Origin: Cellulomonas sp. KRMCY2
GTDB taxonomy: Bacteria; Actinomycetota; Actinomycetes; Actinomycetales; Cellulomonadaceae
Assembly: GCF_000526515.1 (NCBI RefSeq)
Contig: NZ_JAGF01000001.1
Location: forward strand, 2,728,001-2,792,000
Direction of reading: 5' to 3'
Length of the DNA: 64,000 nucleotides
A model generated the notes under the pieces. It had not been told where the DNA came from. It did no database searches and worked only from the letters and a program-made list of their open reading frames with translations. The stretch's first letter is position 1. Each line of letters starts with the position of its first letter. Positions 1 through 64,000 of this stretch are shown here, in pieces. The translations under genes were made by a program, and so were the position numbers.

Positions 1-553
1 GGATCGGTCTCGGCGGCAGCGACAGCCGGAACGCGCCGCGCTGGTCGGCCGTGGTCTCCGGGTTCGGCCACGGGAGGGTCAGCGTGAAGGCCCCGCCCGG
101 TGTCGTCGCCGGACTCGTCGGCTCGAGCGCGCGGACGGAGACGTAGGCCGCGCTCGTGCCGTCCGGGTTGAGCAGCCGCCCGCTGATCACCGGAGGGAAC
201 GTCTCGGGGACCAGCGGCAGGAAGGTCGTGAGGTCCTTCTTGATCACGTTCAGCGTGCTGAAGACCTTCGTGACTGCCTCGAGCCGCTCCTTGAACAGAT
301 CGGTGAACTGCTCGCTCGAGATCTGCACCTCGAGGCCGAGGTCCTCCAGGTCGAGGCTCTCGACCGGCCGGGTCACGCGGTCATCGAGCACGTACGCGTC
401 GCCTCGGGTCGCGGTGCTGCCGAGACCCGACCCGGTACCCGCCGCGTCGGTCGGGAAGCCTCCGGTGGCGCCCGACGCAGCCCGTAGGCCGGCCTCGGTC
501 CGCGCCGCGTCGCGCAGCGTGACTGTCACCCGTGGTTCCTTGCGCTCAGCCAT
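1..553 (-). CDS. Hypothetical protein with possible carboxypeptidase-regulatory-like (beta-sandwich) region, 3' end cut off
   Basis: An open frame runs from an ATG at 553 to the window edge (at least 184 residues, no stop). The start is supported by an AGGGGG-type ribosome site 6-7 bases upstream. The protein has a low-complexity Gly/Ala/Thr N-terminus, an acidic middle (SLDLEDLGLEVQISSEQF), a helix (LFKERLEAVTKVFSTLN), and then PPVISGRLLNPDGTSAAYVS followed by RGAFRLSLPP. That last part resembles the 'G-x-V-x-D-x-x-G-x-P...G-x-F-x-L' pattern of carboxypeptidase-regulatory-like domains. No signal peptide or membrane segment is visible. The function is unknown, and the truncation prevents a firmer call. 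It is divergent from the LuxR-type gene. Confidence 0.6.
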   Translation of the reverse strand, partial: MAERKEPRVTVTLRDAARTEAGLRAASGATGGFPTDAAGTGSGLGSTATRGDAYVLDDRVTRPVESLDLEDLGLEVQISSEQFTDLFKERLEAVTKVFSTLNVIKKDLTTFLPLVPETFPPVISGRLLNPDGTSAAYVSVRALEPTSPATTPGGAFTLTLPWPNPETTADQRGAFRLSLPPRPI

Positions 554-728
554 CGAGGCCACCCCCTGCGCGCGATGCCCTGGACGGGACGGACGATCGG
601 TCTCGGCGTGGTGCGTGCTGTGACATGGGTCCCCCACCTGGCAGTCGCGCCCGGCGCCTGCCGTCGAGCGCCGCGACCCGTCCAGCCTCGCCGCGCGTGC
701 CGCGGACGGCGATACGCACTACCGCTCA

Positions 729-757
729 TTGACAACCGGCTGTGACCGGAGTAAAGG
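729..757 (+). promoter_or_regulatory. Predicted sigma70-type promoter of the LuxR-type gene
   Basis: A consensus -35 TTGACA (729-734) and a -10-like TAAAGG (752-757) are separated by 17 bases. The -10 is only a partial match. It would give a leader of about 160 bases before the ATG at 926, containing the tandem repeat at 824-900. Confidence 0.5.
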
Positions 758-823
758 TCCTGAACCTGTGGATATGACACGATTCGCGGCGACGTGGCGA
801 CCGCGGTCCTTCGCCGCACGGGA

Positions 824-900
824 GGCTGTCGGGACGGCAGCGCTGGTGGACGCACAGCTGTCGGGACGCACAGCTATCGGGACGCAGGGCTGTCGGGACG
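824..900 (+). repeat. Tandem repeat, 16-bp period, in the leader of the LuxR-type gene
   Basis: GCTGTCGGGACG occurs at 825-836, 857-868 and 889-900, and with one change (GCTATCGGGACG) at 873-884. The last three copies lie at an exact 16-base spacing and the first is 32 bases further upstream. The repeat sits between the predicted promoter and the start codon. It could be a protein-binding array or simple slippage. Confidence 0.75.
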
Positions 901-925
901 CAGAACTGGCGTGAGGCGGGCGGCG

Positions 926-1870
926 ATGGGGATGAAGCAGGTCTACCTGCGGTGGCTCGAGCTCGCGGCAGGGGTGCTCGCGCAACCTGTCGGCACTGAT
1001 CCGACGGTCCCGGTCTGCCGTGCCCTCGCGGACGACTTCCACGCGGCGGCTGCGGTGGCGATCGCGAGCGGGCACGACTGCACGACCCTGCGACCACTCG
1101 GACCGCGGTGTCCCCAGCCGCTCGACGTCGGGTTCTACGCGCGACATGCGCTTGACGCGCCGGTGCTGCGGCACTTCCTCGCGCGGCCGTACGACCAGCA
1201 GGTGCGCTGCTCCCAGGAGGTCGACCCGTGCGACGGCGACCGTGCATCCGGACTCGTCGTCGGCCGGCTGCGCGCGGACCGGCTCGACCAGTGCCTCGTG
1301 TTCCCGGTTCCGTCGCTCGGCGACCGTGGACCGCTGTGGCTCGTCGTTGCGCGGTCCGAGCCCTTCAGCGAGCGTGAGCTCCTGCTGGCGCGCCGGGTCC
1401 ATCCGCTGGTCGTCGGGCTCGAGCGCTACGCGGCGTGCGTCCGGCCGGCGGCGGCGGGGCAGCAGCCGGTGGACTCGACGGTCACGCATGGTCGGGTGCC
1501 GGCCGTCCGGTCCCTCGCGGCACCTGGGCTGCTGGACACGGTCCCGCCGCAGCCGCAGCCGCAGCCGCAGCTCCGCTCACGGTCGCAGCTCTCGCCGCTC
1601 GCGCCACCGTCGCCCCTCGCGCAACCCCTGACGAACCGCGAGCACGCCGTGCTGGCGCTCATGGCGGAGGGCCTGATCGCGCAGGCGATCGGGCATCGGC
1701 TGGGTGTCTCACCGCGCACGGTCGCCAAGCATCAGGAGCGGATCTACCGCAAGCTCGACACCAGTGACCGGCTGACCACGGTGCTCCGCGCGCAGGCGGC
1801 GGGACTGGTCGGTGCCGGCGCCCGGACGGGTGAGAGGCCGGCCACCGGCCGCCGAGGTCCCGACCGCTGA
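926..1870 (+). CDS. LuxR-family transcriptional regulator
   Basis: A 314-residue protein with a C-terminal LuxR-type helix-turn-helix at about residues 230-290: LTNREHAVLALMAEG, then the recognition region VSPRTVAKHQERIYRKL. The first ~180 residues (LADDFHAAAAVAIASGHD..., LVFPVPSLGDRGPLWLVV) look like a GAF/PAS-type sensory domain but I cannot assign a ligand. A Pro/Gln-rich linker (PQPQPQPQ) precedes the HTH. I chose the ATG at 926. GTG at 911 and 794 are in frame, but the residues they would add come from a DNA tandem repeat and look non-protein-like. ATG 932 is also possible. It is convergent with the FAD oxidoreductase. The neighbouring nitrate operon is a possible but untested target. 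Confidence 0.75.
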   Translation: MGMKQVYLRWLELAAGVLAQPVGTDPTVPVCRALADDFHAAAAVAIASGHDCTTLRPLGPRCPQPLDVGFYARHALDAPVLRHFLARPYDQQVRCSQEVDPCDGDRASGLVVGRLRADRLDQCLVFPVPSLGDRGPLWLVVARSEPFSERELLLARRVHPLVVGLERYAACVRPAAAGQQPVDSTVTHGRVPAVRSLAAPGLLDTVPPQPQPQPQLRSRSQLSPLAPPSPLAQPLTNREHAVLALMAEGLIAQAIGHRLGVSPRTVAKHQERIYRKLDTSDRLTTVLRAQAAGLVGAGARTGERPATGRRGPDR

Positions 1871-1924
1871 ACGCGTCAGGGCGGCGGACGACCGGTGTGC
1901 AGGGTTCGGCCGGCTCGCGCCAGG

Positions 1925-3031
1925 TCAGCGCACGCCGGGGCGGCCGAAGAGCTCTGCCATCGAGCCGCTGAACAGGTCGACACCCTTCATCCGGCTGGTC
2001 TCCTCGGGGCCGAGCACGATCCGGCTGCCGTCCTCCTGCTCGATCTGGGACGCACCGCCGTCCGGTCCGATCGGCAGGACGATGCGCTCGCGCGCCGCGG
2101 CATAGGTGGCGGACGGTTCGCGACCCTCGATCACGTCCCGGATGTTCTGGGCGACGACGCCGGCGTGGTCGCGGGCCGCCGTGGCGCGCTTGGACTCGCG
2201 CACGTCGGTGATGTCGCCGATCGCCCAGACGCGATCCTGCCCGACGACGTTGAGGTGTGCGGTGACCGGGATCGACCCGTCGTCGTGCATCCCGGCCGAC
2301 AGGGTCGCGTCGAGGTACCCGGTCATCGGGCGGGCGCCGTAGCAGCGGAACCACATCTGCGCCTCGATGGTCGTACCGGCGGCGGTCTCGACCGTGAACG
2401 GCTCGTGGACGCCGACGTCGACCGGCGGGAGGTAGCCGAGCCCGGCGCCGAGCTCCAGCACGACACCGCGGTCGACCAGCTGGCCGCGCACCAGGTCGCG
2501 AAGCTCGGGCAGGTAGTCGCCCTGGGTCAGGATGTCCGGCTCCCGGTCGACGAGCGTGACCCCGAGTCCGGGGAACGCGGACGTCAGCTCGCCGGCGAGC
2601 TCGATGCCGACCGGGCCGGCGCCGACCAGGAGCACGCGCTCGCAGATCGCCAGCGCGGCGCGCAGCCGAGCGAGCCGGGCGGTCGCGACGAACGCCTGGT
2701 CCTCGAGGAACTTGGCCGGGAACGGGTAGCCGGTGCCGGTCGCGAGCACGATGTGGTCGGCTTCGAGCGACTGGCTCGCGGAGAGCTGGACGAGGCCCGG
2801 CGAGACGAGGCGGGCCCAGTCCTGGACCACCCGACCGTGCTCCAGCACGCGGTCGTACGGGAAGAACGCCCGCTCGTGCCACGTCGGGTCGACGACGACC
2901 CGCAGGGCGGCAACCGCGTGCACGAAGGCGTCCTTCGGTTCGACCAGGACGACCTCGGCATGGTCGTCGAGCTCCTTGGCCAGGGCGACGCCGCCGTAGC
3001 CCCCGCCGATCACCACCACGCGCTGCTGCAT
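1925..3031 (-). CDS. FAD-dependent NAD(P)H oxidoreductase (NDH-2 / AIFM2-like)
   Basis: A 368-residue flavoprotein of the pyridine-nucleotide disulphide reductase superfamily. The N-terminal FAD-binding Rossmann motif is VVVIGGGYGG (about residues 5-14), the NAD(P)H-binding motif is VLLVGAGPVGIELAGEL (about 140), and the FAD-binding signature VWAIGDITDV is near residue 270. No redox-active CxxC pair is visible, which fits type II NADH dehydrogenase or AIFM2-type quinone reductases better than disulphide reductases. The ATG at 3031 has AGGAGG eight bases upstream; open sequence further upstream lacks that support. It is the last gene of the nitrate operon, 84 bases after the electron-transfer protein, so a role in supplying electrons is possible but inferred. 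Confidence 0.8.
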   Translation of the reverse strand: MQQRVVVIGGGYGGVALAKELDDHAEVVLVEPKDAFVHAVAALRVVVDPTWHERAFFPYDRVLEHGRVVQDWARLVSPGLVQLSASQSLEADHIVLATGTGYPFPAKFLEDQAFVATARLARLRAALAICERVLLVGAGPVGIELAGELTSAFPGLGVTLVDREPDILTQGDYLPELRDLVRGQLVDRGVVLELGAGLGYLPPVDVGVHEPFTVETAAGTTIEAQMWFRCYGARPMTGYLDATLSAGMHDDGSIPVTAHLNVVGQDRVWAIGDITDVRESKRATAARDHAGVVAQNIRDVIEGREPSATYAAARERIVLPIGPDGGASQIEQEDGSRIVLGPEETSRMKGVDLFSGSMAELFGRPGVR

Positions 3032-3115
3032 CTGCTCGTCCTCCTGGTCGGCCGCCGTGCCCGTCGCCGTCCAGCATGGTGCCCACGGACGACAAAGGCG
3101 ACCCACCACGGCCGG

Positions 3116-4815
3116 TCAGGGCAGAGACCGCACCGGCCGCCGCGCAACCCGCTGCCCTGCACCCGTCGACCCGGCCAGGTCGGCGGGCGGTGCCGGTGGG
3201 TCGGTGGGTGGTGCCGGTGGGTCGCTGCGCTCGAGCCAGTCGACGATGCCGCACACCGCGTCGGTGCAGCCGCCGCAGCCGGTCGTCGCCCGGGTGGCCC
3301 GCGTGACGTCGGCGACCGATGCTGCTCCGGCTCGCCAGCAGGCGACGATGTCGCCCTTGGTCACGCCGTTGCACCGGCACACGGTCGCGCGATCCGGCAT
3401 GAGGGTCGGCGACGGCTCCGCACCGGTCTCGGACGAGGCCCCGCGGACCGGCCGCAGGAGGAGGTGAGCGGGGTCGGTCGGAGCCGGGGTCTGCCGGGTG
3501 TACGCCGCGGCCAGGTCGGCCCCGAGGGCGCCCGCGCCCACGCAGGTGGCGCCGACGACCACGCCGTCCTGCACGACGACCTCGACATGCCGGCCGGTGA
3601 ACGGGTCGCTCAGACGCACCGCCCGGCGACCGTTCGACCGACGGCCCTGGGGTCCGCACACGCCCATCGCCACGACCTCGAGGCCGTGCGCCTTGAGCCG
3701 CACGACGTCCGTCCCGTGCAGGGTCACGGGAGTCGCCGGCAACCTGCCGTCGACGACCCGGTCAGCCTCCACCCGGCCGGCCGCCAGCTGCGCCGCGAGC
3801 CGGCGCGCCTGGTCCCAGCCCTGGGCGACCAGCCCGGTGCCGCCCTCCGGGGGCTCGGCGCAGTCGCCGATGGCGAAGACGGCCGGGTCGGACGTCGCGC
3901 CGCTGCTGTCCACGACGATCCCGCGCCGGACCTCGAGCCCGGCGGTGGCGGCGAGGCCCGTCTCGGGGACGGTCCCGGTGGCCAGGACGAGCAGGTCTGC
4001 CGGCAGCATGTCGTCGTCCCTGCAGCTGTCGTCGTCCCCGAAGGTGCCGTCGGCCTCGGCGGACGGCGCGAGTCGCAGACCCCGCAGCACGCCGTCCCGG
4101 ACGAGCACCTGCTCGGTGCGGGTGTCGGTGCGGTGCTCGATGCCCAGCCGATCCAGTCCGTGCAGCACGGCGTCGGCAGCTTCCCGGTCGAGCTGGCGAT
4201 CCATCAGGTGCGGGCCGGCGTGCACCACCGTCACGTGCAGCCCGCGCCTCGCCAGCCCGCAGGCTGCCTCCAGCCCGAGGACCCCTCCGCCGAGCACGAC
4301 CGCCCGGCGGGCATTGACCGTCGCGGCGACGATCTCACGGGCGTCGTCGAGGGTGCGCAGGGCGTGCACGCCGGCCGGCAGGGCGCCCGGTCGCATCGGG
4401 CGGTCGAGCGGGTCGAGCCCGGCGAGCTCCTCGAGCCCGGGGATCTCCGGGACGCGGGCACGGGCGCCGGTGGCGAGCACCAGCAGGTCGTACCCGACCG
4501 GCCCTGCGGCGTCCGTCGACACGCTCCGGCGCACCCGGTCGATCGCCAGGGCTGTGGTGCCCGGTCGGACCAGTGGGCTCGACGGCGACCCGGCCCCCCG
4601 GGCCCCGACGGCCGGGGAGGGTCCTGCGGGTGGACGGGGCAGCGTCAGGGACGCCACGTCGAGGGCGCCGGCGACGACCTCGCTCAGGAGGACCCGGTTG
4701 TAGGGCTCGTACTCCTCGGTGCCGAGCACCGTCACGTCGACGCCGGGCGCTCGCGCGGTGAGCTCCTCGACGAACCGTGAGCCCACCATCCCGTTGCCGA
4801 CGACCACGACGCGGG

Positions 4816-4819
<4 letters not shown>
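3116..4819 (-). CDS. FAD-dependent oxidoreductase with C-terminal BFD-like [2Fe-2S] domain, nitrate reductase electron-transfer subunit
   Basis: A 567-residue protein resembling the N-terminal half of NirB/NasB. It begins VTRVVVVGNGMVG (FAD site), has YDLLVLATGARA, a second Rossmann motif AVVLGGGVLGLEAACGLARRG (NAD(P)H) around residue 180 and FAIGDCAEPP around residue 340. The C-terminus has the BFD-like cluster CRCNGV...C...CGGCTDAVC that binds [2Fe-2S]. No sirohaem-binding half is present, so it is not a complete nitrite reductase. The GTG start overlaps the nitrate reductase stop by 4 bases (GTGA), implying translational coupling. It probably passes NAD(P)H electrons to the adjacent molybdoenzyme in the cytoplasm. 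Confidence 0.85.
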
Positions 4820-7122
<2,303 letters not shown>

Positions 7123-8508
7123 TCAGATCCCGGCAGGGCTCATGGCGGCCGAGCGGCGCGTGTAGACCGCCCAGGTCGTGACGCCCATCACCAGGTAGAC
7201 GGCGACGAACGCCCACAGAGCCGGCTGGAGGGAGCCCGCCAGCTCGTTGGAGACTGCGAAGCCGCGCGGGATGAGGAATCCACCGAAGGCACCGATCGCC
7301 CCGGCGATGCCGATGCATCCGGCGGCGGCCTTGCGGGCACGTGCGGCGCGGTCCGGGGTGGTCGCGCCGACCTGGAAGACGGCCGGGATCATCCGGTACG
7401 TCGCACCGTTGCCGGCTCCCGTGGCGACGAAGAGGATCAGGAAGGCGGTCAGGAACAGCCCGAAGTGGTGGGCCCGGAGTGCGAAGACGGCGCCGGCGGC
7501 ACCGGCAGCCATGACAGCGAACGAGGCGATCGTCACGCGCGCACCGCCCCACCTGTCGGCGAGGATGCCGCCCGCGGGGCGGGCCAGCGAGCCGACCAGG
7601 GCACCGAGGAAGGCCAGATTCATGACGACCTCGGGGAACTGGCCCTTGAGCAGCGTCGGGAAGGCACCTGCGTAGCCGATGAACGATCCGAAGGTGCCGA
7701 TGTACAGGAACGAGATGATCCAGGTGTGCCGGTTGTGCACGGCCGCACCGAACGCCTTGTAGTCGGCCTTGGCGCCGGTGAGGTTGTCCATCCTGCGCCA
7801 GGCGAGGACGGCTGCGAGCAGGATCAGCGGGATGAACATGAGCCCCGCACGCTCCAGGGACAGGCCCGCGGCCGTGACGATGACCAAGGGGACCGCGAAC
7901 TGGACGGCGGCAGTGCCGATGTTGCCACCCGCAGCGTTGAGGCCGAGCGCCTTGCCCTTCTCCTTCTCCGGGTAGAAGAACGAGATGTTCGCCATCGACG
8001 AGGCGAAGTTGCCGCCGCCGAGGCCGGCCAGGGCCGCGACGACCATGAGGGTCCAGAAGGGCGTCTCGGGGCGCGACACCACGTAGGCCAGCGCACTCGC
8101 CGGGAGCAGGAGCAGCAGCGCCGAGACGATCGTCCAGTTGCGACCGCCGAACCGGGGGACCGCGAACGTGTACGGGATGCGAAGTGTCGCGCCAACGAGG
8201 CTCGGCACGGCCACGAGCCAGAACATCTGGTCGACGCTCAGCACGAAGCCGACGGTCGCGAGCTGCGGCACGACGATGCTCCACGATGCCCACACCGCGA
8301 AGCCGAGGAACTCGGCGAAGATCGACGGGTAGAGGTTGCGCCGGGCGATGCGCTGCCCACCCCCCTTCCAGAAGGTGGCGTCCTCAGGGTCCCAGTGGTC
8401 GATCCAGCGACCACGGGCCGGGGCGCCCCCGGGCCGGGTCGTGGTCGCGGAGGTGGCGGTCGGTGCGCTGCCGGGGGCGGCGGGAGTCAAGGTCGTCGGT
8501 GCGGTCAT
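7123..8508 (-). CDS. narK: Nitrate/nitrite transporter, MFS family (NarK-type)
   Basis: A 461-residue, 12-helix MFS protein. The nitrate-signature regions are readable: GLGGGNFASSMANISFFYP followed by EKEKGKALGLNAAGGNIG, and in the second half GAGNGATYRMIPAVF. A cytoplasmic N-terminal extension of about 40 residues (rich in Thr, Pro, Ala) precedes RWIDHWDPEDATFW. The ATG at 8508 has AGGAGG with an 8-base spacer. It is the first gene of the nitrate operon and its stop codon touches the next gene's GTG. The likely role is nitrate uptake for assimilation. Nitrite export is a family alternative, especially as no nitrite reductase gene is visible. Confidence 0.9.
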   Translation of the reverse strand: MTAPTTLTPAAPGSAPTATSATTTRPGGAPARGRWIDHWDPEDATFWKGGGQRIARRNLYPSIFAEFLGFAVWASWSIVVPQLATVGFVLSVDQMFWLVAVPSLVGATLRIPYTFAVPRFGGRNWTIVSALLLLLPASALAYVVSRPETPFWTLMVVAALAGLGGGNFASSMANISFFYPEKEKGKALGLNAAGGNIGTAAVQFAVPLVIVTAAGLSLERAGLMFIPLILLAAVLAWRRMDNLTGAKADYKAFGAAVHNRHTWIISFLYIGTFGSFIGYAGAFPTLLKGQFPEVVMNLAFLGALVGSLARPAGGILADRWGGARVTIASFAVMAAGAAGAVFALRAHHFGLFLTAFLILFVATGAGNGATYRMIPAVFQVGATTPDRAARARKAAAGCIGIAGAIGAFGGFLIPRGFAVSNELAGSLQPALWAFVAVYLVMGVTTWAVYTRRSAAMSPAGI

Positions 8509-8693
8509 CGTGATGCCTCCTGCTCGGGCGGGTGTGGTGCCGGGCGAGCAGCCGACCGGAGCCGGACTGTGCAGACGACGCTACGGACGCGGTGTTACGG
8601 ACACAGGAGCCGCGGTGTTACCTCCACGGAACGGTCGCCGCACGGTCCGACGCACCGGCCTGTGAGATCCGACGGCCTCGGCGGCCGTGGGGG

Positions 8694-10832
8694 CTAGGAC
8701 GTCAGCTGGGCGGCGAGCTCGACCGGGTCGGTCGTCGGCCGGTCGCACGCGAACCCGCGGCACACGTAGGCCGTCGGGCGCCCGTGCACCATCGGCCGGT
8801 CCCGGAGCAGGGCCACCGGCCCGGCGTAGGCCGCCGCGTCGTGACGTGTCGGCTGGACCGGCACCGTCTCCGCCGCGGCCGGTCGCGGGTCGGTGACCGC
8901 GAGCACGGCGCCGGGGGCGCGGGCGTGGCGCGCCGTCGCGCACAGGGCTGCCGTGGCGGGGTCCTCGGCCGGCCCGACGACGGCGATCTCGCGCGGGCCG
9001 TCGATGAGGGCCTCGGCCACGGCCAGGGCCCACCCGGCGGCCCGCGGGTGGTGGGCCGAGATGAGCAACGGCTCGGTGAGCGCCCGGCCGGCAGCCTCCC
9101 GGTGGGGGTGCGAGCCGGTCAGCGCCGCGTAGGTGAGCAGCGCGCCGGCCGCCGCGGCCTGCCCGGACGGGTGGGGACCGTCGGCCGGGTCACGGGGACG
9201 TCCGATCCGCGCGATCGCCGGGTCGGTCTGGTCCTGTGCAGTGTCGAAGAACCCGCCGGAACCGTCGGGGAAGCGGCGCAGCACCTCGTCGAGCAGCCGG
9301 CCCGCCCAGGTGACCCAACGGTCGGCACCGGTCGCCTGGTAGAGGGCCAGCAGCCCCTCGGCGACGTCCGCGTAGTCCTCGAGAACGGCCGGCGCGGAGC
9401 CGGCGACGCCGTCCCGCGAGGTCCGCGCGAGCCGGACCGGACCGGCACCACGAGCGGTGGTGCCGGTGCCCTCGACCACGTGCACCGCGAGGAGCAGGTC
9501 GGCCGCCTCGGCAGCCGCGCCGACCCAGTCCGGTCGGTCGAACAGGCTCCCGGCGTCGGCGAGCGCGGCGACGGCCAGGCCGTTCCAGGCCGCCACGATC
9601 TTGTCGTCCCGCGCGGGGCGCGCACGGCGCTCGCGGGCCGCAGCCAGCCGCGCCCGGACCGACGCGTACCGGTCGGCGTCGCCGGGTTCGGTGCGCAGCT
9701 GCAGGACGGACGCCCCGTTCTCGAGGGTCCCCTCGGCCGTGACGGTCCACACCCGCGCCGCCCAGGCGGCGTCGTCGGGCCCGAGGGCGGTGAGGAGCTC
9801 GGCCGCCGTCCACACGTAGTAGGCGCCCTCCCTGGTCACCCCGTGGTGGTCGAGGCTGTCCGCGTCCAGGGCCGAGGCGAAGCCGCCTTCCGCCGTGCGG
9901 AGCTCACCGACGAGCCACTCAGCGGTCTCGGTGACGACGCGGCGCGCCAGCAGCGATCCGGACGCGCGCCACCAGTGGGCGTAGACCCGCAGCAGCAGGG
10001 CATTGTCGTAGAGCATCTTCTCGAAGTGCGGCACGCCCCAGCGCTCGTCCACCGAGTACCGCGCGAACCCTCCGGCCAGCTGGTCGTAGACACCGCCCCG
10101 GGCCATCCCCTCGAGGGTGCGCTCCGCCATCGTGGCGGCCTGCGCCGACCCGGTCCGCGCGTCGTGGCGCAGCAGCCACTCCAGCACCATCGACGGCGGG
10201 AACTTGGGGGCCCGCCCGAACCCGCCGTGGGTGGCGTCGAAGGTCCGGGCGAGCTGGACCACAGCCTGCTCCGCCGTCGCGGCGAAGGCCTGCGAACCGG
10301 CGGCGTCGCGGTGCGGCAGCCCGGACGGCGGGCCCGCGCCCGCCAGCGCCGAGCCGATCGCGTCGGCGTGCGCCAGGACGTCGGCACGCCGCTCGCTCCA
10401 CGACTCGCTCACCACAGCGAGCACCTGACGGAACGACGGCAGACCGTGCACGGGTCGTGGCGGGTAGTACGTCCCGCAGTGGAAGGGCGCGCCGTCCAGG
10501 GTCGCGAAGACGGTCATCGGCCACCCGCCGCTGCCGGTCGTCGCCTGGGTCGCCGCCATGTAGACGGCGTCGACGTCCGGGCGTTCCTCGCGGTCCACCT
10601 TGACCGCGACGAAGCCTGCGTTCAGCTGCGCTGCGGTCGCCTCGTCCTCGAACGACTCGTGCGCCATGACGTGGCACCAGTGGCAGGCCGCGTACCCGAC
10701 CGAGATGAGGAGCGGGACGTCGCGGCGCCGCGCCTCGGCGAACGCCTCGTCACCCCACTCGTACCAGTCGACCGGGTTGCCCGCGTGCTGCTGCAGGTAA
10801 GGGCTGGTGCTGGCCGCCAGTCGGTTCGCCAC
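8694..10832 (-). CDS. Thioredoxin-like / DUF255 protein (YyaL, SPATA20 family)
   Basis: A 712-residue protein. It opens [21 protein letters not shown], typical of the family, followed by a thioredoxin-like domain with AACHWCHVM (CxxC) and later GGWPMTVF and GTYYPP. The remainder is an alpha/alpha-barrel region resembling N-acylglucosamine 2-epimerase/glycosidase folds ([44 protein letters not shown]). The length is normal. The GTG at 10832 has AAGGGGAG upstream. The biochemical function of this widespread family is unsettled. It lies between the nitrate operon and sugar cluster 1 without a clear link to either. Confidence 0.85.
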
Positions 10833-10865
10833 GGCGGCTCCCCTTCACATCAGTGGACGAACGGT

Positions 10866-11876
10866 TCAGTCGGCGGTACCGGTGTCGACGGCACCGGTGT
10901 GCGCGAGGCGGGAGACATCCACCGTCGCACGGAAAGCGCGGCGTTCGCCGGGCTCGAGGCGGATGGCCGTCGCGCAGTCCGGCCGGTTGAAGGCATCCGT
11001 CATCGACACCACCGGCTCGATGGCGATCGAGGCGCGCCGGTCACGATCGAGCGTGTCCCCGGTGAACAGGTGGACGAGGCCGGTGTCCTGTGTGAGGGAC
11101 AACCGGATCCCGCTCGCGCGATCCCTCAGGACGGTCGGCTCGGCATGGTCGCCGCCCGCGAGGAATCCGACGTCGAGGACCGCTTCTCCGATCGGCGTCC
11201 AGCGTGCTGCCGCTGGGTCGATGCGGTAGTACGCCGCCCGGCCGGGCAGCGGGATGAGAGCCGGATCCGTCTCGACACGAACGGTGGAGGGGACCAGGAG
11301 GTCGAGCCCCGCGATGGTGGCCGCGCCCGGCAGGCGGAAGTACGGGTGCCAGCCGACGGCGAACGGCGCCGGCGTCGCTCCCGTGTTGTGCCCGACGATC
11401 TCGACCCCGAGCGAGGCGGTGCCGAGCCGGTAGGTGACCTGGACGTCCACCAGGAACGGGTATCCCGGCTGCGGCTCGGCCGACAGGCCCCGGCAGACGA
11501 ACGTGGCCGAGACGGCGTCGGCCCCGTCGGTGACGTCCTCGAGGGCGAACGGCATCGACCTGACCATGCCGTGGTAGACGACGCGGGTCGCCTGTCCCGG
11601 GAGAAGGTCGTGCTCCACGCCCTCGAAGGAGTATCTGCCGTCGTCGATCCGGTCGCCGAACGGGGCCATGATGCCGTTCCGTATCCCGCGCTGGGACCGT
11701 AGCTCCTCGGCGGTCCGGTAGCCGTCGAGGAGGTCGACGGGGCCGTCGCCGAGGTCGACAAACCAGCTCAGCACCGTGGCCCCCAGGAGTGCGACCTCGG
11801 CCGTCGCAGCGCCGAACCGCAGGACGACGGTCGGCTCGTCCTCGAGCGCCCCGGACGTCGTGCTCGATCGCCTCAC
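10866..11876 (-). CDS. Aldose 1-epimerase family protein (mutarotase)
   Basis: A 336-residue galactose-mutarotase-like beta-sandwich. Readable motifs are NGIMAPFGDRI, AVGWHPYFRLPG with the catalytic-type His, and SIAIEPVVSMTDAFNRP containing the probable catalytic Glu. It would interconvert alpha and beta anomers of an aldose in the cytoplasm. Its GTG start overlaps the stop of the DeoR-type regulator by 4 bases, so the two are co-translated, and both face the divergent sugar operon. The natural sugar is unknown; it presumably acts on the sugar imported by the neighbouring transporter. Confidence 0.85.
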   Translation of the reverse strand: MRRSSTTSGALEDEPTVVLRFGAATAEVALLGATVLSWFVDLGDGPVDLLDGYRTAEELRSQRGIRNGIMAPFGDRIDDGRYSFEGVEHDLLPGQATRVVYHGMVRSMPFALEDVTDGADAVSATFVCRGLSAEPQPGYPFLVDVQVTYRLGTASLGVEIVGHNTGATPAPFAVGWHPYFRLPGAATIAGLDLLVPSTVRVETDPALIPLPGRAAYYRIDPAAARWTPIGEAVLDVGFLAGGDHAEPTVLRDRASGIRLSLTQDTGLVHLFTGDTLDRDRRASIAIEPVVSMTDAFNRPDCATAIRLEPGERRAFRATVDVSRLAHTGAVDTGTAD

Positions 11877-12700
11877 AGCGCATCACCGGAGTTCTCCCAG
11901 GCCACCATGACCTTGACCTGAGCAGCAGCGAGGGCCTCGGCCATGGGCTCGGAGACCGGCGCGTCCGTGACGAGGATGTCGGCTGCGGAGAGCTCAGCCA
12001 CCTGGGCGAAGATGCTCCGGTCGAACTTCGAGCTGTCCGCCAGCACGACGACGACCCGCGCGGACTGCATCATCTCGAGCATCATCCGGGCCTCGTGCAG
12101 GTTGCTCGTCGAGTACCCCATCTCCTCGGCGACCCCGCCGACGCTGATCAGGGCGATGTCGGCCTGGATCCGGTGGGAGTGGCTGCCGTCCGTCCCCGGG
12201 AACTCCACGGGACCCACGGTGACCTGGGAGCCGACCCGGACGTTCCCGCCCAGCAGGTAGACGTCGCGGGCGCACTCCCGCGGCATCTCGCTGGGTGCGA
12301 CGAGGTTGTTGGTCACCACGGTGAGGTTGCGGCGGACGGCGAGGTGGGGCAGGACAGCGAGCGTCGTGGTGCCCCCGTTGAGCAGGATCGTCTGCCCGTC
12401 CTCGATGAGTGACGCGGCGAGCCGGCCGATCCGTCGCTTGGCCGCACCATGGACCCGCATCCGGTCCGGGAACGGGGTCTCCGATCGCGTGAGGGTGGTG
12501 ATCCGCACCGCGCCGCCGTGGGTGCGCTTGAGCAGGCCCGCCGCCGCAAGCTCGTCCAGGTCCCGCCGCGCGGTGTCGACCGACACGTCGAAGTGCTCGG
12601 ACAGCTCGCTGACGGTGACCTCGCCGACCTTGTCGACGTAGGTGACCAGCTCGTCCTTGCGCCGGGCAGGTAGGCGCGGCGGACGTTTCGTGGCGGCCAT
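11873..12700 (-). CDS. DeoR/GlpR-family transcriptional repressor
   Basis: 275 residues. The N-terminal winged HTH is RRKDELVTYVDKVGEVTVSE then VSVDTARRDLDELAAAGLL and RTHGGA, the classical DeoR signature. The C-terminal sugar-phosphate-sensing domain has LLNGGTTTLAVLPHL, VVTNNL, LLGGNVR and FDRSIFAQVAEL. The ATG at 12700 follows AAAGGGGGAG; an earlier in-frame start at 12760 lacks such a site. It is divergent from the isomerase/ABC/aldolase/kinase genes, and direct TGTGC repeats sit next to their predicted promoter. The usual inducer for this family is a phosphorylated sugar, here perhaps a product of the isomerase or kinase. Confidence 0.9.
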   Translation of the reverse strand: MAATKRPPRLPARRKDELVTYVDKVGEVTVSELSEHFDVSVDTARRDLDELAAAGLLKRTHGGAVRITTLTRSETPFPDRMRVHGAAKRRIGRLAASLIEDGQTILLNGGTTTLAVLPHLAVRRNLTVVTNNLVAPSEMPRECARDVYLLGGNVRVGSQVTVGPVEFPGTDGSHSHRIQADIALISVGGVAEEMGYSTSNLHEARMMLEMMQSARVVVVLADSSKFDRSIFAQVAELSAADILVTDAPVSEPMAEALAAAQVKVMVAWENSGDAL

Positions 12701-12745
12701 GTCTCCCCCTTTGGTGGCGTGCCCTCGTCGCCGGTCGTGGAGCAG

Positions 12746-12795
12746 TGTGCTGCACAGCATATGCCCTGTTGTGCTGTTCTGTGCAGTCGGTGTGC
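12746..12795 (+). promoter_or_regulatory. Candidate DeoR-type operator array (TGTGC repeats)
   Basis: TGTGC occurs at 12746-12750, 12770-12774, 12780-12784 and 12791-12795, with one inverted copy (GCACA, 12752-12756) that forms TGCTG-CA-CAGCA with its neighbour. The last three are 10-11 bases apart, one helical turn, and the last abuts the predicted -35 box of the divergent operon. This is a plausible oligomeric repressor site, inferred from position and spacing only. Confidence 0.45.
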
Positions 12796-12824
12796 TTGAC
12801 CGCCGCAGGTCCGCCGTCTAGCGT
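12796..12824 (+). promoter_or_regulatory. Predicted promoter of the isomerase / sugar cluster 1 operon
   Basis: TTGACC (12796-12801), a 17-base spacer and TAGCGT (12819-12824). It lies immediately downstream of the TGTGC repeats. Confidence 0.6.
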
Positions 12825-12837
12825 CCGAGGAGACAGC

Positions 12838-12873
12838 ATGAAACCGCGGAAGAGTGCAGAGCCGATGTCGTGA
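12838..12873 (+). CDS. Possible 11-residue leader ORF upstream of the isomerase gene
   Basis: ATG at 12838 with GAGGAG five bases upstream encodes MKPRKSAEPMS and stops at 12871-12873. The stop TGA shares a base with an in-frame ATG (12873) of the isomerase reading frame (TGATG), so reinitiation is conceivable. It is very short and could be chance; the strong ribosome site is the only support. Confidence 0.3.
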   Translation: MKPRKSAEPMS

Positions 12874-12902
12874 TGCCCTGCACCGCCCCATCGGAGGTCA
12901 GC

Positions 12903-13967
12903 GTGGACCGGAGCCTGCAGGAGGGCATCCTCGGTGCGAGAGCGGTCGCGCTCACGGCGAACGCGCCACCGACCTTCTACCGGGGAGCCGGCCGGATCGC
13001 GCTGTTCCGTGGTGGGACCCCGGACGTCGACGAGCGTCCCGAGGACTGGGTGGCCTCCACGGTGACCCGCCTGGGCGAGGAGACGGCCGGCCTGACCACG
13101 CTCGTCACCGGCCGGTTCCTGCGGGATGCGGTGCGTGCCGATCCGGCGTACTGGCTGGGGCCGATCGACCGTCCGACGCCCGAGCTCGCGGTCCCCTTGG
13201 TCAAGCTGCTCGACGCCGGCCAGCGGCTGCCTATCCATGTTCACCCGGACGACGCGTACGCACGGACCTTGGGCGTCTGGCCGCAGGGCAAGGCCGAGGC
13301 GTGGTTCGTGATCGAGGCGCCGACGTCCGGTGTCGTCCACCTGGGCTGGACCCGCGCCGTCGGGGACGACGAGCTCACCCGGTGGGTCGACGAGCAGGAC
13401 GTCGCGGCGATGCTAGGCGCGATGCACGCCCTCGACGTCGCGGCCGGGGACAGCGTGTACGTGCCGCCGGGCACGGTGCACGCGATCGGCCAGGACATCT
13501 TCCTGGTCGAGGTCCAGCAGGCGGCGGACCTGTCGGTCCTCCTGGAGTGGACGGGCTTCTTCGCCGACAGCTCGGGTGCGTTCCTCGGGGTCGAGCGTGC
13601 CGCGGCCCTCGGTTGCGTCGACCTGCACGGGATGTCCCGCACGGACGCGGAAGCGCTCGTCCGGCGCGGCGCGCTGGAGTCCCCGGTCGGCGCGGACCTG
13701 CTGCCGGAGGAGTCGCGCGAGTACTTCTCGGCGACGGTCCTCGGCGCGGGCTCGACCCTCCCCGCGGAGTACCGGACGCTCGTGGTCATCGCCGGCACCG
13801 GCGTCCTCGTGCCCGCCACGTCCAGGCACTCGCCGGTCGTCGCGGTGGGCAGGGGTGGCACCTTCGCGGTGCCGGCGGCAGCCGGGCCGCTGGTCCTGGA
13901 GGGGTCCGACGACCTGAGGGTGCTCGCCTTCGGCGCAGGCCGTGTCGAGCCCGGCGCCGCCCAGTAG
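12903..13967 (+). CDS. manA: Class I mannose-6-phosphate isomerase-like protein
   Basis: 354 residues, cupin-type phosphomannose isomerase. FYRGAGRIALFRG and RPEDWVAS near the N-terminus, the metal-binding LPIHVHPDDAY (two His), KAEAWFVIEA (Glu ligand) and VPPGTVHAIG (third His) are all present, so a Zn-dependent aldose-ketose isomerase is expected. I chose the GTG at 12903 because GGAGG lies 5 bases upstream; ATG 12873 is the alternative, coupled to the leader ORF. It would produce a ketose 6-phosphate for the kinase and aldolase encoded downstream. The actual sugar could be mannose 6-phosphate or a related aldose phosphate. Confidence 0.85.
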   Translation: MDRSLQEGILGARAVALTANAPPTFYRGAGRIALFRGGTPDVDERPEDWVASTVTRLGEETAGLTTLVTGRFLRDAVRADPAYWLGPIDRPTPELAVPLVKLLDAGQRLPIHVHPDDAYARTLGVWPQGKAEAWFVIEAPTSGVVHLGWTRAVGDDELTRWVDEQDVAAMLGAMHALDVAAGDSVYVPPGTVHAIGQDIFLVEVQQAADLSVLLEWTGFFADSSGAFLGVERAAALGCVDLHGMSRTDAEALVRRGALESPVGADLLPEESREYFSATVLGAGSTLPAEYRTLVVIAGTGVLVPATSRHSPVVAVGRGGTFAVPAAAGPLVLEGSDDLRVLAFGAGRVEPGAAQ

Positions 13968-14136
13968 CGACCACGTCCGACGGCGGGCGTGCGCACGTCT
14001 GGAGATCGGCGTCTGCGACCGACGCGGCACACAACCGCAACAAGGCGCACGGCGGGCTTGCCCCTGGGGGCCAGAGTGCCGTCTCGACCGGGTGGACCGG
14101 TCCAGATCACAGGATGGTTACGGCATCTGCCCGTTC

Positions 14137-14166
14137 TTGACGGCTCACGGATCGCCGCCCTAGCAT
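14137..14166 (+). promoter_or_regulatory. Predicted promoter of the first ABC transporter
   Basis: TTGACG (14137-14142), an 18-base spacer and TAGCAT (14161-14166), about 60 bases ahead of the binding-protein gene. It gives the transporter its own promoter, separate from the isomerase gene. Confidence 0.5.
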
Positions 14167-14180
14167 GCAGATACGTGCAT
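14165..14180. promoter_or_regulatory. Palindrome at the predicted transcription start of ABC transporter 1
   Basis: ATGCA (14165-14169) and TGCAT (14176-14180) with a 6-base centre overlap the -10 box and start region, a typical repressor position. The binder is unknown. Confidence 0.4.
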
Positions 14181-14228
14181 CAAGCCGCAAAGAGCCGCGA
14201 GATACTGCACGACACCGATAGGAGAATC

Positions 14229-15545
14229 ATGAGCAACGAAGCTCACCTCGCACGGCGAGTTCTGCCCTTCCTTGGCGCGGCGACGGCCCTGGCGCTGGTC
14301 GCCGGCTGCAGTGGCTCCACCCCGGAGGCCACGACGCCGGACGCGACGACAGGCGGAGAAGCAACAGCAGGTGAAGAGGTCACCCTGGAGTTCGCCCAGT
14401 GGTGGGAGCCGGAGCTGCCCGACGGCGCGCTCCGCGGGTTGATGGACACCTTCGAGGCCGAGAACCCGGGCATCACGGTGGAGCTGCTCAGCGGGCCCTA
14501 CGCCTCGACGAAGGAGCAGGTCGTGGCCGGTGCCGCTGCGGGCACCATGTCGGACGTCGTCGGCCTGGACGGCGCTTGGGTCAGCGACTTCACGAAGCAG
14601 GGCGCGCTCGCGGACCTCTCGGCGCTGATGGCCGACGCAGGCTACGACGAGAGCCAGCTGGCCAGCCAGATCCAGATCGACGGCGCCACGTACATGATCC
14701 CCGTCGTGAACTTCGTCTACCCGATGTTCACGAACGACGACCTCCTGGCTCAGGCCGGCATCGCGGCACCGCCGACCAACCGTACGGAGTTCGCGGCCGC
14801 GGCCGCGGCCATCGGCGGCCTGGGTGACAACACGTCGGGCTGGGTCATGCCACTGTCGCTCGAGGCGCCGAACGGCATCCAGAACGACGTGATGTCGTGG
14901 GTCTGGGCGTCGGGCGGCAGCATGCTCGCGGACGGGCAGCCCGACCTGACGAACGACGACGTGACCAAGGCCATGGAGTACCTCAAGGGCCTGTGGGACG
15001 CCGGGGTCGTCGCGCCGGGGGCCCTGACCATGAAGGAGCAGGACAAGGTCGAGGAGTTCACCAACGGCCGCGTCGGCATGATGATCGACTCGCTCGCGCA
15101 CATCAACCTGATCCGGGAGAGCAACCCGGATCTCAACTTCAGCATCTCGGCGCTTCCCGCCGAGGACGGGTTCACCGGCGAGCGGGGTATCCCGTACGCC
15201 TCGTGGGGCATCGGCGTCGCCGAGAACTCCGAGCACCCGGCCGAGGCCTGGAAGCTGGTGGACTTCCTCATGAGCGAGACAACCAACGCGGAGCTTGCGT
15301 CGGTCGCCTTCGCCTTCCCGGGCAACACCACCGCGGTGCCCGACTTCGTCGAGAGCGACGAGCTCTTCGCCGCCGCGTTCGACATCTACACGAGCGGCTA
15401 CCCGGCGAACGAGTTCACCGGCCTGCCGGTGGCTGAGCAGCTGATGCGCCTGTTCGACGAGCAGTTCCAGCTGATGCTGGAAGGCGACCAGACCGTCGAG
15501 GAGATGCTGCAGGCGTCCCAGGACGCCTGGATGGCCGAGTTCTAG
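14229..15545 (+). CDS. Sugar ABC transporter substrate-binding lipoprotein (CUT1)
   Basis: 438 residues. The signal peptide is followed by a lipobox (LALVAGC, Cys about residue 28) and then a Ser/Thr/Ala linker, so it is a membrane-anchored lipoprotein. The mature part has family-1 solute-binding features (EFAQWWEPELPDGALRGLMD, GTMSDVVGLDGAWVSDF, WGIGVAENSEHPAEAWKLVDF). The ATG at 14229 has AGGAG 5 bases upstream. Two permeases follow. The ligand cannot be read from sequence; the downstream aldolase and kinase indicate a sugar or sugar alcohol that enters hexose-phosphate metabolism. Confidence 0.9.
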   Translation: MSNEAHLARRVLPFLGAATALALVAGCSGSTPEATTPDATTGGEATAGEEVTLEFAQWWEPELPDGALRGLMDTFEAENPGITVELLSGPYASTKEQVVAGAAAGTMSDVVGLDGAWVSDFTKQGALADLSALMADAGYDESQLASQIQIDGATYMIPVVNFVYPMFTNDDLLAQAGIAAPPTNRTEFAAAAAAIGGLGDNTSGWVMPLSLEAPNGIQNDVMSWVWASGGSMLADGQPDLTNDDVTKAMEYLKGLWDAGVVAPGALTMKEQDKVEEFTNGRVGMMIDSLAHINLIRESNPDLNFSISALPAEDGFTGERGIPYASWGIGVAENSEHPAEAWKLVDFLMSETTNAELASVAFAFPGNTTAVPDFVESDELFAAAFDIYTSGYPANEFTGLPVAEQLMRLFDEQFQLMLEGDQTVEEMLQASQDAWMAEF

Positions 15546-15564
15546 ACCGATCGCGGTTCACCAA

Positions 15565-15596
15565 GGCCGCGCCACGGCAGGTCCCGTGGCGCGGCC
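15565..15596 (+). terminator. Intercistronic stem-loop after the binding-protein gene
   Basis: A perfect 13-bp inverted repeat (GGCCGCGCCACGG, 15565-15577, with its complement at 15584-15596) and a 6-base loop, 19 bases after the stop. There is no T-run. Such hairpins between a binder and its permeases commonly cause partial termination or protect the upstream mRNA, so that the binder is made in excess. Confidence 0.65.
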
Positions 15597-15618
15597 GACC
15601 ACCCAGGAGGCTTGCGCT

Positions 15619-16560
15619 GTGACACGTGCACTCGTCGATCGCGACGTGCGGATCGAGCCGCAGGCGCGGAGCAGGACGCCGTGGTCGTCGCTCAGGCGGA
15701 AGCTCCCGCCCTACGCGTTCGTCTCCCCGACGGCACTCCTGATGTTCGTCCTGATGCTGGTGCCGATCGTCATGGTGATCGGCTACTCGGTCATGGACAA
15801 CGTCATCATGATCAAGGATCCGCATTTCGTGGGGCTCGCCAACTACCGCGAGATCCTCACGGACCGGGTGTTCTACACCGCCATCCGCAACACCTCCTTC
15901 TTCACCGTCGTCAGCGTGGTCGCCCACCTCGTTCTGGGCCTCATGTTCGCGATGCTGCTGAACACGAGCCTGCTGAGCACGCGGACCAAGGCCCTGTTCC
16001 GGACCGTGTACGTCCTGCCGTGGCTGTTCACGGTGGCGATCATCGCGGTCCTGTGGCGGATGCTCCTCAACCCCAACGGCATCCTCAACTACCTCCTGAT
16101 CAGCATCGGTCTCACGGACAACGGGGTCGAGTGGCTCGCGACGCGCGAGACCGCGCTGTATGCGGTCACGTTCATCAACATCTGGGCCGGGTACCCGTTC
16201 TACATGGTCAGCCTCCTGGCCGGCCTGCAGGGAATACCCCGTGACCTCTACGAGGCCGCCACGATGGACGGCGCGAGCGGGTTCCAGCAGTTCCTCAACG
16301 TCACGCTCCCGCAGCTCAAGCCGATCATCATCTCGATGGCGATGCTCGACATCATCTGGACCACCCAGCAGTTCGCCCTCATCTGGATGACCACCGGTGG
16401 CGGACCGATCAACGTCACCGAGATGTTGAGCACGTACACCTACAAGCTGGCCTTCAGCAGGTACGAGTTCTCGGCGGCCTCGGCCAGTGCGGTCCTCATC
16501 CTCCTCTTCTCCATGGTCCTGGCGTTCTTCTACGTCAGGCACCAGAAGGCGCGGGACTGA
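15619..16560 (+). CDS. Sugar ABC transporter permease (CUT1, MalF-type)
   Basis: 313 residues with six predicted membrane helices, starting VSPTALLMFVLMLVPIVMVI. The EAA loop is readable: LYEAATMDGASGFQQFLNV, which contacts the ATPase. The GTG at 15619 has a perfect AGGAGG at 8 bases; an upstream ATG at 15586 lies inside the hairpin and is unlikely. It is followed after one base by the second permease. No ATPase gene is nearby. Confidence 0.9.
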   Translation: MTRALVDRDVRIEPQARSRTPWSSLRRKLPPYAFVSPTALLMFVLMLVPIVMVIGYSVMDNVIMIKDPHFVGLANYREILTDRVFYTAIRNTSFFTVVSVVAHLVLGLMFAMLLNTSLLSTRTKALFRTVYVLPWLFTVAIIAVLWRMLLNPNGILNYLLISIGLTDNGVEWLATRETALYAVTFINIWAGYPFYMVSLLAGLQGIPRDLYEAATMDGASGFQQFLNVTLPQLKPIIISMAMLDIIWTTQQFALIWMTTGGGPINVTEMLSTYTYKLAFSRYEFSAASASAVLILLFSMVLAFFYVRHQKARD

Positions 16561-16561
16561 C

Positions 16562-17407
16562 ATGTCGAACACCAGGGCGCAGAAGCGTGCTGCACAGAAG
16601 CTCGGCGTCGTCGTCGCGCTGGTCGTCGGGGCCGTCTTCGCCGGGTTCCCCGTCTTCTGGATGCTCGTGAGCTCCTTCAAGTCCAACACGGAGATCTTCG
16701 AGTACCCACCGAGGATCATCACCGAGAGCTTCTCGTTCGACGCCTATGCGACGATCCTGACCGATCCGGTCAAGGTGCGGTTCTTCATCAACAGCTATGT
16801 GGTGTCGCTCTCGGTCACCGCACTGACCCTCATCGTCGCGATCCTGGCCGCGTACGCCTTCAGCCGCTACGAGTTCCGGCACAAGCACCCGCTCAACATG
16901 ATCATCGTGAGCGTGCAGGCCGTGCCGCCGATCACGCTGCTCATCCCGTACTTCGGTCTCATGGTCACCCTGCGGCTCTACAACACCTATCAGGGCCTGA
17001 TCCTGACGTACATGGTGTTCACCCTCCCGTACGCGATCATCATGATGACCGGCTATTTCAACACCCTGCCCAGAGAGCTCGACGAGGCCGTCAAGCTGGA
17101 CGGCGGAAATGCGCTCACCGCACTGCGGCGCGTTCTGGTCCCGATCGCGGTGCCAGGGATCGTCTCGGTCGGCATCTACACCTTCATGATCGCCTGGAAC
17201 GAGTATCTGTTCGCCCTGACCCTGACGCGGACAGAAGACATGCGGACCGTCCCGATCGGTATCCAGCTGCTCATGGGCCAGCACTCGTACGAGTGGAACG
17301 AGATGATGGCGATGAGCATTCTCGGGTGTATTCCCGTGCTCCTGCTCTTCCTCTTCTTCCAGCGGTACTTCATCGGCGGCCTTACCGGTGGCTCGGTCAA
17401 GGGCTAG
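16562..17407 (+). CDS. Sugar ABC transporter permease (CUT1, MalG-type)
   Basis: 281 residues, six predicted helices (GVVVALVVGAVFAGFPVFWM first). The EAA loop is ELDEAVKLDGGNALTALRRV. It ends GGLTGGSVKG, like many MalG-type permeases. The ATG is one base after the stop of the partner permease, so the two are translationally coupled. It is followed by the aldolase 49 bases later. Confidence 0.9.
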   Translation: MSNTRAQKRAAQKLGVVVALVVGAVFAGFPVFWMLVSSFKSNTEIFEYPPRIITESFSFDAYATILTDPVKVRFFINSYVVSLSVTALTLIVAILAAYAFSRYEFRHKHPLNMIIVSVQAVPPITLLIPYFGLMVTLRLYNTYQGLILTYMVFTLPYAIIMMTGYFNTLPRELDEAVKLDGGNALTALRRVLVPIAVPGIVSVGIYTFMIAWNEYLFALTLTRTEDMRTVPIGIQLLMGQHSYEWNEMMAMSILGCIPVLLLFLFFQRYFIGGLTGGSVKG

Positions 17408-17456
17408 GCCGCAGGATATTCCGGAGCACGTCAACCAACCAAGGAGAAACCCCGAG

Positions 17457-18317
17457 ATGTTGATGAATGGCAAGGACCTTCTCGCCGTGGCGAACGCGAA
17501 CAACTTCGCCGTCCCGGCCTTCAATGTCAGCGACCACGCGATGCTCAACGGCATCTTCGAGATCAGCGAGGAGAAGCAGGCGCCGGTGATCATCGCGATC
17601 CACCCCGATGAGCTCAGCCACATCGGCGTCGACATGTTGCCGTCGATCATCGCCCGCGCGCACCGTTCCTCGGTGCCGGTGACCGTCCACCTGGACCATG
17701 GCGCGACCTACGAGCAGGTGCTGCTGGCCGTCAAGAGCGGGTTCACGTCCGTGATGATCGACGGCTCGATCCTGCCGTTCGACGAGAACGTCGCCATCAC
17801 GAAGCGCGTTGTCGACGCCGCACACGCGGTGGGTCTGTCGGTCGAGGGTGAGCTCGGAACCATCGGCAAGACGGACAACGAGGCGGAGGACGGCACGGCC
17901 ACGATCATCTACACCGATCCCGAGGACGCGGTGACGTTCGTCGCTGCGACCGGTGTCGACAGCCTCGCCATCGCCATCGGGACGTGCCACGGCATCTACC
18001 CCCCGGGGATGAAGGCCGAGCTCAAGCTCGACCTCCTGCGGCGCATCAAGAGCAAGGTCGGCGTGCCGCTGGTGCTGCACGGTGGCTCGAACAACCCGGA
18101 CGCCGAGATCGGTGAGTCGGTCACGCTGGGCGTAAACAAGATCAACATCTCGAGTGACATCAAGGTGGCTTACCACGACAAGATGCGTGAGGTCCTGGCC
18201 GATCTGGGCCTGCGTGAGCCGAACACGATCCAGCCGCCCTGCATCGCGGCGATGAAGGTCACCGCGGCGCAGAAGATCGATCTCTTCCAGGCGGCCGGCA
18301 AGGCCTCGCTCTACTGA
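17457..18317 (+). CDS. Class II fructose/tagatose-bisphosphate aldolase family protein
   Basis: 286 residues, the normal size for GatY/KbaY/FbaA-type Zn aldolases. Visible catalytic elements are TVHLDHGA (Asp general acid/base and first Zn His), EGELGTIG, GTCHGIYPPG (His) and LVLHGGSN (His). It cleaves a ketose 1,6-bisphosphate into dihydroxyacetone phosphate and an aldehyde phosphate in the cytoplasm. The ATG at 17457 follows AAGGAG. It sits between the permeases and the ADP-type kinase, so it probably uses the kinase's product. Whether that is fructose or tagatose bisphosphate cannot be told. Confidence 0.9.
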   Translation: MLMNGKDLLAVANANNFAVPAFNVSDHAMLNGIFEISEEKQAPVIIAIHPDELSHIGVDMLPSIIARAHRSSVPVTVHLDHGATYEQVLLAVKSGFTSVMIDGSILPFDENVAITKRVVDAAHAVGLSVEGELGTIGKTDNEAEDGTATIIYTDPEDAVTFVAATGVDSLAIAIGTCHGIYPPGMKAELKLDLLRRIKSKVGVPLVLHGGSNNPDAEIGESVTLGVNKINISSDIKVAYHDKMREVLADLGLREPNTIQPPCIAAMKVTAAQKIDLFQAAGKASLY

Positions 18318-18332
18318 GCGGGACCATCTCCC

Positions 18333-19520
18333 ATGAGCGACACGCTGGTGCTCGGCCTGGGTGGCACGGTCGACTACGAGATCGTCTGGGACTCGGCGGT
18401 CGTCGAGTCGCTCGTCGCGGCGTACGCCATCAGTGCCGCCGAGCTGACGACCGCGATCGCGATCGACAGCGAGCGGGACCTGGTCGTCTCCGTGCTGGCC
18501 TTCGTGCGGGACGGTGTCGGAGGAGAGCGGTTCGTCGCCTCCTCCGACATCGTCGAGGCGTTCGCCGGGCGGTTCGACACCCGGATCACGCTGGGGGGGA
18601 CACCCGTCCGTGCCGCGCTGGCGATGCGCGCGCTGGGTATCACGTCCACGATCCACCTGGTCAGCATCGACGACCACGTCCGCAGGTTGCTGCCGCAGGG
18701 CTGCTCGTACATCTGCAGCGCGACGCGGGACTCGACCGATCCGCACCTGATCGTCCAGTTCGGGCAGGGCGTCCGCATCCGGGCCGGAGACATCGACCTG
18801 CGCTCACCGCACCCGAATCGGGTGATCCTGACGAACGACCCGCCGAACCGGGAGCTGGTGCTCAGCGACGAGCTCGGCGCGGCGCTTGACAGGGCTGAGG
18901 TCTTCCTGATCTCGGGCTTCAACTGCATCCAGGACGCGGCGGTGCTCGACCGAAGGCTGGCGACCCTGCTGGGCCACATGCGGCACCTGCCGCCGAAGGC
19001 CGTCGTCATCTACGAGGACGCGGGCTACCACGTACCGTCGCTGAGCCTGCGCGTGCGCGACGCGCTGGTCGGGCTGGTCGACGTGTACAGCATGAACGAG
19101 GAGGAGCTGCAGTCGTACGTCGGTCGTCCGCTGGACCTGCTGGATCCGCGCGAGATGCAGCGGGCGCTCGACGAGCTGCGCCGGGTGATCCCGGCCGAGA
19201 CGCTCGTCGTCCACACCAAGTACTGGTCGCTCGCGCTGGGAGAACGTGCTCGGGCCAATGAGGCGAACCTGCGCGGCGGGATCACGATGGCCAGCACGCG
19301 TTACATGCATGGGGACCGTTTCACCGAGAGGGAGTACGACGAGGTGAGCCGGCTCCCGCTGAACCCGGGTGGTGCCGAGTTCGCGACCCGCATCGAGGAG
19401 GCGATGGGCAGCGCGGTCTGCTGCGTCCCGGCCTTCGTGGTGGACGTCGAGCGCCCGACGACGATCGGGCTGGGCGACACCTTCGTCGGCGGGTTCATCG
19501 CGGCGGTGGCCCGGGGCTGA
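18333..19520 (+). CDS. ADP-dependent phosphofructokinase/glucokinase family sugar kinase
   Basis: 395 residues of the ribokinase-like ADP-PFK/ADP-GK family known best from archaea and animals. Evidence: LGGTPVRAALAMRALGI, LTNDPPNREL, ISGFNCIQD, the Mg-binding NxxE motif in YSMNEEELQSYVG, VVHTKYWSLALG, and the catalytic GxGD motif in TIGLGDTFVGGF near the C-terminus. It would phosphorylate a sugar or sugar phosphate, with ADP as the family's usual donor. It lies 15 bases after the aldolase gene, suggesting phosphorylation of a ketose 6-phosphate to the bisphosphate. Donor and substrate need assay, as bacterial members may differ. Confidence 0.8.
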   Translation: MSDTLVLGLGGTVDYEIVWDSAVVESLVAAYAISAAELTTAIAIDSERDLVVSVLAFVRDGVGGERFVASSDIVEAFAGRFDTRITLGGTPVRAALAMRALGITSTIHLVSIDDHVRRLLPQGCSYICSATRDSTDPHLIVQFGQGVRIRAGDIDLRSPHPNRVILTNDPPNRELVLSDELGAALDRAEVFLISGFNCIQDAAVLDRRLATLLGHMRHLPPKAVVIYEDAGYHVPSLSLRVRDALVGLVDVYSMNEEELQSYVGRPLDLLDPREMQRALDELRRVIPAETLVVHTKYWSLALGERARANEANLRGGITMASTRYMHGDRFTEREYDEVSRLPLNPGGAEFATRIEEAMGSAVCCVPAFVVDVERPTTIGLGDTFVGGFIAAVARG

Positions 19521-19523
19521 CCG

Positions 19524-19566
19524 GGCGCCGAGCGTGGGGGTGCGCCTCCGTGGCCCCATCGGCGCC
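19524..19566 (+). terminator. Probable terminator of sugar cluster 1 operon
   Basis: Nested inverted repeats four bases after the kinase stop: GGCGCCGA (19524-19531) pairs with TCGGCGCC (19559-19566), and an inner GGGG pairs with CCCC. There is no strong T-run, as is common in high-GC actinobacteria. Confidence 0.5.
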
Positions 19567-19590
19567 GTGCGTCCGTGGCGGGCACCGAGA

Positions 19591-19620
19591 TTGCACATGG
19601 TGCAGCGTTGCACTTAGTGT
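19591..19620 (+). promoter_or_regulatory. Promoter/operator of the TetR gene; leaderless start predicted
   Basis: TTGCAC (19591-19596), an 18-base spacer and TAGTGT (19615-19620). The GTG start at 19627 lies six bases after the -10, so the mRNA would start at or next to the start codon. A palindrome TGCAC-ATG-GTGCA (19592-19604) overlaps the -35 and a second TTGCAC begins at 19608, a likely autoregulatory operator. Confidence 0.6.
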
Positions 19621-19626
19621 ATTCAG

Positions 19627-20283
19627 GTGAGCCCCGACATCCCCGCGCCGGACCGCCGTGCGGCGCTCAAGCAGCGCCACCGGCGGGCGATCGTCGACGC
19701 CGCGGCATCGTTCATGGCGGAGCAGGAGGGCGTCGGCTTCACGGTCGACGACCTGGCAACCCGGGCGGACGTCGCCAGACGTACTGTCTTCAACCACTTC
19801 GCGTCGGTGGACGACATCGTCGCCGCCGTCTGTGCCGACGTGCTCGGCGGCGTGGTGGACAGCTTCGTCGCCCAGGTGTCCGCCGCCCCGGCCGCGCAGG
19901 GGTCGGCGTCGTCGATGTTCGACGAGGTCGCGCACGCACTGCGGACCACCGATCTCGTGACGCCGATGGCGTACCTGACCCGCACCCTCGGCAACCCCGA
20001 CGAGCAGTCACCCTGGCGTGCGGCCCTCCTGCTGCGCAGCTTCCACGACGTGAGCGAGCGCTTCTCCGCCGCGATGGCGGCACGTCATCCGGACGCCGAC
20101 CTCCTGGACGTGCAGCTCCTGGTCAACTCGCTCATGTCCGGGCTGATGATGCTGTACGGGCACTGGTTCGCCCTCACCGGAGCCGCCGACGACGAGCCGG
20201 CGCGGCACGTGTGGGCCGGCTTGGTGGACCGGCTCGTCGAGACCGTCCGAGGCGGTTACGGCACCCCGGCGCACGACCTGTGA
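19627..20283 (+). CDS. TetR-family transcriptional regulator
   Basis: 218 residues. The N-terminal HTH is RRAIVDAAASFMAEQEGVGF, DDLATRADVARRTVFNHFAS, VDDIVAAV, with a divergent helical ligand-binding C-terminus. It is 43 bases upstream of the MMPL transporter on the same strand and is probably its local repressor, with the palindrome at its own promoter as operator. The GTG start lacks a ribosome site, consistent with leaderless translation. Confidence 0.85.
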   Translation: MSPDIPAPDRRAALKQRHRRAIVDAAASFMAEQEGVGFTVDDLATRADVARRTVFNHFASVDDIVAAVCADVLGGVVDSFVAQVSAAPAAQGSASSMFDEVAHALRTTDLVTPMAYLTRTLGNPDEQSPWRAALLLRSFHDVSERFSAAMAARHPDADLLDVQLLVNSLMSGLMMLYGHWFALTGAADDEPARHVWAGLVDRLVETVRGGYGTPAHDL

Positions 20284-20326
20284 CGTCTTCTCCGACACCC
20301 GTACCTCACGACTCTGGAATGGAACC

Positions 20327-22825
20327 ATGGCAGAGATCCTCTTCCGGCTCGGCCTCCTGGCTGCGCGCCGTGCTCGCACGGTCATCGCTGTGTGGCTCGC
20401 CCTCCTCGCGGCAGCCGGCGTGGCCTTCGCCGTCGCCGGGGGCACCCTGGCGAACAGCTTCTCGATCCCGGGCACCCCGACCGGGGAGGTGACCGACCGG
20501 CTGCAGGCTGACCTTCCGGCGGTCGCCGGAGGCACCGGGACGGTGGTTCTCCGCACGGCGGACGGCACCCCCTTCACCGCGGTGCAGAGCGCGACGATCA
20601 GCGACCGGGTCGCCGAGGCGTCCGGCATCGACGGGGTCGAGACGGTCGTCGACCCGTTCGCGACCCGGGCCCAGCGCGCTGAGCAGCAGCAGCAGGTCGA
20701 CGGTGGTCTCGCGCAGCTCGAGCAGGGACGCGCGGAGCTCGCGCAGGGCAGGGAGCAGCTCGACGCCGCCCGGGCGCAGGCCGAGGCCGCGGGCGTGCTG
20801 GAGCAGGCTGCACCAGAGCTCGACCAGCAGCAGGCGGCACTCGAGGCCGGCGCGGTGGAGCTCGAGGCGGGCGCGGAGCAGCTGAGGCTCGCGGCGGCAC
20901 TGATGGAGATGTCCGCCGAGGTCCGCACCGTGTCGGCGGACGGCAGCACGGCCCTCGCCATCGCCATGTTCACCGAGACGTCTTTCGACGTCGCGCAGGA
21001 GACGAGGGACGCCCTCATGGCGACCTTCGAGGCCCCGATCCCCGGTGTGGTCGTCGACTTCTCGTCGGACGTCGCCAGCGGCGTGCCCGAGGTGTTCGGC
21101 GTCGCGGAGGCGCTGGGCCTGGTCGCGGCCGGCCTCGTGCTCGTGATCATGCTCGGCACGTTGGTCGGTGCGGGCCTGCCCATCCTGACCGCCCTGATCG
21201 GCGTCGCGATCGGCGCCCTCGGGGCGATGTCGTTGTCCGGCGTGGTCGAGATGGCATCGATGACACCCGTCCTGGGCATCATGCTCGGGCTCGCCGTCGG
21301 GATCGACTACGCCCTGTTCATCGTCAACCGGCACCGACGCCAGCTGAAGCACGGCTACGACGTCGACGAGTCGATCGGGCTCGCCAACGGGACCTCGGGC
21401 AACGCCGTGGTCTTCGCCGGCACCACGGTGCTCATCGCCCTGCTCGCGCTCAACGTCACGGGCATCCCCTTCCTGGCGCTGATGGGCACGGTGGGAGCGA
21501 TGTGCGTGGCGATCGCGGTGCTGATCGCGGTGACCCTGACGCCCGCGCTGCTCTCGCTGGCCGGGACGCGCATCCTCTCCCGCCGCGAGCGGGCGGCCCT
21601 CGTCGCGCAGCAGGCCGATGCCGCGACGGCGTCGGCCGTGCCCACCGTGCCCGGTCGACGGATGTCGACGACGGGGGCGGTCGTGCGCGTCCTCGGCGGT
21701 GTCGCCGGGTTGGTCCTCGTCGCGCTGCCGGCCGTGGACCTGCGGCTCGGTCTGCCCGACGGCTCGTCCGAGGCGCAGGACACGACCCAGTACCGCGCCT
21801 ACACCACGGTGTCCGAGCAGTTCGGAGCAGGTCAGACCGGCCCGCTCCTGGTGGTGGCGGACCTTCCCGGGTCGCCCACCGAGGCCGAGTCCCTCGCCTA
21901 CCAGGTCCAGGTCGCCGAACAGCTCTTCGCGCAGGACGACGTCCTGGCGGTCGTGCCCGTGGCCACGTCCGAGGACCGGACGGTCGCCGCCTTCCAGGTG
22001 GTGCCCGCCGAAGGCCCGACGACCGAGTCGACCGAGCTCCTGGTCACGACGCTGCGCGAGCTCTCCCCGCTCGACGGCGGGATCACGCTCGGCGTCGCCG
22101 GCCAGGCCAGCGGCAACATCGACATCTCGGACCGGCTCGCCGATGTGCTCCCGGCCTACCTGGGTGTCGTCGTGGGCCTGTCGCTGCTGATCCTGGTGAT
22201 CGTCTTCCGGTCGCTCCTCGTCCCGGCCATCGCGACGGCCGGCTTCGTCCTGTCCTACTTCGCCGCGCTCGGCGGTGTGGTGGCCATCTACCAGTGGGGC
22301 TGGTTCGGTGCGGTCTTCGGCGTCGACAACCCCGGCCCGGTCCTCAGCTTCCTGCCGACGCTGCTGGTCGGCATCCTGTTCGGCCTCGCCATGGACTACA
22401 TGCTCTTCATCGGCTCGGGCATGCGGGAGTCCTATGTGCACGGCGTCCCGGCCCGGCTCGCGGTGGCCCAGGGGGTCCACGCCGGCCGTGCCGTCGTCAC
22501 GGCCGCCGCGATCATCATGGCTTCGGTGTTCGGCGGCTTCGTCTTCGCCCACAGCGCGATGATCCGACCGGTCGGCTTCTCGCTCGCGCTCGGGGTCCTC
22601 CTCGACGCCTTCGTGGTGCGGATGCTCGTCGTCCCCGGGTTCATGCACCTGGTGGGCGACGCGGCGTGGTGGCTTCCCCGCTGGCTCGACCGGCTCCTGC
22701 CCGACGTCGACGTCGAGGGCGCGAAGCTCGAGCGCCGTCACCCGCACCACGTCCCCGAGGCGGGCGGCGCGGCGACGGGCGACCCGGACCGTCGCGATCC
22801 CGCCGGCACCGGCACGCACGGGTGA
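20327..22825 (+). CDS. MMPL-family RND transporter
   Basis: 832 residues with the two-fold MMPL/RND layout: one N-terminal helix, a large external domain, five helices (VAAGLVLVIMLGTLVGAGLP; LGLAVGIDYALFIVNRHRR), then the same again (LGVVVGLSLLILVIVFRS; GLAMDYMLFIGSGMRES). The two GxDY/MDY segments carry the Asp-Tyr pairs expected for proton relay. The first external loop includes a Gln/Glu/Ala-rich coiled-coil region (about residues 123-185). It probably exports a lipid or hydrophobic compound. It forms an operon with the TetR gene. The substrate is unknown. Confidence 0.9.
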   Translation: MAEILFRLGLLAARRARTVIAVWLALLAAAGVAFAVAGGTLANSFSIPGTPTGEVTDRLQADLPAVAGGTGTVVLRTADGTPFTAVQSATISDRVAEASGIDGVETVVDPFATRAQRAEQQQQVDGGLAQLEQGRAELAQGREQLDAARAQAEAAGVLEQAAPELDQQQAALEAGAVELEAGAEQLRLAAALMEMSAEVRTVSADGSTALAIAMFTETSFDVAQETRDALMATFEAPIPGVVVDFSSDVASGVPEVFGVAEALGLVAAGLVLVIMLGTLVGAGLPILTALIGVAIGALGAMSLSGVVEMASMTPVLGIMLGLAVGIDYALFIVNRHRRQLKHGYDVDESIGLANGTSGNAVVFAGTTVLIALLALNVTGIPFLALMGTVGAMCVAIAVLIAVTLTPALLSLAGTRILSRRERAALVAQQADAATASAVPTVPGRRMSTTGAVVRVLGGVAGLVLVALPAVDLRLGLPDGSSEAQDTTQYRAYTTVSEQFGAGQTGPLLVVADLPGSPTEAESLAYQVQVAEQLFAQDDVLAVVPVATSEDRTVAAFQVVPAEGPTTESTELLVTTLRELSPLDGGITLGVAGQASGNIDISDRLADVLPAYLGVVVGLSLLILVIVFRSLLVPAIATAGFVLSYFAALGGVVAIYQWGWFGAVFGVDNPGPVLSFLPTLLVGILFGLAMDYMLFIGSGMRESYVHGVPARLAVAQGVHAGRAVVTAAAIIMASVFGGFVFAHSAMIRPVGFSLALGVLLDAFVVRMLVVPGFMHLVGDAAWWLPRWLDRLLPDVDVEGAKLERRHPHHVPEAGGAATGDPDRRDPAGTGTHG

Positions 22826-22843
22826 GCCGCAGGCCCGGACCCG

Positions 22844-23599
22844 TCAGACGGCGAGCCGCGCCAGCACCCTGTCGCGCACCAGCCGTCGCGCGGCGACCAG
22901 CCGCACGGTCACCAGGACGGCGATGCTCTCGGCGGCGAGCAGCCCGATGAGGACCAGCAGCTGGGCCGCACCTGCCTCGGCAGCGGTCCCGCCACCCAGC
23001 AGGACGCCGACGAACGCCCCCGGCAGCGTGACGAGGCCGACGGTCCTGGTCTGATCGAGAGCGGGGACGAGCGCGAGGCCGGCCGACTCGCGCGCGACCT
23101 CGAGGGCCGCCTCACCGGGCAGGAAGCCGAGCGTCAGCGCGGCCTCGTACTCGCCCACCCGGTCGTCGAGCGTGTCCGCCATCCGCCGGCCCGCGAGGGA
23201 GGTGGCCGTCATCGACCCGCCCAGGACGATGCCGGCGATCGGCAGGATGCTCGCCGGTGCCCACGGCACGGTGCCTGAGGCGAGGATCAGCCCGACGACG
23301 GGCACGGCACCGGCCGCGATCGGGACGGCGGCCCACGGCCGGCGCAGGGGCAGCCCGAGCCGTCGGGTCGACGTCGCCGACGCCACCACGAACATCCCGG
23401 CCACGTACACCAGGGTCCAGGCGATCGAGTCCAGGACGACCACGAGCAGGGCCGAGACGACGGCGAGCTGCACGGTGGCGCGTCCGGCGGCGGTGAGCAC
23501 TGCCGTGCGCAACGGCAGACCGGCGACCGCCACGGCACCGACCGCCAGCGCGACGAGTGCCACGAGCACGACTGCGAGCGTCACCGACGGACTGACCAC
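22844..23599 (-). CDS. fetB: FetB-like (UPF0014) ABC permease
   Basis: 251 residues, mostly hydrophobic with about seven helices. Family hallmarks are AGRATVQLAVVSALLVVVLD, LGGSMTATSLAGRRM and ALVPALDQTRTVGLVTLPGA with FVGVLLGG following. In E. coli FetAB is linked to iron export. I place the start at GTG 23599; open sequence continues upstream to 23719 but is not hydrophobic or conserved-looking. No FetA-type ATPase is adjacent. It is convergent with the MMPL gene. Confidence 0.85.
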   Translation of the reverse strand: MVSPSVTLAVVLVALVALAVGAVAVAGLPLRTAVLTAAGRATVQLAVVSALLVVVLDSIAWTLVYVAGMFVVASATSTRRLGLPLRRPWAAVPIAAGAVPVVGLILASGTVPWAPASILPIAGIVLGGSMTATSLAGRRMADTLDDRVGEYEAALTLGFLPGEAALEVARESAGLALVPALDQTRTVGLVTLPGAFVGVLLGGGTAAEAGAAQLLVLIGLLAAESIAVLVTVRLVAARRLVRDRVLARLAV

Positions 23600-23708
23600 G
23601 CCCCCAGGTTGGCACGTCCGGGCCGTCAGGGGCGCGATACCGGGACAGATGGGTTGCCCGGCACCGATGTCCGCCGAACCGGGCCCGCGATGCGGTTCGA
23701 TCAGGTCC

Positions 23709-26018
23709 ATGAAGGTCAACGACGGCTACTGGCTCATCCGCAAGGGCATGACGACGCTGCACCCCGTCGTCGTGCATCACACCACCGCGACCCAGGGCAC
23801 GCTCACGGTCACGACGCTCACGCGGAGGAACGAGCACCGCGGCGCCGAGCTCAGCACCCCGACGATCACCGTCGAGCTCTCGTCGCCCGCTCCCGACGTG
23901 ATCGGCGTCAAGGTCACCCACCTGGCCGGCGCCCGACCTCGAACCCCCGGCTTCGAGATCGCGAGAGATCCGCAGACCGTCGTCGAGATCGCCGAGGACG
24001 GCGAGCAGGTAACCCTCACGTCCGGCGCGCTGACCGCCCGGGTCTCCCTCGGCGACCCGTGGTCGCTGACCTTCGAGGCCGACGGCCGTGAGCTGACCGG
24101 TAGCGCCGGCAAGTGCCTGGGCGCCGTGCTGACGGACGACGGCGAGCACCTGATGATCGAGCGCCTTGCCCTCGGCGTCGGGCAGAACGTCTACGGGTTC
24201 GGCGAGCGCTTCACACCGTTCGTCAAGAACGGTCAGGTCGTCGAGACCTGGAACGAGGACGGTGGCACGGCGAGCGAGCAGGCGTACAAGTCGGTGCCGT
24301 TCTACCTGACGGACGCGGGGTACGGCGTCTTCGTCGCCTCACCGGACAAGGTCTCCTTCGAGGTGGCGTCCGAGGTGGTCTCCAGGGTGGGCTTCTCGGT
24401 CCCGGGCCAGGAGCTCGAGTACTACGTCATCCACGGCCCGAGCCCCAAGGAGATCCTGCGGCGCTACACGGCCCTGACCGGTCGCCCCGCGCTGCCGCCG
24501 CCATGGTCCTTCGGTCTGTGGCTCTCGACGTCGTTCACGACCGACTACGACGAGGCCACCGTCACCGGGTTCGTCCAGGAGATGGCGGACCGCGACCTGC
24601 CGCTGAGCGTCCTGCACTTCGACTGCTACTGGATGCGCGCGCTGCACTGGTGCGACTTCGAGTGGGACCCGGTCGCGTTCCCCGACCCCCCGGCGATGCT
24701 CGCCCGCCTCAAGGAGCGCGGGCTGCACGTGAGCGTCTGGATCAACCCGTACCTGGGTCAGACGTCGCCGCTCTTCGCCGAGGCCGCCGAGGCCGGCTAC
24801 CTGGTGCGGCGGGCCGACGGCGACGTGTGGCAGTGGGACCAGTGGGTGGCCGGCATGGGCCTGGTCGACTTCACCAACCCGGCCGCGCGGCAGTGGTACG
24901 CGGCCAAGGTCACGGCGCTGGTGGACCTGGGCGTCGACTGCGTCAAGACGGACTTCGGCGAGCGCATCCCCACCGACGTCGTCTGGCACGACGGCTCCGA
25001 CCCGCAGCGCATGCACAACTACTACTCGCTGCTCTACAACCGCACGGTCTTCGAGGCGCTGGAGGCGAGCCGCGGCCGTGGCGACGCGGTGGTGTTCGCG
25101 CGGTCGGCGACGGCCGGTGGCCAGGAGTTCCCGGTGCACTGGGGCGGGGACTGCGAGTCGACCTGGTCGGCCATGGCCGAGTCGCTGCGCGGCGGCCTGT
25201 CCCTCGGCGTGAGCGGGTTCGGCTTCTGGAGCCACGACATCGGTGGGTTCGAGGGCACGCCGTCGGCCGCGCTGTTCAAGCGGTGGGTCGCGTTCGGTCT
25301 GCTGTCCTCGCACAGCCGCCTGCACGGCAGCGCGTCGTACCGGGTGCCGTGGGCCTTCGACGACGAGGCCGTCGACGTCCTGCGGACCTTCACGCGGCTC
25401 AAGCTGCGCCTCATGCCGTACCTGTGGGCGGCCGCCGTCGAGGCCCATGAGCAGGGTGTGCCGATGATGCGGGCCATGGTCGTGGAGTTCCCGGACGACC
25501 CGGGTGCGGCTGCCCTGGACCGCCAGTACATGCTCGGCCCGGACCTGCTCGTCGCGCCGGTGATGAGCGACGACGGCCGGGTGACGTACTACGTGCCCGA
25601 CGGCGTGTGGACGAACGTGCTGGCCGGCACGATGGTGCGGGGCCCACGCTGGGTCACGGCCGACCACGGCTTCGAGAGCCTGCCGCTGCTGGCCCGGCCC
25701 GGGGCCGTCGTCGCGGTGGGCGCACGCGAGGACCGGCCCGACTACGACCTGGCCGACGGCGTCACGCTCGAGGTCTACCCGATGTCCGACGGCCAGGTCA
25801 CCGAGGTCACGGTGCACGGGCCGGACGGCGCGGCGGCAGCCCGGTTCGAGGTGTGGCGCGAGGCGACAGTCGTGCACGCCCGCCTGGTCGACGGGGCGGC
25901 GGGCCGGTGGAGCCTGTGCCTGGTCGACGGTGCCTGGGGCAGCGGCGAGGACCGCGGCCCGCGGGCCGTGGTGGCCGACGGCGCCGCGCAGGTCGCGGTG
26001 GAGGTCCCGATCGGCTGA
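23709..26018 (+). CDS. yicI: Alpha-xylosidase, glycoside hydrolase family 31 (YicI-like)
   Basis: 769 residues, close to YicI (772). An N-terminal beta-sandwich (GH31 mutarotase-like) leads to GVGQNVYGFGERFTPFVKNG, then the TIM barrel with PPWSFGLWLSTSF, LHFDCYWMR and the nucleophile Asp in VKTDFGERIPTDV, then the acid/base Asp in HWGGDCESTW, and SHDIGGFEG. C-terminal beta domains follow. There is no signal peptide, so it is cytoplasmic and probably removes alpha-1,6-xylose from xyloglucan oligosaccharides. The ATG at 23709 is chosen by homology-like fit; the ribosome site is weak. It stands alone, with no transporter beside it. Confidence 0.9.
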   Translation: MKVNDGYWLIRKGMTTLHPVVVHHTTATQGTLTVTTLTRRNEHRGAELSTPTITVELSSPAPDVIGVKVTHLAGARPRTPGFEIARDPQTVVEIAEDGEQVTLTSGALTARVSLGDPWSLTFEADGRELTGSAGKCLGAVLTDDGEHLMIERLALGVGQNVYGFGERFTPFVKNGQVVETWNEDGGTASEQAYKSVPFYLTDAGYGVFVASPDKVSFEVASEVVSRVGFSVPGQELEYYVIHGPSPKEILRRYTALTGRPALPPPWSFGLWLSTSFTTDYDEATVTGFVQEMADRDLPLSVLHFDCYWMRALHWCDFEWDPVAFPDPPAMLARLKERGLHVSVWINPYLGQTSPLFAEAAEAGYLVRRADGDVWQWDQWVAGMGLVDFTNPAARQWYAAKVTALVDLGVDCVKTDFGERIPTDVVWHDGSDPQRMHNYYSLLYNRTVFEALEASRGRGDAVVFARSATAGGQEFPVHWGGDCESTWSAMAESLRGGLSLGVSGFGFWSHDIGGFEGTPSAALFKRWVAFGLLSSHSRLHGSASYRVPWAFDDEAVDVLRTFTRLKLRLMPYLWAAAVEAHEQGVPMMRAMVVEFPDDPGAAALDRQYMLGPDLLVAPVMSDDGRVTYYVPDGVWTNVLAGTMVRGPRWVTADHGFESLPLLARPGAVVAVGAREDRPDYDLADGVTLEVYPMSDGQVTEVTVHGPDGAAAARFEVWREATVVHARLVDGAAGRWSLCLVDGAWGSGEDRGPRAVVADGAAQVAVEVPIG

Positions 26019-26094
26019 GGTCCGTCCGGCGGGCGCAGACCGGTTGCAGTGATGTTGGTGGCGCGGAACGGGCTCGGATGGGCGGTATGTCGCT

Positions 26095-26100
26095 TACCCT
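26095..26100 (+). promoter_or_regulatory. -10 box (TACCCT) of the LCP gene, leaderless
   Basis: TANNNT with seven bases before the GTG at 26108 and no ribosome site between them. Confidence 0.35.
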
Positions 26101-26107
26101 CTCGGGT

Positions 26108-27220
26108 GTGAGCGACCAGCAGCCCGCCGAGACCACCGAACCCGCCGAGGGCCCGTCCCCGCTTCCGGCCGAGCCGCGTCGGCGGCGCTTCCGCGACCGC
26201 ACGCTGCTGTTCACGCTGACCATCGTGCTGACGGTGCTCGTCGTCGGTGCGACAGTCGCCGCCGGCATGTTCGCCATCCGGCTGAACGGGAACCTCGAAC
26301 GGATCGCGGACCCGTTCGTCGCGCTGCCCTCCCGGCCCTCGATGCCGGCGCCCACCCCGGACGAGGCCGGTGATCTCCCGGCGGACACGGCGATGAACCT
26401 CCTCGTCCTCGGCTCCGACAGCCGGGTCTCCGCCGGTGACCCCGGTGACTGGGAGCAGGGCGCGCAGCGGACCGACGCGATCATGCTGGTGCACATCCCG
26501 GCCGACAACTCGGCCGCCTACGTGATGTCGATCCCGCGCGACTCCTGGGTGGACATCCCCGGACACGGCATGGCCAAGATCAACGCGGCGTACTCCTACG
26601 GGGGGCCGGCGCTCCTGATCGAGACGATGGAGCAGCTCACCGACGTACGCATCGACCACCTGGCGATCGCCGACTTCGAGTCCTTCACCGAGCTGACCGA
26701 CGCCATCGGCGGCGTCCGGATGACCCTCAAGGAGGATCTCGTCGACCACGGCACACTGATCCTCCCGGCGGGGGAGCACCAGCTGACCGGTGAGCAGGCG
26801 CTGACCTACGTGCGGCAGCGCAAGAACCTGGCCCGGGGTGACTTCGACCGGGTGCAGCGCCAGCAGGCGTGGGTGCGGGCGATCATGGACAAGGTCCGCA
26901 ACGACGGCGTCCTGACCAGCCCGAACCGCCTGACCACGTTCCTGGACACCGCGACCCGCTCGGTGGCGGTCGACGAGGGCTTCTCGGTGCAGGAGATGCT
27001 CGGCATCGGGAACCGGGTCAAGGGCCTCGCGTCGGCGGACGTCCAGTTCTTCACGGTGCCGATCGAGGGCATCGGCACCTCCGCGGACGGCCAGAGCATC
27101 GTCCTGCTCGACGAGGCGCCCTTCGACACCCTGATGGCGGCGGTGCGGGACGACGCCCTCGCGGGTTACCTGGCCGAGCACGCCGACGACGTCGACACGC
27201 TGCCCGACGTCGCGCCCTGA
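26108..27220 (+). CDS. LytR-CpsA-Psr (LCP) family cell-wall glycopolymer ligase
   Basis: About 370 residues: a cytoplasmic Arg-rich N-terminus, one membrane helix (LLFTLTIVLTVLVVGATVAA), then the external LCP domain. Motifs include MNLLVLGSDSR, QRTDAIMLVHI, MSIPRDSWVDIPG followed by KINAAYSYGG, and YVRQRKNLARGDFDRVQRQQ, carrying the conserved Arg and Asp residues that bind the lipid pyrophosphate. Such enzymes move glycopolymers from a lipid carrier to peptidoglycan. The start is uncertain: GTG 26108 fits a leaderless promoter, while ATG 26087 and 26078 are in frame. The next gene is a convergent tyrosine phosphatase. Confidence 0.9.
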   Translation: MSDQQPAETTEPAEGPSPLPAEPRRRRFRDRTLLFTLTIVLTVLVVGATVAAGMFAIRLNGNLERIADPFVALPSRPSMPAPTPDEAGDLPADTAMNLLVLGSDSRVSAGDPGDWEQGAQRTDAIMLVHIPADNSAAYVMSIPRDSWVDIPGHGMAKINAAYSYGGPALLIETMEQLTDVRIDHLAIADFESFTELTDAIGGVRMTLKEDLVDHGTLILPAGEHQLTGEQALTYVRQRKNLARGDFDRVQRQQAWVRAIMDKVRNDGVLTSPNRLTTFLDTATRSVAVDEGFSVQEMLGIGNRVKGLASADVQFFTVPIEGIGTSADGQSIVLLDEAPFDTLMAAVRDDALAGYLAEHADDVDTLPDVAP

Positions 27221-27235
27221 GCGAGCCCGGGCGCC

Positions 27236-27844
27236 TCAGCCCGTGGCCAGCCGGAGGATCGCGTCGACTGCCGGCTTGAGCTGACCGAAGGACCGCGCGT
27301 AGGCGGCGTCGCCCAGCCCGTACGGGTCGACGACGTCGTCCTGCGCGGGCCGCGCGGGGTGCGGCGTGCGCCGTCCCGCGGCCAGCGCGACCAGCGCTGC
27401 GAGCCGCTCGGCCGGCCGGCCGGCCGGTAGCTCGTCGTGGTCGACGTCGGCGGTGAGCCGGGCGAGCTCGCGCAGCGTGAACGTGCGCCGCACGGCGTTC
27501 GGGACCAGGTGCACGATGGCGGCACGGTGACCGCGGGTCAGGCCGAGCACCAGGTCCGCGTCGTCGACGAGCTGGTGGGTCAGCTGCCGCGCGGCGAAGT
27601 CGTCGGCCGACGCGCCGGCGCCGACCAGCAGCGGGACCATCGGCGCGGACACCGGGGCGCCGACCACCGCCCTGGTCCCGGCGCTGCCGACCACGACGCC
27701 GGACGGCGACCCGAGTCCGGCAGCCAGCAGCCGCTCGACGGCGGGGGACCGGCAGATGTTGCCGGTGCAGACCACCAGGACGGCGAAGGGGTGGTGGATG
27801 GGCGCGTCGGGCTGGCCGTCGTCGGCCAGGGGTGGGGTGTTCAC
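27236..27844 (-). CDS. Low-molecular-weight protein-tyrosine phosphatase
   Basis: 202 residues. The P-loop VCTGNICRSP near residue 25 is the C-x5-R-S catalytic signature, and the general acid motif is DVVDPYGLGD near the C-terminus. It is somewhat longer than the usual 150-165, with an insert rich in Ala/Arg around residues 130-160. GTG 27844 is chosen because it puts about 22 residues before the catalytic Cys; a GTG at 27907 is in frame. Family members dephosphorylate tyrosine kinases of exopolysaccharide systems, which would suit the LCP neighbour, but the two genes converge and no kinase is present. Confidence 0.85.
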   Translation of the reverse strand: MNTPPLADDGQPDAPIHHPFAVLVVCTGNICRSPAVERLLAAGLGSPSGVVVGSAGTRAVVGAPVSAPMVPLLVGAGASADDFAARQLTHQLVDDADLVLGLTRGHRAAIVHLVPNAVRRTFTLRELARLTADVDHDELPAGRPAERLAALVALAAGRRTPHPARPAQDDVVDPYGLGDAAYARSFGQLKPAVDAILRLATG

Positions 27845-27877
27845 GGTGACAGTCTGGTGGGTGCGCGGCCTCCGTGA

Positions 27878-27911
27878 CGGCAGTGCCCACTCACCGGCAG
27901 CGCCCACTCAC
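27878..27911. repeat. 17-bp tandem duplication between divergent genes
   Basis: CGGCAGTGCCCACTCAC (27878-27894) is repeated with one change at 27895-27911, and a partial third copy follows. It lies between the phosphatase start and the GGDEF/EAL start and could be regulatory or a slippage product. Confidence 0.7.
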
Positions 27912-27975
27912 GGGCAGCCGACCGTGGCTTTCACCCGCCTCGGGGCCTGTCACGACGGCGGGGTTGCTCAAGTTC

Positions 27976-30294
27976 GTGGTGGCGGGGGTCGATCACACAG
28001 ATGTGCCCCAGGGGACCCGCGCTGCTCGGCGCTTCCTGACGGCCACCGCCATCCTGGCTGTGGCCAACCTGGCGCAGCCCCTCGGCCTGGGGCGTGACCT
28101 CGGCCACGCGGCGGTGGCGGCGCTGGGGGTTGCTGCCGTGGTCGTCGGGGTGCGGCGCAACAAGCCCCAGCTCACCGCCGGGTGGTACCTGATGGCCGGC
28201 GGGCTCGGCCTCTGGGTCATTGCCGGAGTCCTGTACAGCCCCATGACCCTCGGCGGTCGTCCACCGTTCCCGTCGGTCCTCGACGGCGTCTTCCTGCTCG
28301 GCTACCTGACGCTGGCCGCCGGGGTGATCATGCTGGCGGGTGCGCGTCGGGTGCCACGGGACCCGGCGACCCTGATCGACAGCCTGGTCATCACCGCCGG
28401 CGTCGGGTACTCGAGCTGGTCCCTCATCGTCGGATCCAGGCGCGGCGGCGGCGACGCCGGCGTCCTGGCCGAGTCCGTCATGGCGGCCTACCCCTCGGCC
28501 GCCATCCTGACGCTGGCAGCCTTGGCCCATCTGTTCACCAGTCGCCGGCCCACGGGTGCCGCGGTGGGACTGCTCGCGGGGGCCGTCGGTGCGTTCGTCG
28601 GCACCGACGTCCTGCTCCAGGGGCTGATCGTGCACCTGAGGCTCGGGCCCACGGTGATCGAGACCGGCTACCTCCTCGGCTTCCTGCTGTGCGGGGCTGC
28701 TGCGCTGCACCCGTCGATGCGCATCGTCTCCCAGCGTCACGACGCCCCACCGCGCTCGATCGAGCTGCTGCAGATCACGGTGGTGGCCGTCGCGGTCGCG
28801 CTCGTCCCGGTGACGACGACCGTCCAGCTGCTCCAGGGCAGGCCGGTGCGCACCTGGGCGCTGGTCCTGACCTTCTCGATCGTGATCGGCCTCGTGCTGG
28901 TCAGGATGCTCTCGATGGTGCACCGGCTCCGAGAGCAGTCGGCGCGGCTCGAACGGCTTGCGGACACGGACTACATCACCGGGCTCGAGAACCGGCGCAG
29001 GTTCGCCGAACGCCTCGCCGCGTCGCTCGGCGACCCCGATGACGGTCGCCCGCCCGCCGCCGAGGCGGTGCTCCTGGTCGCGGTCGAGCGTCTCACCGAG
29101 ATCAACGAGACGCTCGGCATCCGGGCCGGTGACGAGCTGCTCACGGCTGTCGGCGAACGCCTCCTCGCCGAGGCGGGTGCCGGCGGCATCGTCGCCCGGG
29201 TCGGGGGAGACACCTTCGGTGTGCTGCTGCCAGGGGTGGGCTCGGGCCCGCAGGCCGCCGCGCGGGCCGACCAGATCCGCGACCTGTTCGTCGAACCGTT
29301 CGCGCTGAGCGGGCTGAGCGTGTCCGTCGGCGGTGCGGTCGGGATCGCCGTCGCCCCGGGCGACGCGCGAACGGCACCGGAGCTCCTGATCCGGGCCGAC
29401 CTCGCCCTCGTCGCGGCCCGGGAGCGACGTGAGCGCGTCGCACATTACGCCGAGCAGATGGAGTCCGGCGCCACGCTCACCTCCCAGCTCATGACCGAGC
29501 TGCGCGCGGCGATGGAGGACAACCAGGTCGTCGTCCACTACCAGCCGCAGGTCGAGCTGCTCACCGGGCGGGTCTACGGCGTCGAGGCGCTGGTGCGCTG
29601 GCTGCATCCCGAGCACGGCCTGCTGGGCCCCGCGGCCTTCGTCCCGGCGGCCGAGCACACCGGCCTGATCCGGCTGCTGACCCAGTACGTGCTCGACCGC
29701 AGCCTCACGCAGTCCGCCCTGTGGCGCGCCGCCGGGCGCGACCTCTCCGTCTCGGTCAACCTCTCGGTGCGGAACCTGCTCGACCCCGGCTTCGTGACGG
29801 ACGTGCGCCGGGCCCTCGAGCGGCACAAGGTCGGCCCGGCGTCCCTCGAGCTCGAGCTCACCGAGACGATGGCGATGGTCGACCCTGACCGTTCCGTCGA
29901 GGTGCTCGGGGCGCTCGACGACCTCGGCGTGCTCCTCTCGGTCGACGACTACGGCACCGGCTACTCGTCGCTGGCCTACCTGCAGCGGCTGCCGGTGCGT
30001 CGCCTCAAGATCGACCGGTCCTTCGTCACCGGGTTGCTCGGGGACCCGGCCAGTGCCGCCATCGTGCGGTCCACGGTCGAGCTCGCCCGGCACCTCGGCC
30101 TGACGATCGTCGCCGAGGGTGTCGAGGACGACGAGACCTACCTGGCCCTGCGTGACATGGGCTGCGACGCGGCGCAGGGCTTCGGCCTCGGCCGGCCGGT
30201 GGCAGCCGAGGCGATCCCGGCCATGATCGACCACATCGAGCTCCGGCTACCCGGGCTGGACCTTCGGCGCGTACCTGCTCAGTGGCGCGCGTGA
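27976..30294 (+). CDS. Membrane GGDEF-EAL protein (degenerate GGDEF, intact EAL)
   Basis: About 772 residues. Some ten hydrophobic segments fill the first ~330 residues, followed by a short helix, a GGDEF domain (DTDYITGLENRRRFAERL) whose active loop reads VGGDTFG rather than GGDEF/GGEEF, and an EAL domain: YGVEALVRW, NLSVRNLL, LELTETMAM, SVDDYGTGYSSLAYL, LKIDRSFV, IVAEGVED. The EAL metal and catalytic residues all appear present, so c-di-GMP phosphodiesterase activity is likely while cyclase activity is doubtful. The start is uncertain (GTG 27874, 27976, 27979 and 28003 are in frame, none with a good ribosome site). It is coupled to the next, paralogous gene. Confidence 0.85.
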   Translation: MVAGVDHTDVPQGTRAARRFLTATAILAVANLAQPLGLGRDLGHAAVAALGVAAVVVGVRRNKPQLTAGWYLMAGGLGLWVIAGVLYSPMTLGGRPPFPSVLDGVFLLGYLTLAAGVIMLAGARRVPRDPATLIDSLVITAGVGYSSWSLIVGSRRGGGDAGVLAESVMAAYPSAAILTLAALAHLFTSRRPTGAAVGLLAGAVGAFVGTDVLLQGLIVHLRLGPTVIETGYLLGFLLCGAAALHPSMRIVSQRHDAPPRSIELLQITVVAVAVALVPVTTTVQLLQGRPVRTWALVLTFSIVIGLVLVRMLSMVHRLREQSARLERLADTDYITGLENRRRFAERLAASLGDPDDGRPPAAEAVLLVAVERLTEINETLGIRAGDELLTAVGERLLAEAGAGGIVARVGGDTFGVLLPGVGSGPQAAARADQIRDLFVEPFALSGLSVSVGGAVGIAVAPGDARTAPELLIRADLALVAARERRERVAHYAEQMESGATLTSQLMTELRAAMEDNQVVVHYQPQVELLTGRVYGVEALVRWLHPEHGLLGPAAFVPAAEHTGLIRLLTQYVLDRSLTQSALWRAAGRDLSVSVNLSVRNLLDPGFVTDVRRALERHKVGPASLELELTETMAMVDPDRSVEVLGALDDLGVLLSVDDYGTGYSSLAYLQRLPVRRLKIDRSFVTGLLGDPASAAIVRSTVELARHLGLTIVAEGVEDDETYLALRDMGCDAAQGFGLGRPVAAEAIPAMIDHIELRLPGLDLRRVPAQWRA

Positions 30295-32606
30295 CGCCGC
30301 CACGGACGCAGGGCTGGCGGTGGTTCGCCGCGGTCGGCTTCGTCGTGGTCGTGGTCGAGCTGCTGATGCCCTACGGTCCGGCGCGGGACCTGGTGTACGT
30401 GGCCATCGGGCTGGCATCGGTCACCGCGATCGTGATCGGCATCCGGCTGAACCGCCCCCGGCGCCGGCTGCCCTGGGTGCTCCTGGCCGTCGGCCTGGGG
30501 CTCTGGGTGGCCGGGGATGCGCTGTGGGCCTGGTTCGACCACGTCGTGCAGATCGACCCCTTCCCGTCGGGCGCCGATCTGTTCTACCTTGCGGCCTACC
30601 CGGTGCTCGCCGGGGCGCTGTACCAGCTGGCGCGCGGCCGCAACGCGCCGCGTGACTTCACCTCGTTGGTCGACGCGCTGATCGTCGGGGTGGCGGTGGG
30701 ACTCGTCCTGTGGGTCGCGTTCATCGAGCCGGGCTGGACGGACCCCGAGGGTTCGCTGCTCGAGCGGGTGGTCGGTGTCGCGTACCCGATCGGCGACGCG
30801 ATGCTCGTCATCCAGATGGTCCACCTCGGCACGACGCCGTTGGTCCGCACACCCGCGCTGCGGCTGCTCGGCGCGGGCTTCGTGCTGACGCTCGTGACCG
30901 ACCTCATCTTCCAGGCAGCGACCTACGTGCCCGTGCTCGAGCGCAACTCGATCATGCTTGACCCGGGCTGGCTCACCGCCTACCTGCTGATCGGCGCGGC
31001 GGTCCTGCACCCGGCCATGCCCGCGCTGGCGGACGGTCGTAGCCGGAGCACCGGTGCCTTCACCCTTGGGCGCGTCCTGTTCCTGACTGCGGCGACCCTC
31101 GTCCTGCCCGGTGTGATCATCGTCGAGACGATCCTCGGTCTGCCCCTGCACACCACGCAGGTGTCCGTCGCGAGCGTCGTCCTGGTCGTCCTGGTGCTGT
31201 TCCGGATGGTCCAGGTCGTGACCCGGATGCGGACGCAGGCGGAGCGGCTCGCGCACCTGGCCGACTCCGACTTCCTGACCGGCCTGGACAACCGCCGCCG
31301 GTTCACGGAACGGATCGACGACCATCTCGAGACCGCCGGCAGCACGCCGGGGACGTCGGCTGTGCTGCTCGTCGGGCTCGAGCGGTTCAGCGAGGTTCGC
31401 GAGGGCCTGGGCCACCACGTCGGCGACGAGCTCCTGATCGCGGTCGCCGAGCTCCTTCAGCGCGCGGTCGGGCCCGCTGTGCGCGTCGCGCGCGTCGGTG
31501 GTGAGGACTTCGGCATCCTGCTCACCTCCGCGCCCGACGGCGCCGCCGTCCTGGCCATCGCGACGGACCTGCACGACCTCCTTGCCCGGCCGGTGACCGC
31601 CGGACGGCTGAGCATCACCGTCGAGGGCGCCGTCGGGATCGTCCTGGCTCCCCACGACGGACTGGGCGACCTCGAGGGCCTCGACGCCGAGGCGCTCCTG
31701 CAGCGCGCCGACCTCGCGCTCTCGGCGGCCGGAGAGCGCACCGAGCGGGTCGCCTGCTACGACCTGCAGATGCTCCAGGCAGGTGCCCTGGCGCCGGTCC
31801 TGATGGCGGAGCTGCTCGACGCGATGGCCACCGGCGACGTCGTCGTGCACTACCAGCCTCAGGTCGAGCTGGGCACCGGCGTCGTCTTCGGCGTCGAGGC
31901 GCTCGTGCGGTGGCAGCATCCCGACCACGGCCTCATCCCACCGATGGCCTTCGTGCCGGCGGCCGAGCGCACCGGGCTCATCCGGGAGCTGACCCAGTAC
32001 GTCCTGGACTGCGCCCTGGCCCAGTGCGCGGTGTGGCGCGGCGACGGCCTCAACCTGACCGTCGCGGTCAACCTCTCGGTGCGCAACCTCCTCGACGTCG
32101 GCCTGGTCGACGACGTCCGCTCGGCCCTGGTCCGCCATGGGCTGCCGCCGTCGTCGCTGGAGCTCGAGATCACCGAGACCATGGCGATGGTGGACCCGCT
32201 GCGGTCCGACGCGGTGCTCGGTGAGCTCGACGATCTCGGTGTGACCTTGTCCGTCGACGACTACGGCACGGGCTACGGCTCGCTCGCCTACCTGCAGCGG
32301 CTGCCGGTACGGCGGCTGAAGATCGACAGGTCCTTCGTCGCCGGGGTCGTGGACGACCCGGCCAGCGCCGCCATCGTCCGGTCCACCATCGAGCTGGCCC
32401 GTGCCCTGGGTCTGAGCGTCGTGGCCGAGGGCGTCGAGGACGACGAGACGATGATGGCCCTGGTGCGGATGCACTGCTACGCGGCGCAGGGCTTCGGTCT
32501 CGGACGGCCGGTGGCGGCCGAGGCGATCCCGGAGCTGATCGAGCGCATCGAGGGCCGGCTGCCGGGCCTCGTCGTGCACGACGTCCCGGCTCAGCGGCAC
32601 CCCTGA
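30291..32606 (+). CDS. Membrane GGDEF-EAL protein, tandem paralogue
   Basis: About 771 residues with the same layout as the preceding gene: roughly ten hydrophobic segments, a GGDEF domain (DSDFLTGLDNRRRFTERI) with a VGGEDFG loop (Glu-Asp swapped relative to GGDEF), and an EAL domain with FGVEALVRWQHP, NLSVRNLL, LEITETMAM, SVDDYGTGYGSLAYL, LKIDRSFV and VVAEGVED. The GTG start overlaps the previous stop (GTGA). The EAL half is far more alike between the two genes than the membrane half, which suggests duplication followed by divergence of the sensor part. Phosphodiesterase activity is likely. Confidence 0.85.
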   Translation: MTPPRTQGWRWFAAVGFVVVVVELLMPYGPARDLVYVAIGLASVTAIVIGIRLNRPRRRLPWVLLAVGLGLWVAGDALWAWFDHVVQIDPFPSGADLFYLAAYPVLAGALYQLARGRNAPRDFTSLVDALIVGVAVGLVLWVAFIEPGWTDPEGSLLERVVGVAYPIGDAMLVIQMVHLGTTPLVRTPALRLLGAGFVLTLVTDLIFQAATYVPVLERNSIMLDPGWLTAYLLIGAAVLHPAMPALADGRSRSTGAFTLGRVLFLTAATLVLPGVIIVETILGLPLHTTQVSVASVVLVVLVLFRMVQVVTRMRTQAERLAHLADSDFLTGLDNRRRFTERIDDHLETAGSTPGTSAVLLVGLERFSEVREGLGHHVGDELLIAVAELLQRAVGPAVRVARVGGEDFGILLTSAPDGAAVLAIATDLHDLLARPVTAGRLSITVEGAVGIVLAPHDGLGDLEGLDAEALLQRADLALSAAGERTERVACYDLQMLQAGALAPVLMAELLDAMATGDVVVHYQPQVELGTGVVFGVEALVRWQHPDHGLIPPMAFVPAAERTGLIRELTQYVLDCALAQCAVWRGDGLNLTVAVNLSVRNLLDVGLVDDVRSALVRHGLPPSSLELEITETMAMVDPLRSDAVLGELDDLGVTLSVDDYGTGYGSLAYLQRLPVRRLKIDRSFVAGVVDDPASAAIVRSTIELARALGLSVVAEGVEDDETMMALVRMHCYAAQGFGLGRPVAAEAIPELIERIEGRLPGLVVHDVPAQRHP

Positions 32607-32647
32607 GGTCGCCTGCGAGACGGCCCTGGTGCCCGGCGTGCCGGTCG

Positions 32648-32680
32648 GACCAGGGCGCCGGTCGGACCAGCGCCCTGGTC
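32648..32680. terminator. Probable bidirectional terminator between convergent genes
   Basis: A 10-bp inverted repeat (GACCAGGGCG, 32648-32657; CGCCCTGGTC, 32671-32680) with a 13-base loop, between the EAL gene (+) and the Nfn-like gene (-). Confidence 0.5.
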
Positions 32681-32694
32681 AGGCGTGGTGCCGA

Positions 32695-35562
32695 TCAGGC
32701 CAGGCCGTGCCGGACCCGGCTCGCCTGCTCCTGCGAGCGGAAGAGCCCGAACCGCGGCAGGAACTTGTCCCAGTCGATGATGTGGGAGTCGATCTCCGGT
32801 CCATCGATGCAGGCGTGCTTGCGCACCATCTTCCCGTCGATGACGACGGGCACCATGCACGCCCCGCACATCCCGGTGGCGTCGACCATGATCGAGTTCA
32901 GGCTGGCGACGCACGGCACGTCGAACCGACCGCTCAGGTCGCTCACCGCGCGCATCATCAGCGGCGGTCCGATCGTCACGACCCCGGCGATCGGGCGTCC
33001 TTCGCCGCGCTGGTTCGCCGTGAGCATCTCCTCGAGGGGTCCGGTGACGAAGCCCGGGACACCGAACGAGCCGTCGTTGGTCGTGTAGACGACGTCGAGC
33101 TGGTCGCCGTACTGCGCCTGCAGCCGGCCGACGCGCTCGTCGGGCCCGGTCCAGAACATCAGGTTGCCGCTGCGGAAGCCGGCGATCAGCGTGACGTGGT
33201 TGCCGGCTCGCAGGTGCTCGCGCACGATCGGGTAGACCGGCGGCAGGCCGAGACCGCCGGCGGTGAAGACGGTCGTCGCGCCGTCGAGGTGGCGGTCGAT
33301 CTCGCTGGGCCGCCCGAGCGGGCCGGCGATGCCGGCGAAGGCGTCGCCCACCACCATCTGGTTGATCTCGATGCTGCTCGTGCCCATGCCTTGGACGACG
33401 AGGCAGATCGTGCCGGCTTCGGTGTCCCAGTCGGCCAGGGTCAGCGGGATCAGCTCGCCGTCGGACCGTGGCAGCACGCGGACGAACTGCCCGGCCTGCG
33501 CCGCGTGTGCGATGAGCGGCGAGAAGACGGTGAACTCGTGGATCCCGTCGCTGAGCTCGGAGGTGGCCAGGATGGTCTGGGCGGTCGCCCCGAGGTCGGA
33601 GTAGGCCCTGGCCGTGGCGACCATGCTCGTGATGGCGTCCGGCGCCACGTCGATCGTCCCGACGATCTCGCGGGCAGCAGCCTGGCCGTCACCCGCTGCG
33701 TGCACGGCTGTGGAGCCACCGCGAGCAGCGTCGCCGCCGGTGAAGACGCCGGGCAGCGTCGTCTCCTGCGATCCCTGGTGGTCCAGGTCGATCGTGCCCC
33801 ACTTCGAGGTGTGCAGGCGCGGTTCGGAGTCCTTGATGATCGGGTTCGACGCGTTGCCCAGGGCCATGATGACGAGGTCCGCGCGGATCGTCTCGCTCCG
33901 GCCGGTGACGACCGGTCGGCGGCGTCCGGAGTCGTCGGGCTCACCCAGCTCCATCACGTCGAGCGTGGCGGCCGTGACGAAGCTGGTCTTCGGGTCGCCG
34001 AGGAACTCCGACGGCGAGCGCAGGACCTGCAGAGCGATGCCCTCCTCGAGGGCGTGCTCCAGCTCCTCGACCCGGGCGGGCATCTCGCTGCGCGTGCGGC
34101 GGTAGACGATGGTGACGTTCCCGCCCAGGCGGCGCGCGGTCCGGGCCGCATCCATGGCGGTGTTGCCGCCACCGATGACGATGACGTCCTTGCCCTCGGT
34201 CTCGGGCAGCGGCGTCTCGTAGTCGGGCCGCAGCCCCTGCATGAGGTTGACCCGGGTGAGGAACTCGTTGGCCGACATCACGTTGAGCAGGTGCTCGCCC
34301 GGGATGTTCATGAAGCGCGGCAGGCCGGCACCGGTGCCGACGAAGATCCGCCAGAACCCTGCGTCGCGCAGGTCCTGCAGGGTTGCCGTCTTGCCGACGA
34401 CGAAGTTCTCGACGAACTTGCCGCCGAGCAGCTTGATCTTGGTGACCACGTCGTCGATCAGCTCGTTGGGCAGCCGGAACTCCGGGATGCCGTAGCGCAG
34501 CACGCCACCGAGCGCGTGGAACGCCTCGAAGATGGTGACCGGGAACCCCTCGGCCGCCAGCAGGTAGGCGTTGATCAGCCCGGACGGCCCCGAGCCGACG
34601 ATGGCGACCGGCGGCTTGGTCGCGGCGTCCCAGGGGTCGACGACACCGGCGAACCGCCGCTGGACGCCGCCGGGGTCGACCAGCTTCTCCCGCTGGGGCA
34701 GGAACCACTCGACCTGGCCGATGGCGATCGGCATCTTGGTGTGCAGGCACACCCCCTGGCACTGCAGCTCCTGCGGGCACACCCGGCCGGTGACGTTCGG
34801 CAGCGGGTTGCAGGACTCCAGCAGCTCGAGCGCCTCGCGGAACCGGCCGGTCCCGACCATCTCCAGCACCTGCGGGATGTGGATCTTGACCGGGCAGCCG
34901 CCCTTGGGCTCGCGGTGCTCGGCGAGGAAGATGCCGAGCTCGCAGGGCTTCTCGGCGCACTGCTTGTCGCGCAGCGCCTCGAGCCAGACGAACAGGTCGA
35001 TGTCCCGGGCGGTGTAGCCCAGGGACATGTAGCCCAGGTAGCCCTGGTTGACCAGCTCGAAGTCCTGGGAGCGGGCGTCGGCCCCGCGGACGTACGGCGG
35101 GATGCTGGCGCCTGCCGGCCAGTCCACCGAGAGCCCGTCGAACATCGGGTACCGGTCGGACAGGTGCGTGTCGAGCGCGCGGACGAAGGCGCGCTTCTTG
35201 CCCAGCGGCAGGTTCCAGAGGAAGCGCATGAGCACCGCGCTGGCGTCGTCGCCGCGCAGCAGCATCGACCACAGCGTCTCGACGAACGGCTCGCTCAGCT
35301 CGGGCTGCCGGAACTCCCAGGCCACCGCCTGCATGCCGTCCGAGATGAACATCTCCCGGAAGGTCCGCGGGTCGGAGAGCAACCGCCGCTTGAGCAGGTC
35401 CAGCTGCCGGTTGAACGACTCGACGCCCTCCGAGCCCTCGAGCGCCGCCACCTCGGAGCGGGTGCTCTCGAGCGTGCTGGCGGCGTCGAGGTAGCGCAGG
35501 ACGTCCTGGTGGGGCGACCGCTCGGCGGCCCCGTCCGGGCGCGGCGGCGTGACGGTGGTCAC
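32695..35562 (-). CDS. Fused NfnB-NfnA-like NAD(P)H:ferredoxin oxidoreductase
   Basis: 955 residues joining two proteins that are usually separate. Residues 1-190: a helical N-terminal part I do not recognise. About 200-275: a GltD-like Cys cluster (CAEKPC, GGCPVKI, CNPLPNVTGRVCPQELQCQGVC) for [4Fe-4S] centres. About 318-630: FAD (VAIVGSGPSGLINAYLLA) and NADPH (VIVIGGGNTAMDAARTARRL) Rossmann folds. About 665-955: a PyrK/ferredoxin-NADP-reductase-like part ending with a [2Fe-2S] motif MCGACMVPV...HACIDGPE. NfnAB links NADH, NADPH and ferredoxin and can bifurcate electrons. The GTG start overlaps the stop of the pyruvate:ferredoxin oxidoreductase by 4 bases, so it probably uses that ferredoxin. 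Bifurcation itself is inference. Confidence 0.85.
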   Translation of the reverse strand: MTTVTPPRPDGAAERSPHQDVLRYLDAASTLESTRSEVAALEGSEGVESFNRQLDLLKRRLLSDPRTFREMFISDGMQAVAWEFRQPELSEPFVETLWSMLLRGDDASAVLMRFLWNLPLGKKRAFVRALDTHLSDRYPMFDGLSVDWPAGASIPPYVRGADARSQDFELVNQGYLGYMSLGYTARDIDLFVWLEALRDKQCAEKPCELGIFLAEHREPKGGCPVKIHIPQVLEMVGTGRFREALELLESCNPLPNVTGRVCPQELQCQGVCLHTKMPIAIGQVEWFLPQREKLVDPGGVQRRFAGVVDPWDAATKPPVAIVGSGPSGLINAYLLAAEGFPVTIFEAFHALGGVLRYGIPEFRLPNELIDDVVTKIKLLGGKFVENFVVGKTATLQDLRDAGFWRIFVGTGAGLPRFMNIPGEHLLNVMSANEFLTRVNLMQGLRPDYETPLPETEGKDVIVIGGGNTAMDAARTARRLGGNVTIVYRRTRSEMPARVEELEHALEEGIALQVLRSPSEFLGDPKTSFVTAATLDVMELGEPDDSGRRRPVVTGRSETIRADLVIMALGNASNPIIKDSEPRLHTSKWGTIDLDHQGSQETTLPGVFTGGDAARGGSTAVHAAGDGQAAAREIVGTIDVAPDAITSMVATARAYSDLGATAQTILATSELSDGIHEFTVFSPLIAHAAQAGQFVRVLPRSDGELIPLTLADWDTEAGTICLVVQGMGTSSIEINQMVVGDAFAGIAGPLGRPSEIDRHLDGATTVFTAGGLGLPPVYPIVREHLRAGNHVTLIAGFRSGNLMFWTGPDERVGRLQAQYGDQLDVVYTTNDGSFGVPGFVTGPLEEMLTANQRGEGRPIAGVVTIGPPLMMRAVSDLSGRFDVPCVASLNSIMVDATGMCGACMVPVVIDGKMVRKHACIDGPEIDSHIIDWDKFLPRFGLFRSQEQASRVRHGLA

Positions 35563-38500
35563 TTGATGATCTCCGCGTCGCAGGTCGCCTTGACCCGGTC
35601 GATGCGCTTGAGCAGGTCAGGGGTGATCTCGACCCTGTCGAGCGCGCCCGGGATCATGTGGGCGATCACGCGAGCCTCGCCGTCGATGATGGCGGTGGTC
35701 TTCTCGAAGAGCTGTGGCAGCTCCTGATAGCAGGTCCCGCAGTCGTTGCACAGGTGCTCGTCGGCGGGGTCGAGGTAGACCGGCAGGTCCAGGACCGCGA
35801 CCGCCGGACCCGTCGGAGCGGCTGCGGCCGCGGTGCCGCTCGCGCCCGACGGCCGCGCGGCGGCGCCGAGGTTGACCGGCGCCTGGCTGGACGCAGCCAG
35901 ATCCGACATGGCTCGCGCGATGTCGTCGAGCGAGGTCTCCCGCAGCTGCGCCGCCTCCTCGTACTGCGCCTTCAGCGCCACGACCTCGTCGCGGTGCTGC
36001 GCGGTCAGCTGGGCCTCGTGCAGGCCGGCGAGGTACCGCAACGTCTGCCAGTGACGCTGGCGTTCCTCGACCAGCGCGACGATCGCCATCGAGCAGGCGA
36101 CCTTGATCAGGCGCCGGTCGTCGTCGGTCGCGTAGACGAACGGGACGTGGCCGGCACGCTCATCCGGGGAGAGCGCGACGTACGCGTCGATCGGCAGGGC
36201 CGTCGCCTCCTGGTCGGTGGCCAGCCTGCGGAACTGCTTCTTGAACCGCACCTCGCCGAGCGCGAACTCCGCCGGGGTGAGCGACGTCGTCATCAGCTGC
36301 AGCTGGCCCTGGTCGCCGATGTACTCCAGGGTGCTCGTCGTCCATGGCTTGTCGACGTCCGGGTTGCCGTCGAGGGAGAACCGCTCCTGGAGCGTCGAGC
36401 CGCGACGCGGGTCGTGCACGAAGACCGGACTCATCCGGCTCTCGACGGCGAGGCGCGACCGCGCGTTGGAGAGGTCCTCCGGGATGCCGTTCTCGGTGCC
36501 GCACGGCGTGTAGACGTCCATCACCGCGGCCCCGGACCGGTAGCCGAGCATCTCCATCGTGGTCTTCAGGAAGTGCCCGTGGATCGCCGTCGACGTGGCG
36601 CACGCGAACACACCCGGGTGGAAGGACGCCAGCAGGGCGAGCTCCTTGCGTCCCTCCTGCTTGCCGTCGTGGGCCTTCCCGACCCGGGCGAGGTCGGCGT
36701 CCTGGCCGGTGTAGCTCGCCGTCGAGGCCTGCCCGCCGGTGTTGGAGTAGGCGCCGGTGTTGAGCACCATCATCTTGACCGGCGTGCCGCTGGCCAGCAC
36801 CCGGGACATCGCCCCGAAGCCGATGTCGTAGCTCGCGCCGTCACCACCGATGGTCAGCACGGTCGGCAGCAGCGCCATCTCGGCCGGGCTGAACGCCCGC
36901 CACGCGAGCATCTGCAGCTCCTTGTCGTGCACAGCCGGGTCGTAGGCGTCGTCTAGCTCCAGACGGGCTGCACGCCGGGCGCGCACCTCGGCCGCGAGCT
37001 GGGCGGAGATCCCTTCGAAGAGGCCGACGGCGAGCGGCTGCGCATCCTGGAACAGGCTGTTCACCCAGGGATCGAGGTAGGGCGTGAACGGCATGGTCGA
37101 GGCGTAGACGCTGCTGCAGCCGGTGGAGTTGGCGACCACCGTCGCGGCCGGGCCGTTGCCGGTCGGGCCGCCCTCGTACAGGTAGAGCCGCTGCTCCAGG
37201 TCGGCGACGACCGAGGTGATGCGGCGGTGCCGCTCGGTGTCGTCGGGGTCGAGGTCGCCGAGCTTCGCGTGCAGCTGGTCCAGCAGCACCTCGAGCTCGT
37301 GCAGGTGGGTGCGACGGTGCCCGTCACCGAGGGCGCGGCTCATGGATGTCAGGAGCCGGATCGCGGTGACCTCGCCGCAGCCGCGGCAGGCACCGTGGCC
37401 GCCGGTCGTCGCGTAGTAGTTGGCGTGGTCGAGCATGAGGCGCTTGATGTCGCCGTCCGGGGTGGTCGAACCCTCGAGGAACCGCTTGGGCGTGTTGGGG
37501 AGCTTCGTCATGACCTCGAAGCGTTCCTCCAGGGTCGCCAGCACGTCGGCGTCCTGGTCGAGCGTGGTCAGGGCGCCCGCCCCGCAGACCTCGACGCACT
37601 GCAGGCAGCCGGTGCACTTCCACGGGTCGACCGTCGCGGCGAAGAGCCCGCCGGTGCCGGGGACGGCGTTCTCCATGGCGTCGAAGAACGGCCGCGTCCG
37701 GGCGACCGGGTATGTGGCGAGCTGGGCGACGAGCTTGTCGACGTTGCGCCCCACCGCGCGCTGGTCGACGTCGATCGCCTCGGCCGCCTGCGCCACGACG
37801 TCGCCGAACGGGCGCGGGGTCTTGTCCTGCCGGTAGATCTCGCGGACCCGCTCGGCCCACGTGTAGACCTGCGTGCGCAGCGTCTCGCGCTGCGGCTCGG
37901 TGACGTCGATCTCCTTGATCCCGGTGAGCAGCAGGTCGTGGATCTCGTGCACGGTGTTGGGGATCGCGACGTCCGGGCAGACCAGCGCGCACTCGAGACA
38001 GCCGGTGCACGTGGCGTAGTCGAAGGCGGGAACGGTCCGCCGGAAGATGCCCTTGTCCTTGGTCGCACCGGTGCCGCTCGGCATGAACAGGCCGACGCCG
38101 GGCAGCACGGGTGCCTCGCCGATCGTGCCCTCGCGGAACGGCCTGGCCACGAGGTCCTCGTAGTAGGCGGGGTCGAAGAGCCCGGTGGCGCGTTCGACCG
38201 CGGCGCTCGGGCACATCGATGCCGACAGCGCGGTGGTGCGCAGGATGCGCGGCGCCGGCTCCTCCTCGATCGCGCGGAACTCGGGCTGGTCGTAGTCGAT
38301 GAGGTGGGTCGCGTCGATGCCGTCGTGGATCACTGCCATGTTGCCCTCGACGACGGCCTCACCCTTGTTGCCGAACTTCTTGACGATCTGCGCGCGGACC
38401 TTCTCCCCGATGGCCGCCGCGGAGGCGCCCTCGGACACCCGGTCGACGTGTGCGGCCACCGCGCCGATGAACGCGATGCCCATCATGCGCGTCTCGAGCT

Positions 38501-40568
38501 CAGGGGTCGGGGCGTGCTTCTTGGCGACGGTGAAGGCGTCCACGACGAGGAAGCGGATCTTCCGTTCCCGGATGGTCCGGCGGGCGTAGGCGGGCAGCTC
38601 ACGCCACACGTCCAGCGGAGCCAGGTCGGACTGGAGGATGAAGGTGCCGGCCTCGACCAGACCCTTGAGCGGGTTGGTGTGGATGAACGCCTTGTGGTCC
38701 GGCGAGATGACGACCTCGACGTCCTCGAGCTCGGCGTTGGTCAGGAGGACCGGCTCGGGGCTGAGGGTGATGTAGTAGTTGGTCGCCGCACCGCTCTTCT
38801 CCGAGCCGTACTTGGGCGCGGACTTCGAGTGCATGCCCAGGACGCCGGCGAGGATGTCGGTGAGCAGCTTGCCGGTGGCGACCGTGCCGTAGCCACCGAC
38901 GGAGTGGAAGCGGATGCGCATCGCCGACGGCGGCAGGAGGGCAGGGTTCGGCTCCGTCTCCAGCGCCATGAGCTCGGTCTCCGGGTACGCGGCGCGCAGC
39001 CGGTCCTGGATCTCGGCCATGTGCGGCGACGGGTCCTTGTCGAAGAACTGGGAGCCCAGGTAGATCAGCGGAGCGTTCGAGGCGGCCGTGGCCGTGCCGT
39101 TCGCCATGTGCCGGAAGGCGGCGATCGTGTGCCGCGGCTGCAGGTCGTGCCCACCGAGTCCGAAGATCGCCGTCGTCAGGCGCGGGACGGTGCCGAGCGC
39201 GGCGATGCCCTCGTACTGCTGGCTGTCGGCGTTGGCGCGGGCCTTGAACAGCGCCTGCGTGACCATGCGGGTGAGCGCGGTCTCGTCGGAACGCTCGAGA
39301 ACGGTGACCGCCTTGGCGCCCTTGAGCGCCTCCACGAGCTCGGCCTCGGGGAACGGCTGGAGCAGCTTGACCGACACGACGCCGACCTTGAGACCGCGTT
39401 CGCGCAGGTAGGGCAGCACCGCCTGGACGTCGTCGGTGACCGAGCCGAGGCCGACCATCACGTAGTCGGCGTCCGCGCAGTCGTACGCCTGCACGGGGGA
39501 GTAGGCGCGGCCGGTGAGCTCGGTGTACTCGTCCATCGCCTGGCGGACCAGGGCCGGGACCGCGTTCGCGAAGTGGGTGCGGTGGTCGACGGCGCCCGCC
39601 TGGAAGTCGGGCTGGTTCTGCACCGGACCGGTCACGCCGGGGTTGTGGACGTCGACGAGCGCCGGCACCAGCTGGCGGGTGCCCTTCTCCCAGGCGCCCA
39701 CCCACTGACGGCGCCACTGACCCTGCAGGTCCTGCGGCACCCACACCGTGGTCTCGCCGACCAGGTTGCCGGCGTTGTCCTGCTCGACCTTCTCGGCGGT
39801 GGCCGCCAGGTGGGCCCGGAGCGCCACCACGTCCTCGACGGCGAAGTCGTCGCTGTGGCGGTCGATGTACTGGTTGAGCTGGAAGACGCGTCCCTTGGCG
39901 CCGAAGAGCATCTCCTGGGCGACTGTCGGGGCCTTGATCCGGCCGGACGGGTCGCCGAGGTACTCGCGCAGCAGAGCCGGCTCGGGCAGCAGCACCTCAC
40001 TCATCACATGGCTGGTGGCGAAGCCGTCCATCGCGTTGGTCACCGGGATCAGCGACAGCGACGAGGCACGGTAGGAGATCGCCGCGAGGTCGGCCGCCTC
40101 CTGCGGGTTGGAGCCGAACAGGATCGTGTACCCCGAGGGCAGCAGGGCGTACACGTCGTCGTGCCCGGCCATGACGTTCAGGGAGTGCTTGGACACGACG
40201 CGCGCGGCGACCTGCAGCACGAAGCCGCCGATCTTCTTGCCGACGGTCACGAAGTGCGACTCCATCGCGTAGAGGATCCCCTGGCTCGAGGACGCGTTGG
40301 AGATGAACTGCCCGCCGGTCAGCGCGGCACCCAGGGCACCGCTCTGCGCCGAGTGCTCACCCTCGGTCTCGAAGAAGAACGGGTGCTGACCCCACACGTT
40401 GACGGCGCCGGCGGCGCGCGCGGCCTCGAACAGCTCGGCGATCTCCGTCGACGGGGTGATGGGGTACCCGATCACGCCACCACAGACGTGCTGCATGACG
40501 TGCGCCACAGCACCGTTCCCATTGATGACGCTTGCGAGACCGGGGTACTTGGGGTGCTGCGTTGTCAT
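35559..40568 (-). CDS. nifJ: Large pyruvate:ferredoxin/flavodoxin oxidoreductase (NifJ-type) with extra C-terminal ferredoxin-like domain
   Basis: 1669 residues against about 1170-1200 for ordinary NifJ. Order: domains I-II (1-520, YPITPSTEIAELF), the gamma domain (about 550-740, RIRFHSVGGYGTVATGK), a 2x[4Fe-4S] ferredoxin domain with CTGCLECALVCP (~854) and CTGCLQCVEVCG (~985), and a TPP domain (about 1055-1500) with CRGCGE, TIGGDGASYDIG and NTGAYSNTGGQ. A coiled coil (~1510-1560), a Pro/Ala linker and CNDCGTCYQELPQLF (~1607, a ferredoxin-like Cys cluster) are added at the end. It oxidises pyruvate or another 2-oxoacid to acyl-CoA with reduced ferredoxin. The ATG at 40568 has only a weak ribosome site. 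It is coupled to the Nfn-like gene. Confidence 0.9.
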   Translation of the reverse strand: MTTQHPKYPGLASVINGNGAVAHVMQHVCGGVIGYPITPSTEIAELFEAARAAGAVNVWGQHPFFFETEGEHSAQSGALGAALTGGQFISNASSSQGILYAMESHFVTVGKKIGGFVLQVAARVVSKHSLNVMAGHDDVYALLPSGYTILFGSNPQEAADLAAISYRASSLSLIPVTNAMDGFATSHVMSEVLLPEPALLREYLGDPSGRIKAPTVAQEMLFGAKGRVFQLNQYIDRHSDDFAVEDVVALRAHLAATAEKVEQDNAGNLVGETTVWVPQDLQGQWRRQWVGAWEKGTRQLVPALVDVHNPGVTGPVQNQPDFQAGAVDHRTHFANAVPALVRQAMDEYTELTGRAYSPVQAYDCADADYVMVGLGSVTDDVQAVLPYLRERGLKVGVVSVKLLQPFPEAELVEALKGAKAVTVLERSDETALTRMVTQALFKARANADSQQYEGIAALGTVPRLTTAIFGLGGHDLQPRHTIAAFRHMANGTATAASNAPLIYLGSQFFDKDPSPHMAEIQDRLRAAYPETELMALETEPNPALLPPSAMRIRFHSVGGYGTVATGKLLTDILAGVLGMHSKSAPKYGSEKSGAATNYYITLSPEPVLLTNAELEDVEVVISPDHKAFIHTNPLKGLVEAGTFILQSDLAPLDVWRELPAYARRTIRERKIRFLVVDAFTVAKKHAPTPELETRMMGIAFIGAVAAHVDRVSEGASAAAIGEKVRAQIVKKFGNKGEAVVEGNMAVIHDGIDATHLIDYDQPEFRAIEEEPAPRILRTTALSASMCPSAAVERATGLFDPAYYEDLVARPFREGTIGEAPVLPGVGLFMPSGTGATKDKGIFRRTVPAFDYATCTGCLECALVCPDVAIPNTVHEIHDLLLTGIKEIDVTEPQRETLRTQVYTWAERVREIYRQDKTPRPFGDVVAQAAEAIDVDQRAVGRNVDKLVAQLATYPVARTRPFFDAMENAVPGTGGLFAATVDPWKCTGCLQCVEVCGAGALTTLDQDADVLATLEERFEVMTKLPNTPKRFLEGSTTPDGDIKRLMLDHANYYATTGGHGACRGCGEVTAIRLLTSMSRALGDGHRRTHLHELEVLLDQLHAKLGDLDPDDTERHRRITSVVADLEQRLYLYEGGPTGNGPAATVVANSTGCSSVYASTMPFTPYLDPWVNSLFQDAQPLAVGLFEGISAQLAAEVRARRAARLELDDAYDPAVHDKELQMLAWRAFSPAEMALLPTVLTIGGDGASYDIGFGAMSRVLASGTPVKMMVLNTGAYSNTGGQASTASYTGQDADLARVGKAHDGKQEGRKELALLASFHPGVFACATSTAIHGHFLKTTMEMLGYRSGAAVMDVYTPCGTENGIPEDLSNARSRLAVESRMSPVFVHDPRRGSTLQERFSLDGNPDVDKPWTTSTLEYIGDQGQLQLMTTSLTPAEFALGEVRFKKQFRRLATDQEATALPIDAYVALSPDERAGHVPFVYATDDDRRLIKVACSMAIVALVEERQRHWQTLRYLAGLHEAQLTAQHRDEVVALKAQYEEAAQLRETSLDDIARAMSDLAASSQAPVNLGAAARPSGASGTAAAAAPTGPAVAVLDLPVYLDPADEHLCNDCGTCYQELPQLFEKTTAIIDGEARVIAHMIPGALDRVEITPDLLKRIDRVKATCDAEIIK

Positions 40569-40602
40569 GTCGCCCGTCCGGACCAGGAGAGGAGGAAAGG
40601 GC

Positions 40603-40734
40603 GTGGAAGAACTGCTGCCGTCGGCCGTCTCTGCACTCGGGTGGTGTCGACGTCGGTGTCGCACCGGGTCCGAGGGCTGTCCATGGGCTGGATCATCGCG
40701 GTCCTCACGTCCTTTTGGGACTCCGTCAGCGTAG
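40603..40734 (+). CDS. Possible 43-residue ORF, unknown
   Basis: GTG at 40603 is preceded by AGGAGAGGAGGAAAGG with ideal spacing (GGAGG, 7 bases). The peptide begins MEELLPSAVSALGW and contains three Cys and many Arg/Ser residues. It resembles no family I know. The purine-rich stretch may only be the complement of a leader sequence for the divergent operon. Confidence 0.2.
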   Translation: MEELLPSAVSALGWCRRRCRTGSEGCPWAGSSRSSRPFGTPSA

Positions 40735-40928
40735 GTCGGTCGTGGATCGCGTTGTCTGTGTCGTAGGTCCTGGTCGGACCCCCTTCCCGCGTGCCCGAGC
40801 GGGCGCGCACCCCGCGACCGCGTCGTGCCTCGGGCCCGGACTGCCCACGGCTGTCCGAGACGTCCCGATGCGGACCGGTCTGGTCACGGTGCTCGGCGTC
40901 TCACCGCGCCGGGCGGGCCGTCCGCCCG

Positions 40929-40934
40929 TACGTT
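40929..40934 (+). promoter_or_regulatory. -10 box (TACGTT) of the hydrolase gene, leaderless
   Basis: TANNNT with exactly seven bases before the ATG at 40942; no ribosome site is present. Confidence 0.4.
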
Positions 40935-40941
40935 GCGGACC

Positions 40942-41772
40942 ATGGACCCGACACCGAGGACCCCACCGACGCCGGGCATCGACCCGGCCCCGGGCACCGA
41001 CCCGGCCCCGGGTGCGCGCGAGGCGCTCAGCGGCGACGCGATGTGGCCGATGGAGCTGGTCCACGTGCTCGGCCACGACGTGGCGGTGCTCGACGTCGGC
41101 TCGGGTGACCGGGCCGTCGTCCTGGTGCACGGCATCAGCGTCCCGTCCCGGTGCTTCGGCCCGCTCGTCCGGACGCTGGCGACGACGACCCGGGTGATCG
41201 TCCTCGACCTGCCGGGCTTCGGTCGCAGCGGGCGACCGTCCGCCGCCCTGTCGATCGAGGAGCACGCAGCCGTCGTCGAGGCGCTGGTGGCACGGAGCGG
41301 GCTCGTGCTACCGGTCCTCGTCGGGCACTCGACGGGTGCCCAGGTGGTCACCGAGGTCGCCGCCCGCAACCCCGGGCTGGCGCAGCGGGTCGTGCTGATC
41401 GGTCCGGTGGCCGAGCCGCTCGCCCCGTCCGCGCTGCGCGAGGCGTGGCTGCTCGTGCGGGACGCCCGTCGCGAGGCGGCCGGCGCGAACCGGATCATGG
41501 TCGGTGACTGGCTGCGCTCCGGGCCCCGGCGTCATCTCGGGCGGGTGCCGACCCAGCCGGGCCACCGGCTCGAGGACCGCATGGGCGACGTCGCGGAGCA
41601 GGTGCTGCTGGTCCGCGGCGAGCTCGACCCGGTGAGCCCACCCGCCTACCTGCAGCGGCTGGCGGCGCTCGCCCGCGACGCCGCCGTCGTGGAGGTCGCC
41701 GACGAGGGTCACCTCGCGATGTACCGCCGCCCGGAGGTCGTCGCCGAGCTGTGCCGTCGGGCTCCGCGCTGA
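40942..41772 (+). CDS. Alpha/beta-hydrolase
   Basis: 276 residues. The nucleophile elbow is LVGHSTGAQV (Ser), the acid is in VRGELDPVSP (Asp) and the His in VADEGHLAMY; the oxyanion region is VVLVHGISVPSRCFGPLV. The N-terminus has a short duplicated DPAPGTDPAPG segment. The substrate is not predictable from this. It is monocistronic, convergent with the first LacI gene. Confidence 0.85.
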   Translation: MDPTPRTPPTPGIDPAPGTDPAPGAREALSGDAMWPMELVHVLGHDVAVLDVGSGDRAVVLVHGISVPSRCFGPLVRTLATTTRVIVLDLPGFGRSGRPSAALSIEEHAAVVEALVARSGLVLPVLVGHSTGAQVVTEVAARNPGLAQRVVLIGPVAEPLAPSALREAWLLVRDARREAAGANRIMVGDWLRSGPRRHLGRVPTQPGHRLEDRMGDVAEQVLLVRGELDPVSPPAYLQRLAALARDAAVVEVADEGHLAMYRRPEVVAELCRRAPR

Positions 41773-41786
41773 GGGTTCGTGGGCGC

Positions 41787-42818
41787 TCAGGCGCCGAGGG
41801 CGGTGGAGCCGCGGACCACGAGGCGGCAGGGCATGGTCTCCACGCCGGTCGTGGTGGTGCCGCTGATCGCGTCGACGAGGAGCTGGGCGGCGCGGCGGCC
41901 GAGCATCTCGAAGTTCATGTCGATGCTGGTCAGGGGTGGGCGGGCGCCGGAGGTCATGATGTGCCAGTTGTCGAAGCCCATGACCGCGACCTGGGCCGGG
42001 ACGTCGATGCCGCGGTCGCGCAGGACGTCCAGGACGCCGCGGGCGATCTGGTCGCTGCCGCACAGGATCGCGTCGACGTCCGGGCTCTGGTCGAGCAGGG
42101 TGTGGGTCGCGGCGCGGCCCCAGGCCTCGGTCCAGCTGCCGAACCGGACCGTCGCCCCGGCCAGGTCCAGACCGGCGGCGGTCAGGGCGGCCAGGGCGCC
42201 CTTGGCGCGGTCCTGGGCGGCGGAGTACTGCACCTCACCGGAGATGTGGGCGATCCGGCGGCGGCCGGTGGCCACCAGGTGCTCGACGGCCAGGGCTCCG
42301 GCGTTGACGTTGTCGGGGATCACCGAGGCGTCGTGGGGGTCGGTCGAGGGGGCGTAGGCGTAGACGACCGGGATCGGCAGCCGGCCCAGCGTGGTCCGGG
42401 GATCGGTGTTGGTGCCGACCACGATCAGGCCGTCGACGCGCCGGCCGAGCAGGGCGCGCAGGTGGTGCTGCTCACGGATCGCGTCCTCGCGTGCGTCGCA
42501 CAGCAGGACCGACATCTTCCCGGCGCCGAACGCGTCCTCGGCGCCCATCAGGATCGGCAGGCTGAACCGGCCGACCAGGTCGTTGGTCAGCAGCCCGATC
42601 GTCCCGGTCTGCCCGGCGAGGATCGCCTGGGCCAGGGAGTTGGGTGTGAACGAGACCCGATCGGCGGCCTCGATCACCCGGCGCCGGGTCTCGGGGTGCA
42701 CGTTGGCCCGCCCGTTCAGCGCCTTGGAGGCCGTGGCGACCGAGACCCCGGCCAGCGTCGCGACATCACGCAGGGTCGGTGTCCGCGGTCGGCTCGGCAC
42801 GCCCTCGACGACGCTCAC
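41787..42818 (-). CDS. LacI-family repressor, paralogue 1
   Basis: 343 residues: an N-terminal LacI HTH (PTLRDVATLAGVSVATASKA, hinge PNSLAQAI) and a periplasmic-binding-like sugar sensor (LLTNDLVGRFSLPILMGAED, CGSDQIARGVLDVLRDRGID, DNWHIMTSG). GTG 42818 has GGAGGGGG upstream. By my alignment it differs from the LacI gene at 57186-58217 at only 11 residues, all outside the HTH, so both should bind the same operator. It is divergent from the SDR operon, whose promoter carries CGAAACCGATTTCG. The inducer is probably the sugar handled by cluster 2. Confidence 0.9.
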   Translation of the reverse strand: MSVVEGVPSRPRTPTLRDVATLAGVSVATASKALNGRANVHPETRRRVIEAADRVSFTPNSLAQAILAGQTGTIGLLTNDLVGRFSLPILMGAEDAFGAGKMSVLLCDAREDAIREQHHLRALLGRRVDGLIVVGTNTDPRTTLGRLPIPVVYAYAPSTDPHDASVIPDNVNAGALAVEHLVATGRRRIAHISGEVQYSAAQDRAKGALAALTAAGLDLAGATVRFGSWTEAWGRAATHTLLDQSPDVDAILCGSDQIARGVLDVLRDRGIDVPAQVAVMGFDNWHIMTSGARPPLTSIDMNFEMLGRRAAQLLVDAISGTTTTGVETMPCRLVVRGSTALGA

Positions 42819-42929
42819 GAACCCCCTCCATCCGATGTCCTGCTCCGGCACAGATCCACGGCCATCGTAGTCGGACGTCTCCCAGAGCCACGCTGCCGGA
42901 TCCGACGACCAGCCGTCGGTGCTGACGTG

Positions 42930-42958
42930 TTGACGCGCCCCGCGGCCGGTGCTAACTT
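42930..42958 (+). promoter_or_regulatory. Predicted promoter of the SDR/aldo-keto reductase operon
   Basis: TTGACG (42930-42935), 17 bases, TAACTT (42953-42958). It is followed at once by the LacI-type operator and then by a leader of about 200 bases. Confidence 0.65.
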
Positions 42959-42960
42959 AA

Positions 42961-42974
42961 CGAAACCGATTTCG
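42961..42974. promoter_or_regulatory. LacI-type operator, copy 1
   Basis: CGAAACCGATTTCG is a palindrome with a central CG, the usual form for LacI-family sites. It sits at the transcription start of the promoter at 42930, where binding would block initiation. Its complement recurs with one change at 46004-46017. Confidence 0.7.
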
Positions 42975-43114
42975 GGCTTTCACGATCGGCGCTTCGGCGT
43001 CCGGGTCTGATGCTGCACGATCGAGTGGTTCCCCCGACGGGGGGAGGCCGGCGTCGGTGCCCGGCCTCAGGAGGCCGTGGGCCCCGCACGAACGATGCGT
43101 ACTCGAGGGAAGCC

Positions 43115-43171
43115 ATGACACCGACGGACAGCTCGGCCAGGATCGCTGCGACCCGGGAGGCGCGGTCATGA
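43115..43171 (+). CDS. Possible 18-residue leader ORF overlapping the SDR start
   Basis: ATG at 43115 with GAGGGA upstream encodes MTPTDSSARIAATREARS. Its stop overlaps the SDR start codon (ATGA, 43168-43171). It may couple translation or be incidental. Confidence 0.3.
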   Translation: MTPTDSSARIAATREARS

Positions 43172-44034
43172 CCGGCCGGGTGGCAGTCACCGGGGCAACC
43201 GGAAAGCTCGGGCGCGCCGTCGTCGCCGACCTGCTGGCCCACGGGTGGGACGTCCTGTCGATCGACCGGATGCGGCCGGTCGGCTTCGACGGTGAGTTCG
43301 TCGCCGCCGACCTGACGGACCACGCCCAGGTGCTCGAGATCCTGACCGGCGGCGTCGACGAGCACCCGGGAGCGCTCGACGCGCTGGTCCACCTGGCGGC
43401 GATCCCGGCCCCCGGCATCGTGACCAACTCGGCGACCTTCGCGAACAACGCCGCAGCGTCGTGGAACGTGTTCAACGCGGCGCGCGCGGCCAGGATCCGC
43501 AACGTCGTGTGGGCCTCGAGCGAGACCGTGCTCGGCCTGCCGTTCGACGTCGCGCCGCCCTACGTGCCGGTGGACGAGGAGTACCGCGGACGGCCCGAGA
43601 CGACGTACTCGCTCGTCAAGGCGCTCGAGGAGGAGATGGCGCACCACCTGTGCCGGTGGGACCCGCAGCTGAAGATGATCGGGCTGCGCTTCTCCAACGT
43701 GATGGAGCCGGGTGACTACGCCGCCTTCGCGTCGTTCGACGCCGACGCCCAGCTGCGCAAGTGGAACCTGTGGGCCTACATCGATGCCCGGGACGGGGCT
43801 CAGGCCGTGCGCCGCGCCCTGGACCACGACGCACCCGGCCTCGACGTGTTCGTCATCGCCAACGCCGACACCGTGATGAGCCGGTCGAGCGGAGAGCTCG
43901 TCGCCGAGGTCTACCCGGGCGTCGAGGTCCGCAAGGAGCTCGGCGAGCACGAGACGCTGCTGTCGATCGACAAGGCGCGTCGGGTCCTCGGCTACGAGCC
44001 GGAGCACTCGTGGCGGGACCGCGCCTCCTGGTAG
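43168..44034 (+). CDS. NAD(P)-dependent epimerase/dehydratase family protein (extended SDR)
   Basis: 288 residues. The cofactor motif VTGATGKLGRAVV is at the N-terminus. VWASSETVLGLPF carries the catalytic-type Ser and TYSLVKALEEE the YxxxK pair. The pattern resembles uronate/aldose dehydrogenases and UDP-sugar epimerases. Given the lactonase and sugar-acid enzymes in the same block, oxidation of a free sugar to a lactone is a reasonable guess. The ATG at 43168 has GGGAGG 7 bases upstream. It is first in an operon with the aldo/keto reductase, under the LacI operator. Confidence 0.8.
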   Translation: MTGRVAVTGATGKLGRAVVADLLAHGWDVLSIDRMRPVGFDGEFVAADLTDHAQVLEILTGGVDEHPGALDALVHLAAIPAPGIVTNSATFANNAAASWNVFNAARAARIRNVVWASSETVLGLPFDVAPPYVPVDEEYRGRPETTYSLVKALEEEMAHHLCRWDPQLKMIGLRFSNVMEPGDYAAFASFDADAQLRKWNLWAYIDARDGAQAVRRALDHDAPGLDVFVIANADTVMSRSSGELVAEVYPGVEVRKELGEHETLLSIDKARRVLGYEPEHSWRDRASW

Positions 44035-44089
44035 GGCTCCTCGGCGCACGGCACGCACGACCGGGACCATGACGGGGAAGGCAACCTCC

Positions 44090-45061
44090 ATGCAGTACAC
44101 GAAGCTGGGCCGGACCGGCCTGGACGTCTCGCGGATCGCGCTCGGCTGCATGAGCTACGGGGAGCCGACGCGAGGCGGCCACGCGTGGACCCTCGACGAG
44201 GAGAGCTCGCGGCCCTTCATCCGGCAGGCGCTCGACGCCGGCATCACGTTCTTCGACACGGCGAACGTCTACTCCGACGGGACGAGCGAGGAGATCGTCG
44301 GGCGGGCGCTGGCCGAGATGGGTCGACGTGACGAGCTCGTGATCGCCACCAAGGTGCACGGCCGGATGCGACCGGGGCCCAACGGTGCCGGGCTCTCCCG
44401 CAAGGCGATCATGACCGAGATCGACCAGAGCCTGCGCCGGCTCGGCACCGACTACGTCGACCTGTACCAGATCCATCGATGGGACCCGACGACGCCGGTC
44501 GAGGAGACCATGGAGGCGCTGCACGACGTCGTCCGCTCGGGCAAGGCCCGGTACATCGGCGCGTCGTCGATGCACGCCTGGCAGTTCGCCAAGGCCCAGT
44601 ACACCGCCGACCTGCACGGCTGGACCCGGTTCGCCACGATGCAGCCGCACTACAACCTGCTCTACCGCGAGGAGGAGCGGGAGATGCTGCCGTTCTGCCT
44701 CGACCAGGGTGTCGGTGTGATCCCGTGGAGCCCGCTGGCACGCGGCCGTCTGGCGCGGCCCTGGGACGTCACCACCGCGCGCAGCGAGACCGACGAGTTC
44801 GGCAAGCACCTGTACCTCGACGAGGACGAGACCATCGTCCAGGCGGTCGCCGAGGTCGCAGCAGCCCGAGACGTTCCGCAGGCCCAGGTCGCACTGGCGT
44901 GGATGCTGGCCCAGCCGGCGGTCACGGCACCGATCGTCGGTGCGACCAAGCCGCACCACCTGGCGGACGCGGTCGCCGCGCTCGATCTGACCCTGACCGG
45001 CGCCGAGCTCGAGAGCCTCGGGCGCCCGTACACCGTGCGCCCGATCGCCGGCTTCAGCTGA
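44090..45061 (+). CDS. Aldo/keto reductase
   Basis: 323 residues, an (alpha/beta)8 NADP-dependent oxidoreductase. The tetrad is visible: Asp and Tyr in FFDTANVYSDG, Lys in VIATKVHG and His in LYQIHRWDPTT. NADP-site residues are in GATKPHHLADAVAAL. The ATG at 44090 (MQYTKLGRTGL) is preferred over ATG 44069 because GGGGAAGG lies about 9 bases upstream. It follows the SDR gene by 55 bases. It could reduce an aldehyde or oxidise an aldose in the cluster 2 pathway. Confidence 0.85.
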   Translation: MQYTKLGRTGLDVSRIALGCMSYGEPTRGGHAWTLDEESSRPFIRQALDAGITFFDTANVYSDGTSEEIVGRALAEMGRRDELVIATKVHGRMRPGPNGAGLSRKAIMTEIDQSLRRLGTDYVDLYQIHRWDPTTPVEETMEALHDVVRSGKARYIGASSMHAWQFAKAQYTADLHGWTRFATMQPHYNLLYREEEREMLPFCLDQGVGVIPWSPLARGRLARPWDVTTARSETDEFGKHLYLDEDETIVQAVAEVAAARDVPQAQVALAWMLAQPAVTAPIVGATKPHHLADAVAALDLTLTGAELESLGRPYTVRPIAGFS

Positions 45062-45067
45062 CGTCCG

Positions 45068-45083
45068 CCGGGCGAGCGCCCGG
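45068..45083. terminator. Bidirectional terminator candidate
   Basis: CCGGGC-GAGC-GCCCGG hairpin, extending to a 7-bp stem, between the convergent reductase and TauE-like genes. Confidence 0.45.
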
Positions 45084-45084
45084 G

Positions 45085-45852
45085 TTACGCCATGAGCAGG
45101 TACGCCGCTGACAGGACCGTCAGGGCAAGGACGAGGCGGTCGAAGAGCCTCTGGTCGATCCGCCGCGCCAGGGGCCGGCCGGCCAGTGCGCCGATGACGA
45201 TCGCCGGCGCCAGGAGCAGGTCGAGCTGCAGCGACTCGAGGCTGATCAGGCCGAGGGACACCGAGAACGGCGCCTTGGCGACGTTGACGGCGAAGAAGAA
45301 CCACGCCGTCGTGCCGAGGAACCTGCTCATCGAGAACCCGGCTGCGAGCAGGTACAGGGACATCACCGGACCGCCGGCGTTGGCGACCATCGTCGTGAAG
45401 CCCGCCAGGGCGCCGTAGCTGCTGGTCTCGAACCGCCCGGCCCCACCCGGCCGCTCGCGTGCTGCCGGGCGGGCGCGGGCACGGCGCACGAAGGTCACGG
45501 CGACGAGCAGCAGGAGGATCACCCCGATGACGCGCCGCACGGTGGTGTCCCCGGCGACCGCCAGGAACAGCGTGCCGAGCGCGACCCCGGCGAGAACCGC
45601 GGGCACCAGCCGGCGCAGCACCGGCCAGTCGGCATGGGCGCGATAGGTCCACACCGCGAAGAGGTCCCCAAGGATCAGCAGGACGAGCAGCACCCCGGTG
45701 GACGCCCTGGCCGGGAGCACGGCCGCGAAGACGGCGACGGTGATGGTGGCCGCACCGGGCACGGCGGTCTTGCTCAGCCCCAGCAAGGCTGCCGCGAGGG
45801 CGAGCAGGGTCAGGTCGGGCAGCGACAGACCCAGCAGCGCGAACGGAGGCAC
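45085..45852 (-). CDS. TauE/SafE family membrane permease
   Basis: About 255 residues with seven or eight hydrophobic segments and the two-fold TauE/SafE pattern (LAAALLGLSKTAVPGAATI; GALAGFTTMVANAGGPVMSL). Family members export or import sulfite, sulfoacetate or other small organic anions. The start is uncertain: GTG 45852 or GTG 45903, neither with a clear ribosome site. It is on the opposite strand from the rest of cluster 2, so a link is possible (export of an acid by-product) but unproven. Confidence 0.8.
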   Translation of the reverse strand: MPPFALLGLSLPDLTLLALAAALLGLSKTAVPGAATITVAVFAAVLPARASTGVLLVLLILGDLFAVWTYRAHADWPVLRRLVPAVLAGVALGTLFLAVAGDTTVRRVIGVILLLLVAVTFVRRARARPAARERPGGAGRFETSSYGALAGFTTMVANAGGPVMSLYLLAAGFSMSRFLGTTAWFFFAVNVAKAPFSVSLGLISLESLQLDLLLAPAIVIGALAGRPLARRIDQRLFDRLVLALTVLSAAYLLMA

Positions 45853-45971
45853 GTGCGCAGCGTGCCACCGGCGGCCGTCCCGGGGTCGAGCGATCTTGCG
45901 CACTGGTCGGTCGTCGAGCGCGGGTCCGAGCGCCGGATGCGAGCGCTAACATCACAACTCCGTAACGACCC

Positions 45972-46001
45972 TTGACGTGGCTGCCCCGGAGCCTGTTAAT
46001 T
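45972..46001 (+). promoter_or_regulatory. Predicted promoter of ABC transporter 2
   Basis: TTGACG (45972-45977), 17-18 bases, then GTTAAT/TTAATT (45995-46001). The LacI-type operator starts three bases later, the same arrangement as at 42930-42974. Confidence 0.6.
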
Positions 46002-46003
46002 GA

Positions 46004-46017
46004 CGAAATCGGTTTCC
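46004..46017. promoter_or_regulatory. LacI-type operator, copy 2
   Basis: CGAAATCGGTTTCC matches the complement of the operator at 42961-42974 at 13 of 14 positions and lies at the expected transcription start. Confidence 0.7.
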
Positions 46018-46084
46018 GTAGTTTTCGATCTCACCGTAGAGATCGACTGCGGATCGACGTCGAGGCCCAACGAAGGAGCCACGC

Positions 46085-47401
46085 ATGACCACCCACCCCA
46101 ACCGCCGCAGGACTGCCGTCCTGCTCTCCCTCGCGCTCCCCCTCTCGATCGCGGCCTGCAGCTCGGACGCCACCCCCAGCGGCGACAGCACCGAGAGCAG
46201 CGCCGGCGGATCTGCGGACGACGGCACCGAGCTGACCATGTGGGTCCGCTCCGCGACGGACGACTTCAGCACGCGACTCGTCGACGAGTACAACAAGACC
46301 CACGAGAACCAGGTCACCCTGACCGTCATCCCGAACGACAACTACCTGCAGAAGGTCGGCACGGCCGCCGGCGCCGGTGCGCTGCCGGACATCCTCGCGG
46401 CCGACGTCGTCTACTCGCCGAACTACACCAGCCAGAACCTGTACCTGGACATCACCGACCGCGTCGCGGCGCTCGACTACGCGGGCGACCTCGCGCCGTC
46501 GCACCTCGCAGCGGGCAGCTGGGAGGACAAGCTCTACGCGGTGCCTCACAAGCTGGACTCGTCCGTCATGTACTACAACAAGGACCTGTTCACCGCCGCC
46601 GGGCTCGACCCCGAGAAGCCGCCGACGAACTTCGCGGAGGTCCTCGAGTACTCCCGTGCGATCACCGCGCTGGGTGACGGCACGTACGGCTTCCAGCTGG
46701 CCGGCAACTGCGGCGGCTGCGGCGTCTACTCGCTCTTCCCCTACGCCTGGGCCTCCGGGGCCGAGGTGCTCTCTGCAGACGGTCTGACGGCCGACTTCGA
46801 CAACGACGTGTTCCGGGAGATCTTCGCCCTGTACCGGACCATGTGGGAGGAGGAGCTGGTTCCGTCCAACAACCTGACCGAGGACGGGTCGACCTGGCAG
46901 ACCGCCTTCATCGCCGGTGACATCGGCATCCTTCCGCACGGCTCGCCGATCGCCGGTGACCTGATGAAGGAGGCGGACTTCGAGTGGGGCGTCACGTCCC
47001 TGATGGCGCCGGACGGCTCGGCGACCTCGACCTTCGTCGGCGGCGACGTCGCCGGCATCACGGCCACCTCGGACAACGCCGACGCGGCATGGAACTTCCT
47101 CGAGTGGACGCTGAGCGAGGAGGCCCAGGTCGAGATCATCGCGAAGAACGGTGACCTGCCCGGCCGTCTCGACCTCACGGACAACCAGTACACCGCCTCC
47201 GACCCGCGTCTGAAGTTCATCGCCGACGGCCTGGTCAACGGTGAGACCCCGTTCGCCCTTCCCTTCGGTGACCTGTTCAACAACCCGAACGGGCCCTGGG
47301 TCGAGCTGATGCGTGGTGCGATCTTCGGTGACGACCCGGAGGGCGCCATCACGGACGGCCAGGTGAAGATCCAGGCCGGGCTCGACGCAGCCAACAGCTA
47401 G
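46085..47401 (+). CDS. Sugar ABC transporter substrate-binding lipoprotein (CUT1)
   Basis: 438 residues. Twin Arg/Lys N-terminus, hydrophobic stretch and lipobox (LSIAAC, Cys about residue 24), then a Ser/Gly/Asp linker. The mature region has LTMWVRSATDDFSTRLVDEY, GALPDILAADVVYSPN, DSSVMYYNKDLFTAAGLDPE and DAAWNFLEWTLSEEAQ, typical of family-1 binders. AAGGAG precedes the ATG. It is first in an operon with two permeases and the GH127 enzyme and probably binds arabinose-containing oligosaccharides. Confidence 0.9.
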   Translation: MTTHPNRRRTAVLLSLALPLSIAACSSDATPSGDSTESSAGGSADDGTELTMWVRSATDDFSTRLVDEYNKTHENQVTLTVIPNDNYLQKVGTAAGAGALPDILAADVVYSPNYTSQNLYLDITDRVAALDYAGDLAPSHLAAGSWEDKLYAVPHKLDSSVMYYNKDLFTAAGLDPEKPPTNFAEVLEYSRAITALGDGTYGFQLAGNCGGCGVYSLFPYAWASGAEVLSADGLTADFDNDVFREIFALYRTMWEEELVPSNNLTEDGSTWQTAFIAGDIGILPHGSPIAGDLMKEADFEWGVTSLMAPDGSATSTFVGGDVAGITATSDNADAAWNFLEWTLSEEAQVEIIAKNGDLPGRLDLTDNQYTASDPRLKFIADGLVNGETPFALPFGDLFNNPNGPWVELMRGAIFGDDPEGAITDGQVKIQAGLDAANS

Positions 47402-47427
47402 GCCCGAGCGAACCCGAGAGGTCTGCA

Positions 47428-48363
47428 ATGACGGAGATCCTGACCCCCGTGGCAGAGCCGGCTGTCCGGCACCTGCCACGGGGGAACAGGTCGGCGCTCT
47501 CGCGCCGGCCCCTGACCGGAATGCTGTTCGTCGCGCCGACAGCGCTCATCGTGCTGGTGCTGTTCCTGGTGCCGCTCGGGATCCTGCTGTACATGTCCTT
47601 CACGGACTACCCGTTGCTGGGCGCGCCCACGCTCAACGGGATCGACAACTACACGGCCATCCCCGACGACGACCTCTTCCTGGGCGCCATCAAGTTCACG
47701 CTCGTCTACACCGCCGTGACCACCGTCGTGATCTTCCTCGTCTCGTTCGTCCTGGTCGCCATCTCGAACAGCACACGCAGGTTCTCGAAGGTGTACCGGA
47801 CGGCGTACTTCCTGCCGTACGTGGTGGGTACGGCCGCTGCGAGCCTGATGTGGTTCATCAACTACGACACGGTCCTGGGCGTCTACAACGACCTGCTGCT
47901 TCGGGTGGGGCTCATCGACGAGCCGTTCGCCTTCCTCGCTTCGGAGACCCCGGCGTTCTGGTCGGTGATCGCCCTGGTCGTCTGGAAGTTCGTCGGCTTC
48001 CAGGTCCTGGTCCTGCTGGTCGGGCTCCAGTCGGTCCCGCGGGAGCTGTACGAGGCGGCGCGCGTCGACGGCGCGAACCGCCTCCAGCAGCTGCGCTTCA
48101 TCACGCTCCCGTACCTGACGCCGACGATCGCCCTGCTGTTCATCCTCTCGGTCACGGGCTCCTTGCTCGCGTTCGACCAGTTCCTGATCCTGACCAAGGG
48201 TGGGCCGGACAACAGCACGATCAGCCTGGTCTACGCCATCTACAACACGGCGTTCCAGACCTTCGACCTCGGACGCGCGGCAGCGCTGTCGATCATCCTG
48301 CTGCTGGCCCTGATCATCCTCAACGGTGTGCAGCTGAGGCTGCTGCGCCGCCGCGACGCCTGA
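47428..48363 (+). CDS. Sugar ABC transporter permease (CUT1, MalF-type)
   Basis: 311 residues, six helices beginning MLFVAPTALIVLVLFLVPLG. The EAA loop is LYEAARVDGANRLQQLRFI. LILTKGGPDNST is the usual conserved loop near the C-terminus. It is 26 bases after the binder gene. Confidence 0.9.
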   Translation: MTEILTPVAEPAVRHLPRGNRSALSRRPLTGMLFVAPTALIVLVLFLVPLGILLYMSFTDYPLLGAPTLNGIDNYTAIPDDDLFLGAIKFTLVYTAVTTVVIFLVSFVLVAISNSTRRFSKVYRTAYFLPYVVGTAAASLMWFINYDTVLGVYNDLLLRVGLIDEPFAFLASETPAFWSVIALVVWKFVGFQVLVLLVGLQSVPRELYEAARVDGANRLQQLRFITLPYLTPTIALLFILSVTGSLLAFDQFLILTKGGPDNSTISLVYAIYNTAFQTFDLGRAAALSIILLLALIILNGVQLRLLRRRDA

Positions 48364-48378
48364 CGCGAAAGGACCACC

Positions 48379-49233
48379 ATGTCGACTCGCACCACGGCAC
48401 GCTCCGCCGCCGCAAGCGTCTCCTTCCACCTCGTCAGCAGCATCCTGGCGATCGCCTTCCTCTTCCCGCTCCTGTGGGCGATCATCAACTCGCTCAAGAC
48501 CCCGGAGGAGGCCAACCAGGCGCCGCCGACGCTCTTCCCGACGTCGCTGTCGCTCGGCAACTTCCAGAACCTGATGGACTACGGCTCCGGCCTGCCCGTC
48601 TACTTCTGGAACAGCATCCTGATCTCGTTCCTGACGGTCGTCGGCACCGTCGTCGTCTCGGTCCTGGGTGGCTACGGCTTCGCCCGGTTCGACTTCTGGG
48701 GCAAGAAGCACCTGTTCGTCGCGGTCGTCGCGATCCTCATGGTTCCGTACGCGACGATCCTGCTGCCGCTGTACATCCTGCTGGGCAAGCTCGGTCTGCA
48801 GAACTCGCTGATCGGCCTGAGCCTGGTGCTCGTCATGTTCCAGCTGCCCTTCAGCATCCTCATGATGCGCAACTCGTTCGAGTCGGTCCCGCGGGAGCTC
48901 GAAGAGGCGGCACTGGTCGACGGGTGCAGCAACGTCGGCGCCCTGCGGCACATCTCGCTGCGCATGGTGTCGCCCGGCATCGTCACCGTTGCCCTCTTCG
49001 CGTTCCTGGCGTCCTGGAACGAGTTCCTCGCACCGCTGATCTTCCTCAACGACGCGAGCAAGTTCACCCTGCCGATCATGCTCGTCAACGTCCGGTCGGG
49101 GTCCTACGGCGCCATCGACTACGGCGCCCTGCAGGCCGGCGTCGTGATCGCGATGGTCCCCGCCCTCGTCCTGTACCTCGTGCTGCAGCGGTACTACGTC
49201 AACGGGTTGCTCAACGGCGCACTCAAGTCCTGA
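48379..49233 (+). CDS. Sugar ABC transporter permease (CUT1, MalG-type)
   Basis: 284 residues, six helices (SFHLVSSILAIAFLFPLLWA first). The EAA loop is ELEEAALVDGCSNVGALRHI, and the protein ends VNGLLNGALKS. AAGGA precedes the ATG. No ATP-binding gene follows, so the pair must use an ATPase encoded elsewhere. Confidence 0.9.
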   Translation: MSTRTTARSAAASVSFHLVSSILAIAFLFPLLWAIINSLKTPEEANQAPPTLFPTSLSLGNFQNLMDYGSGLPVYFWNSILISFLTVVGTVVVSVLGGYGFARFDFWGKKHLFVAVVAILMVPYATILLPLYILLGKLGLQNSLIGLSLVLVMFQLPFSILMMRNSFESVPRELEEAALVDGCSNVGALRHISLRMVSPGIVTVALFAFLASWNEFLAPLIFLNDASKFTLPIMLVNVRSGSYGAIDYGALQAGVVIAMVPALVLYLVLQRYYVNGLLNGALKS

Positions 49234-49301
49234 GCCTCGTCCCCTGGCGGGCCCGCTGCTCGCCGCCTCGTTCTCCGTCCTCGATCCTTAGGAGCATCTC
49301 C

Positions 49302-51272
49302 GTGAACACCCCGACCACGTCCGACCCCGGTCGCCTGGCGGCGCCGTGCGCGCCCCGGACGGACGACCACCTCGCCCTGCGCCCGGTCGCGATCGACCAG
49401 GTGGCGATCACCGGCGGCTTCTGGGGCCAGTGGCAGCACCGCAACCGCGACGTCACGACGCCGCACGCCCTGACGTGGCTCGAGCGCGACGGGGCGATGG
49501 ACAACCTGCGCCGGCTCTTCGCCCAGGATGGCGGCCCCGAGCGTCGGGGGATGCTCTTCAGCGACTCCGACCTCTACAAGGCGCTCGAAGGCATCGCCTG
49601 GGACCTCGGCCGTGAGGCGTCGCCCGAGCTGGAGGCGATCGTCGACGACGCGGCGCACGTCCTGGAGCAGGCGCAGCTCGACGACGGGTACCTGAACTCC
49701 TGGGTGCAGGCCGGCATGGCCGAGCGCTACGCCGACCTGACGCACGGTCACGAGATGTACTGCGCCGGCCACCTGATCCAGGCCGCCGTCGCCCATGCGC
49801 GGACCACCGGACGCGAGTCGCTCCTGCAGGTGGCTCGTCGGCTCGCGGACAACCTCGTGCGGGAGTTCGGCGACCGGCGCCGGGTCGACGTCGACGGGCA
49901 CCCCGAGATCGAGACCGCCCTGGTCGAGCTCTACCGGCACACCGGTGAGCGCAGCTACCTCGACCTGGCCCAGCAGTTCGTCGACGTCCGCGGCTACGGC
50001 GTCATCGGCAAGGGCACCTTCGGTTCGGCGTACTTCCAGGACGACGTCCCGGTCCGCGAGCAGGACTCCGTCGTCGGGCACTCGGTTCGCGCGCTGTACC
50101 TGATGGCCGGCTTCGTCGACCTCTACCTGGAGACGGGCGAGCGGGCGCTCCTCGAGGCGGCCGAGCGCCAGTGGGCGTCGATGGTCGGCGAGAAGACCTA
50201 CATCACCGGTGCGGTCGGCTCGCGGTTCGAGGGTGAGGCCTTCGGTGACCCGTTCGAGCTGCCGCCGGACCTGATCTACGGCGAGACGTGCGCGGGGATC
50301 GCCAGCGTCATGGCGACCTGGCGGCTGCTGCTGGCCACGGGGGAGGGCAAGTACGCGGACCTCATCGAGCGCACGATGCACAACCTCTTCGCCGCCTCGA
50401 CGAACACGGCCGGTGACGGCTTCTTCTACGTCAACCCCGTGCAGCGACGTCGGCCCTGGGATGCCGCACCCGTGGACGGCAAGCCGTTGCGCTCGGACGC
50501 CCCGGGTACCCGCCCGGCGTGGTTCGACTGCGCGTGCTGCCCGCCCAACATCATCCGGACCGTGGCCTCGCTGAGCACCTACCTGGCGACGGTCGACGAC
50601 TCCGGGGTGCAGGTGCACCTCTACGCGCCGGCGACGATGACTCTCCCGATGGGCTCGGGTCAGGTGCGCGCGACGGTCGAGACGGACTACCCCTTCGACG
50701 GCACCGTCACGGTGCGCATCGAGGAGTCGACCGAGCAGCCCTGGACGTTGTCCCTGCGCATCCCGGCGTGGAGCCGGGGTGCGACGATCGAGGTCGCCGG
50801 TGAGTCACGCGACGCGACGGCCGATGGCAAGGGATACGTCCGCGTCGACCGCACCTGGGCCGCCGGCGACGTCGTGCGCCTCGTGCTGCCGATGCCGGTG
50901 CGCCTGACGGTCGCGCACCCCGCGGTGGATGCGGTACGGGGCAGCGTCGCGATCGAGCGCGGACCCGTGACCTACTGCCTGGAGAGCCCCGACCAGCCCG
51001 AGGGCGTCAGCCTGGACTCGGTCGAGCTCGTCGCCGGCGGTGCGCTGCGGGTGACCTCCCGGGACGACGTCCTCGGCGGGGCTCTGGTGATCGAGGCCGA
51101 CGGTCTGGTCCGCGACGACAGCACGTGGGTGGGCACGCCCGGCTGGGCCTCGCTCGGCGAGGAGCCTGAGGCGTCGGCCCGGCCGGTGACGCTCACCGCT
51201 GTGCCGTACTACCTGTGGGCCAACCGCGGACCGTCGGCGATGCGCGTGTGGGTCCCGCTGGCGAGGTCGTAG
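49302..51272 (+). CDS. Beta-L-arabinofuranosidase, glycoside hydrolase family 127
   Basis: 656 residues, matching the ~650 of characterised GH127 enzymes. N-terminal (alpha/alpha)6 barrel: TGGFWGQWQHRNR, QLDDGYLNSWVQ, HEMYCAGHLIQAAVAH. IYGETCAGIASVMATWRLL supplies the Glu and first Cys, and WFDCACCPPNIIR the Cys pair (Zn ligand and Cys nucleophile). C-terminal beta-sandwich: SLRIPAWS, GSVAIERGPVTYCLE. There is no signal peptide, so it cleaves imported oligosaccharides inside the cell and releases L-arabinose. GTG 49302 has TTAGGAG upstream. An open frame continues upstream in phase but overlaps both permeases and is not coding. Confidence 0.9.
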   Translation: MNTPTTSDPGRLAAPCAPRTDDHLALRPVAIDQVAITGGFWGQWQHRNRDVTTPHALTWLERDGAMDNLRRLFAQDGGPERRGMLFSDSDLYKALEGIAWDLGREASPELEAIVDDAAHVLEQAQLDDGYLNSWVQAGMAERYADLTHGHEMYCAGHLIQAAVAHARTTGRESLLQVARRLADNLVREFGDRRRVDVDGHPEIETALVELYRHTGERSYLDLAQQFVDVRGYGVIGKGTFGSAYFQDDVPVREQDSVVGHSVRALYLMAGFVDLYLETGERALLEAAERQWASMVGEKTYITGAVGSRFEGEAFGDPFELPPDLIYGETCAGIASVMATWRLLLATGEGKYADLIERTMHNLFAASTNTAGDGFFYVNPVQRRRPWDAAPVDGKPLRSDAPGTRPAWFDCACCPPNIIRTVASLSTYLATVDDSGVQVHLYAPATMTLPMGSGQVRATVETDYPFDGTVTVRIEESTEQPWTLSLRIPAWSRGATIEVAGESRDATADGKGYVRVDRTWAAGDVVRLVLPMPVRLTVAHPAVDAVRGSVAIERGPVTYCLESPDQPEGVSLDSVELVAGGALRVTSRDDVLGGALVIEADGLVRDDSTWVGTPGWASLGEEPEASARPVTLTAVPYYLWANRGPSAMRVWVPLARS

Positions 51273-51280
51273 CTCGTCGG

Positions 51281-51317
51281 CCGGCCAGGCCTGGCACCAC
51301 GTGCCCGGCCTGGCCGG
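51281..51317 (+). terminator. Strong intercistronic hairpin after the GH127 gene
   Basis: CCGGCCAGGCC (51281-51291) pairs with GGCCTGGCCGG (51307-51317); inside it GGCAC pairs with GTGCC around a CAC loop. That gives about 16 paired bases with one mismatch. There is no T-run, so it may terminate partly or stabilise the upstream message. Confidence 0.65.
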
Positions 51318-51355
51318 TCGTCCCGAAGGTCCGTGGACGACGAAGGGATCGTGTC

Positions 51356-52477
51356 GTGGCTGAGCCGGTGCGGTTGGGAATCGCAGGACTGGGGTTCGGG
51401 GCCGAGTTCATCCCGATCTACCGTGACCATCCCGATGCGCAGATGTCGGCCATCTGCCGGCGCAGCGAGGAGTCGCTCGACCGCATCGGGGACGCCTTCG
51501 GCATCGAGCGCCGGTTCACGAGCTTCGACGACATGATCGCCGACCCCGAGCTCGACGCGGTGCACATCAACACGCCCATCCCGAACCACGCGGCGCAGTC
51601 GATCGCGGCGCTGCGGGCCGGCAAGCACGTCGCCTGCACCGTCCCGATGGCCACGACGCTCGACGAGTGCCGCGCGATCGTCGACGCCGCCCGGGAGTCG
51701 GGCAAGAACTACATGATGATGGAGACGACCGTCTTCTCCCGCGAGTTCCTGCACGTCAAGGAGCTGGTGCGCAACGGGACGGTCGGCCGGCTCCAGTTCC
51801 TGCGGGGGGCGCACCAGCAGGAGATGGCGGGCTGGCCCGGCTACTGGGAGGGCCTGCCCCCGATGCACTACGCGACCCATGCGATCAGCCCGCTGCTGGC
51901 TCTTGCCGGCGGCGCGCTGGCCGAGTACGTCGTGTGCCTGGGGTCCGGACGGATCTCGCCGGAGCTGACCGCGAAGTACGGCTCACCGTTCGCGGTCGAG
52001 AGTGCGCTGGTCAAGGTGCGGGACTCGGACCTGAGCGCGGAGATCACGCGGTCGCTGTTCGAGACGGCGCGGCAGTACGTGGAGAGCTTCTCGGTCTACG
52101 GCGACCGGTCCTCGTTCGAGTGGGAGCAGGTGCAGGGCAGTGGCCCGGTGCTCTTCGCCGGTGAGGACGCCGAACGCATCGAGATCCCCGACTACGCCCA
52201 CCTGCTGCCCACACCGATCCAGCGGTACACGACCAAGGGTGTCTACGACGAGGAGCACGCCCACCTGTCGTTCCAGCAGGGCAGCGGGCACGGCGGGTCG
52301 CACCCCCACCTCGCGCACGAGTTCGTCCGCAGCATCGTCGAGGAGCGAGCGCCGCTGGTCGACGCGGTCACCGCGGCGAACTGGACGTCCGTCGGCATCT
52401 GCGCGCACGAGTCGGCGATGGCCGGCGGGACCCGCGTCGACCTCCCTGTCCTGGACGAGGGCGGAGCCGCCCGATGA
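51356..52477 (+). CDS. Gfo/Idh/MocA family NAD(P)-dependent oxidoreductase
   Basis: 373 residues. N-terminal Rossmann fold (LGIAGLGFGAEFIP; AVHINTPIPNHAAQSIAAL; GKHVACTVPMATTLDE, with the EKP-type catalytic Lys apparently replaced by TVP). The C-terminal domain includes MHYATHAISPLLALAGG. The EKP-Lys substitution is seen in some family branches and makes a classical dehydrogenase mechanism uncertain. GTG 51356 has AAGGGA 8 bases upstream. It overlaps the following epimerase by 4 bases (ATGA). It may oxidise or epimerise the sugar freed by GH127. Confidence 0.85.
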   Translation: MAEPVRLGIAGLGFGAEFIPIYRDHPDAQMSAICRRSEESLDRIGDAFGIERRFTSFDDMIADPELDAVHINTPIPNHAAQSIAALRAGKHVACTVPMATTLDECRAIVDAARESGKNYMMMETTVFSREFLHVKELVRNGTVGRLQFLRGAHQQEMAGWPGYWEGLPPMHYATHAISPLLALAGGALAEYVVCLGSGRISPELTAKYGSPFAVESALVKVRDSDLSAEITRSLFETARQYVESFSVYGDRSSFEWEQVQGSGPVLFAGEDAERIEIPDYAHLLPTPIQRYTTKGVYDEEHAHLSFQQGSGHGGSHPHLAHEFVRSIVEERAPLVDAVTAANWTSVGICAHESAMAGGTRVDLPVLDEGGAAR

Positions 52478-53337
52478 GCCGGTGGCCGATCGCCGCCAGC
52501 ACGTTCATCTGGCACTCCCCGCTGACCACGGCGATCCTCGAGTCGCGGTTGCCGCAGCTCGCGGCGTGGGGGTTCGACGCCGTCGAGCTGCCGCTCGACC
52601 AGCCGGGGGACTGGGACGTCGAACGCTGCACCGCGCTCCTCGCCGAGCACGGCCTGGCCTCCGTGGTGTGCACCGTGTTCTCGCCCGGCCGTGAGCTCGC
52701 CGCGGCCCCGGCGCAGACGCAGGAGGACACCCTCGACTACGTGCGCGCGGCGATCGACGTCGCGGCTGCCCAGGGCAGCGGTCTGGTGATCGGACCGACC
52801 TACTGCTCGGTCGGCCGGACGTGGCGGCTCGACGCGGACGACCGCCGTCAGGTGGGCCGCGAGCTGCGCGAGAACTACCGCAGGCTCATCGACCACGCCG
52901 GTCCGCTGGGCGTCCGACTGGCCCTCGAACCGCTCAACCGGTACGAGACGAGCGTGTTCAACACGACCGAGCAGGTGCTCGACGTGATCGGCGACCTGGA
53001 CGCGGACGTCATCGGCCTCGGCCTCGACACGTATCACATGAACATCGAGGAGCGGTCGTTCGGTGACACGTTGCGGCTCGCAGGGGACCGCCTCTGGCAC
53101 CTGCAGGTCTGCGGCAACGACCGTGGCGCACCGGGCGGCGACCACACGCCGTGGGACGAGGTGTTCGCGACCCTGCAGGAGATCGGCTACCGGGGCATGC
53201 TCGGGATCGAGTCGTTCACGCCGGAGAACGAGTCGATGGCCAAGGCGGCGTCGATCTGGCGCCCCCTGGCCGTGTCACCGGACGCGCTCGCCGTCGAGGG
53301 TCTGGCGTTCCTGCGGCAGGCGACCGGTCCGGTATGA
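52474..53337 (+). CDS. Sugar phosphate isomerase/epimerase family protein (ketose 3-epimerase-like)
   Basis: 287-residue TIM barrel. The metal and catalytic set of D-tagatose/D-psicose/L-ribulose 3-epimerases is readable: Glu in LALEPLNRYETSVFN, Asp and His in LGLDTYHMNIEE, His and Arg in LWHLQVCGNDRGAPGGD, and Glu in LGIESFTPEN. It likely epimerises a free ketose at C3 with Mn or Co. The ATG overlaps the upstream dehydrogenase stop, so they are coupled. The last codons and stop are duplicated as a 20-bp tandem repeat. Confidence 0.85.
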   Translation: MSRWPIAASTFIWHSPLTTAILESRLPQLAAWGFDAVELPLDQPGDWDVERCTALLAEHGLASVVCTVFSPGRELAAAPAQTQEDTLDYVRAAIDVAAAQGSGLVIGPTYCSVGRTWRLDADDRRQVGRELRENYRRLIDHAGPLGVRLALEPLNRYETSVFNTTEQVLDVIGDLDADVIGLGLDTYHMNIEERSFGDTLRLAGDRLWHLQVCGNDRGAPGGDHTPWDEVFATLQEIGYRGMLGIESFTPENESMAKAASIWRPLAVSPDALAVEGLAFLRQATGPV

Positions 53338-53360
53338 GGGCGACCGGTCCGGTGTGAGCC
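53321..53360 (+). repeat. 20-bp tandem duplication across the epimerase stop codon
   Basis: CGACCGGTCCGGTATGAGGG (53321-53340) is followed by a copy differing at three bases (53341-53360). It duplicates the last codons and stop of the epimerase gene without extending the protein. Confidence 0.75.
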
Positions 53361-53363
53361 GGC

Positions 53364-53666
53364 TCAGCCCGTGAAGGCCTGGGCGTCGAGGAACTCGACC
53401 TCGACGGACTCGATGTGCTGGCGGCGATCGGCCAGGAAGGTGGTCATGTGGGGATACCGCTCATGAGCCTCGAACGCTGCGCGGTCCCGGTAGAGCTCGT
53501 AGAACACGCGGCGCAGCGGTTCGCCGGGCACGGTGTGCACGGCGTAGACGAGGGTCCCGGGCTCCGCAACCTTGATGGCCTCCAGCGTGCGCAGCGCGAG
53601 CTCGTCGAAAGCCTCCGCGTGGCCGGGCCGAAGGATGTGGTTCACCACGAGTGCCAGACCCGCCAT
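53364..53666 (-). CDS. Antibiotic-biosynthesis-monooxygenase (ABM) domain protein, putative quinol monooxygenase
   Basis: 100 residues, the normal size of single-domain ABM proteins. LALVVNHILRPGHAEAFDEL, FYELYRDRAAFEAHERYPH and MTTFLADRR follow the family pattern (ferredoxin-like fold, dimeric). The ATG at 53666 has GGAGG four bases upstream. The frame is open to 53924, and in-frame ATG 53693 exists, but the extension runs through an 18-bp DNA repeat. It is convergent with the epimerase. YgiN-type activity or an unrelated small-molecule role is possible. Confidence 0.75.
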   Translation of the reverse strand: MAGLALVVNHILRPGHAEAFDELALRTLEAIKVAEPGTLVYAVHTVPGEPLRRVFYELYRDRAAFEAHERYPHMTTFLADRRQHIESVEVEFLDAQAFTG

Positions 53667-53700
53667 CACGCCTCCATCGTCGTCCTGCGTCATCGTAGAG

Positions 53701-53799
53701 CCTGCACCGCTCGCAGGACCTGCACCGCTCGTAGGACCTGCACCGCTCGTAGGACCTGCACCGCTCGCAAGGCCTGCACCGCTCGCAAGACCTGCACCG
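53701..53799. repeat. 18-bp minisatellite, about 5.5 copies
   Basis: CCTGCACCG begins at 53701, 53719, 53737, 53755, 53773 and 53791, an exact 18-base period. The unit is CCTGCACCGCTCGTAGGA with variants at the last five bases. It lies between the divergent ABM and SMP-30 genes, just ahead of the SMP-30 ribosome site. It is open in the minus frame as a GAG(L/P)(A/T)S hexapeptide repeat. Confidence 0.9.
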
Positions 53800-53823
53800 T
53801 GACCACCCGGAAGGACTCCTCCC

Positions 53824-54777
53824 GTGCTTGAGACCGCCCCTGAGACCATCGCGACGGACTTCGAGGTGCTCGACGACCGCTTCCGCCGGTATGGAGGAGA
53901 CGCACGGACCGAGCGGATCTTCACCGGTGGTCGATGGCTCGAGGGCCCGGCCTGGTTCCCGGCGGGGCGCTACCTCGTGTTCAGCGACATCCCGAACGAC
54001 CGGATCATGCGCTGGGACGAGACGACGGGCTGCGTGGGGGTGCTGCGGCGCGACGGCGGCTATGCCAACGGTCACACTGTCGACCGGCAGGGCCGGCTGG
54101 TCAGCTGTGAGCACGGCGGCCGCCGGGTCACCCGCACCGAGCACGACGGCTCGGTCACCGTGCTCGCCGACCGCCTCGCCGACGGTCGACGGCTCAACAG
54201 CCCCAACGACGTGGTGGAGCACTCGGACGGCTCGATCTGGTTCACCGACCCGACCTACGGCATCGACACGGACTACGAGGGGCACCGGGCGGCCAGCGAG
54301 ACGGACGGCTGCCACGTCTACCGGGTCGACCCGGTCGACGGCACGGTCCGGGTGGTGGCCGACGACCTGGCGATGCCGAACGGGCTCGCGTTCTCGGCCG
54401 ACGAGCAGCAGCTGTACATCGTCGACTCCCATCGCAAGCACGTCCGGCGGTTCGACGTCGCCGCCGACGCGGGCCTGTCGGGCGGTGAGGTGATCGCCGA
54501 GTGCGACGCGGGGACGTTCGACGGGCTACGGCTCGACGACGTCGGTCGCCTCTGGCTGGCCGCGCACGACGGGCTGCACTGCATCGACCCGGACGGCACC
54601 CTGATCGGCAAGCTGCGGCTGCCGGAGGTCACGTCGAACCTGACGTTCGGCGGGCCCCAGCGCAACCACCTGTTCATCACCGCGACGACCTCGGTCTACG
54701 CGCTGCGGGTGAACGTCACCGGGGTGCGCCGTCCCGACCGGCCGTGGACCGGGCCGGCCGGCGGACCGGGTCGCTGA
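53824..54777 (+). CDS. SMP-30/gluconolactonase family lactonase
   Basis: 317 residues, six-bladed beta-propeller. The divalent-metal ligands are visible: Glu in LEGPAWFPAGRYLVFSD, Asn in LNSPNDVVEHSDGSIWFTD and Asp in TFDGLRLDDVGRLW; MPNGLAFSADEQQLYIVDS is a further family motif. It should hydrolyse a sugar lactone to the aldonic acid in the cytoplasm. GTG 53824 has AAGGA 8 bases upstream. It fits between a sugar dehydrogenase and sugar-acid enzymes in cluster 2. The minisatellite lies directly upstream. Confidence 0.9.
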   Translation: MLETAPETIATDFEVLDDRFRRYGGDARTERIFTGGRWLEGPAWFPAGRYLVFSDIPNDRIMRWDETTGCVGVLRRDGGYANGHTVDRQGRLVSCEHGGRRVTRTEHDGSVTVLADRLADGRRLNSPNDVVEHSDGSIWFTDPTYGIDTDYEGHRAASETDGCHVYRVDPVDGTVRVVADDLAMPNGLAFSADEQQLYIVDSHRKHVRRFDVAADAGLSGGEVIAECDAGTFDGLRLDDVGRLWLAAHDGLHCIDPDGTLIGKLRLPEVTSNLTFGGPQRNHLFITATTSVYALRVNVTGVRRPDRPWTGPAGGPGR

Positions 54778-54780
54778 CGG

Positions 54781-55710
54781 TCAGGGCCGTCCGGTCGACC
54801 GTCGCGTCGGCGCCACGACCTTGATCACCGCGGAGTCGTCCGCTGCCCCGAGGCCCTGGGCCTGCCCGAGCAGGTAGAGCTGTTCAGCGGCTGCGGCGAG
54901 CGGGGACGGCAGCCCTGCGGCGCGGGTTGCCCGGCCGACGATGCCCATGTCCTTGACGAAGATGTCCAGCCGACTGAGCACCTCGGCCCCCGCCTCGGTG
55001 TAGGCCTGGAGGATCCGCGGGCCGCGGTTGGCGAGCATGAACGAGCCGGCCGCACCGGCTCCCAGTGCCTCGAGAGTCCTGGCCGGGTCGAGACCGAGCG
55101 CATCGGCCAGGGCCAGGGCCTCTGCGGCGGCGGCGATGTGCACACCGCACAGCAGCTGGTTGACCGTCTTGAGCGCCTGACCGTCGCCGGGCCGGTCACC
55201 GACCACGGTGAGCGTCGATGCCAGGAGCTCCAGGACCGGCCGTGCCCGCTCGAGGGCGGCGGGCTCCGCGCCGACGACGATCAGCAGGTCGCCGGCACCT
55301 GCCCGGGCCGGGCCGCCCGACAGCGGCGCATCGACCAGGGCCACGCCGCGCGCGGCCAGACCGGCGACCGTCGCGGGGATCGCCTCGGTGCCGACGGTGC
55401 TGGTCAGGATCACCACGGCGCCGGTTCGCAGGCTCGTGGCCACGCCGTCGGGACCGAACAGGACGTCGTCGAGCTGGGTTCCGCTGCGCACCGCGACCAG
55501 CACCGCGTCGGCACCGGTGACGGCCTCGCGCGCCGAGCTGCTGGGCACGACGCCGGCGTCGGCGGCGAGCCGCAGCCGGGCGGCGTCGATGTCGAACCCG
55601 TGCACCGTGAGCCCGGTGACGAGCCGGGTCGCCATCGGCAGGCCCATCGCGCCCAGGCCCAGGACGGCGACGGTGTAGCCGGGGGTTCGGGGATCTGCCT
55701 CGTGCGGCAT
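54781..55710 (-). CDS. ltnD: 3-hydroxyacid dehydrogenase family protein (L-threonate/4-carbon acid dehydrogenase-like)
   Basis: 309 residues. NAD site VAVLGLGAMGLPMATRL, substrate loop DAPLSGGPARAGAGDL, and catalytic Lys in GQALKTVNQLLCGVHIA. The C-terminal helical domain includes LDIFVKDMGIVGRATRAAG. Partnership with the four-carbon acid sugar kinase upstream matches LtnD/DenD-type pathways that oxidise L-threonate or D-erythronate to a 2-keto acid. ATG 55710 has CAGGAG upstream, 25 bases after the kinase. The aldolase (OtnC) and isomerase (OtnI) of that pathway are not in this window. Confidence 0.8.
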   Translation of the reverse strand: MPHEADPRTPGYTVAVLGLGAMGLPMATRLVTGLTVHGFDIDAARLRLAADAGVVPSSSAREAVTGADAVLVAVRSGTQLDDVLFGPDGVATSLRTGAVVILTSTVGTEAIPATVAGLAARGVALVDAPLSGGPARAGAGDLLIVVGAEPAALERARPVLELLASTLTVVGDRPGDGQALKTVNQLLCGVHIAAAAEALALADALGLDPARTLEALGAGAAGSFMLANRGPRILQAYTEAGAEVLSRLDIFVKDMGIVGRATRAAGLPSPLAAAAEQLYLLGQAQGLGAADDSAVIKVVAPTRRSTGRP

Positions 55711-55735
55711 GGTGGTTCTCCTGCAGGTCGACGGG

Positions 55736-57172
55736 TCAGGGCATCGTGCTGAGCGTGCGCACCACGGCGGCCAGGGCCGCGTCGTCCCCGACGTTGCCGG
55801 CGAACACGACGTAGGGGATCCCCGCGGCCGGGCCGTCCACCGGCTCCCACAGGGAGACGATGCCGGGCAGCATCGGGCCCCGGACCACGGCACGGCGGAT
55901 CTCCAGGCCGTGCGCGGCGACGTCGGAGGACGTGATACCGCCCTTGGCGACGACGAACCGTGGCCGGTGGAGCGCGATCGTCCGACGCACGACCTCGACG
56001 ACGGCTGCCGAGACGGCCCGCGCGATGCGCAGGCTCTCGGCCGGATCGTCGGCCCGGACCAGCAGCCTGCTGGTGTGCAGGATCACGTCCGTCCGGGTCA
56101 GCGCTTCCGCGACGGCCGAGGCGGTCGCCGCCACGTGTGCGCCGGCAGTGGCCGGGTCCAGCAGGAGCTCGACCTGGAGCTCGACCACCGCCGCCGAGGC
56201 GTGCCGAGCGGTCAGCACGGCCAGCTGCCGGGTCGTCGTCCCGACATGGGAGCCGACCACGATCAGCCCGCCACCGGGCCCCGCCCCGGCGCACGCCTCC
56301 GCGCGGCACAGGGGCGGTCGTTCCCGCTGCCCGATGCGGGCCCGGACGAAGGGTGGACCGACCCGGTACAGCAGTCGCATGCCCTGGGCCTCGGCCAGTG
56401 CCAGGCCCAGGGCCAGAGCCCGCAGGTCGTCCTCGGTGACGATGTCGACCACGATCGGGGTCGAGTCCGTGGCCGGGGCGACGGCCGCGGCGATGCCCGT
56501 CGCCCCGCCCCGGACGACGGCCAGGTCCAGGACGATGACGTCCGACGCGGCGAACCGCCCGGCGGACTTCTCCTCGACGTACCTGGCCAGCTCCGAGCTC
56601 CGGTAGCCGAAGCTGGCGTCCTGCGCGTACTCCGTGTCGGCGACGGGGGTCAGGACGCCGTCGGCGCGCATGTAGTGCACCCCGCCGATGGTGATCCGGC
56701 CCGCGTCGGGGAACGCAGGGACGATCACCACGCCGTCGGTCGGCAGACCGGCCACCTCGAGCAGGGTCGCCGCGATGACGTCCGGCTCGAGGGGGTAGTG
56801 CCCGCGCAGGGTGGAGTCGCTGCGACTGACGAAGCCCAGCGTGGTGCCGGTGGCCGCCGCCGCGGCGAGCGCTGTGGTCACGACGTCCCGCGTCCTGGCC
56901 GCCGCCTCGGTGGCGTCCAGGCTGCGCGTGTTGGTCAGCACGTACACCGCCGGCGCGGTCGTGGTCCCGATGCGGTGGGTGAAGGCCCAGACGAAGTCCT
57001 CGACCTCCCATCGCAGGAGCACCGGGAGGTCCGCGACCGACTGGGTGCCGGTCGGGTCGTCGTCCAGCACGACCAGGATGCGGGGCGCTGCCGCGACCGA
57101 GGCCGCCACCGCCGCCGGATCGACCGGGACCCCGGGCGGGAACCCGGCCAGGAGCTCAGCCTCGAGTGCCAC
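55736..57172 (-). CDS. otnK: Four-carbon acid sugar kinase family protein (OtnK-like, DUF1537)
   Basis: 478 residues. VVLDDDPTGTQSVADLPVLL is the N-terminal substrate-binding signature, followed by YVLTNTRSLDATEA and FVSRSDSTLRGHYP. The nucleotide-binding C-terminal domain has LIVVGSHVGTTTRQ, KGGITSSDVAAHGL and FAGNVGDDAALAAV. It would phosphorylate a 3-keto or 2-keto four-carbon acid. GTG 57172 starts 13 bases after the LacI stop with no clear ribosome site, so translation may depend on coupling. It is the middle gene of a LacI-kinase-dehydrogenase operon. Confidence 0.85.
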   Translation of the reverse strand: MALEAELLAGFPPGVPVDPAAVAASVAAAPRILVVLDDDPTGTQSVADLPVLLRWEVEDFVWAFTHRIGTTTAPAVYVLTNTRSLDATEAAARTRDVVTTALAAAAATGTTLGFVSRSDSTLRGHYPLEPDVIAATLLEVAGLPTDGVVIVPAFPDAGRITIGGVHYMRADGVLTPVADTEYAQDASFGYRSSELARYVEEKSAGRFAASDVIVLDLAVVRGGATGIAAAVAPATDSTPIVVDIVTEDDLRALALGLALAEAQGMRLLYRVGPPFVRARIGQRERPPLCRAEACAGAGPGGGLIVVGSHVGTTTRQLAVLTARHASAAVVELQVELLLDPATAGAHVAATASAVAEALTRTDVILHTSRLLVRADDPAESLRIARAVSAAVVEVVRRTIALHRPRFVVAKGGITSSDVAAHGLEIRRAVVRGPMLPGIVSLWEPVDGPAAGIPYVVFAGNVGDDAALAAVVRTLSTMP

Positions 57173-57185
57173 CGGCGGTCGCCGC

Positions 57186-58217
57186 TCAGGCGCCGAGGGC
57201 GGTGGAGCCGCGGACCACGAGGCGGCAGGGCATGGTCTCCACGCCGGTCGTGGTGGTGCCGTTCATGGCGTCGACGAGGAGCTGGGCGGCGCGGCGGCCG
57301 AGCATCTCGAGGTTCATGTCGATGCTGGTCAGGGGTGGGCGGGCGCCGGAGGTCATGATGTGCCAGTTGTCGAAGCCCATGACCGCGACCTGACCGGGGA
57401 CGTCGATGCCGCGGTCGCGCAGGACGTCCAGGACCCCGCGGGCGATCTGGTCGCTGCCGCACAGGATCGCGTCGACGTCCGGGTTCTGGTCGAGCAGGGT
57501 GTGGGTCGCGGCGCGGCCCCAGGCCTCGGTCCAGCTGCCGAACCGGACCGTCGCCCCGGCCAGGTCCAGACCGGCGGCGGTCAGGGCGGCCAGGGCGCCC
57601 TTGGCGCGGTCCTGGGCGGCGGAGTACTGCACCTCACCGGAGATGTGGGCGATCCGGCGGCGGCCGGTGGCCACCAGGTGCTCGACGGCCAGGGCTCCGG
57701 CGTTGACGTTGTCGGGGATCACCGAGGCGTCGTGGGGGTCGGTCGAGGGGGCGTAGGCGTAGACGACCGGGATCGGCAACCGGCCCAGCGTCGTCCGGGG
57801 GTCCGTCGTGCTGCCGACCACGATCAGGCCGTCGACGCGCCGGCCGAGCAGGGCGCGCAGGTGGTGCTGCTCACGGATCGCGTCCTCGCGTGCGTCGCAC
57901 AGCAGGACCGACATCTTCCCGCCGCCGAACGCGTCCTCGGCGCCCATCAGGATCGGCAGGCTGAACCGGCCGACCAGGTCGTTGGTCAGCAGCCCGACCG
58001 TCCCGGTCTGCCCGGCGACGATCGCCTGGGCCAGGGAGTTGGGTGTGAACGAGACCCGATCGGCGGCCTCGATCACCCGGCGCCGGGTCTCGGGGTGCAC
58101 GTTGGCCCGCCCGTTCAGCGCCTTGGAGGCCGTGGCGACCGAGACCCCGGCCAGCGTCGCCACATCACGCAGGGTCGGTGTCCGCGGTCGGCTCGGCACA
58201 TTCTCGACGACGCTCAC
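57186..58217 (-). CDS. LacI-family repressor, paralogue 2
   Basis: 343 residues, the same length as the LacI gene at 41787-42818 and differing at 11 positions (for example Gly/Asn at residue 6 and Phe/Leu in SIDMNFEML). The HTH region is identical. GTG 58217 (a second GTG is at 58220) follows GGAGGGGG. The likeness begins and ends almost exactly at the gene ends. It leads an operon with the four-carbon acid kinase and dehydrogenase. Degenerate operators at 58281 and 58340 suggest autoregulation. Confidence 0.9.
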   Translation of the reverse strand: MSVVENVPSRPRTPTLRDVATLAGVSVATASKALNGRANVHPETRRRVIEAADRVSFTPNSLAQAIVAGQTGTVGLLTNDLVGRFSLPILMGAEDAFGGGKMSVLLCDAREDAIREQHHLRALLGRRVDGLIVVGSTTDPRTTLGRLPIPVVYAYAPSTDPHDASVIPDNVNAGALAVEHLVATGRRRIAHISGEVQYSAAQDRAKGALAALTAAGLDLAGATVRFGSWTEAWGRAATHTLLDQNPDVDAILCGSDQIARGVLDVLRDRGIDVPGQVAVMGFDNWHIMTSGARPPLTSIDMNLEMLGRRAAQLLVDAMNGTTTTGVETMPCRLVVRGSTALGA

Positions 58218-58280
58218 CACGCTTCCCCCTCCGCTCGTCCCGGTCTGCCTGCCATCGGTGCGGACCTCACCGTCTGGTAA

Positions 58281-58294
58281 CGAAAACGATGTCA
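58281..58294. promoter_or_regulatory. Degenerate LacI-type operator, copy 3
   Basis: CGAAAACGATGTCA matches the 42961 operator at 11 of 14 positions, including the whole left arm and the central CG. It is 64 bases upstream of the LacI paralogue 2 start. Confidence 0.45.
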
Positions 58295-58339
58295 CACAAG
58301 ACGTCAGTTGACCAGTGCCGCCACGCAGCGGAGACGGCA

Positions 58340-58353
58340 AGAAAGTGGTTTCG
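58340..58353. promoter_or_regulatory. Degenerate LacI-type operator, copy 4
   Basis: AGAAAGTGGTTTCG; its complement matches the 42961 operator at 11 of 14 positions. It lies 46 bases from copy 3; a pair could support looping by a tetrameric or dimer-of-dimers repressor. Confidence 0.35.
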
Positions 58354-58457
58354 GAGCGTTTCGTTCTGAGGTGCTGATGGCGACCTGCGGGTCGACGCGG
58401 CGCGCTGTCAGGTGGCCGTCGAGCACGGACCGCTGATCGTCCGCACACCGTCGGCCG

Positions 58458-58463
58458 TAGGCT
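58458..58463 (+). promoter_or_regulatory. -10 box (TAGGCT) of the DDN-like gene, leaderless
   Basis: TANNNT five bases before GTG 58469, with no ribosome site. Confidence 0.35.
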
Positions 58464-58468
58464 GACCT

Positions 58469-58897
58469 GTGATCAGCCGACGGACCCAGACCCTCATCAC
58501 CCGGGCGCACACCTGGGTCTACCGGCGCACCAGGGGTCGCGTCGGCGGCAGGCTCGGGTCGATGGAGCAGGTCCTGCTGACGACCACCGGCCGCACCAGC
58601 GGCCGGCCACGCACGACACCCCTGACCGGGATCCCGCACGGCGACGGCGTGCTGCTGGTCGCCTCCGACGGCGGCAACCGGCAGCACCCGCAGTGGTACC
58701 GCAACCTCCTGGTCGACGCCGAGGTCCTCGTGCAGCGGGGTGGTCGCACGATCCCGATGCGGGCGCGGACGGCGACGCCCGCCGAGCGGGCCGAGCTGTG
58801 GCCCGTCGTCGTGCGGGTGTACGGCGGCTATGCGACGTACCAGAGCCGCACGGATCGGCAGATCCCGCTGGTCGTCTGCGAGCCGATCGCGCTCTGA
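58469..58897 (+). CDS. Nitroreductase-family deazaflavin (F420)-dependent oxidoreductase, DDN-like
   Basis: 142 residues, split-barrel fold. The family pattern is LLTTTGRTSGRPRTTPLTGI, LLVASDGGNRQHPQWYRNLL, VQRGGRTIPMRAR and YATYQSRTDRQIPLVVCEP. Members bind F420 and reduce quinones or nitro compounds, or have unknown substrates. F420 is typical of actinobacteria. It appears monocistronic with a leaderless start. Confidence 0.85.
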   Translation: MISRRTQTLITRAHTWVYRRTRGRVGGRLGSMEQVLLTTTGRTSGRPRTTPLTGIPHGDGVLLVASDGGNRQHPQWYRNLLVDAEVLVQRGGRTIPMRARTATPAERAELWPVVVRVYGGYATYQSRTDRQIPLVVCEPIAL

Positions 58898-58994
58898 GGG
58901 CACTGTTGCCCTGGCGTGCGCCGTCGCCGTGGCGGGCGCCGTCGCGGCGACTTCGGCGAGGCTCGCCTTGGTGGCGCGGGCGGCACCGGTTGCC

Positions 58995-59000
58995 TAGCGT
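58995..59000 (+). promoter_or_regulatory. -10 box (TAGCGT) of the VIT gene, leaderless
   Basis: TANNNT six bases before ATG 59007, with no ribosome site. The preceding 100 bases hold an imperfect GCCGTCGC-type repeat. Confidence 0.4.
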
Positions 59001-59006
59001 CGAGCC

Positions 59007-59756
59007 ATGGAGACCCACGCACGTCCGGATCCGGCCGTCGAGACGATGCCGTCGCCACACCCGGACGAGCCGCACCGCAACGGCCTCCAGGCGCGGCTGA
59101 ACTGGCTGCGCGCGGGTGTGCTCGGTGCGAACGACGGCATCATCTCGACCGCAGGCGTCGTCGTCGGTGTGGCTGCGGCGACGCCGGATCGCACCGGCGT
59201 CCTGATCGCGGGCGTCGCGAGCCTCGTGGCGGGGGCCGTGTCGATGGCGCTGGGGGAGTACGTCTCGGTGAGCAGCCAGCGGGACACCGAGCGGGCCATG
59301 ATCGCCCAGGAGCTCCGCGAGCTCGCCGAGGACCCCGAGGGCGAGCTCGCGGAGCTCGCCGACATCTACCGCCGCAAGGGCCTGACCGTCACCACCGCCA
59401 AGCAGGTGGCACTCGAGCTCACCGCCAAGGACGCACTGGCGGCGCACGTGCACGCCGAGCTGGGTCTCGACCCGCACGAGCGCGTCAACCCGTGGCATGC
59501 CGCCATCGCCTCGGCGATCGCCTTCACCGTCGGTGCCCTGCTGCCGTTGGCCGCCGTCGTGCTCTCGCCGCTGGGGGCACGCATCCCGGTGACCTTCGCG
59601 GCCGTCGTCATCGCGCTGGCCGTGACCGGCTCGGTCAGTGCCCGGATGGGCGGGGCCCACCGGCTGCGCGCGATGATCCGGCTGATCATCGGTGGCGCGC
59701 TCGCGATGGGGATCACGTTCGGCATCGGCGCCCTGCTCGGCGCGACGGTCGTCTAG
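59007..59756 (+). CDS. VIT1/CCC1 family iron/manganese transporter
   Basis: 249 residues with five predicted helices. NWLRAGVLGANDGIISTAG and VAGAVSMALGEYVSVSSQRD are the family hallmarks, and a charged cytoplasmic loop (AEDPEGELAELADIYRRKGL) carries the Glu-rich metal site. It probably moves Fe(II) or Mn(II) out of the cytosol. It stands alone between the DDN-like gene and a convergent GNAT gene. Confidence 0.9.
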   Translation: METHARPDPAVETMPSPHPDEPHRNGLQARLNWLRAGVLGANDGIISTAGVVVGVAAATPDRTGVLIAGVASLVAGAVSMALGEYVSVSSQRDTERAMIAQELRELAEDPEGELAELADIYRRKGLTVTTAKQVALELTAKDALAAHVHAELGLDPHERVNPWHAAIASAIAFTVGALLPLAAVVLSPLGARIPVTFAAVVIALAVTGSVSARMGGAHRLRAMIRLIIGGALAMGITFGIGALLGATVV

Positions 59757-59833
59757 GGCGTCTCTCCCTAGTTGAGCGGTTGGTGGGCGTGATGCTGGGC
59801 GGGTGCGCGCACGTTGCCGCGGCGCAATGCCGG

Positions 59834-60382
59834 TCAGACTACGAGGTCCTCCCAGACGAGAGCGGTCGTCGTGCCGCTCTGCCAGTCGCGTCGCAGAGTG
59901 CCGTAGGCCACCGAGGCGACCGGCTCTCCACCGTCGACCGGCCAGCCCTCCCGGTAGTGCGCCTCCTTGAGCCAGCCGCACCGCAGGAACGTCTTGCGCA
60001 TCGCGATGTTGTCCTCGCGCGTCTGCCCCTCGAAACGGTTGACGTCCGCCATCGTGCCGAACACCAGGTCGGTCGCCGCACGCAGTACCTCGACGCCGAG
60101 GCCGTGACCACGGACCGGCCCGTCGAGCCGGAGGTCAAAGAGCGGTGCCCGGTCCGTGAGGTCCTCAAGCCGGAGGAAGCCGATCCGGCCGAGGTCGGCG
60201 TGCTCGACCCAGTAGGAGTCGTTGTCCTCGTTCCGATAGACGCCTTTGCGAATCGCCCCTTCGACGTCCTCAACCGCGACCTGGGTGCGAACGTGGAAGG
60301 GGAAGACGTTCCGCGTCATGAAGTCGACGAGAGCGGCTCGGTCGGCGCCGACGGGATCGAGCCGGTGGAGCGAGATGGCCAT
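59834..60382 (-). CDS. GNAT-family N-acetyltransferase (RimJ/RimL-like)
   Basis: 182 residues. FHVRTQVAVEDVEGAIR, YWVEHADLGRIGFLRLEDL and the acetyl-CoA loop PVRGHGLGVEVLRAATDLVF, then RFEGQTREDNIAMRKTFLRCGW, follow the N-alpha/peptide acetyltransferase type. ATG 60382 is chosen; a -10-like TACGGT lies seven bases upstream, suggesting a leaderless mRNA. The substrate is unknown. Confidence 0.85.
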   Translation of the reverse strand: MAISLHRLDPVGADRAALVDFMTRNVFPFHVRTQVAVEDVEGAIRKGVYRNEDNDSYWVEHADLGRIGFLRLEDLTDRAPLFDLRLDGPVRGHGLGVEVLRAATDLVFGTMADVNRFEGQTREDNIAMRKTFLRCGWLKEAHYREGWPVDGGEPVASVAYGTLRRDWQSGTTTALVWEDLVV

Positions 60383-60389
60383 GGCGATC

Positions 60390-60395
60390 ACCGTA
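60390..60395 (-). promoter_or_regulatory. -10 box (TACGGT) of the GNAT gene, leaderless
   Basis: On the minus strand, seven bases before ATG 60382; no ribosome site between them. Confidence 0.35.
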
Positions 60396-60534
60396 GGCGC
60401 TCCGACCAATCACGACCTCGCCGTTTGCGCCGAACCGTCGTCCTCGCGACATCATCACGTCGCTGCGACATGGGAGACACGTCCTAGCTGTCAGGACATC
60501 CGGCGCCGGGTCCTCGGCGGCAGGACGCTCGCGG

Positions 60535-61569
60535 TCAGGCGGACTCGCGCAGCACGAGGTGTGCCTCGAAGAGCACCGGCTCGGTGCTGACGTCCTCGCC
60601 CGCCAGCACTGCCTGCAGGATCAGGCCGGCCCGCGCGGCCATCTCGCCCACCGGCTGGGCCACCGTGGTCAGGCTCGGGGACGTGGACTCCGCCACCCCG
60701 ATGTCGTCGAAGCCGACGACGGCGACGTCATCGGGCACGACGACGCCCCGTGCGGCGAGCAGGGGCAGCGCGCCGGAGGCCATCAGGTCGGAGGCCACGA
60801 AGACGGCGTCCACGTCCGGATGCGTGTCGATCAGCTCGGCGACCGCCGCCGCACCGCCGCGCATCGTGAAGTCGCCGTACACGACGGCGTCAGCGGGCAG
60901 CCCGGCCGCGTCCATCGCCGAGCGCCAGCCGCTGAGCCGGTCGATGCCTGCGGTCATGTCCGGCGGTCCGGCGACGGTCCCGATCCGGCGGCGACCGCTC
61001 GCGATCAGGTGCTCGGTGGCCATCCTGGCGCCCAGGGTGTTGTCCATGTCGACGTAGCGGGCGTTCGGCACGTCGAGCGGCCGGCCGATGAACACGCAGG
61101 GCAGTCCGGAGTCGACCAGCTGACGGTTGAGGGCGTCGTCGCGGTGGTGGGAGGCGATGACCGCCCCGTCGACGCCGCCGGTCGTCAGGTAGCGCGCGGC
61201 GCGCTCCGTGCTGGGCCCGGGCCGGGCGATCAGCAGGACGACCTGCAGGTCGGAGTCGTCCAGCGCGAGGCTCAGACCGTTGATGATGCCGCCGAAGAAC
61301 GGGTCGGTCAGCAGCCGCGAGTTCGGCTCGGGCACGACGAGCGCAACCGATCCGGTGCGCCTCGTCGCGAGGCTCCGCGCGACCGGGTTCGGCGTGAAGC
61401 CCAGCTGCGCGATCGCCGCCTCGACGGTGAGCCGGGTGCGGTCGCTGACCAGGTGCCCGCCGTTGATCACCCGCGACGCCGTCGCGCGCGAGACGCCCGC
61501 CACCGCCGCGACCTGGCGGATGGTCGGGGCGCTGCGCCGCAGCGGTACGGCCGTGCGCGGGATGGTCAC
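60535..61569 (-). CDS. LacI-family transcriptional regulator of the beta-glucoside cluster
   Basis: 344 residues. HTH PTIRQVAAVAGVSRATASRV and hinge PNPVARSLA; sensor domain LVVPEPNSRLLTDPFFGGI, IGRPLDVPNARYVDMDN, FVASDLMASGALPLLAARG, GFDDIGVAESTSPSLTTV. It is not closely related to the two cluster 2 LacI proteins. GTG 61569 overlaps the GH1 stop by 4 bases, so the regulator is made from the same operon as its presumed targets. By context it resembles CebR-type regulators responding to cello-oligosaccharides. Confidence 0.9.
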   Translation of the reverse strand: MTIPRTAVPLRRSAPTIRQVAAVAGVSRATASRVINGGHLVSDRTRLTVEAAIAQLGFTPNPVARSLATRRTGSVALVVPEPNSRLLTDPFFGGIINGLSLALDDSDLQVVLLIARPGPSTERAARYLTTGGVDGAVIASHHRDDALNRQLVDSGLPCVFIGRPLDVPNARYVDMDNTLGARMATEHLIASGRRRIGTVAGPPDMTAGIDRLSGWRSAMDAAGLPADAVVYGDFTMRGGAAAVAELIDTHPDVDAVFVASDLMASGALPLLAARGVVVPDDVAVVGFDDIGVAESTSPSLTTVAQPVGEMAARAGLILQAVLAGEDVSTEPVLFEAHLVLRESA

Positions 61570-63008
61570 GCCCAGACCGTACCGGTCGCCGGGACCCTCC
61601 CGGTCCGGGCGGCCTGCGCGAAGGTCAACCCGCTGAGCTTCGGGGTGCGCTCGAGGGTGCCGAAGTCGACCCGGACGATGCCGAACCGCTTGGCATAGCC
61701 GTAGGCCCACTCGAAGTTGTCCAGCAGCGACCACGCGAAGTACCCGCGGACATCGGCCCCTGCCTCGATCGCCTGGTGGACCGCGCGGAGGTGGTCGACG
61801 ACGTAGCTGGTCCGCTCGACGTCGTCGACAGCGCCGTCCGGCCCGACCTCGTCGTCGTACGCCGCCCCGTTCTCGGTGATGTAGAGCGCGATGCCGGCCG
61901 GGCCGGTGTAGTCGGCGTGCAGACGCTCGAGCAGACGGCGCAGGCCGTCCGGCTGGACCTCCCAGTCCATCGCGGTGCGCGGCAGTCCGCGCGAGACCAC
62001 GTGCACGTCCGCTGCGCCGACGTTCGGGTTCGACGTCGGACGCACGACCGCCGCGCCGGTCGGCAGGGTCTCGGCGTGGTCGGGGGCGTGCGCGGTCATC
62101 GCGTTGCCCTGGTAGTAGTTCACGCCGATGAAGTCGACGGGGGTGCTGATGACCTCGAGGTCGCCGTCCCGCACGGGCAGTACGGTGCCCGCCGCCGCGA
62201 AGGAGTCGATGGCCGTCTGCGGGTAGCTGCCCAGCACGACCGGATCGAAGAACAGCCGGTTGATCAGGGCATCGATCCGGTCCGCCGCGTCGACGTCCGC
62301 CGGGTCGCGGGGGTCGGCGGGGTCGGCGACAGTGGTGTTGAACGTGATGCCGAGCGTCGCCGTCGGGTCGGCCGCGCGCAGGGCACGCGTGGCCTGGCCG
62401 TGGGCGAGCAGCAGATGGTGGGCCGCGGAGACGGCCGCCTGCGGCTCCTGGCGACCGGGGGCGTGCTGCCCGCCGGCGTAGCCGAGGAAGGCAGCGCACC
62501 ACGGCTCGTTGAACGTGGTCCAGTGCCGGACCCGGTCACCCAGTGCGCCATGCATCGCCAGGGCGTAGTCCGTGAAGTGGTCGACCACGTCGCGTTCGGC
62601 CCACCCGCCGCGGTCCTCGAGGTACTGGGGCAGGTCCCAGTGGTAGAGCGTCAGCCAGGGCGTGACGCCTGCGGCGAGCAGCCCGTCGACGAGGCGGGAG
62701 TAGAAGTCCAGCCCGGCCTGGTTGAGCCGGCCGGCCTCGGGGAAGACCCGCGGCCAGGCGGTCGAGAACCGGTAGGCCCCGAGACCGAGATCGGCCATCA
62801 GGGCGACGTCCTGCGGCCACCGGTGGAAGTGGTCGCAGGCCACGTCGCCGGTGTCGCCACCGACGACCGCGCCCGGGACGCGGCAGAAGGTGTCCCAGAT
62901 GGAGTCGGTCCGGCCGTCGTCGTGCACCCCGCCCTCGATCTGGAAGGCGGCTGTCGCCGCACCCCAGACGAAGCCCGCGGGGAAGACCAGGTCGTCGGTG
63001 TTCGTCAT
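61566..63008 (-). CDS. Beta-glucosidase, glycoside hydrolase family 1
   Basis: 480 residues, normal for GH1. FPAGFVWGAATAAFQIEGG at the N-terminus, acid/base Glu in WTTFNEPWCAAFLGYAGG (about residue 165), nucleophile Glu in LYITENGAAYDDE (about 380) and WSLLDNFEWAYGYAKRFG. There is no signal peptide, so it hydrolyses imported cellobiose or other beta-glucosides. The ATG overlaps the upstream permease stop (ATGA) and its stop overlaps the LacI start, so the operon is tightly coupled. Confidence 0.95.
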   Translation of the reverse strand: MTNTDDLVFPAGFVWGAATAAFQIEGGVHDDGRTDSIWDTFCRVPGAVVGGDTGDVACDHFHRWPQDVALMADLGLGAYRFSTAWPRVFPEAGRLNQAGLDFYSRLVDGLLAAGVTPWLTLYHWDLPQYLEDRGGWAERDVVDHFTDYALAMHGALGDRVRHWTTFNEPWCAAFLGYAGGQHAPGRQEPQAAVSAAHHLLLAHGQATRALRAADPTATLGITFNTTVADPADPRDPADVDAADRIDALINRLFFDPVVLGSYPQTAIDSFAAAGTVLPVRDGDLEVISTPVDFIGVNYYQGNAMTAHAPDHAETLPTGAAVVRPTSNPNVGAADVHVVSRGLPRTAMDWEVQPDGLRRLLERLHADYTGPAGIALYITENGAAYDDEVGPDGAVDDVERTSYVVDHLRAVHQAIEAGADVRGYFAWSLLDNFEWAYGYAKRFGIVRVDFGTLERTPKLSGLTFAQAARTGRVPATGTVWA

Positions 63009-63910
63009 CCCTTGACAGCTCCCTGCATGATGCCGGACACGAGGTGCTTGCCCGCGACGGCGAAGACGATGATCAGGGGGACGGTCGCCGCGACGACACC
63101 GGTCATGATCAGGGCGTAGTCCTTGAAGTAGCTGGCCTGCAGCAGCTGCAGCGCGACGGGCAGGGTCGGGTTGGACGACCCGAGCACGATGAACGGCCAG
63201 AAGAACTGCGTCCACGACCCCACGAAGGTGAACAGCGCCAGCATGGCGGCGGCGGGACGCGCCGCCGGCATCGCCACGTGCCAGAACGTGCGGATCATCG
63301 AGCAGCCGTCGATGCGGGCCGCCTCGATGAGCTCGAACGGCAGCGCCTCCTCGAGGTACTGGGTCATCCAGAAGACACCGAAGGCCGTCACCATGCCGGG
63401 CACGATCACCGCGACGAGCTTGCCGGTCCACTCGAGCTTGCTCATCACGATGAACAGCGGCACGACGCCGAGCTGGGTCGGGACGGCCATCGTCGCGATG
63501 ATGAAGGTGAGCAGCCCGCGGCGGCCGCGGAAGCGCAGCTTGGCGAACGAGTAGCCGGCGAGCGTCGAGAAGAAGACGATCGAGATGGAGGTGACCGCGG
63601 CGACGATGACGCTGTTCAGCACCGCGGGCCAGAACTTGATGTCGGAGGTGACGACCCGCTTGAGGTTCTCCAGCAGGTGCCCCTCGGGGATCAGCGAAGG
63701 GATCGGGTTCTGGGCGATCGTCGCGGCGTCCGAGGAGGCGAGCAGCACGGCGTAGTAGATCGGATAGGCGGACACCAGGATGACGAGCGTCAGGAGCACG
63801 TACGTCACCCAGCCCGGCCGGCGGTTGATCCCGCCCAGGCCGCGCTTGCGCGCCGCTGCGCGGGCCGCACCGGCACCTGCGGTCTGACGGATCATGGGCA
63901 CGGAGGTCAT
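63005..63910 (-). CDS. Sugar ABC transporter permease (CUT1, MalG/CebG-type)
   Basis: 301 residues, six helices (WVTYVLLTLVILVSAYPIYY first). The EAA loop is LIEAARIDGCSMIRTFWHV and the end is GIMQGAVKG. The order permease-permease-GH1-LacI matches the cellobiose cebFG-bglC arrangement. The ATG overlaps the upstream permease stop (ATGA), with GGGGGG upstream. Confidence 0.9.
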   Translation of the reverse strand: MTSVPMIRQTAGAGAARAAARKRGLGGINRRPGWVTYVLLTLVILVSAYPIYYAVLLASSDAATIAQNPIPSLIPEGHLLENLKRVVTSDIKFWPAVLNSVIVAAVTSISIVFFSTLAGYSFAKLRFRGRRGLLTFIIATMAVPTQLGVVPLFIVMSKLEWTGKLVAVIVPGMVTAFGVFWMTQYLEEALPFELIEAARIDGCSMIRTFWHVAMPAARPAAAMLALFTFVGSWTQFFWPFIVLGSSNPTLPVALQLLQASYFKDYALIMTGVVAATVPLIIVFAVAGKHLVSGIMQGAVKG

Positions 63911-64000
63911 CGCGAGCCCCCCTTCTGCGAGGTGGACGCGATGCGTCGGGTGATGGCGAAGTTGATCAGGCCGATCGCCACGATGATCAGGAACAGGATC
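63907..64000 (-). CDS. Sugar ABC transporter permease (CUT1, MalF/CebF-type), C-terminal end only
   Basis: The last 30 residues of an open frame entering from the window edge: a hydrophobic helix (ILFLIIVAIGLINFAI) and a basic tail (TRRIASTSQKGGSR). Position, final helix and 4-bp overlap with the next permease identify it as the partner permease. Confidence 0.75.
   Translation of the reverse strand, partial: ILFLIIVAIGLINFAITRRIASTSQKGGSR

Follow-up and report, generated by a model that had tools for sequence, protein, structure and literature searches.

Campbell-type (single-crossover) integration leaves the homologous gene as direct repeats. Two further systems offer points of comparison: in the available text of PMC5928203, BauR1 and BauR2 of Bifidobacterium are presented as LacI-family proteins predicted to repress the use of beta-arabinooligosaccharides, and the available text of PMC6002687 deals with duplicated bacterial genes, rRNA operons among them, that evolve in concert. 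Literature searches on the LacI family with gene conversion, and on single crossover with duplication, found nothing, and among the papers listed on GH127 and LacI, ectopic gene conversion, and LacI duplication or integration, no such case appeared in the titles and opening parts of the abstracts, which does not prove that none has been published. The locus compared here lies in a 64,000-nucleotide stretch of the genome of Cellulomonas sp. KRMCY2 (the window), in which two almost identical lacI genes stand on either side of a block of metabolic genes, block X.

The lacI pair and its predicted operators

LacI-A (41787–42818) and LacI-B (57186–58217) both lie on the minus strand, are each 1032 bp long with a GTG start, and form direct repeats with a start-to-start distance of 15,399 bp. 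The copies have 23 differences in 1032 bases and 11 in 343 residues (6, 67, 74, 99, 136, 137, 245, 275, 303, 318 and 319), and blastn matched them at 1012 of 1035 positions, beginning at the start codon and ending 3 bp beyond the stop codon. Neither the upstream (p 0.12) nor the downstream flanks (p 0.27; 300 shuffles) showed significant likeness, and the top match in the upstream comparison was an operator-like 16-mer. The claim of the earlier, sequence-only reading, that the two genes are near-identical with a likeness bounded by the ends of the ORFs, is thus borne out. Elsewhere in the genome, the next-best DNA match to the pair is a 95-bp piece and the next-best protein match has 34% identity (among 53 matches at E ≤ 0.001). 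Near-identical repeats often cause assembly errors, but we regard a duplicated or collapsed contig as highly improbable here, because the genome is one contig of 4,495,232 bp, the flanks of the two copies are unique and the copies differ at 23 positions.

Both proteins score above the cut-offs for PF00356 and for PF13377/PF00532, giving the N-terminal HTH and the periplasmic-binding-like sensor domain of the LacI/GalR family of repressors. All 11 differences fall outside the Pfam HTH domain (residues 15–60), in agreement with the earlier claim that the HTH is identical; the accompanying placement of the changes in the arm and the sensor domain has to be amended for residue 67 (L/V), which belongs to neither. 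In an alignment with CcpA, this residue is one beyond the position of Leu55, which we take to lie in the hinge helix. F303L was considered as a special change and set aside, with Leu in 63 of 103 orthologues and Phe in 40 making it a common alternative; position 303 presumably corresponds to F293 in the inducer pocket of E. coli LacI.

The predicted palindromic operator pattern CGAAANNNNTTTC occurs at three places in the 4.5-Mb genome, all at this locus. The predicted operator O1 (ACGAAACCGATTTCGG, 42960–42975), between LacI-A and an epimerase-type gene, is the top PWM site of the window at 20.5 bits, and O2 (ACGAAATCGGTTTCCG, 46003–46018), upstream of the SBP gene, is the second at 16.6 bits. 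The degenerate predicted operator O3 (CCGAAACCACTTTC, minus-strand sequence, 58339–58354), before LacI-B, has the exact core pattern and scores 11.5 bits, barely above the top unrelated site of the window (10.6 bits). A possible further operator near LacI-B (ACGAAAACGATGTCAC, 58280–58295) scores 9.4 bits, below background; a similar TTTTCGT element is present at its position in Actinotalea soli and in L129. Sequences matching CCGAAANCGNTTTC with no more than one mismatch lie upstream of 66 of 79 orthologues, compared with 2 of 79 in-gene controls. On the strength of operator prediction, both proteins would be expected to act on the same sites, as had been proposed.

The native locus and its divided flanks

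A. soli, a related genome, has one such LacI and no block X at the same site. Its lacI gene lies between the hydrolase gene BH41 and a VIT1 family gene, in the order BH41, lacI, SBP, permease, permease, GH127 and VIT1, with lacI convergent to BH41, divergent from the SBP–permease–permease–GH127 series and alone in its orientation; at this locus (L125), BH41 is followed by a homologue of the GGDEF-EAL gene of the window (30282–32606). In the window, the two copies divide these native flanks between them. LacI-A combines a block-side upstream region with the native downstream side, comprising BH41 (40942–41772, plus strand; an alpha/beta hydrolase by Pfam Abhydrolase, convergent to LacI-A and forming the native left flank) and the GGDEF-EAL gene. 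LacI-B combines a block-side downstream end, 13 bp before an OtnK-like gene, with the native upstream side, comprising an A. soli-like LacI/SBP intergenic region, a fossil of GH127, VIT1 (59007–59756, plus strand, PF01988; the native right flank) and another LacI. An F420H(2)-dependent quinone reductase family gene (58469–58897, plus strand, PF04075) belongs to the native right flank in some relatives, adjoining VIT1 in G014 and G017; the A. soli locus showed no such gene there. VIT1 lies about 0.75–8 kb from BH41 in all six other genomes in which the BH41 locus was read, and LacI and GH127 are absent from the gap between BH41 and the next gene in five of five other genomes of the genus (G014, G011, G009, G002 and G017).

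Because the two copies divide the native flanks of one ancestral locus between them, a plain gene-sized copy is disfavoured as inadequate, and integration within lacI fits. The sequence-only reading had proposed duplication or conversion and is partly supported: the copies do cluster with each other, and the patchiness of their differences favours conversion as long as neighbouring changes are not merged (see below), but an isolated copy leaves the divided flanks unexplained. The division is also left unexplained if the copies are two old paralogues, each in its own operon and made alike by conversion only, with no integration into a native gene. Each copy does have its own LacI-type upstream region, and two matches are also found in G207, G032 and G070 (the G207 pair being 79.5% identical), but the A. 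soli synteny weakens this explanation too, and we consider it very unlikely.

The region upstream of LacI-B (58218–58369, minus strand) was assigned as the native LacI/SBP intergenic region from two matches: positions 58267–58369 share 70% identity over 103 bp with the corresponding region of A. soli (E 8.6e-7), and a profile match covers 58380–58280 (E 4.6e-7). To the right of LacI-B, this native promoter region is joined to about 50 bp of a GH127 gene, a fossil that stems from the 3' portion of the native gene (58381–58438, plus strand) and is recognized by its matches in relatives, with 78–88% identity over 44–55 bp in five of five relatives and a match inside GH127 at E ≤ 0.01 in 16 of 20 relative loci. 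We also compared the upstream regions, with the operator excised, with the LacI/SBP intergenic regions of 20 relatives, using 300 shuffles. The LacI-A upstream region resembled these (p 0.007 and 0.003 for the two sides), as did that of LacI-B (p 0.027 and 0 of 300 shuffles), and the SBP promoter of block X showed no such resemblance (p 0.53 and 0.23). Tests in which the operator was masked gave nothing significant for either LacI upstream region and were judged faulty, because the masks disrupted the alignments. The LacI-B upstream region had no likeness to that of otnK in G156.

These comparisons bear on a different order of events, in which the native lacI ORF was tandemly duplicated first and block X, without a lacI of its own, was inserted between the copies later. 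The final order would be the same, with LacI-A keeping the native downstream and LacI-B the native upstream side, and no unseen donor lacI would be required. However, the duplication would have had to span roughly a bare ORF, as the upstream regions of the two copies do not align significantly, and that of LacI-A nonetheless resembles the LacI upstream regions of relatives; we give this order of events a small, though not negligible, chance.

Block X and its proposed integration

Block X (43057–57172; about 14 kb of metabolic genes by Pfam and NCBIfam) comprises genes for a NAD-dependent epimerase/dehydratase (from 43057), an aldo-keto reductase (44069), TauE (45085, minus strand), SBP (46085), two permeases (47428 and 48379), GH127 (49353), Gfo/Idh (51341), a TIM-barrel epimerase-like protein (52474), ABM (53364, minus), an SMP-30 lactonase (53824), an LtnD-like protein (54781, minus) and the OtnK-like kinase (55736, minus). 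At the corresponding site, neither A. soli nor the five other genomes read across BH41–VIT1 showed the block. The GH127 protein has the catalytic, middle and C-terminal domains (PF07944, PF20736 and PF20737), and the sole NCBIfam model listed for it, aceric acid hydrolase, scores 421 bits, far below the cut-off of 950. The GC content of the block, 0.705, is like that of the host (0.713–0.715), which counts against integration. In its favour, a search of 219 other genomes of the family at E ≤ 1e-70 gave the OtnK-like gene in 4 and the Gfo gene in 3; the nearest OtnK (75%) is in G156, where it has a GntR-like gene upstream, as judged from its sequence, and where no LacI of the LacI-A/B type was found. 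Also counting against integration, the window lacks tRNA genes, and a Pfam scan of 20 of its proteins revealed no integrase.

We consider it probable, though well short of certain, that block X recombined with its own lacI into the resident lacI, that the native transporter–GH127 genes were deleted and that conversion homogenized the copies. The donor DNA would have carried block X and its lacI, with the upstream region facing the epimerase gene and otnK–ltnD downstream. One crossover inside the resident gene, or an event of equal effect, would yield lacI-A, with a native 3' and a block 5' side, and lacI-B, with a block 3' and a native 5' side, left as direct repeats around the block; the native SBP-to-GH127 genes would have been deleted to the right of LacI-B, and later gene conversion would have left the two ORFs 98% alike. 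The donor order otnK–lacI–epimerase was not found at the OtnK, epimerase and Gfo loci read in relatives, in a limited search, and a plasmid donor was considered and dropped, as the plasmid collection contained nothing close (best LacI 59.6%, best OtnK 65.4%). At present, both proteins, with their identical HTH, would bind O1, O2 and, weakly, O3, and would repress the uptake/GH127 block until a pathway sugar is present, with otnK–ltnD probably repressed via the lacI-B transcript; the 11 residue differences may tune their response.

The dS between the copies is 0.038, compared with 0.535–0.749 between LacI-A and its four nearest orthologues. The differences are clustered, with 7 in 33 bp (p 0.001), and the longest identical tract has a mutability-weighted p of 0.0026; the island is at orthologue-level divergence, three orthologues having 7 to 9 differences in 30–33 positions. 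This clustering suggests, short of proof, that gene conversion homogenized LacI-A and LacI-B. When changes within 6 bp were merged into single events, clustering was not significant (p 0.26 and 0.49; weighted 0.083), and the random appearance of the merged differences, like the low dS, would also suit a recent integration, without gene conversion, in which a very close relative supplied a lacI that already had about 98% identity. We think such a source unlikely, as the island has a between-species level of differences (7 of 33) and no close relative in the genus has the block OtnK or Gfo at E ≤ 1e-70, except for a 43% OtnK in G013.

In a 105-row tree, LacI-A and LacI-B group together (100/100), the outcome that the sequence-only reading had expected of conversion, and the pair groups with G180 and G154 rather than with A. 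soli (99/93), a misfit with a simple vertical history common to A. soli. Nothing firm can be drawn from this placement, because it reaches only 81/91 in a 25-row tree and the AU test did not reject A. soli as sister of the pair (p 0.12); a foreign lineage for the LacI coding sequence, nearest G180/G154, is therefore not upheld. No crossover point could be named from the 23 differences, whose sites match the A. soli and the G180/G154 orthologues mixedly. Loss of block X by recombination between the lacI repeats is plausible. That the related species A. soli has a single LacI and lacks block X at this site does not demonstrate loss.

Comparison with known systems

The possible swapping of a sugar-use operon by a bacterium can be read from this locus and its counterparts, with the cluster-free site in five genomes, the older operon in A. 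soli and the new block with the fossil in KRMCY2. The comparison suggests that the homology for block exchange can come from conserved repressor genes, with regulation kept intact, and near-identical regulators on both sides of gene blocks are a signature to seek elsewhere. A wider and decidedly speculative view is that repressor genes serve as docking handles for the exchange of catabolic blocks, with operon content turning over and regulator and site staying: an incoming block whose lacI resembles the resident gene would recombine there and come pre-matched to the operators, and the old structural genes could be shed after its arrival.

As far as the available text on rRNA operons describes their concerted evolution, the likeness is that copies in one genome are kept alike, and the difference is that the pair here encodes a regulator and its conversion is suggested by the pattern of differences. 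In gene context, the locus is like the BauR1/BauR2 systems, as the available text presents them, in having a LacI-family protein as local repressor of ABC transporter genes and genes of the beta-L-arabinofuranosidase type, and it is unlike them in the extra sugar-acid genes of block X. Compared with Campbell-type integration, the proposed event is reconstructed from a natural genome and involves the repressor gene of a sugar operon, the limited search turned up no donor molecule, and the native structural genes appear to have been lost afterwards; what the locus shares with it is a homologous gene in the same orientation at both ends of the insert, with the native flanks divided between the two copies.

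The LacI pair and its divergence

LacI-A (41787-42818) and LacI-B (57186-58217), both on the minus strand, lie either side of block X, a set of metabolic genes (43057-57172). The sequence-only reading described them as near-identical genes in the same orientation, and this was borne out: each is 1032 bp long, and they differ at 23 bases and 11 residues. The match covers the whole ORF plus 3 bp beyond the stop codon; outside it the flanks gave no significant alignment on either side, and no further close copy was found in the genome (one contig, 4,495,232 bp). This 4.5 Mb genome has a large LacI complement, with 53 matches to the LacI protein at E ≤ 0.001.

The two copies grouped together in a tree of 105 rows, with support of 100/100, and are separated by a dN of 0.017 and a dS of 0.038; dS between LacI-A and its four nearest orthologues (loci L124-L127) is 0.535-0.749. 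The 23 differences are clustered, as judged from 20,000 draws, by pairs within 6 bp (p 0.00015), by seven differences within 33 bp (p 0.001) and by the longest identical tract (p 0.028; 0.0026 when weighted by mutability), and an island among them reaches orthologue-level divergence. When changes within 6 bp were merged, giving 13 events, the clustering was no longer significant. When the aligned columns were inspected by eye, comparison with the six nearest orthologues showed five changes private to LacI-B (199, 296, 439, 907 and 954) and two to LacI-A (220 and 407), the others being ambiguous or common to some orthologue. We interpret this pattern of differences as partial gene conversion, though it is no proof of it.

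Of the other 18 genomes in the genus, which includes Actinotalea soli, 10 contain one LacI match each at E ≤ 1e-60; at E ≤ 1e-100, matches occur in 92 of 221 family genomes, our own counted. With two candidates scored per genome, two matches each were found in our own genome and in G032, G070 and G207. The copies in G207 (L130 and L131) are 37 kb apart and just 79.5% identical, L130 being without the usual transporter and GH127 neighbours. Among 20 relative loci (L124-L143), all except L130 have GH127 and at least one permease divergent from LacI, 19 in total. One of these, L128 (G013), has two adjoining transporter-GH127 clusters and three LacI-type genes within 20 kb.

The native locus and the split flanks

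In A. soli (L125 and L020, reversed), a GGDEF-EAL gene comes first, then the hydrolase gene BH41 and, convergent to it, LacI; SBP, two permeases, GH127 and VIT1 follow, and after them a further LacI (37%) and an ABC permease that matches window 63005-63910 at 82-91% over the part available. The outer order is the same in the window, with BH41 at 40942-41772 and VIT1 at 59007-59756, and the centre adds block X and the second LacI. Two large window genes between the GGDEF-EAL gene and BH41 (32695-40664) were not seen there in A. soli; 35559-40664 is one very long ORF (1701 aa), whose sequence reads as pyruvate:ferredoxin-oxidoreductase-like.

BH41 was found in 6 of the 11 other genomes searched for it, and in all six it lies within about 0.75-8 kb of VIT1. 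In five of the six (G014, G011, G009, G002 and G017), BH41 is separated from the next conserved gene by 0.75-3.3 kb, and none of these gaps contained LacI or GH127 at E ≤ 1e-3. In G009 and G017 the LacI-GH127 cluster sits on other contigs; in G011, G002 and G014 LacI had no match at E ≤ 1e-60. At loci L210 and L212 the gap contains other DNA, 3.2 kb in G002 and 3.3 kb in G017, and the region after BH41 may therefore be a site of repeated insertions.

The native surroundings are divided between the two copies: LacI-A adjoins the native downstream neighbour, BH41, and LacI-B retains the native upstream side. At 58267-58369 the sequence is 70% identical over 103 bp to the region between LacI and SBP in A. 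soli (E 8.6e-7). It is followed at 58381-58438 by a fossil that resembles the 3' part of GH127 in all five relatives compared, the best match being 88% over 52 bp (E 2.6e-13). At E ≤ 0.01 this fossil matched inside GH127 each time in 16 of 20 relative loci, with an extra, weaker match elsewhere in L127 and L134, and gave no match in L130, L141, L142 and L143. Read as 20 residues, the fossil scored 63-69 with nine of the eleven relative loci tried (L124-L127, L129, L131, L133, L136 and L140); L141 and L142 gave 43 and 49, the block X GH127 gave 46 and the GH127 at 1.65 Mb gave 52. Given the native upstream region, the fossil and these scores, a native-type SBP-to-GH127 set most likely once lay right of LacI-B before being deleted.

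Split flanks are what is predicted if an incoming block bearing lacI recombined with the resident lacI. The pair is real and, with moderate confidence, is best explained as the scar of an integration at a repressor gene: the native SBP-to-GH127 genes right of LacI-B would then have been deleted, and the LacI copies probably homogenised later.

Block X and the predicted operators

Block X encodes an ABC importer, GH127, Gfo/Idh, a TIM-barrel epimerase-like protein, an SMP-30 lactonase, and L-threonate-dehydrogenase-like and four-carbon acid sugar kinase-like proteins; the NCBIfam scores listed fall under the curated cut-offs, so its substrates are guesses. Of the 219 other family genomes, 4 carry relatives of the OtnK-like gene and 3 carry relatives of the Gfo gene at E ≤ 1e-70; 114 carry relatives of the epimerase-type gene at E ≤ 1e-60. 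In G156 an apparently GntR-like gene lies upstream of the OtnK-like gene. At least six copies of an 18-bp-spaced tandem repeat lie at 53675-53817, upstream of the SMP-30 gene and either upstream of the ABM gene or at its start.

A profile built from the LacI/SBP intergenic regions of 21 relatives matched upstream of LacI-B (E 4.6e-7), LacI-A (4.8e-7) and SBP (5.8e-4). With the operator excised (20 relatives, 300 shuffles), the regions upstream of both LacI copies still resembled those of the relatives, and the SBP promoter did not. With the operators masked in the window there was no significant profile match, and the masked pairwise test was negative for 15 of 15 relatives. The predicted operator pattern, CGAAANNNNTTTC, occurs at three places genome-wide, all within the LacI-pair locus, and CCGAAANCGNTTTC, allowing at most one mismatch, lies upstream of 66 of 79 orthologues vs 2 of 79 in-gene controls (one of 80 loci was left out as too short). 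PWM scores are 20.5 bits for O1 (42960-42975), 16.6 for O2 (46003-46018) and 11.5 for O3 (58339-58354). Because unrelated sites in the window reach 10.6 bits at most and the 20 training sites score 21.5-27.6, O3 is a weak or decaying predicted operator.

Residue differences between the copies

The HTH had been read as unchanged, and residues 15-60 are indeed identical in both copies. Differing residue 67 lies one position past that aligned to Leu55 of CcpA, which intercalates into the operator. Residue 303 is F in LacI-A and L in LacI-B, and both occur among orthologues (L in 63 of 103, F in 40 of 103); we take it to be equivalent to F293 of LacI, in the inducer pocket.
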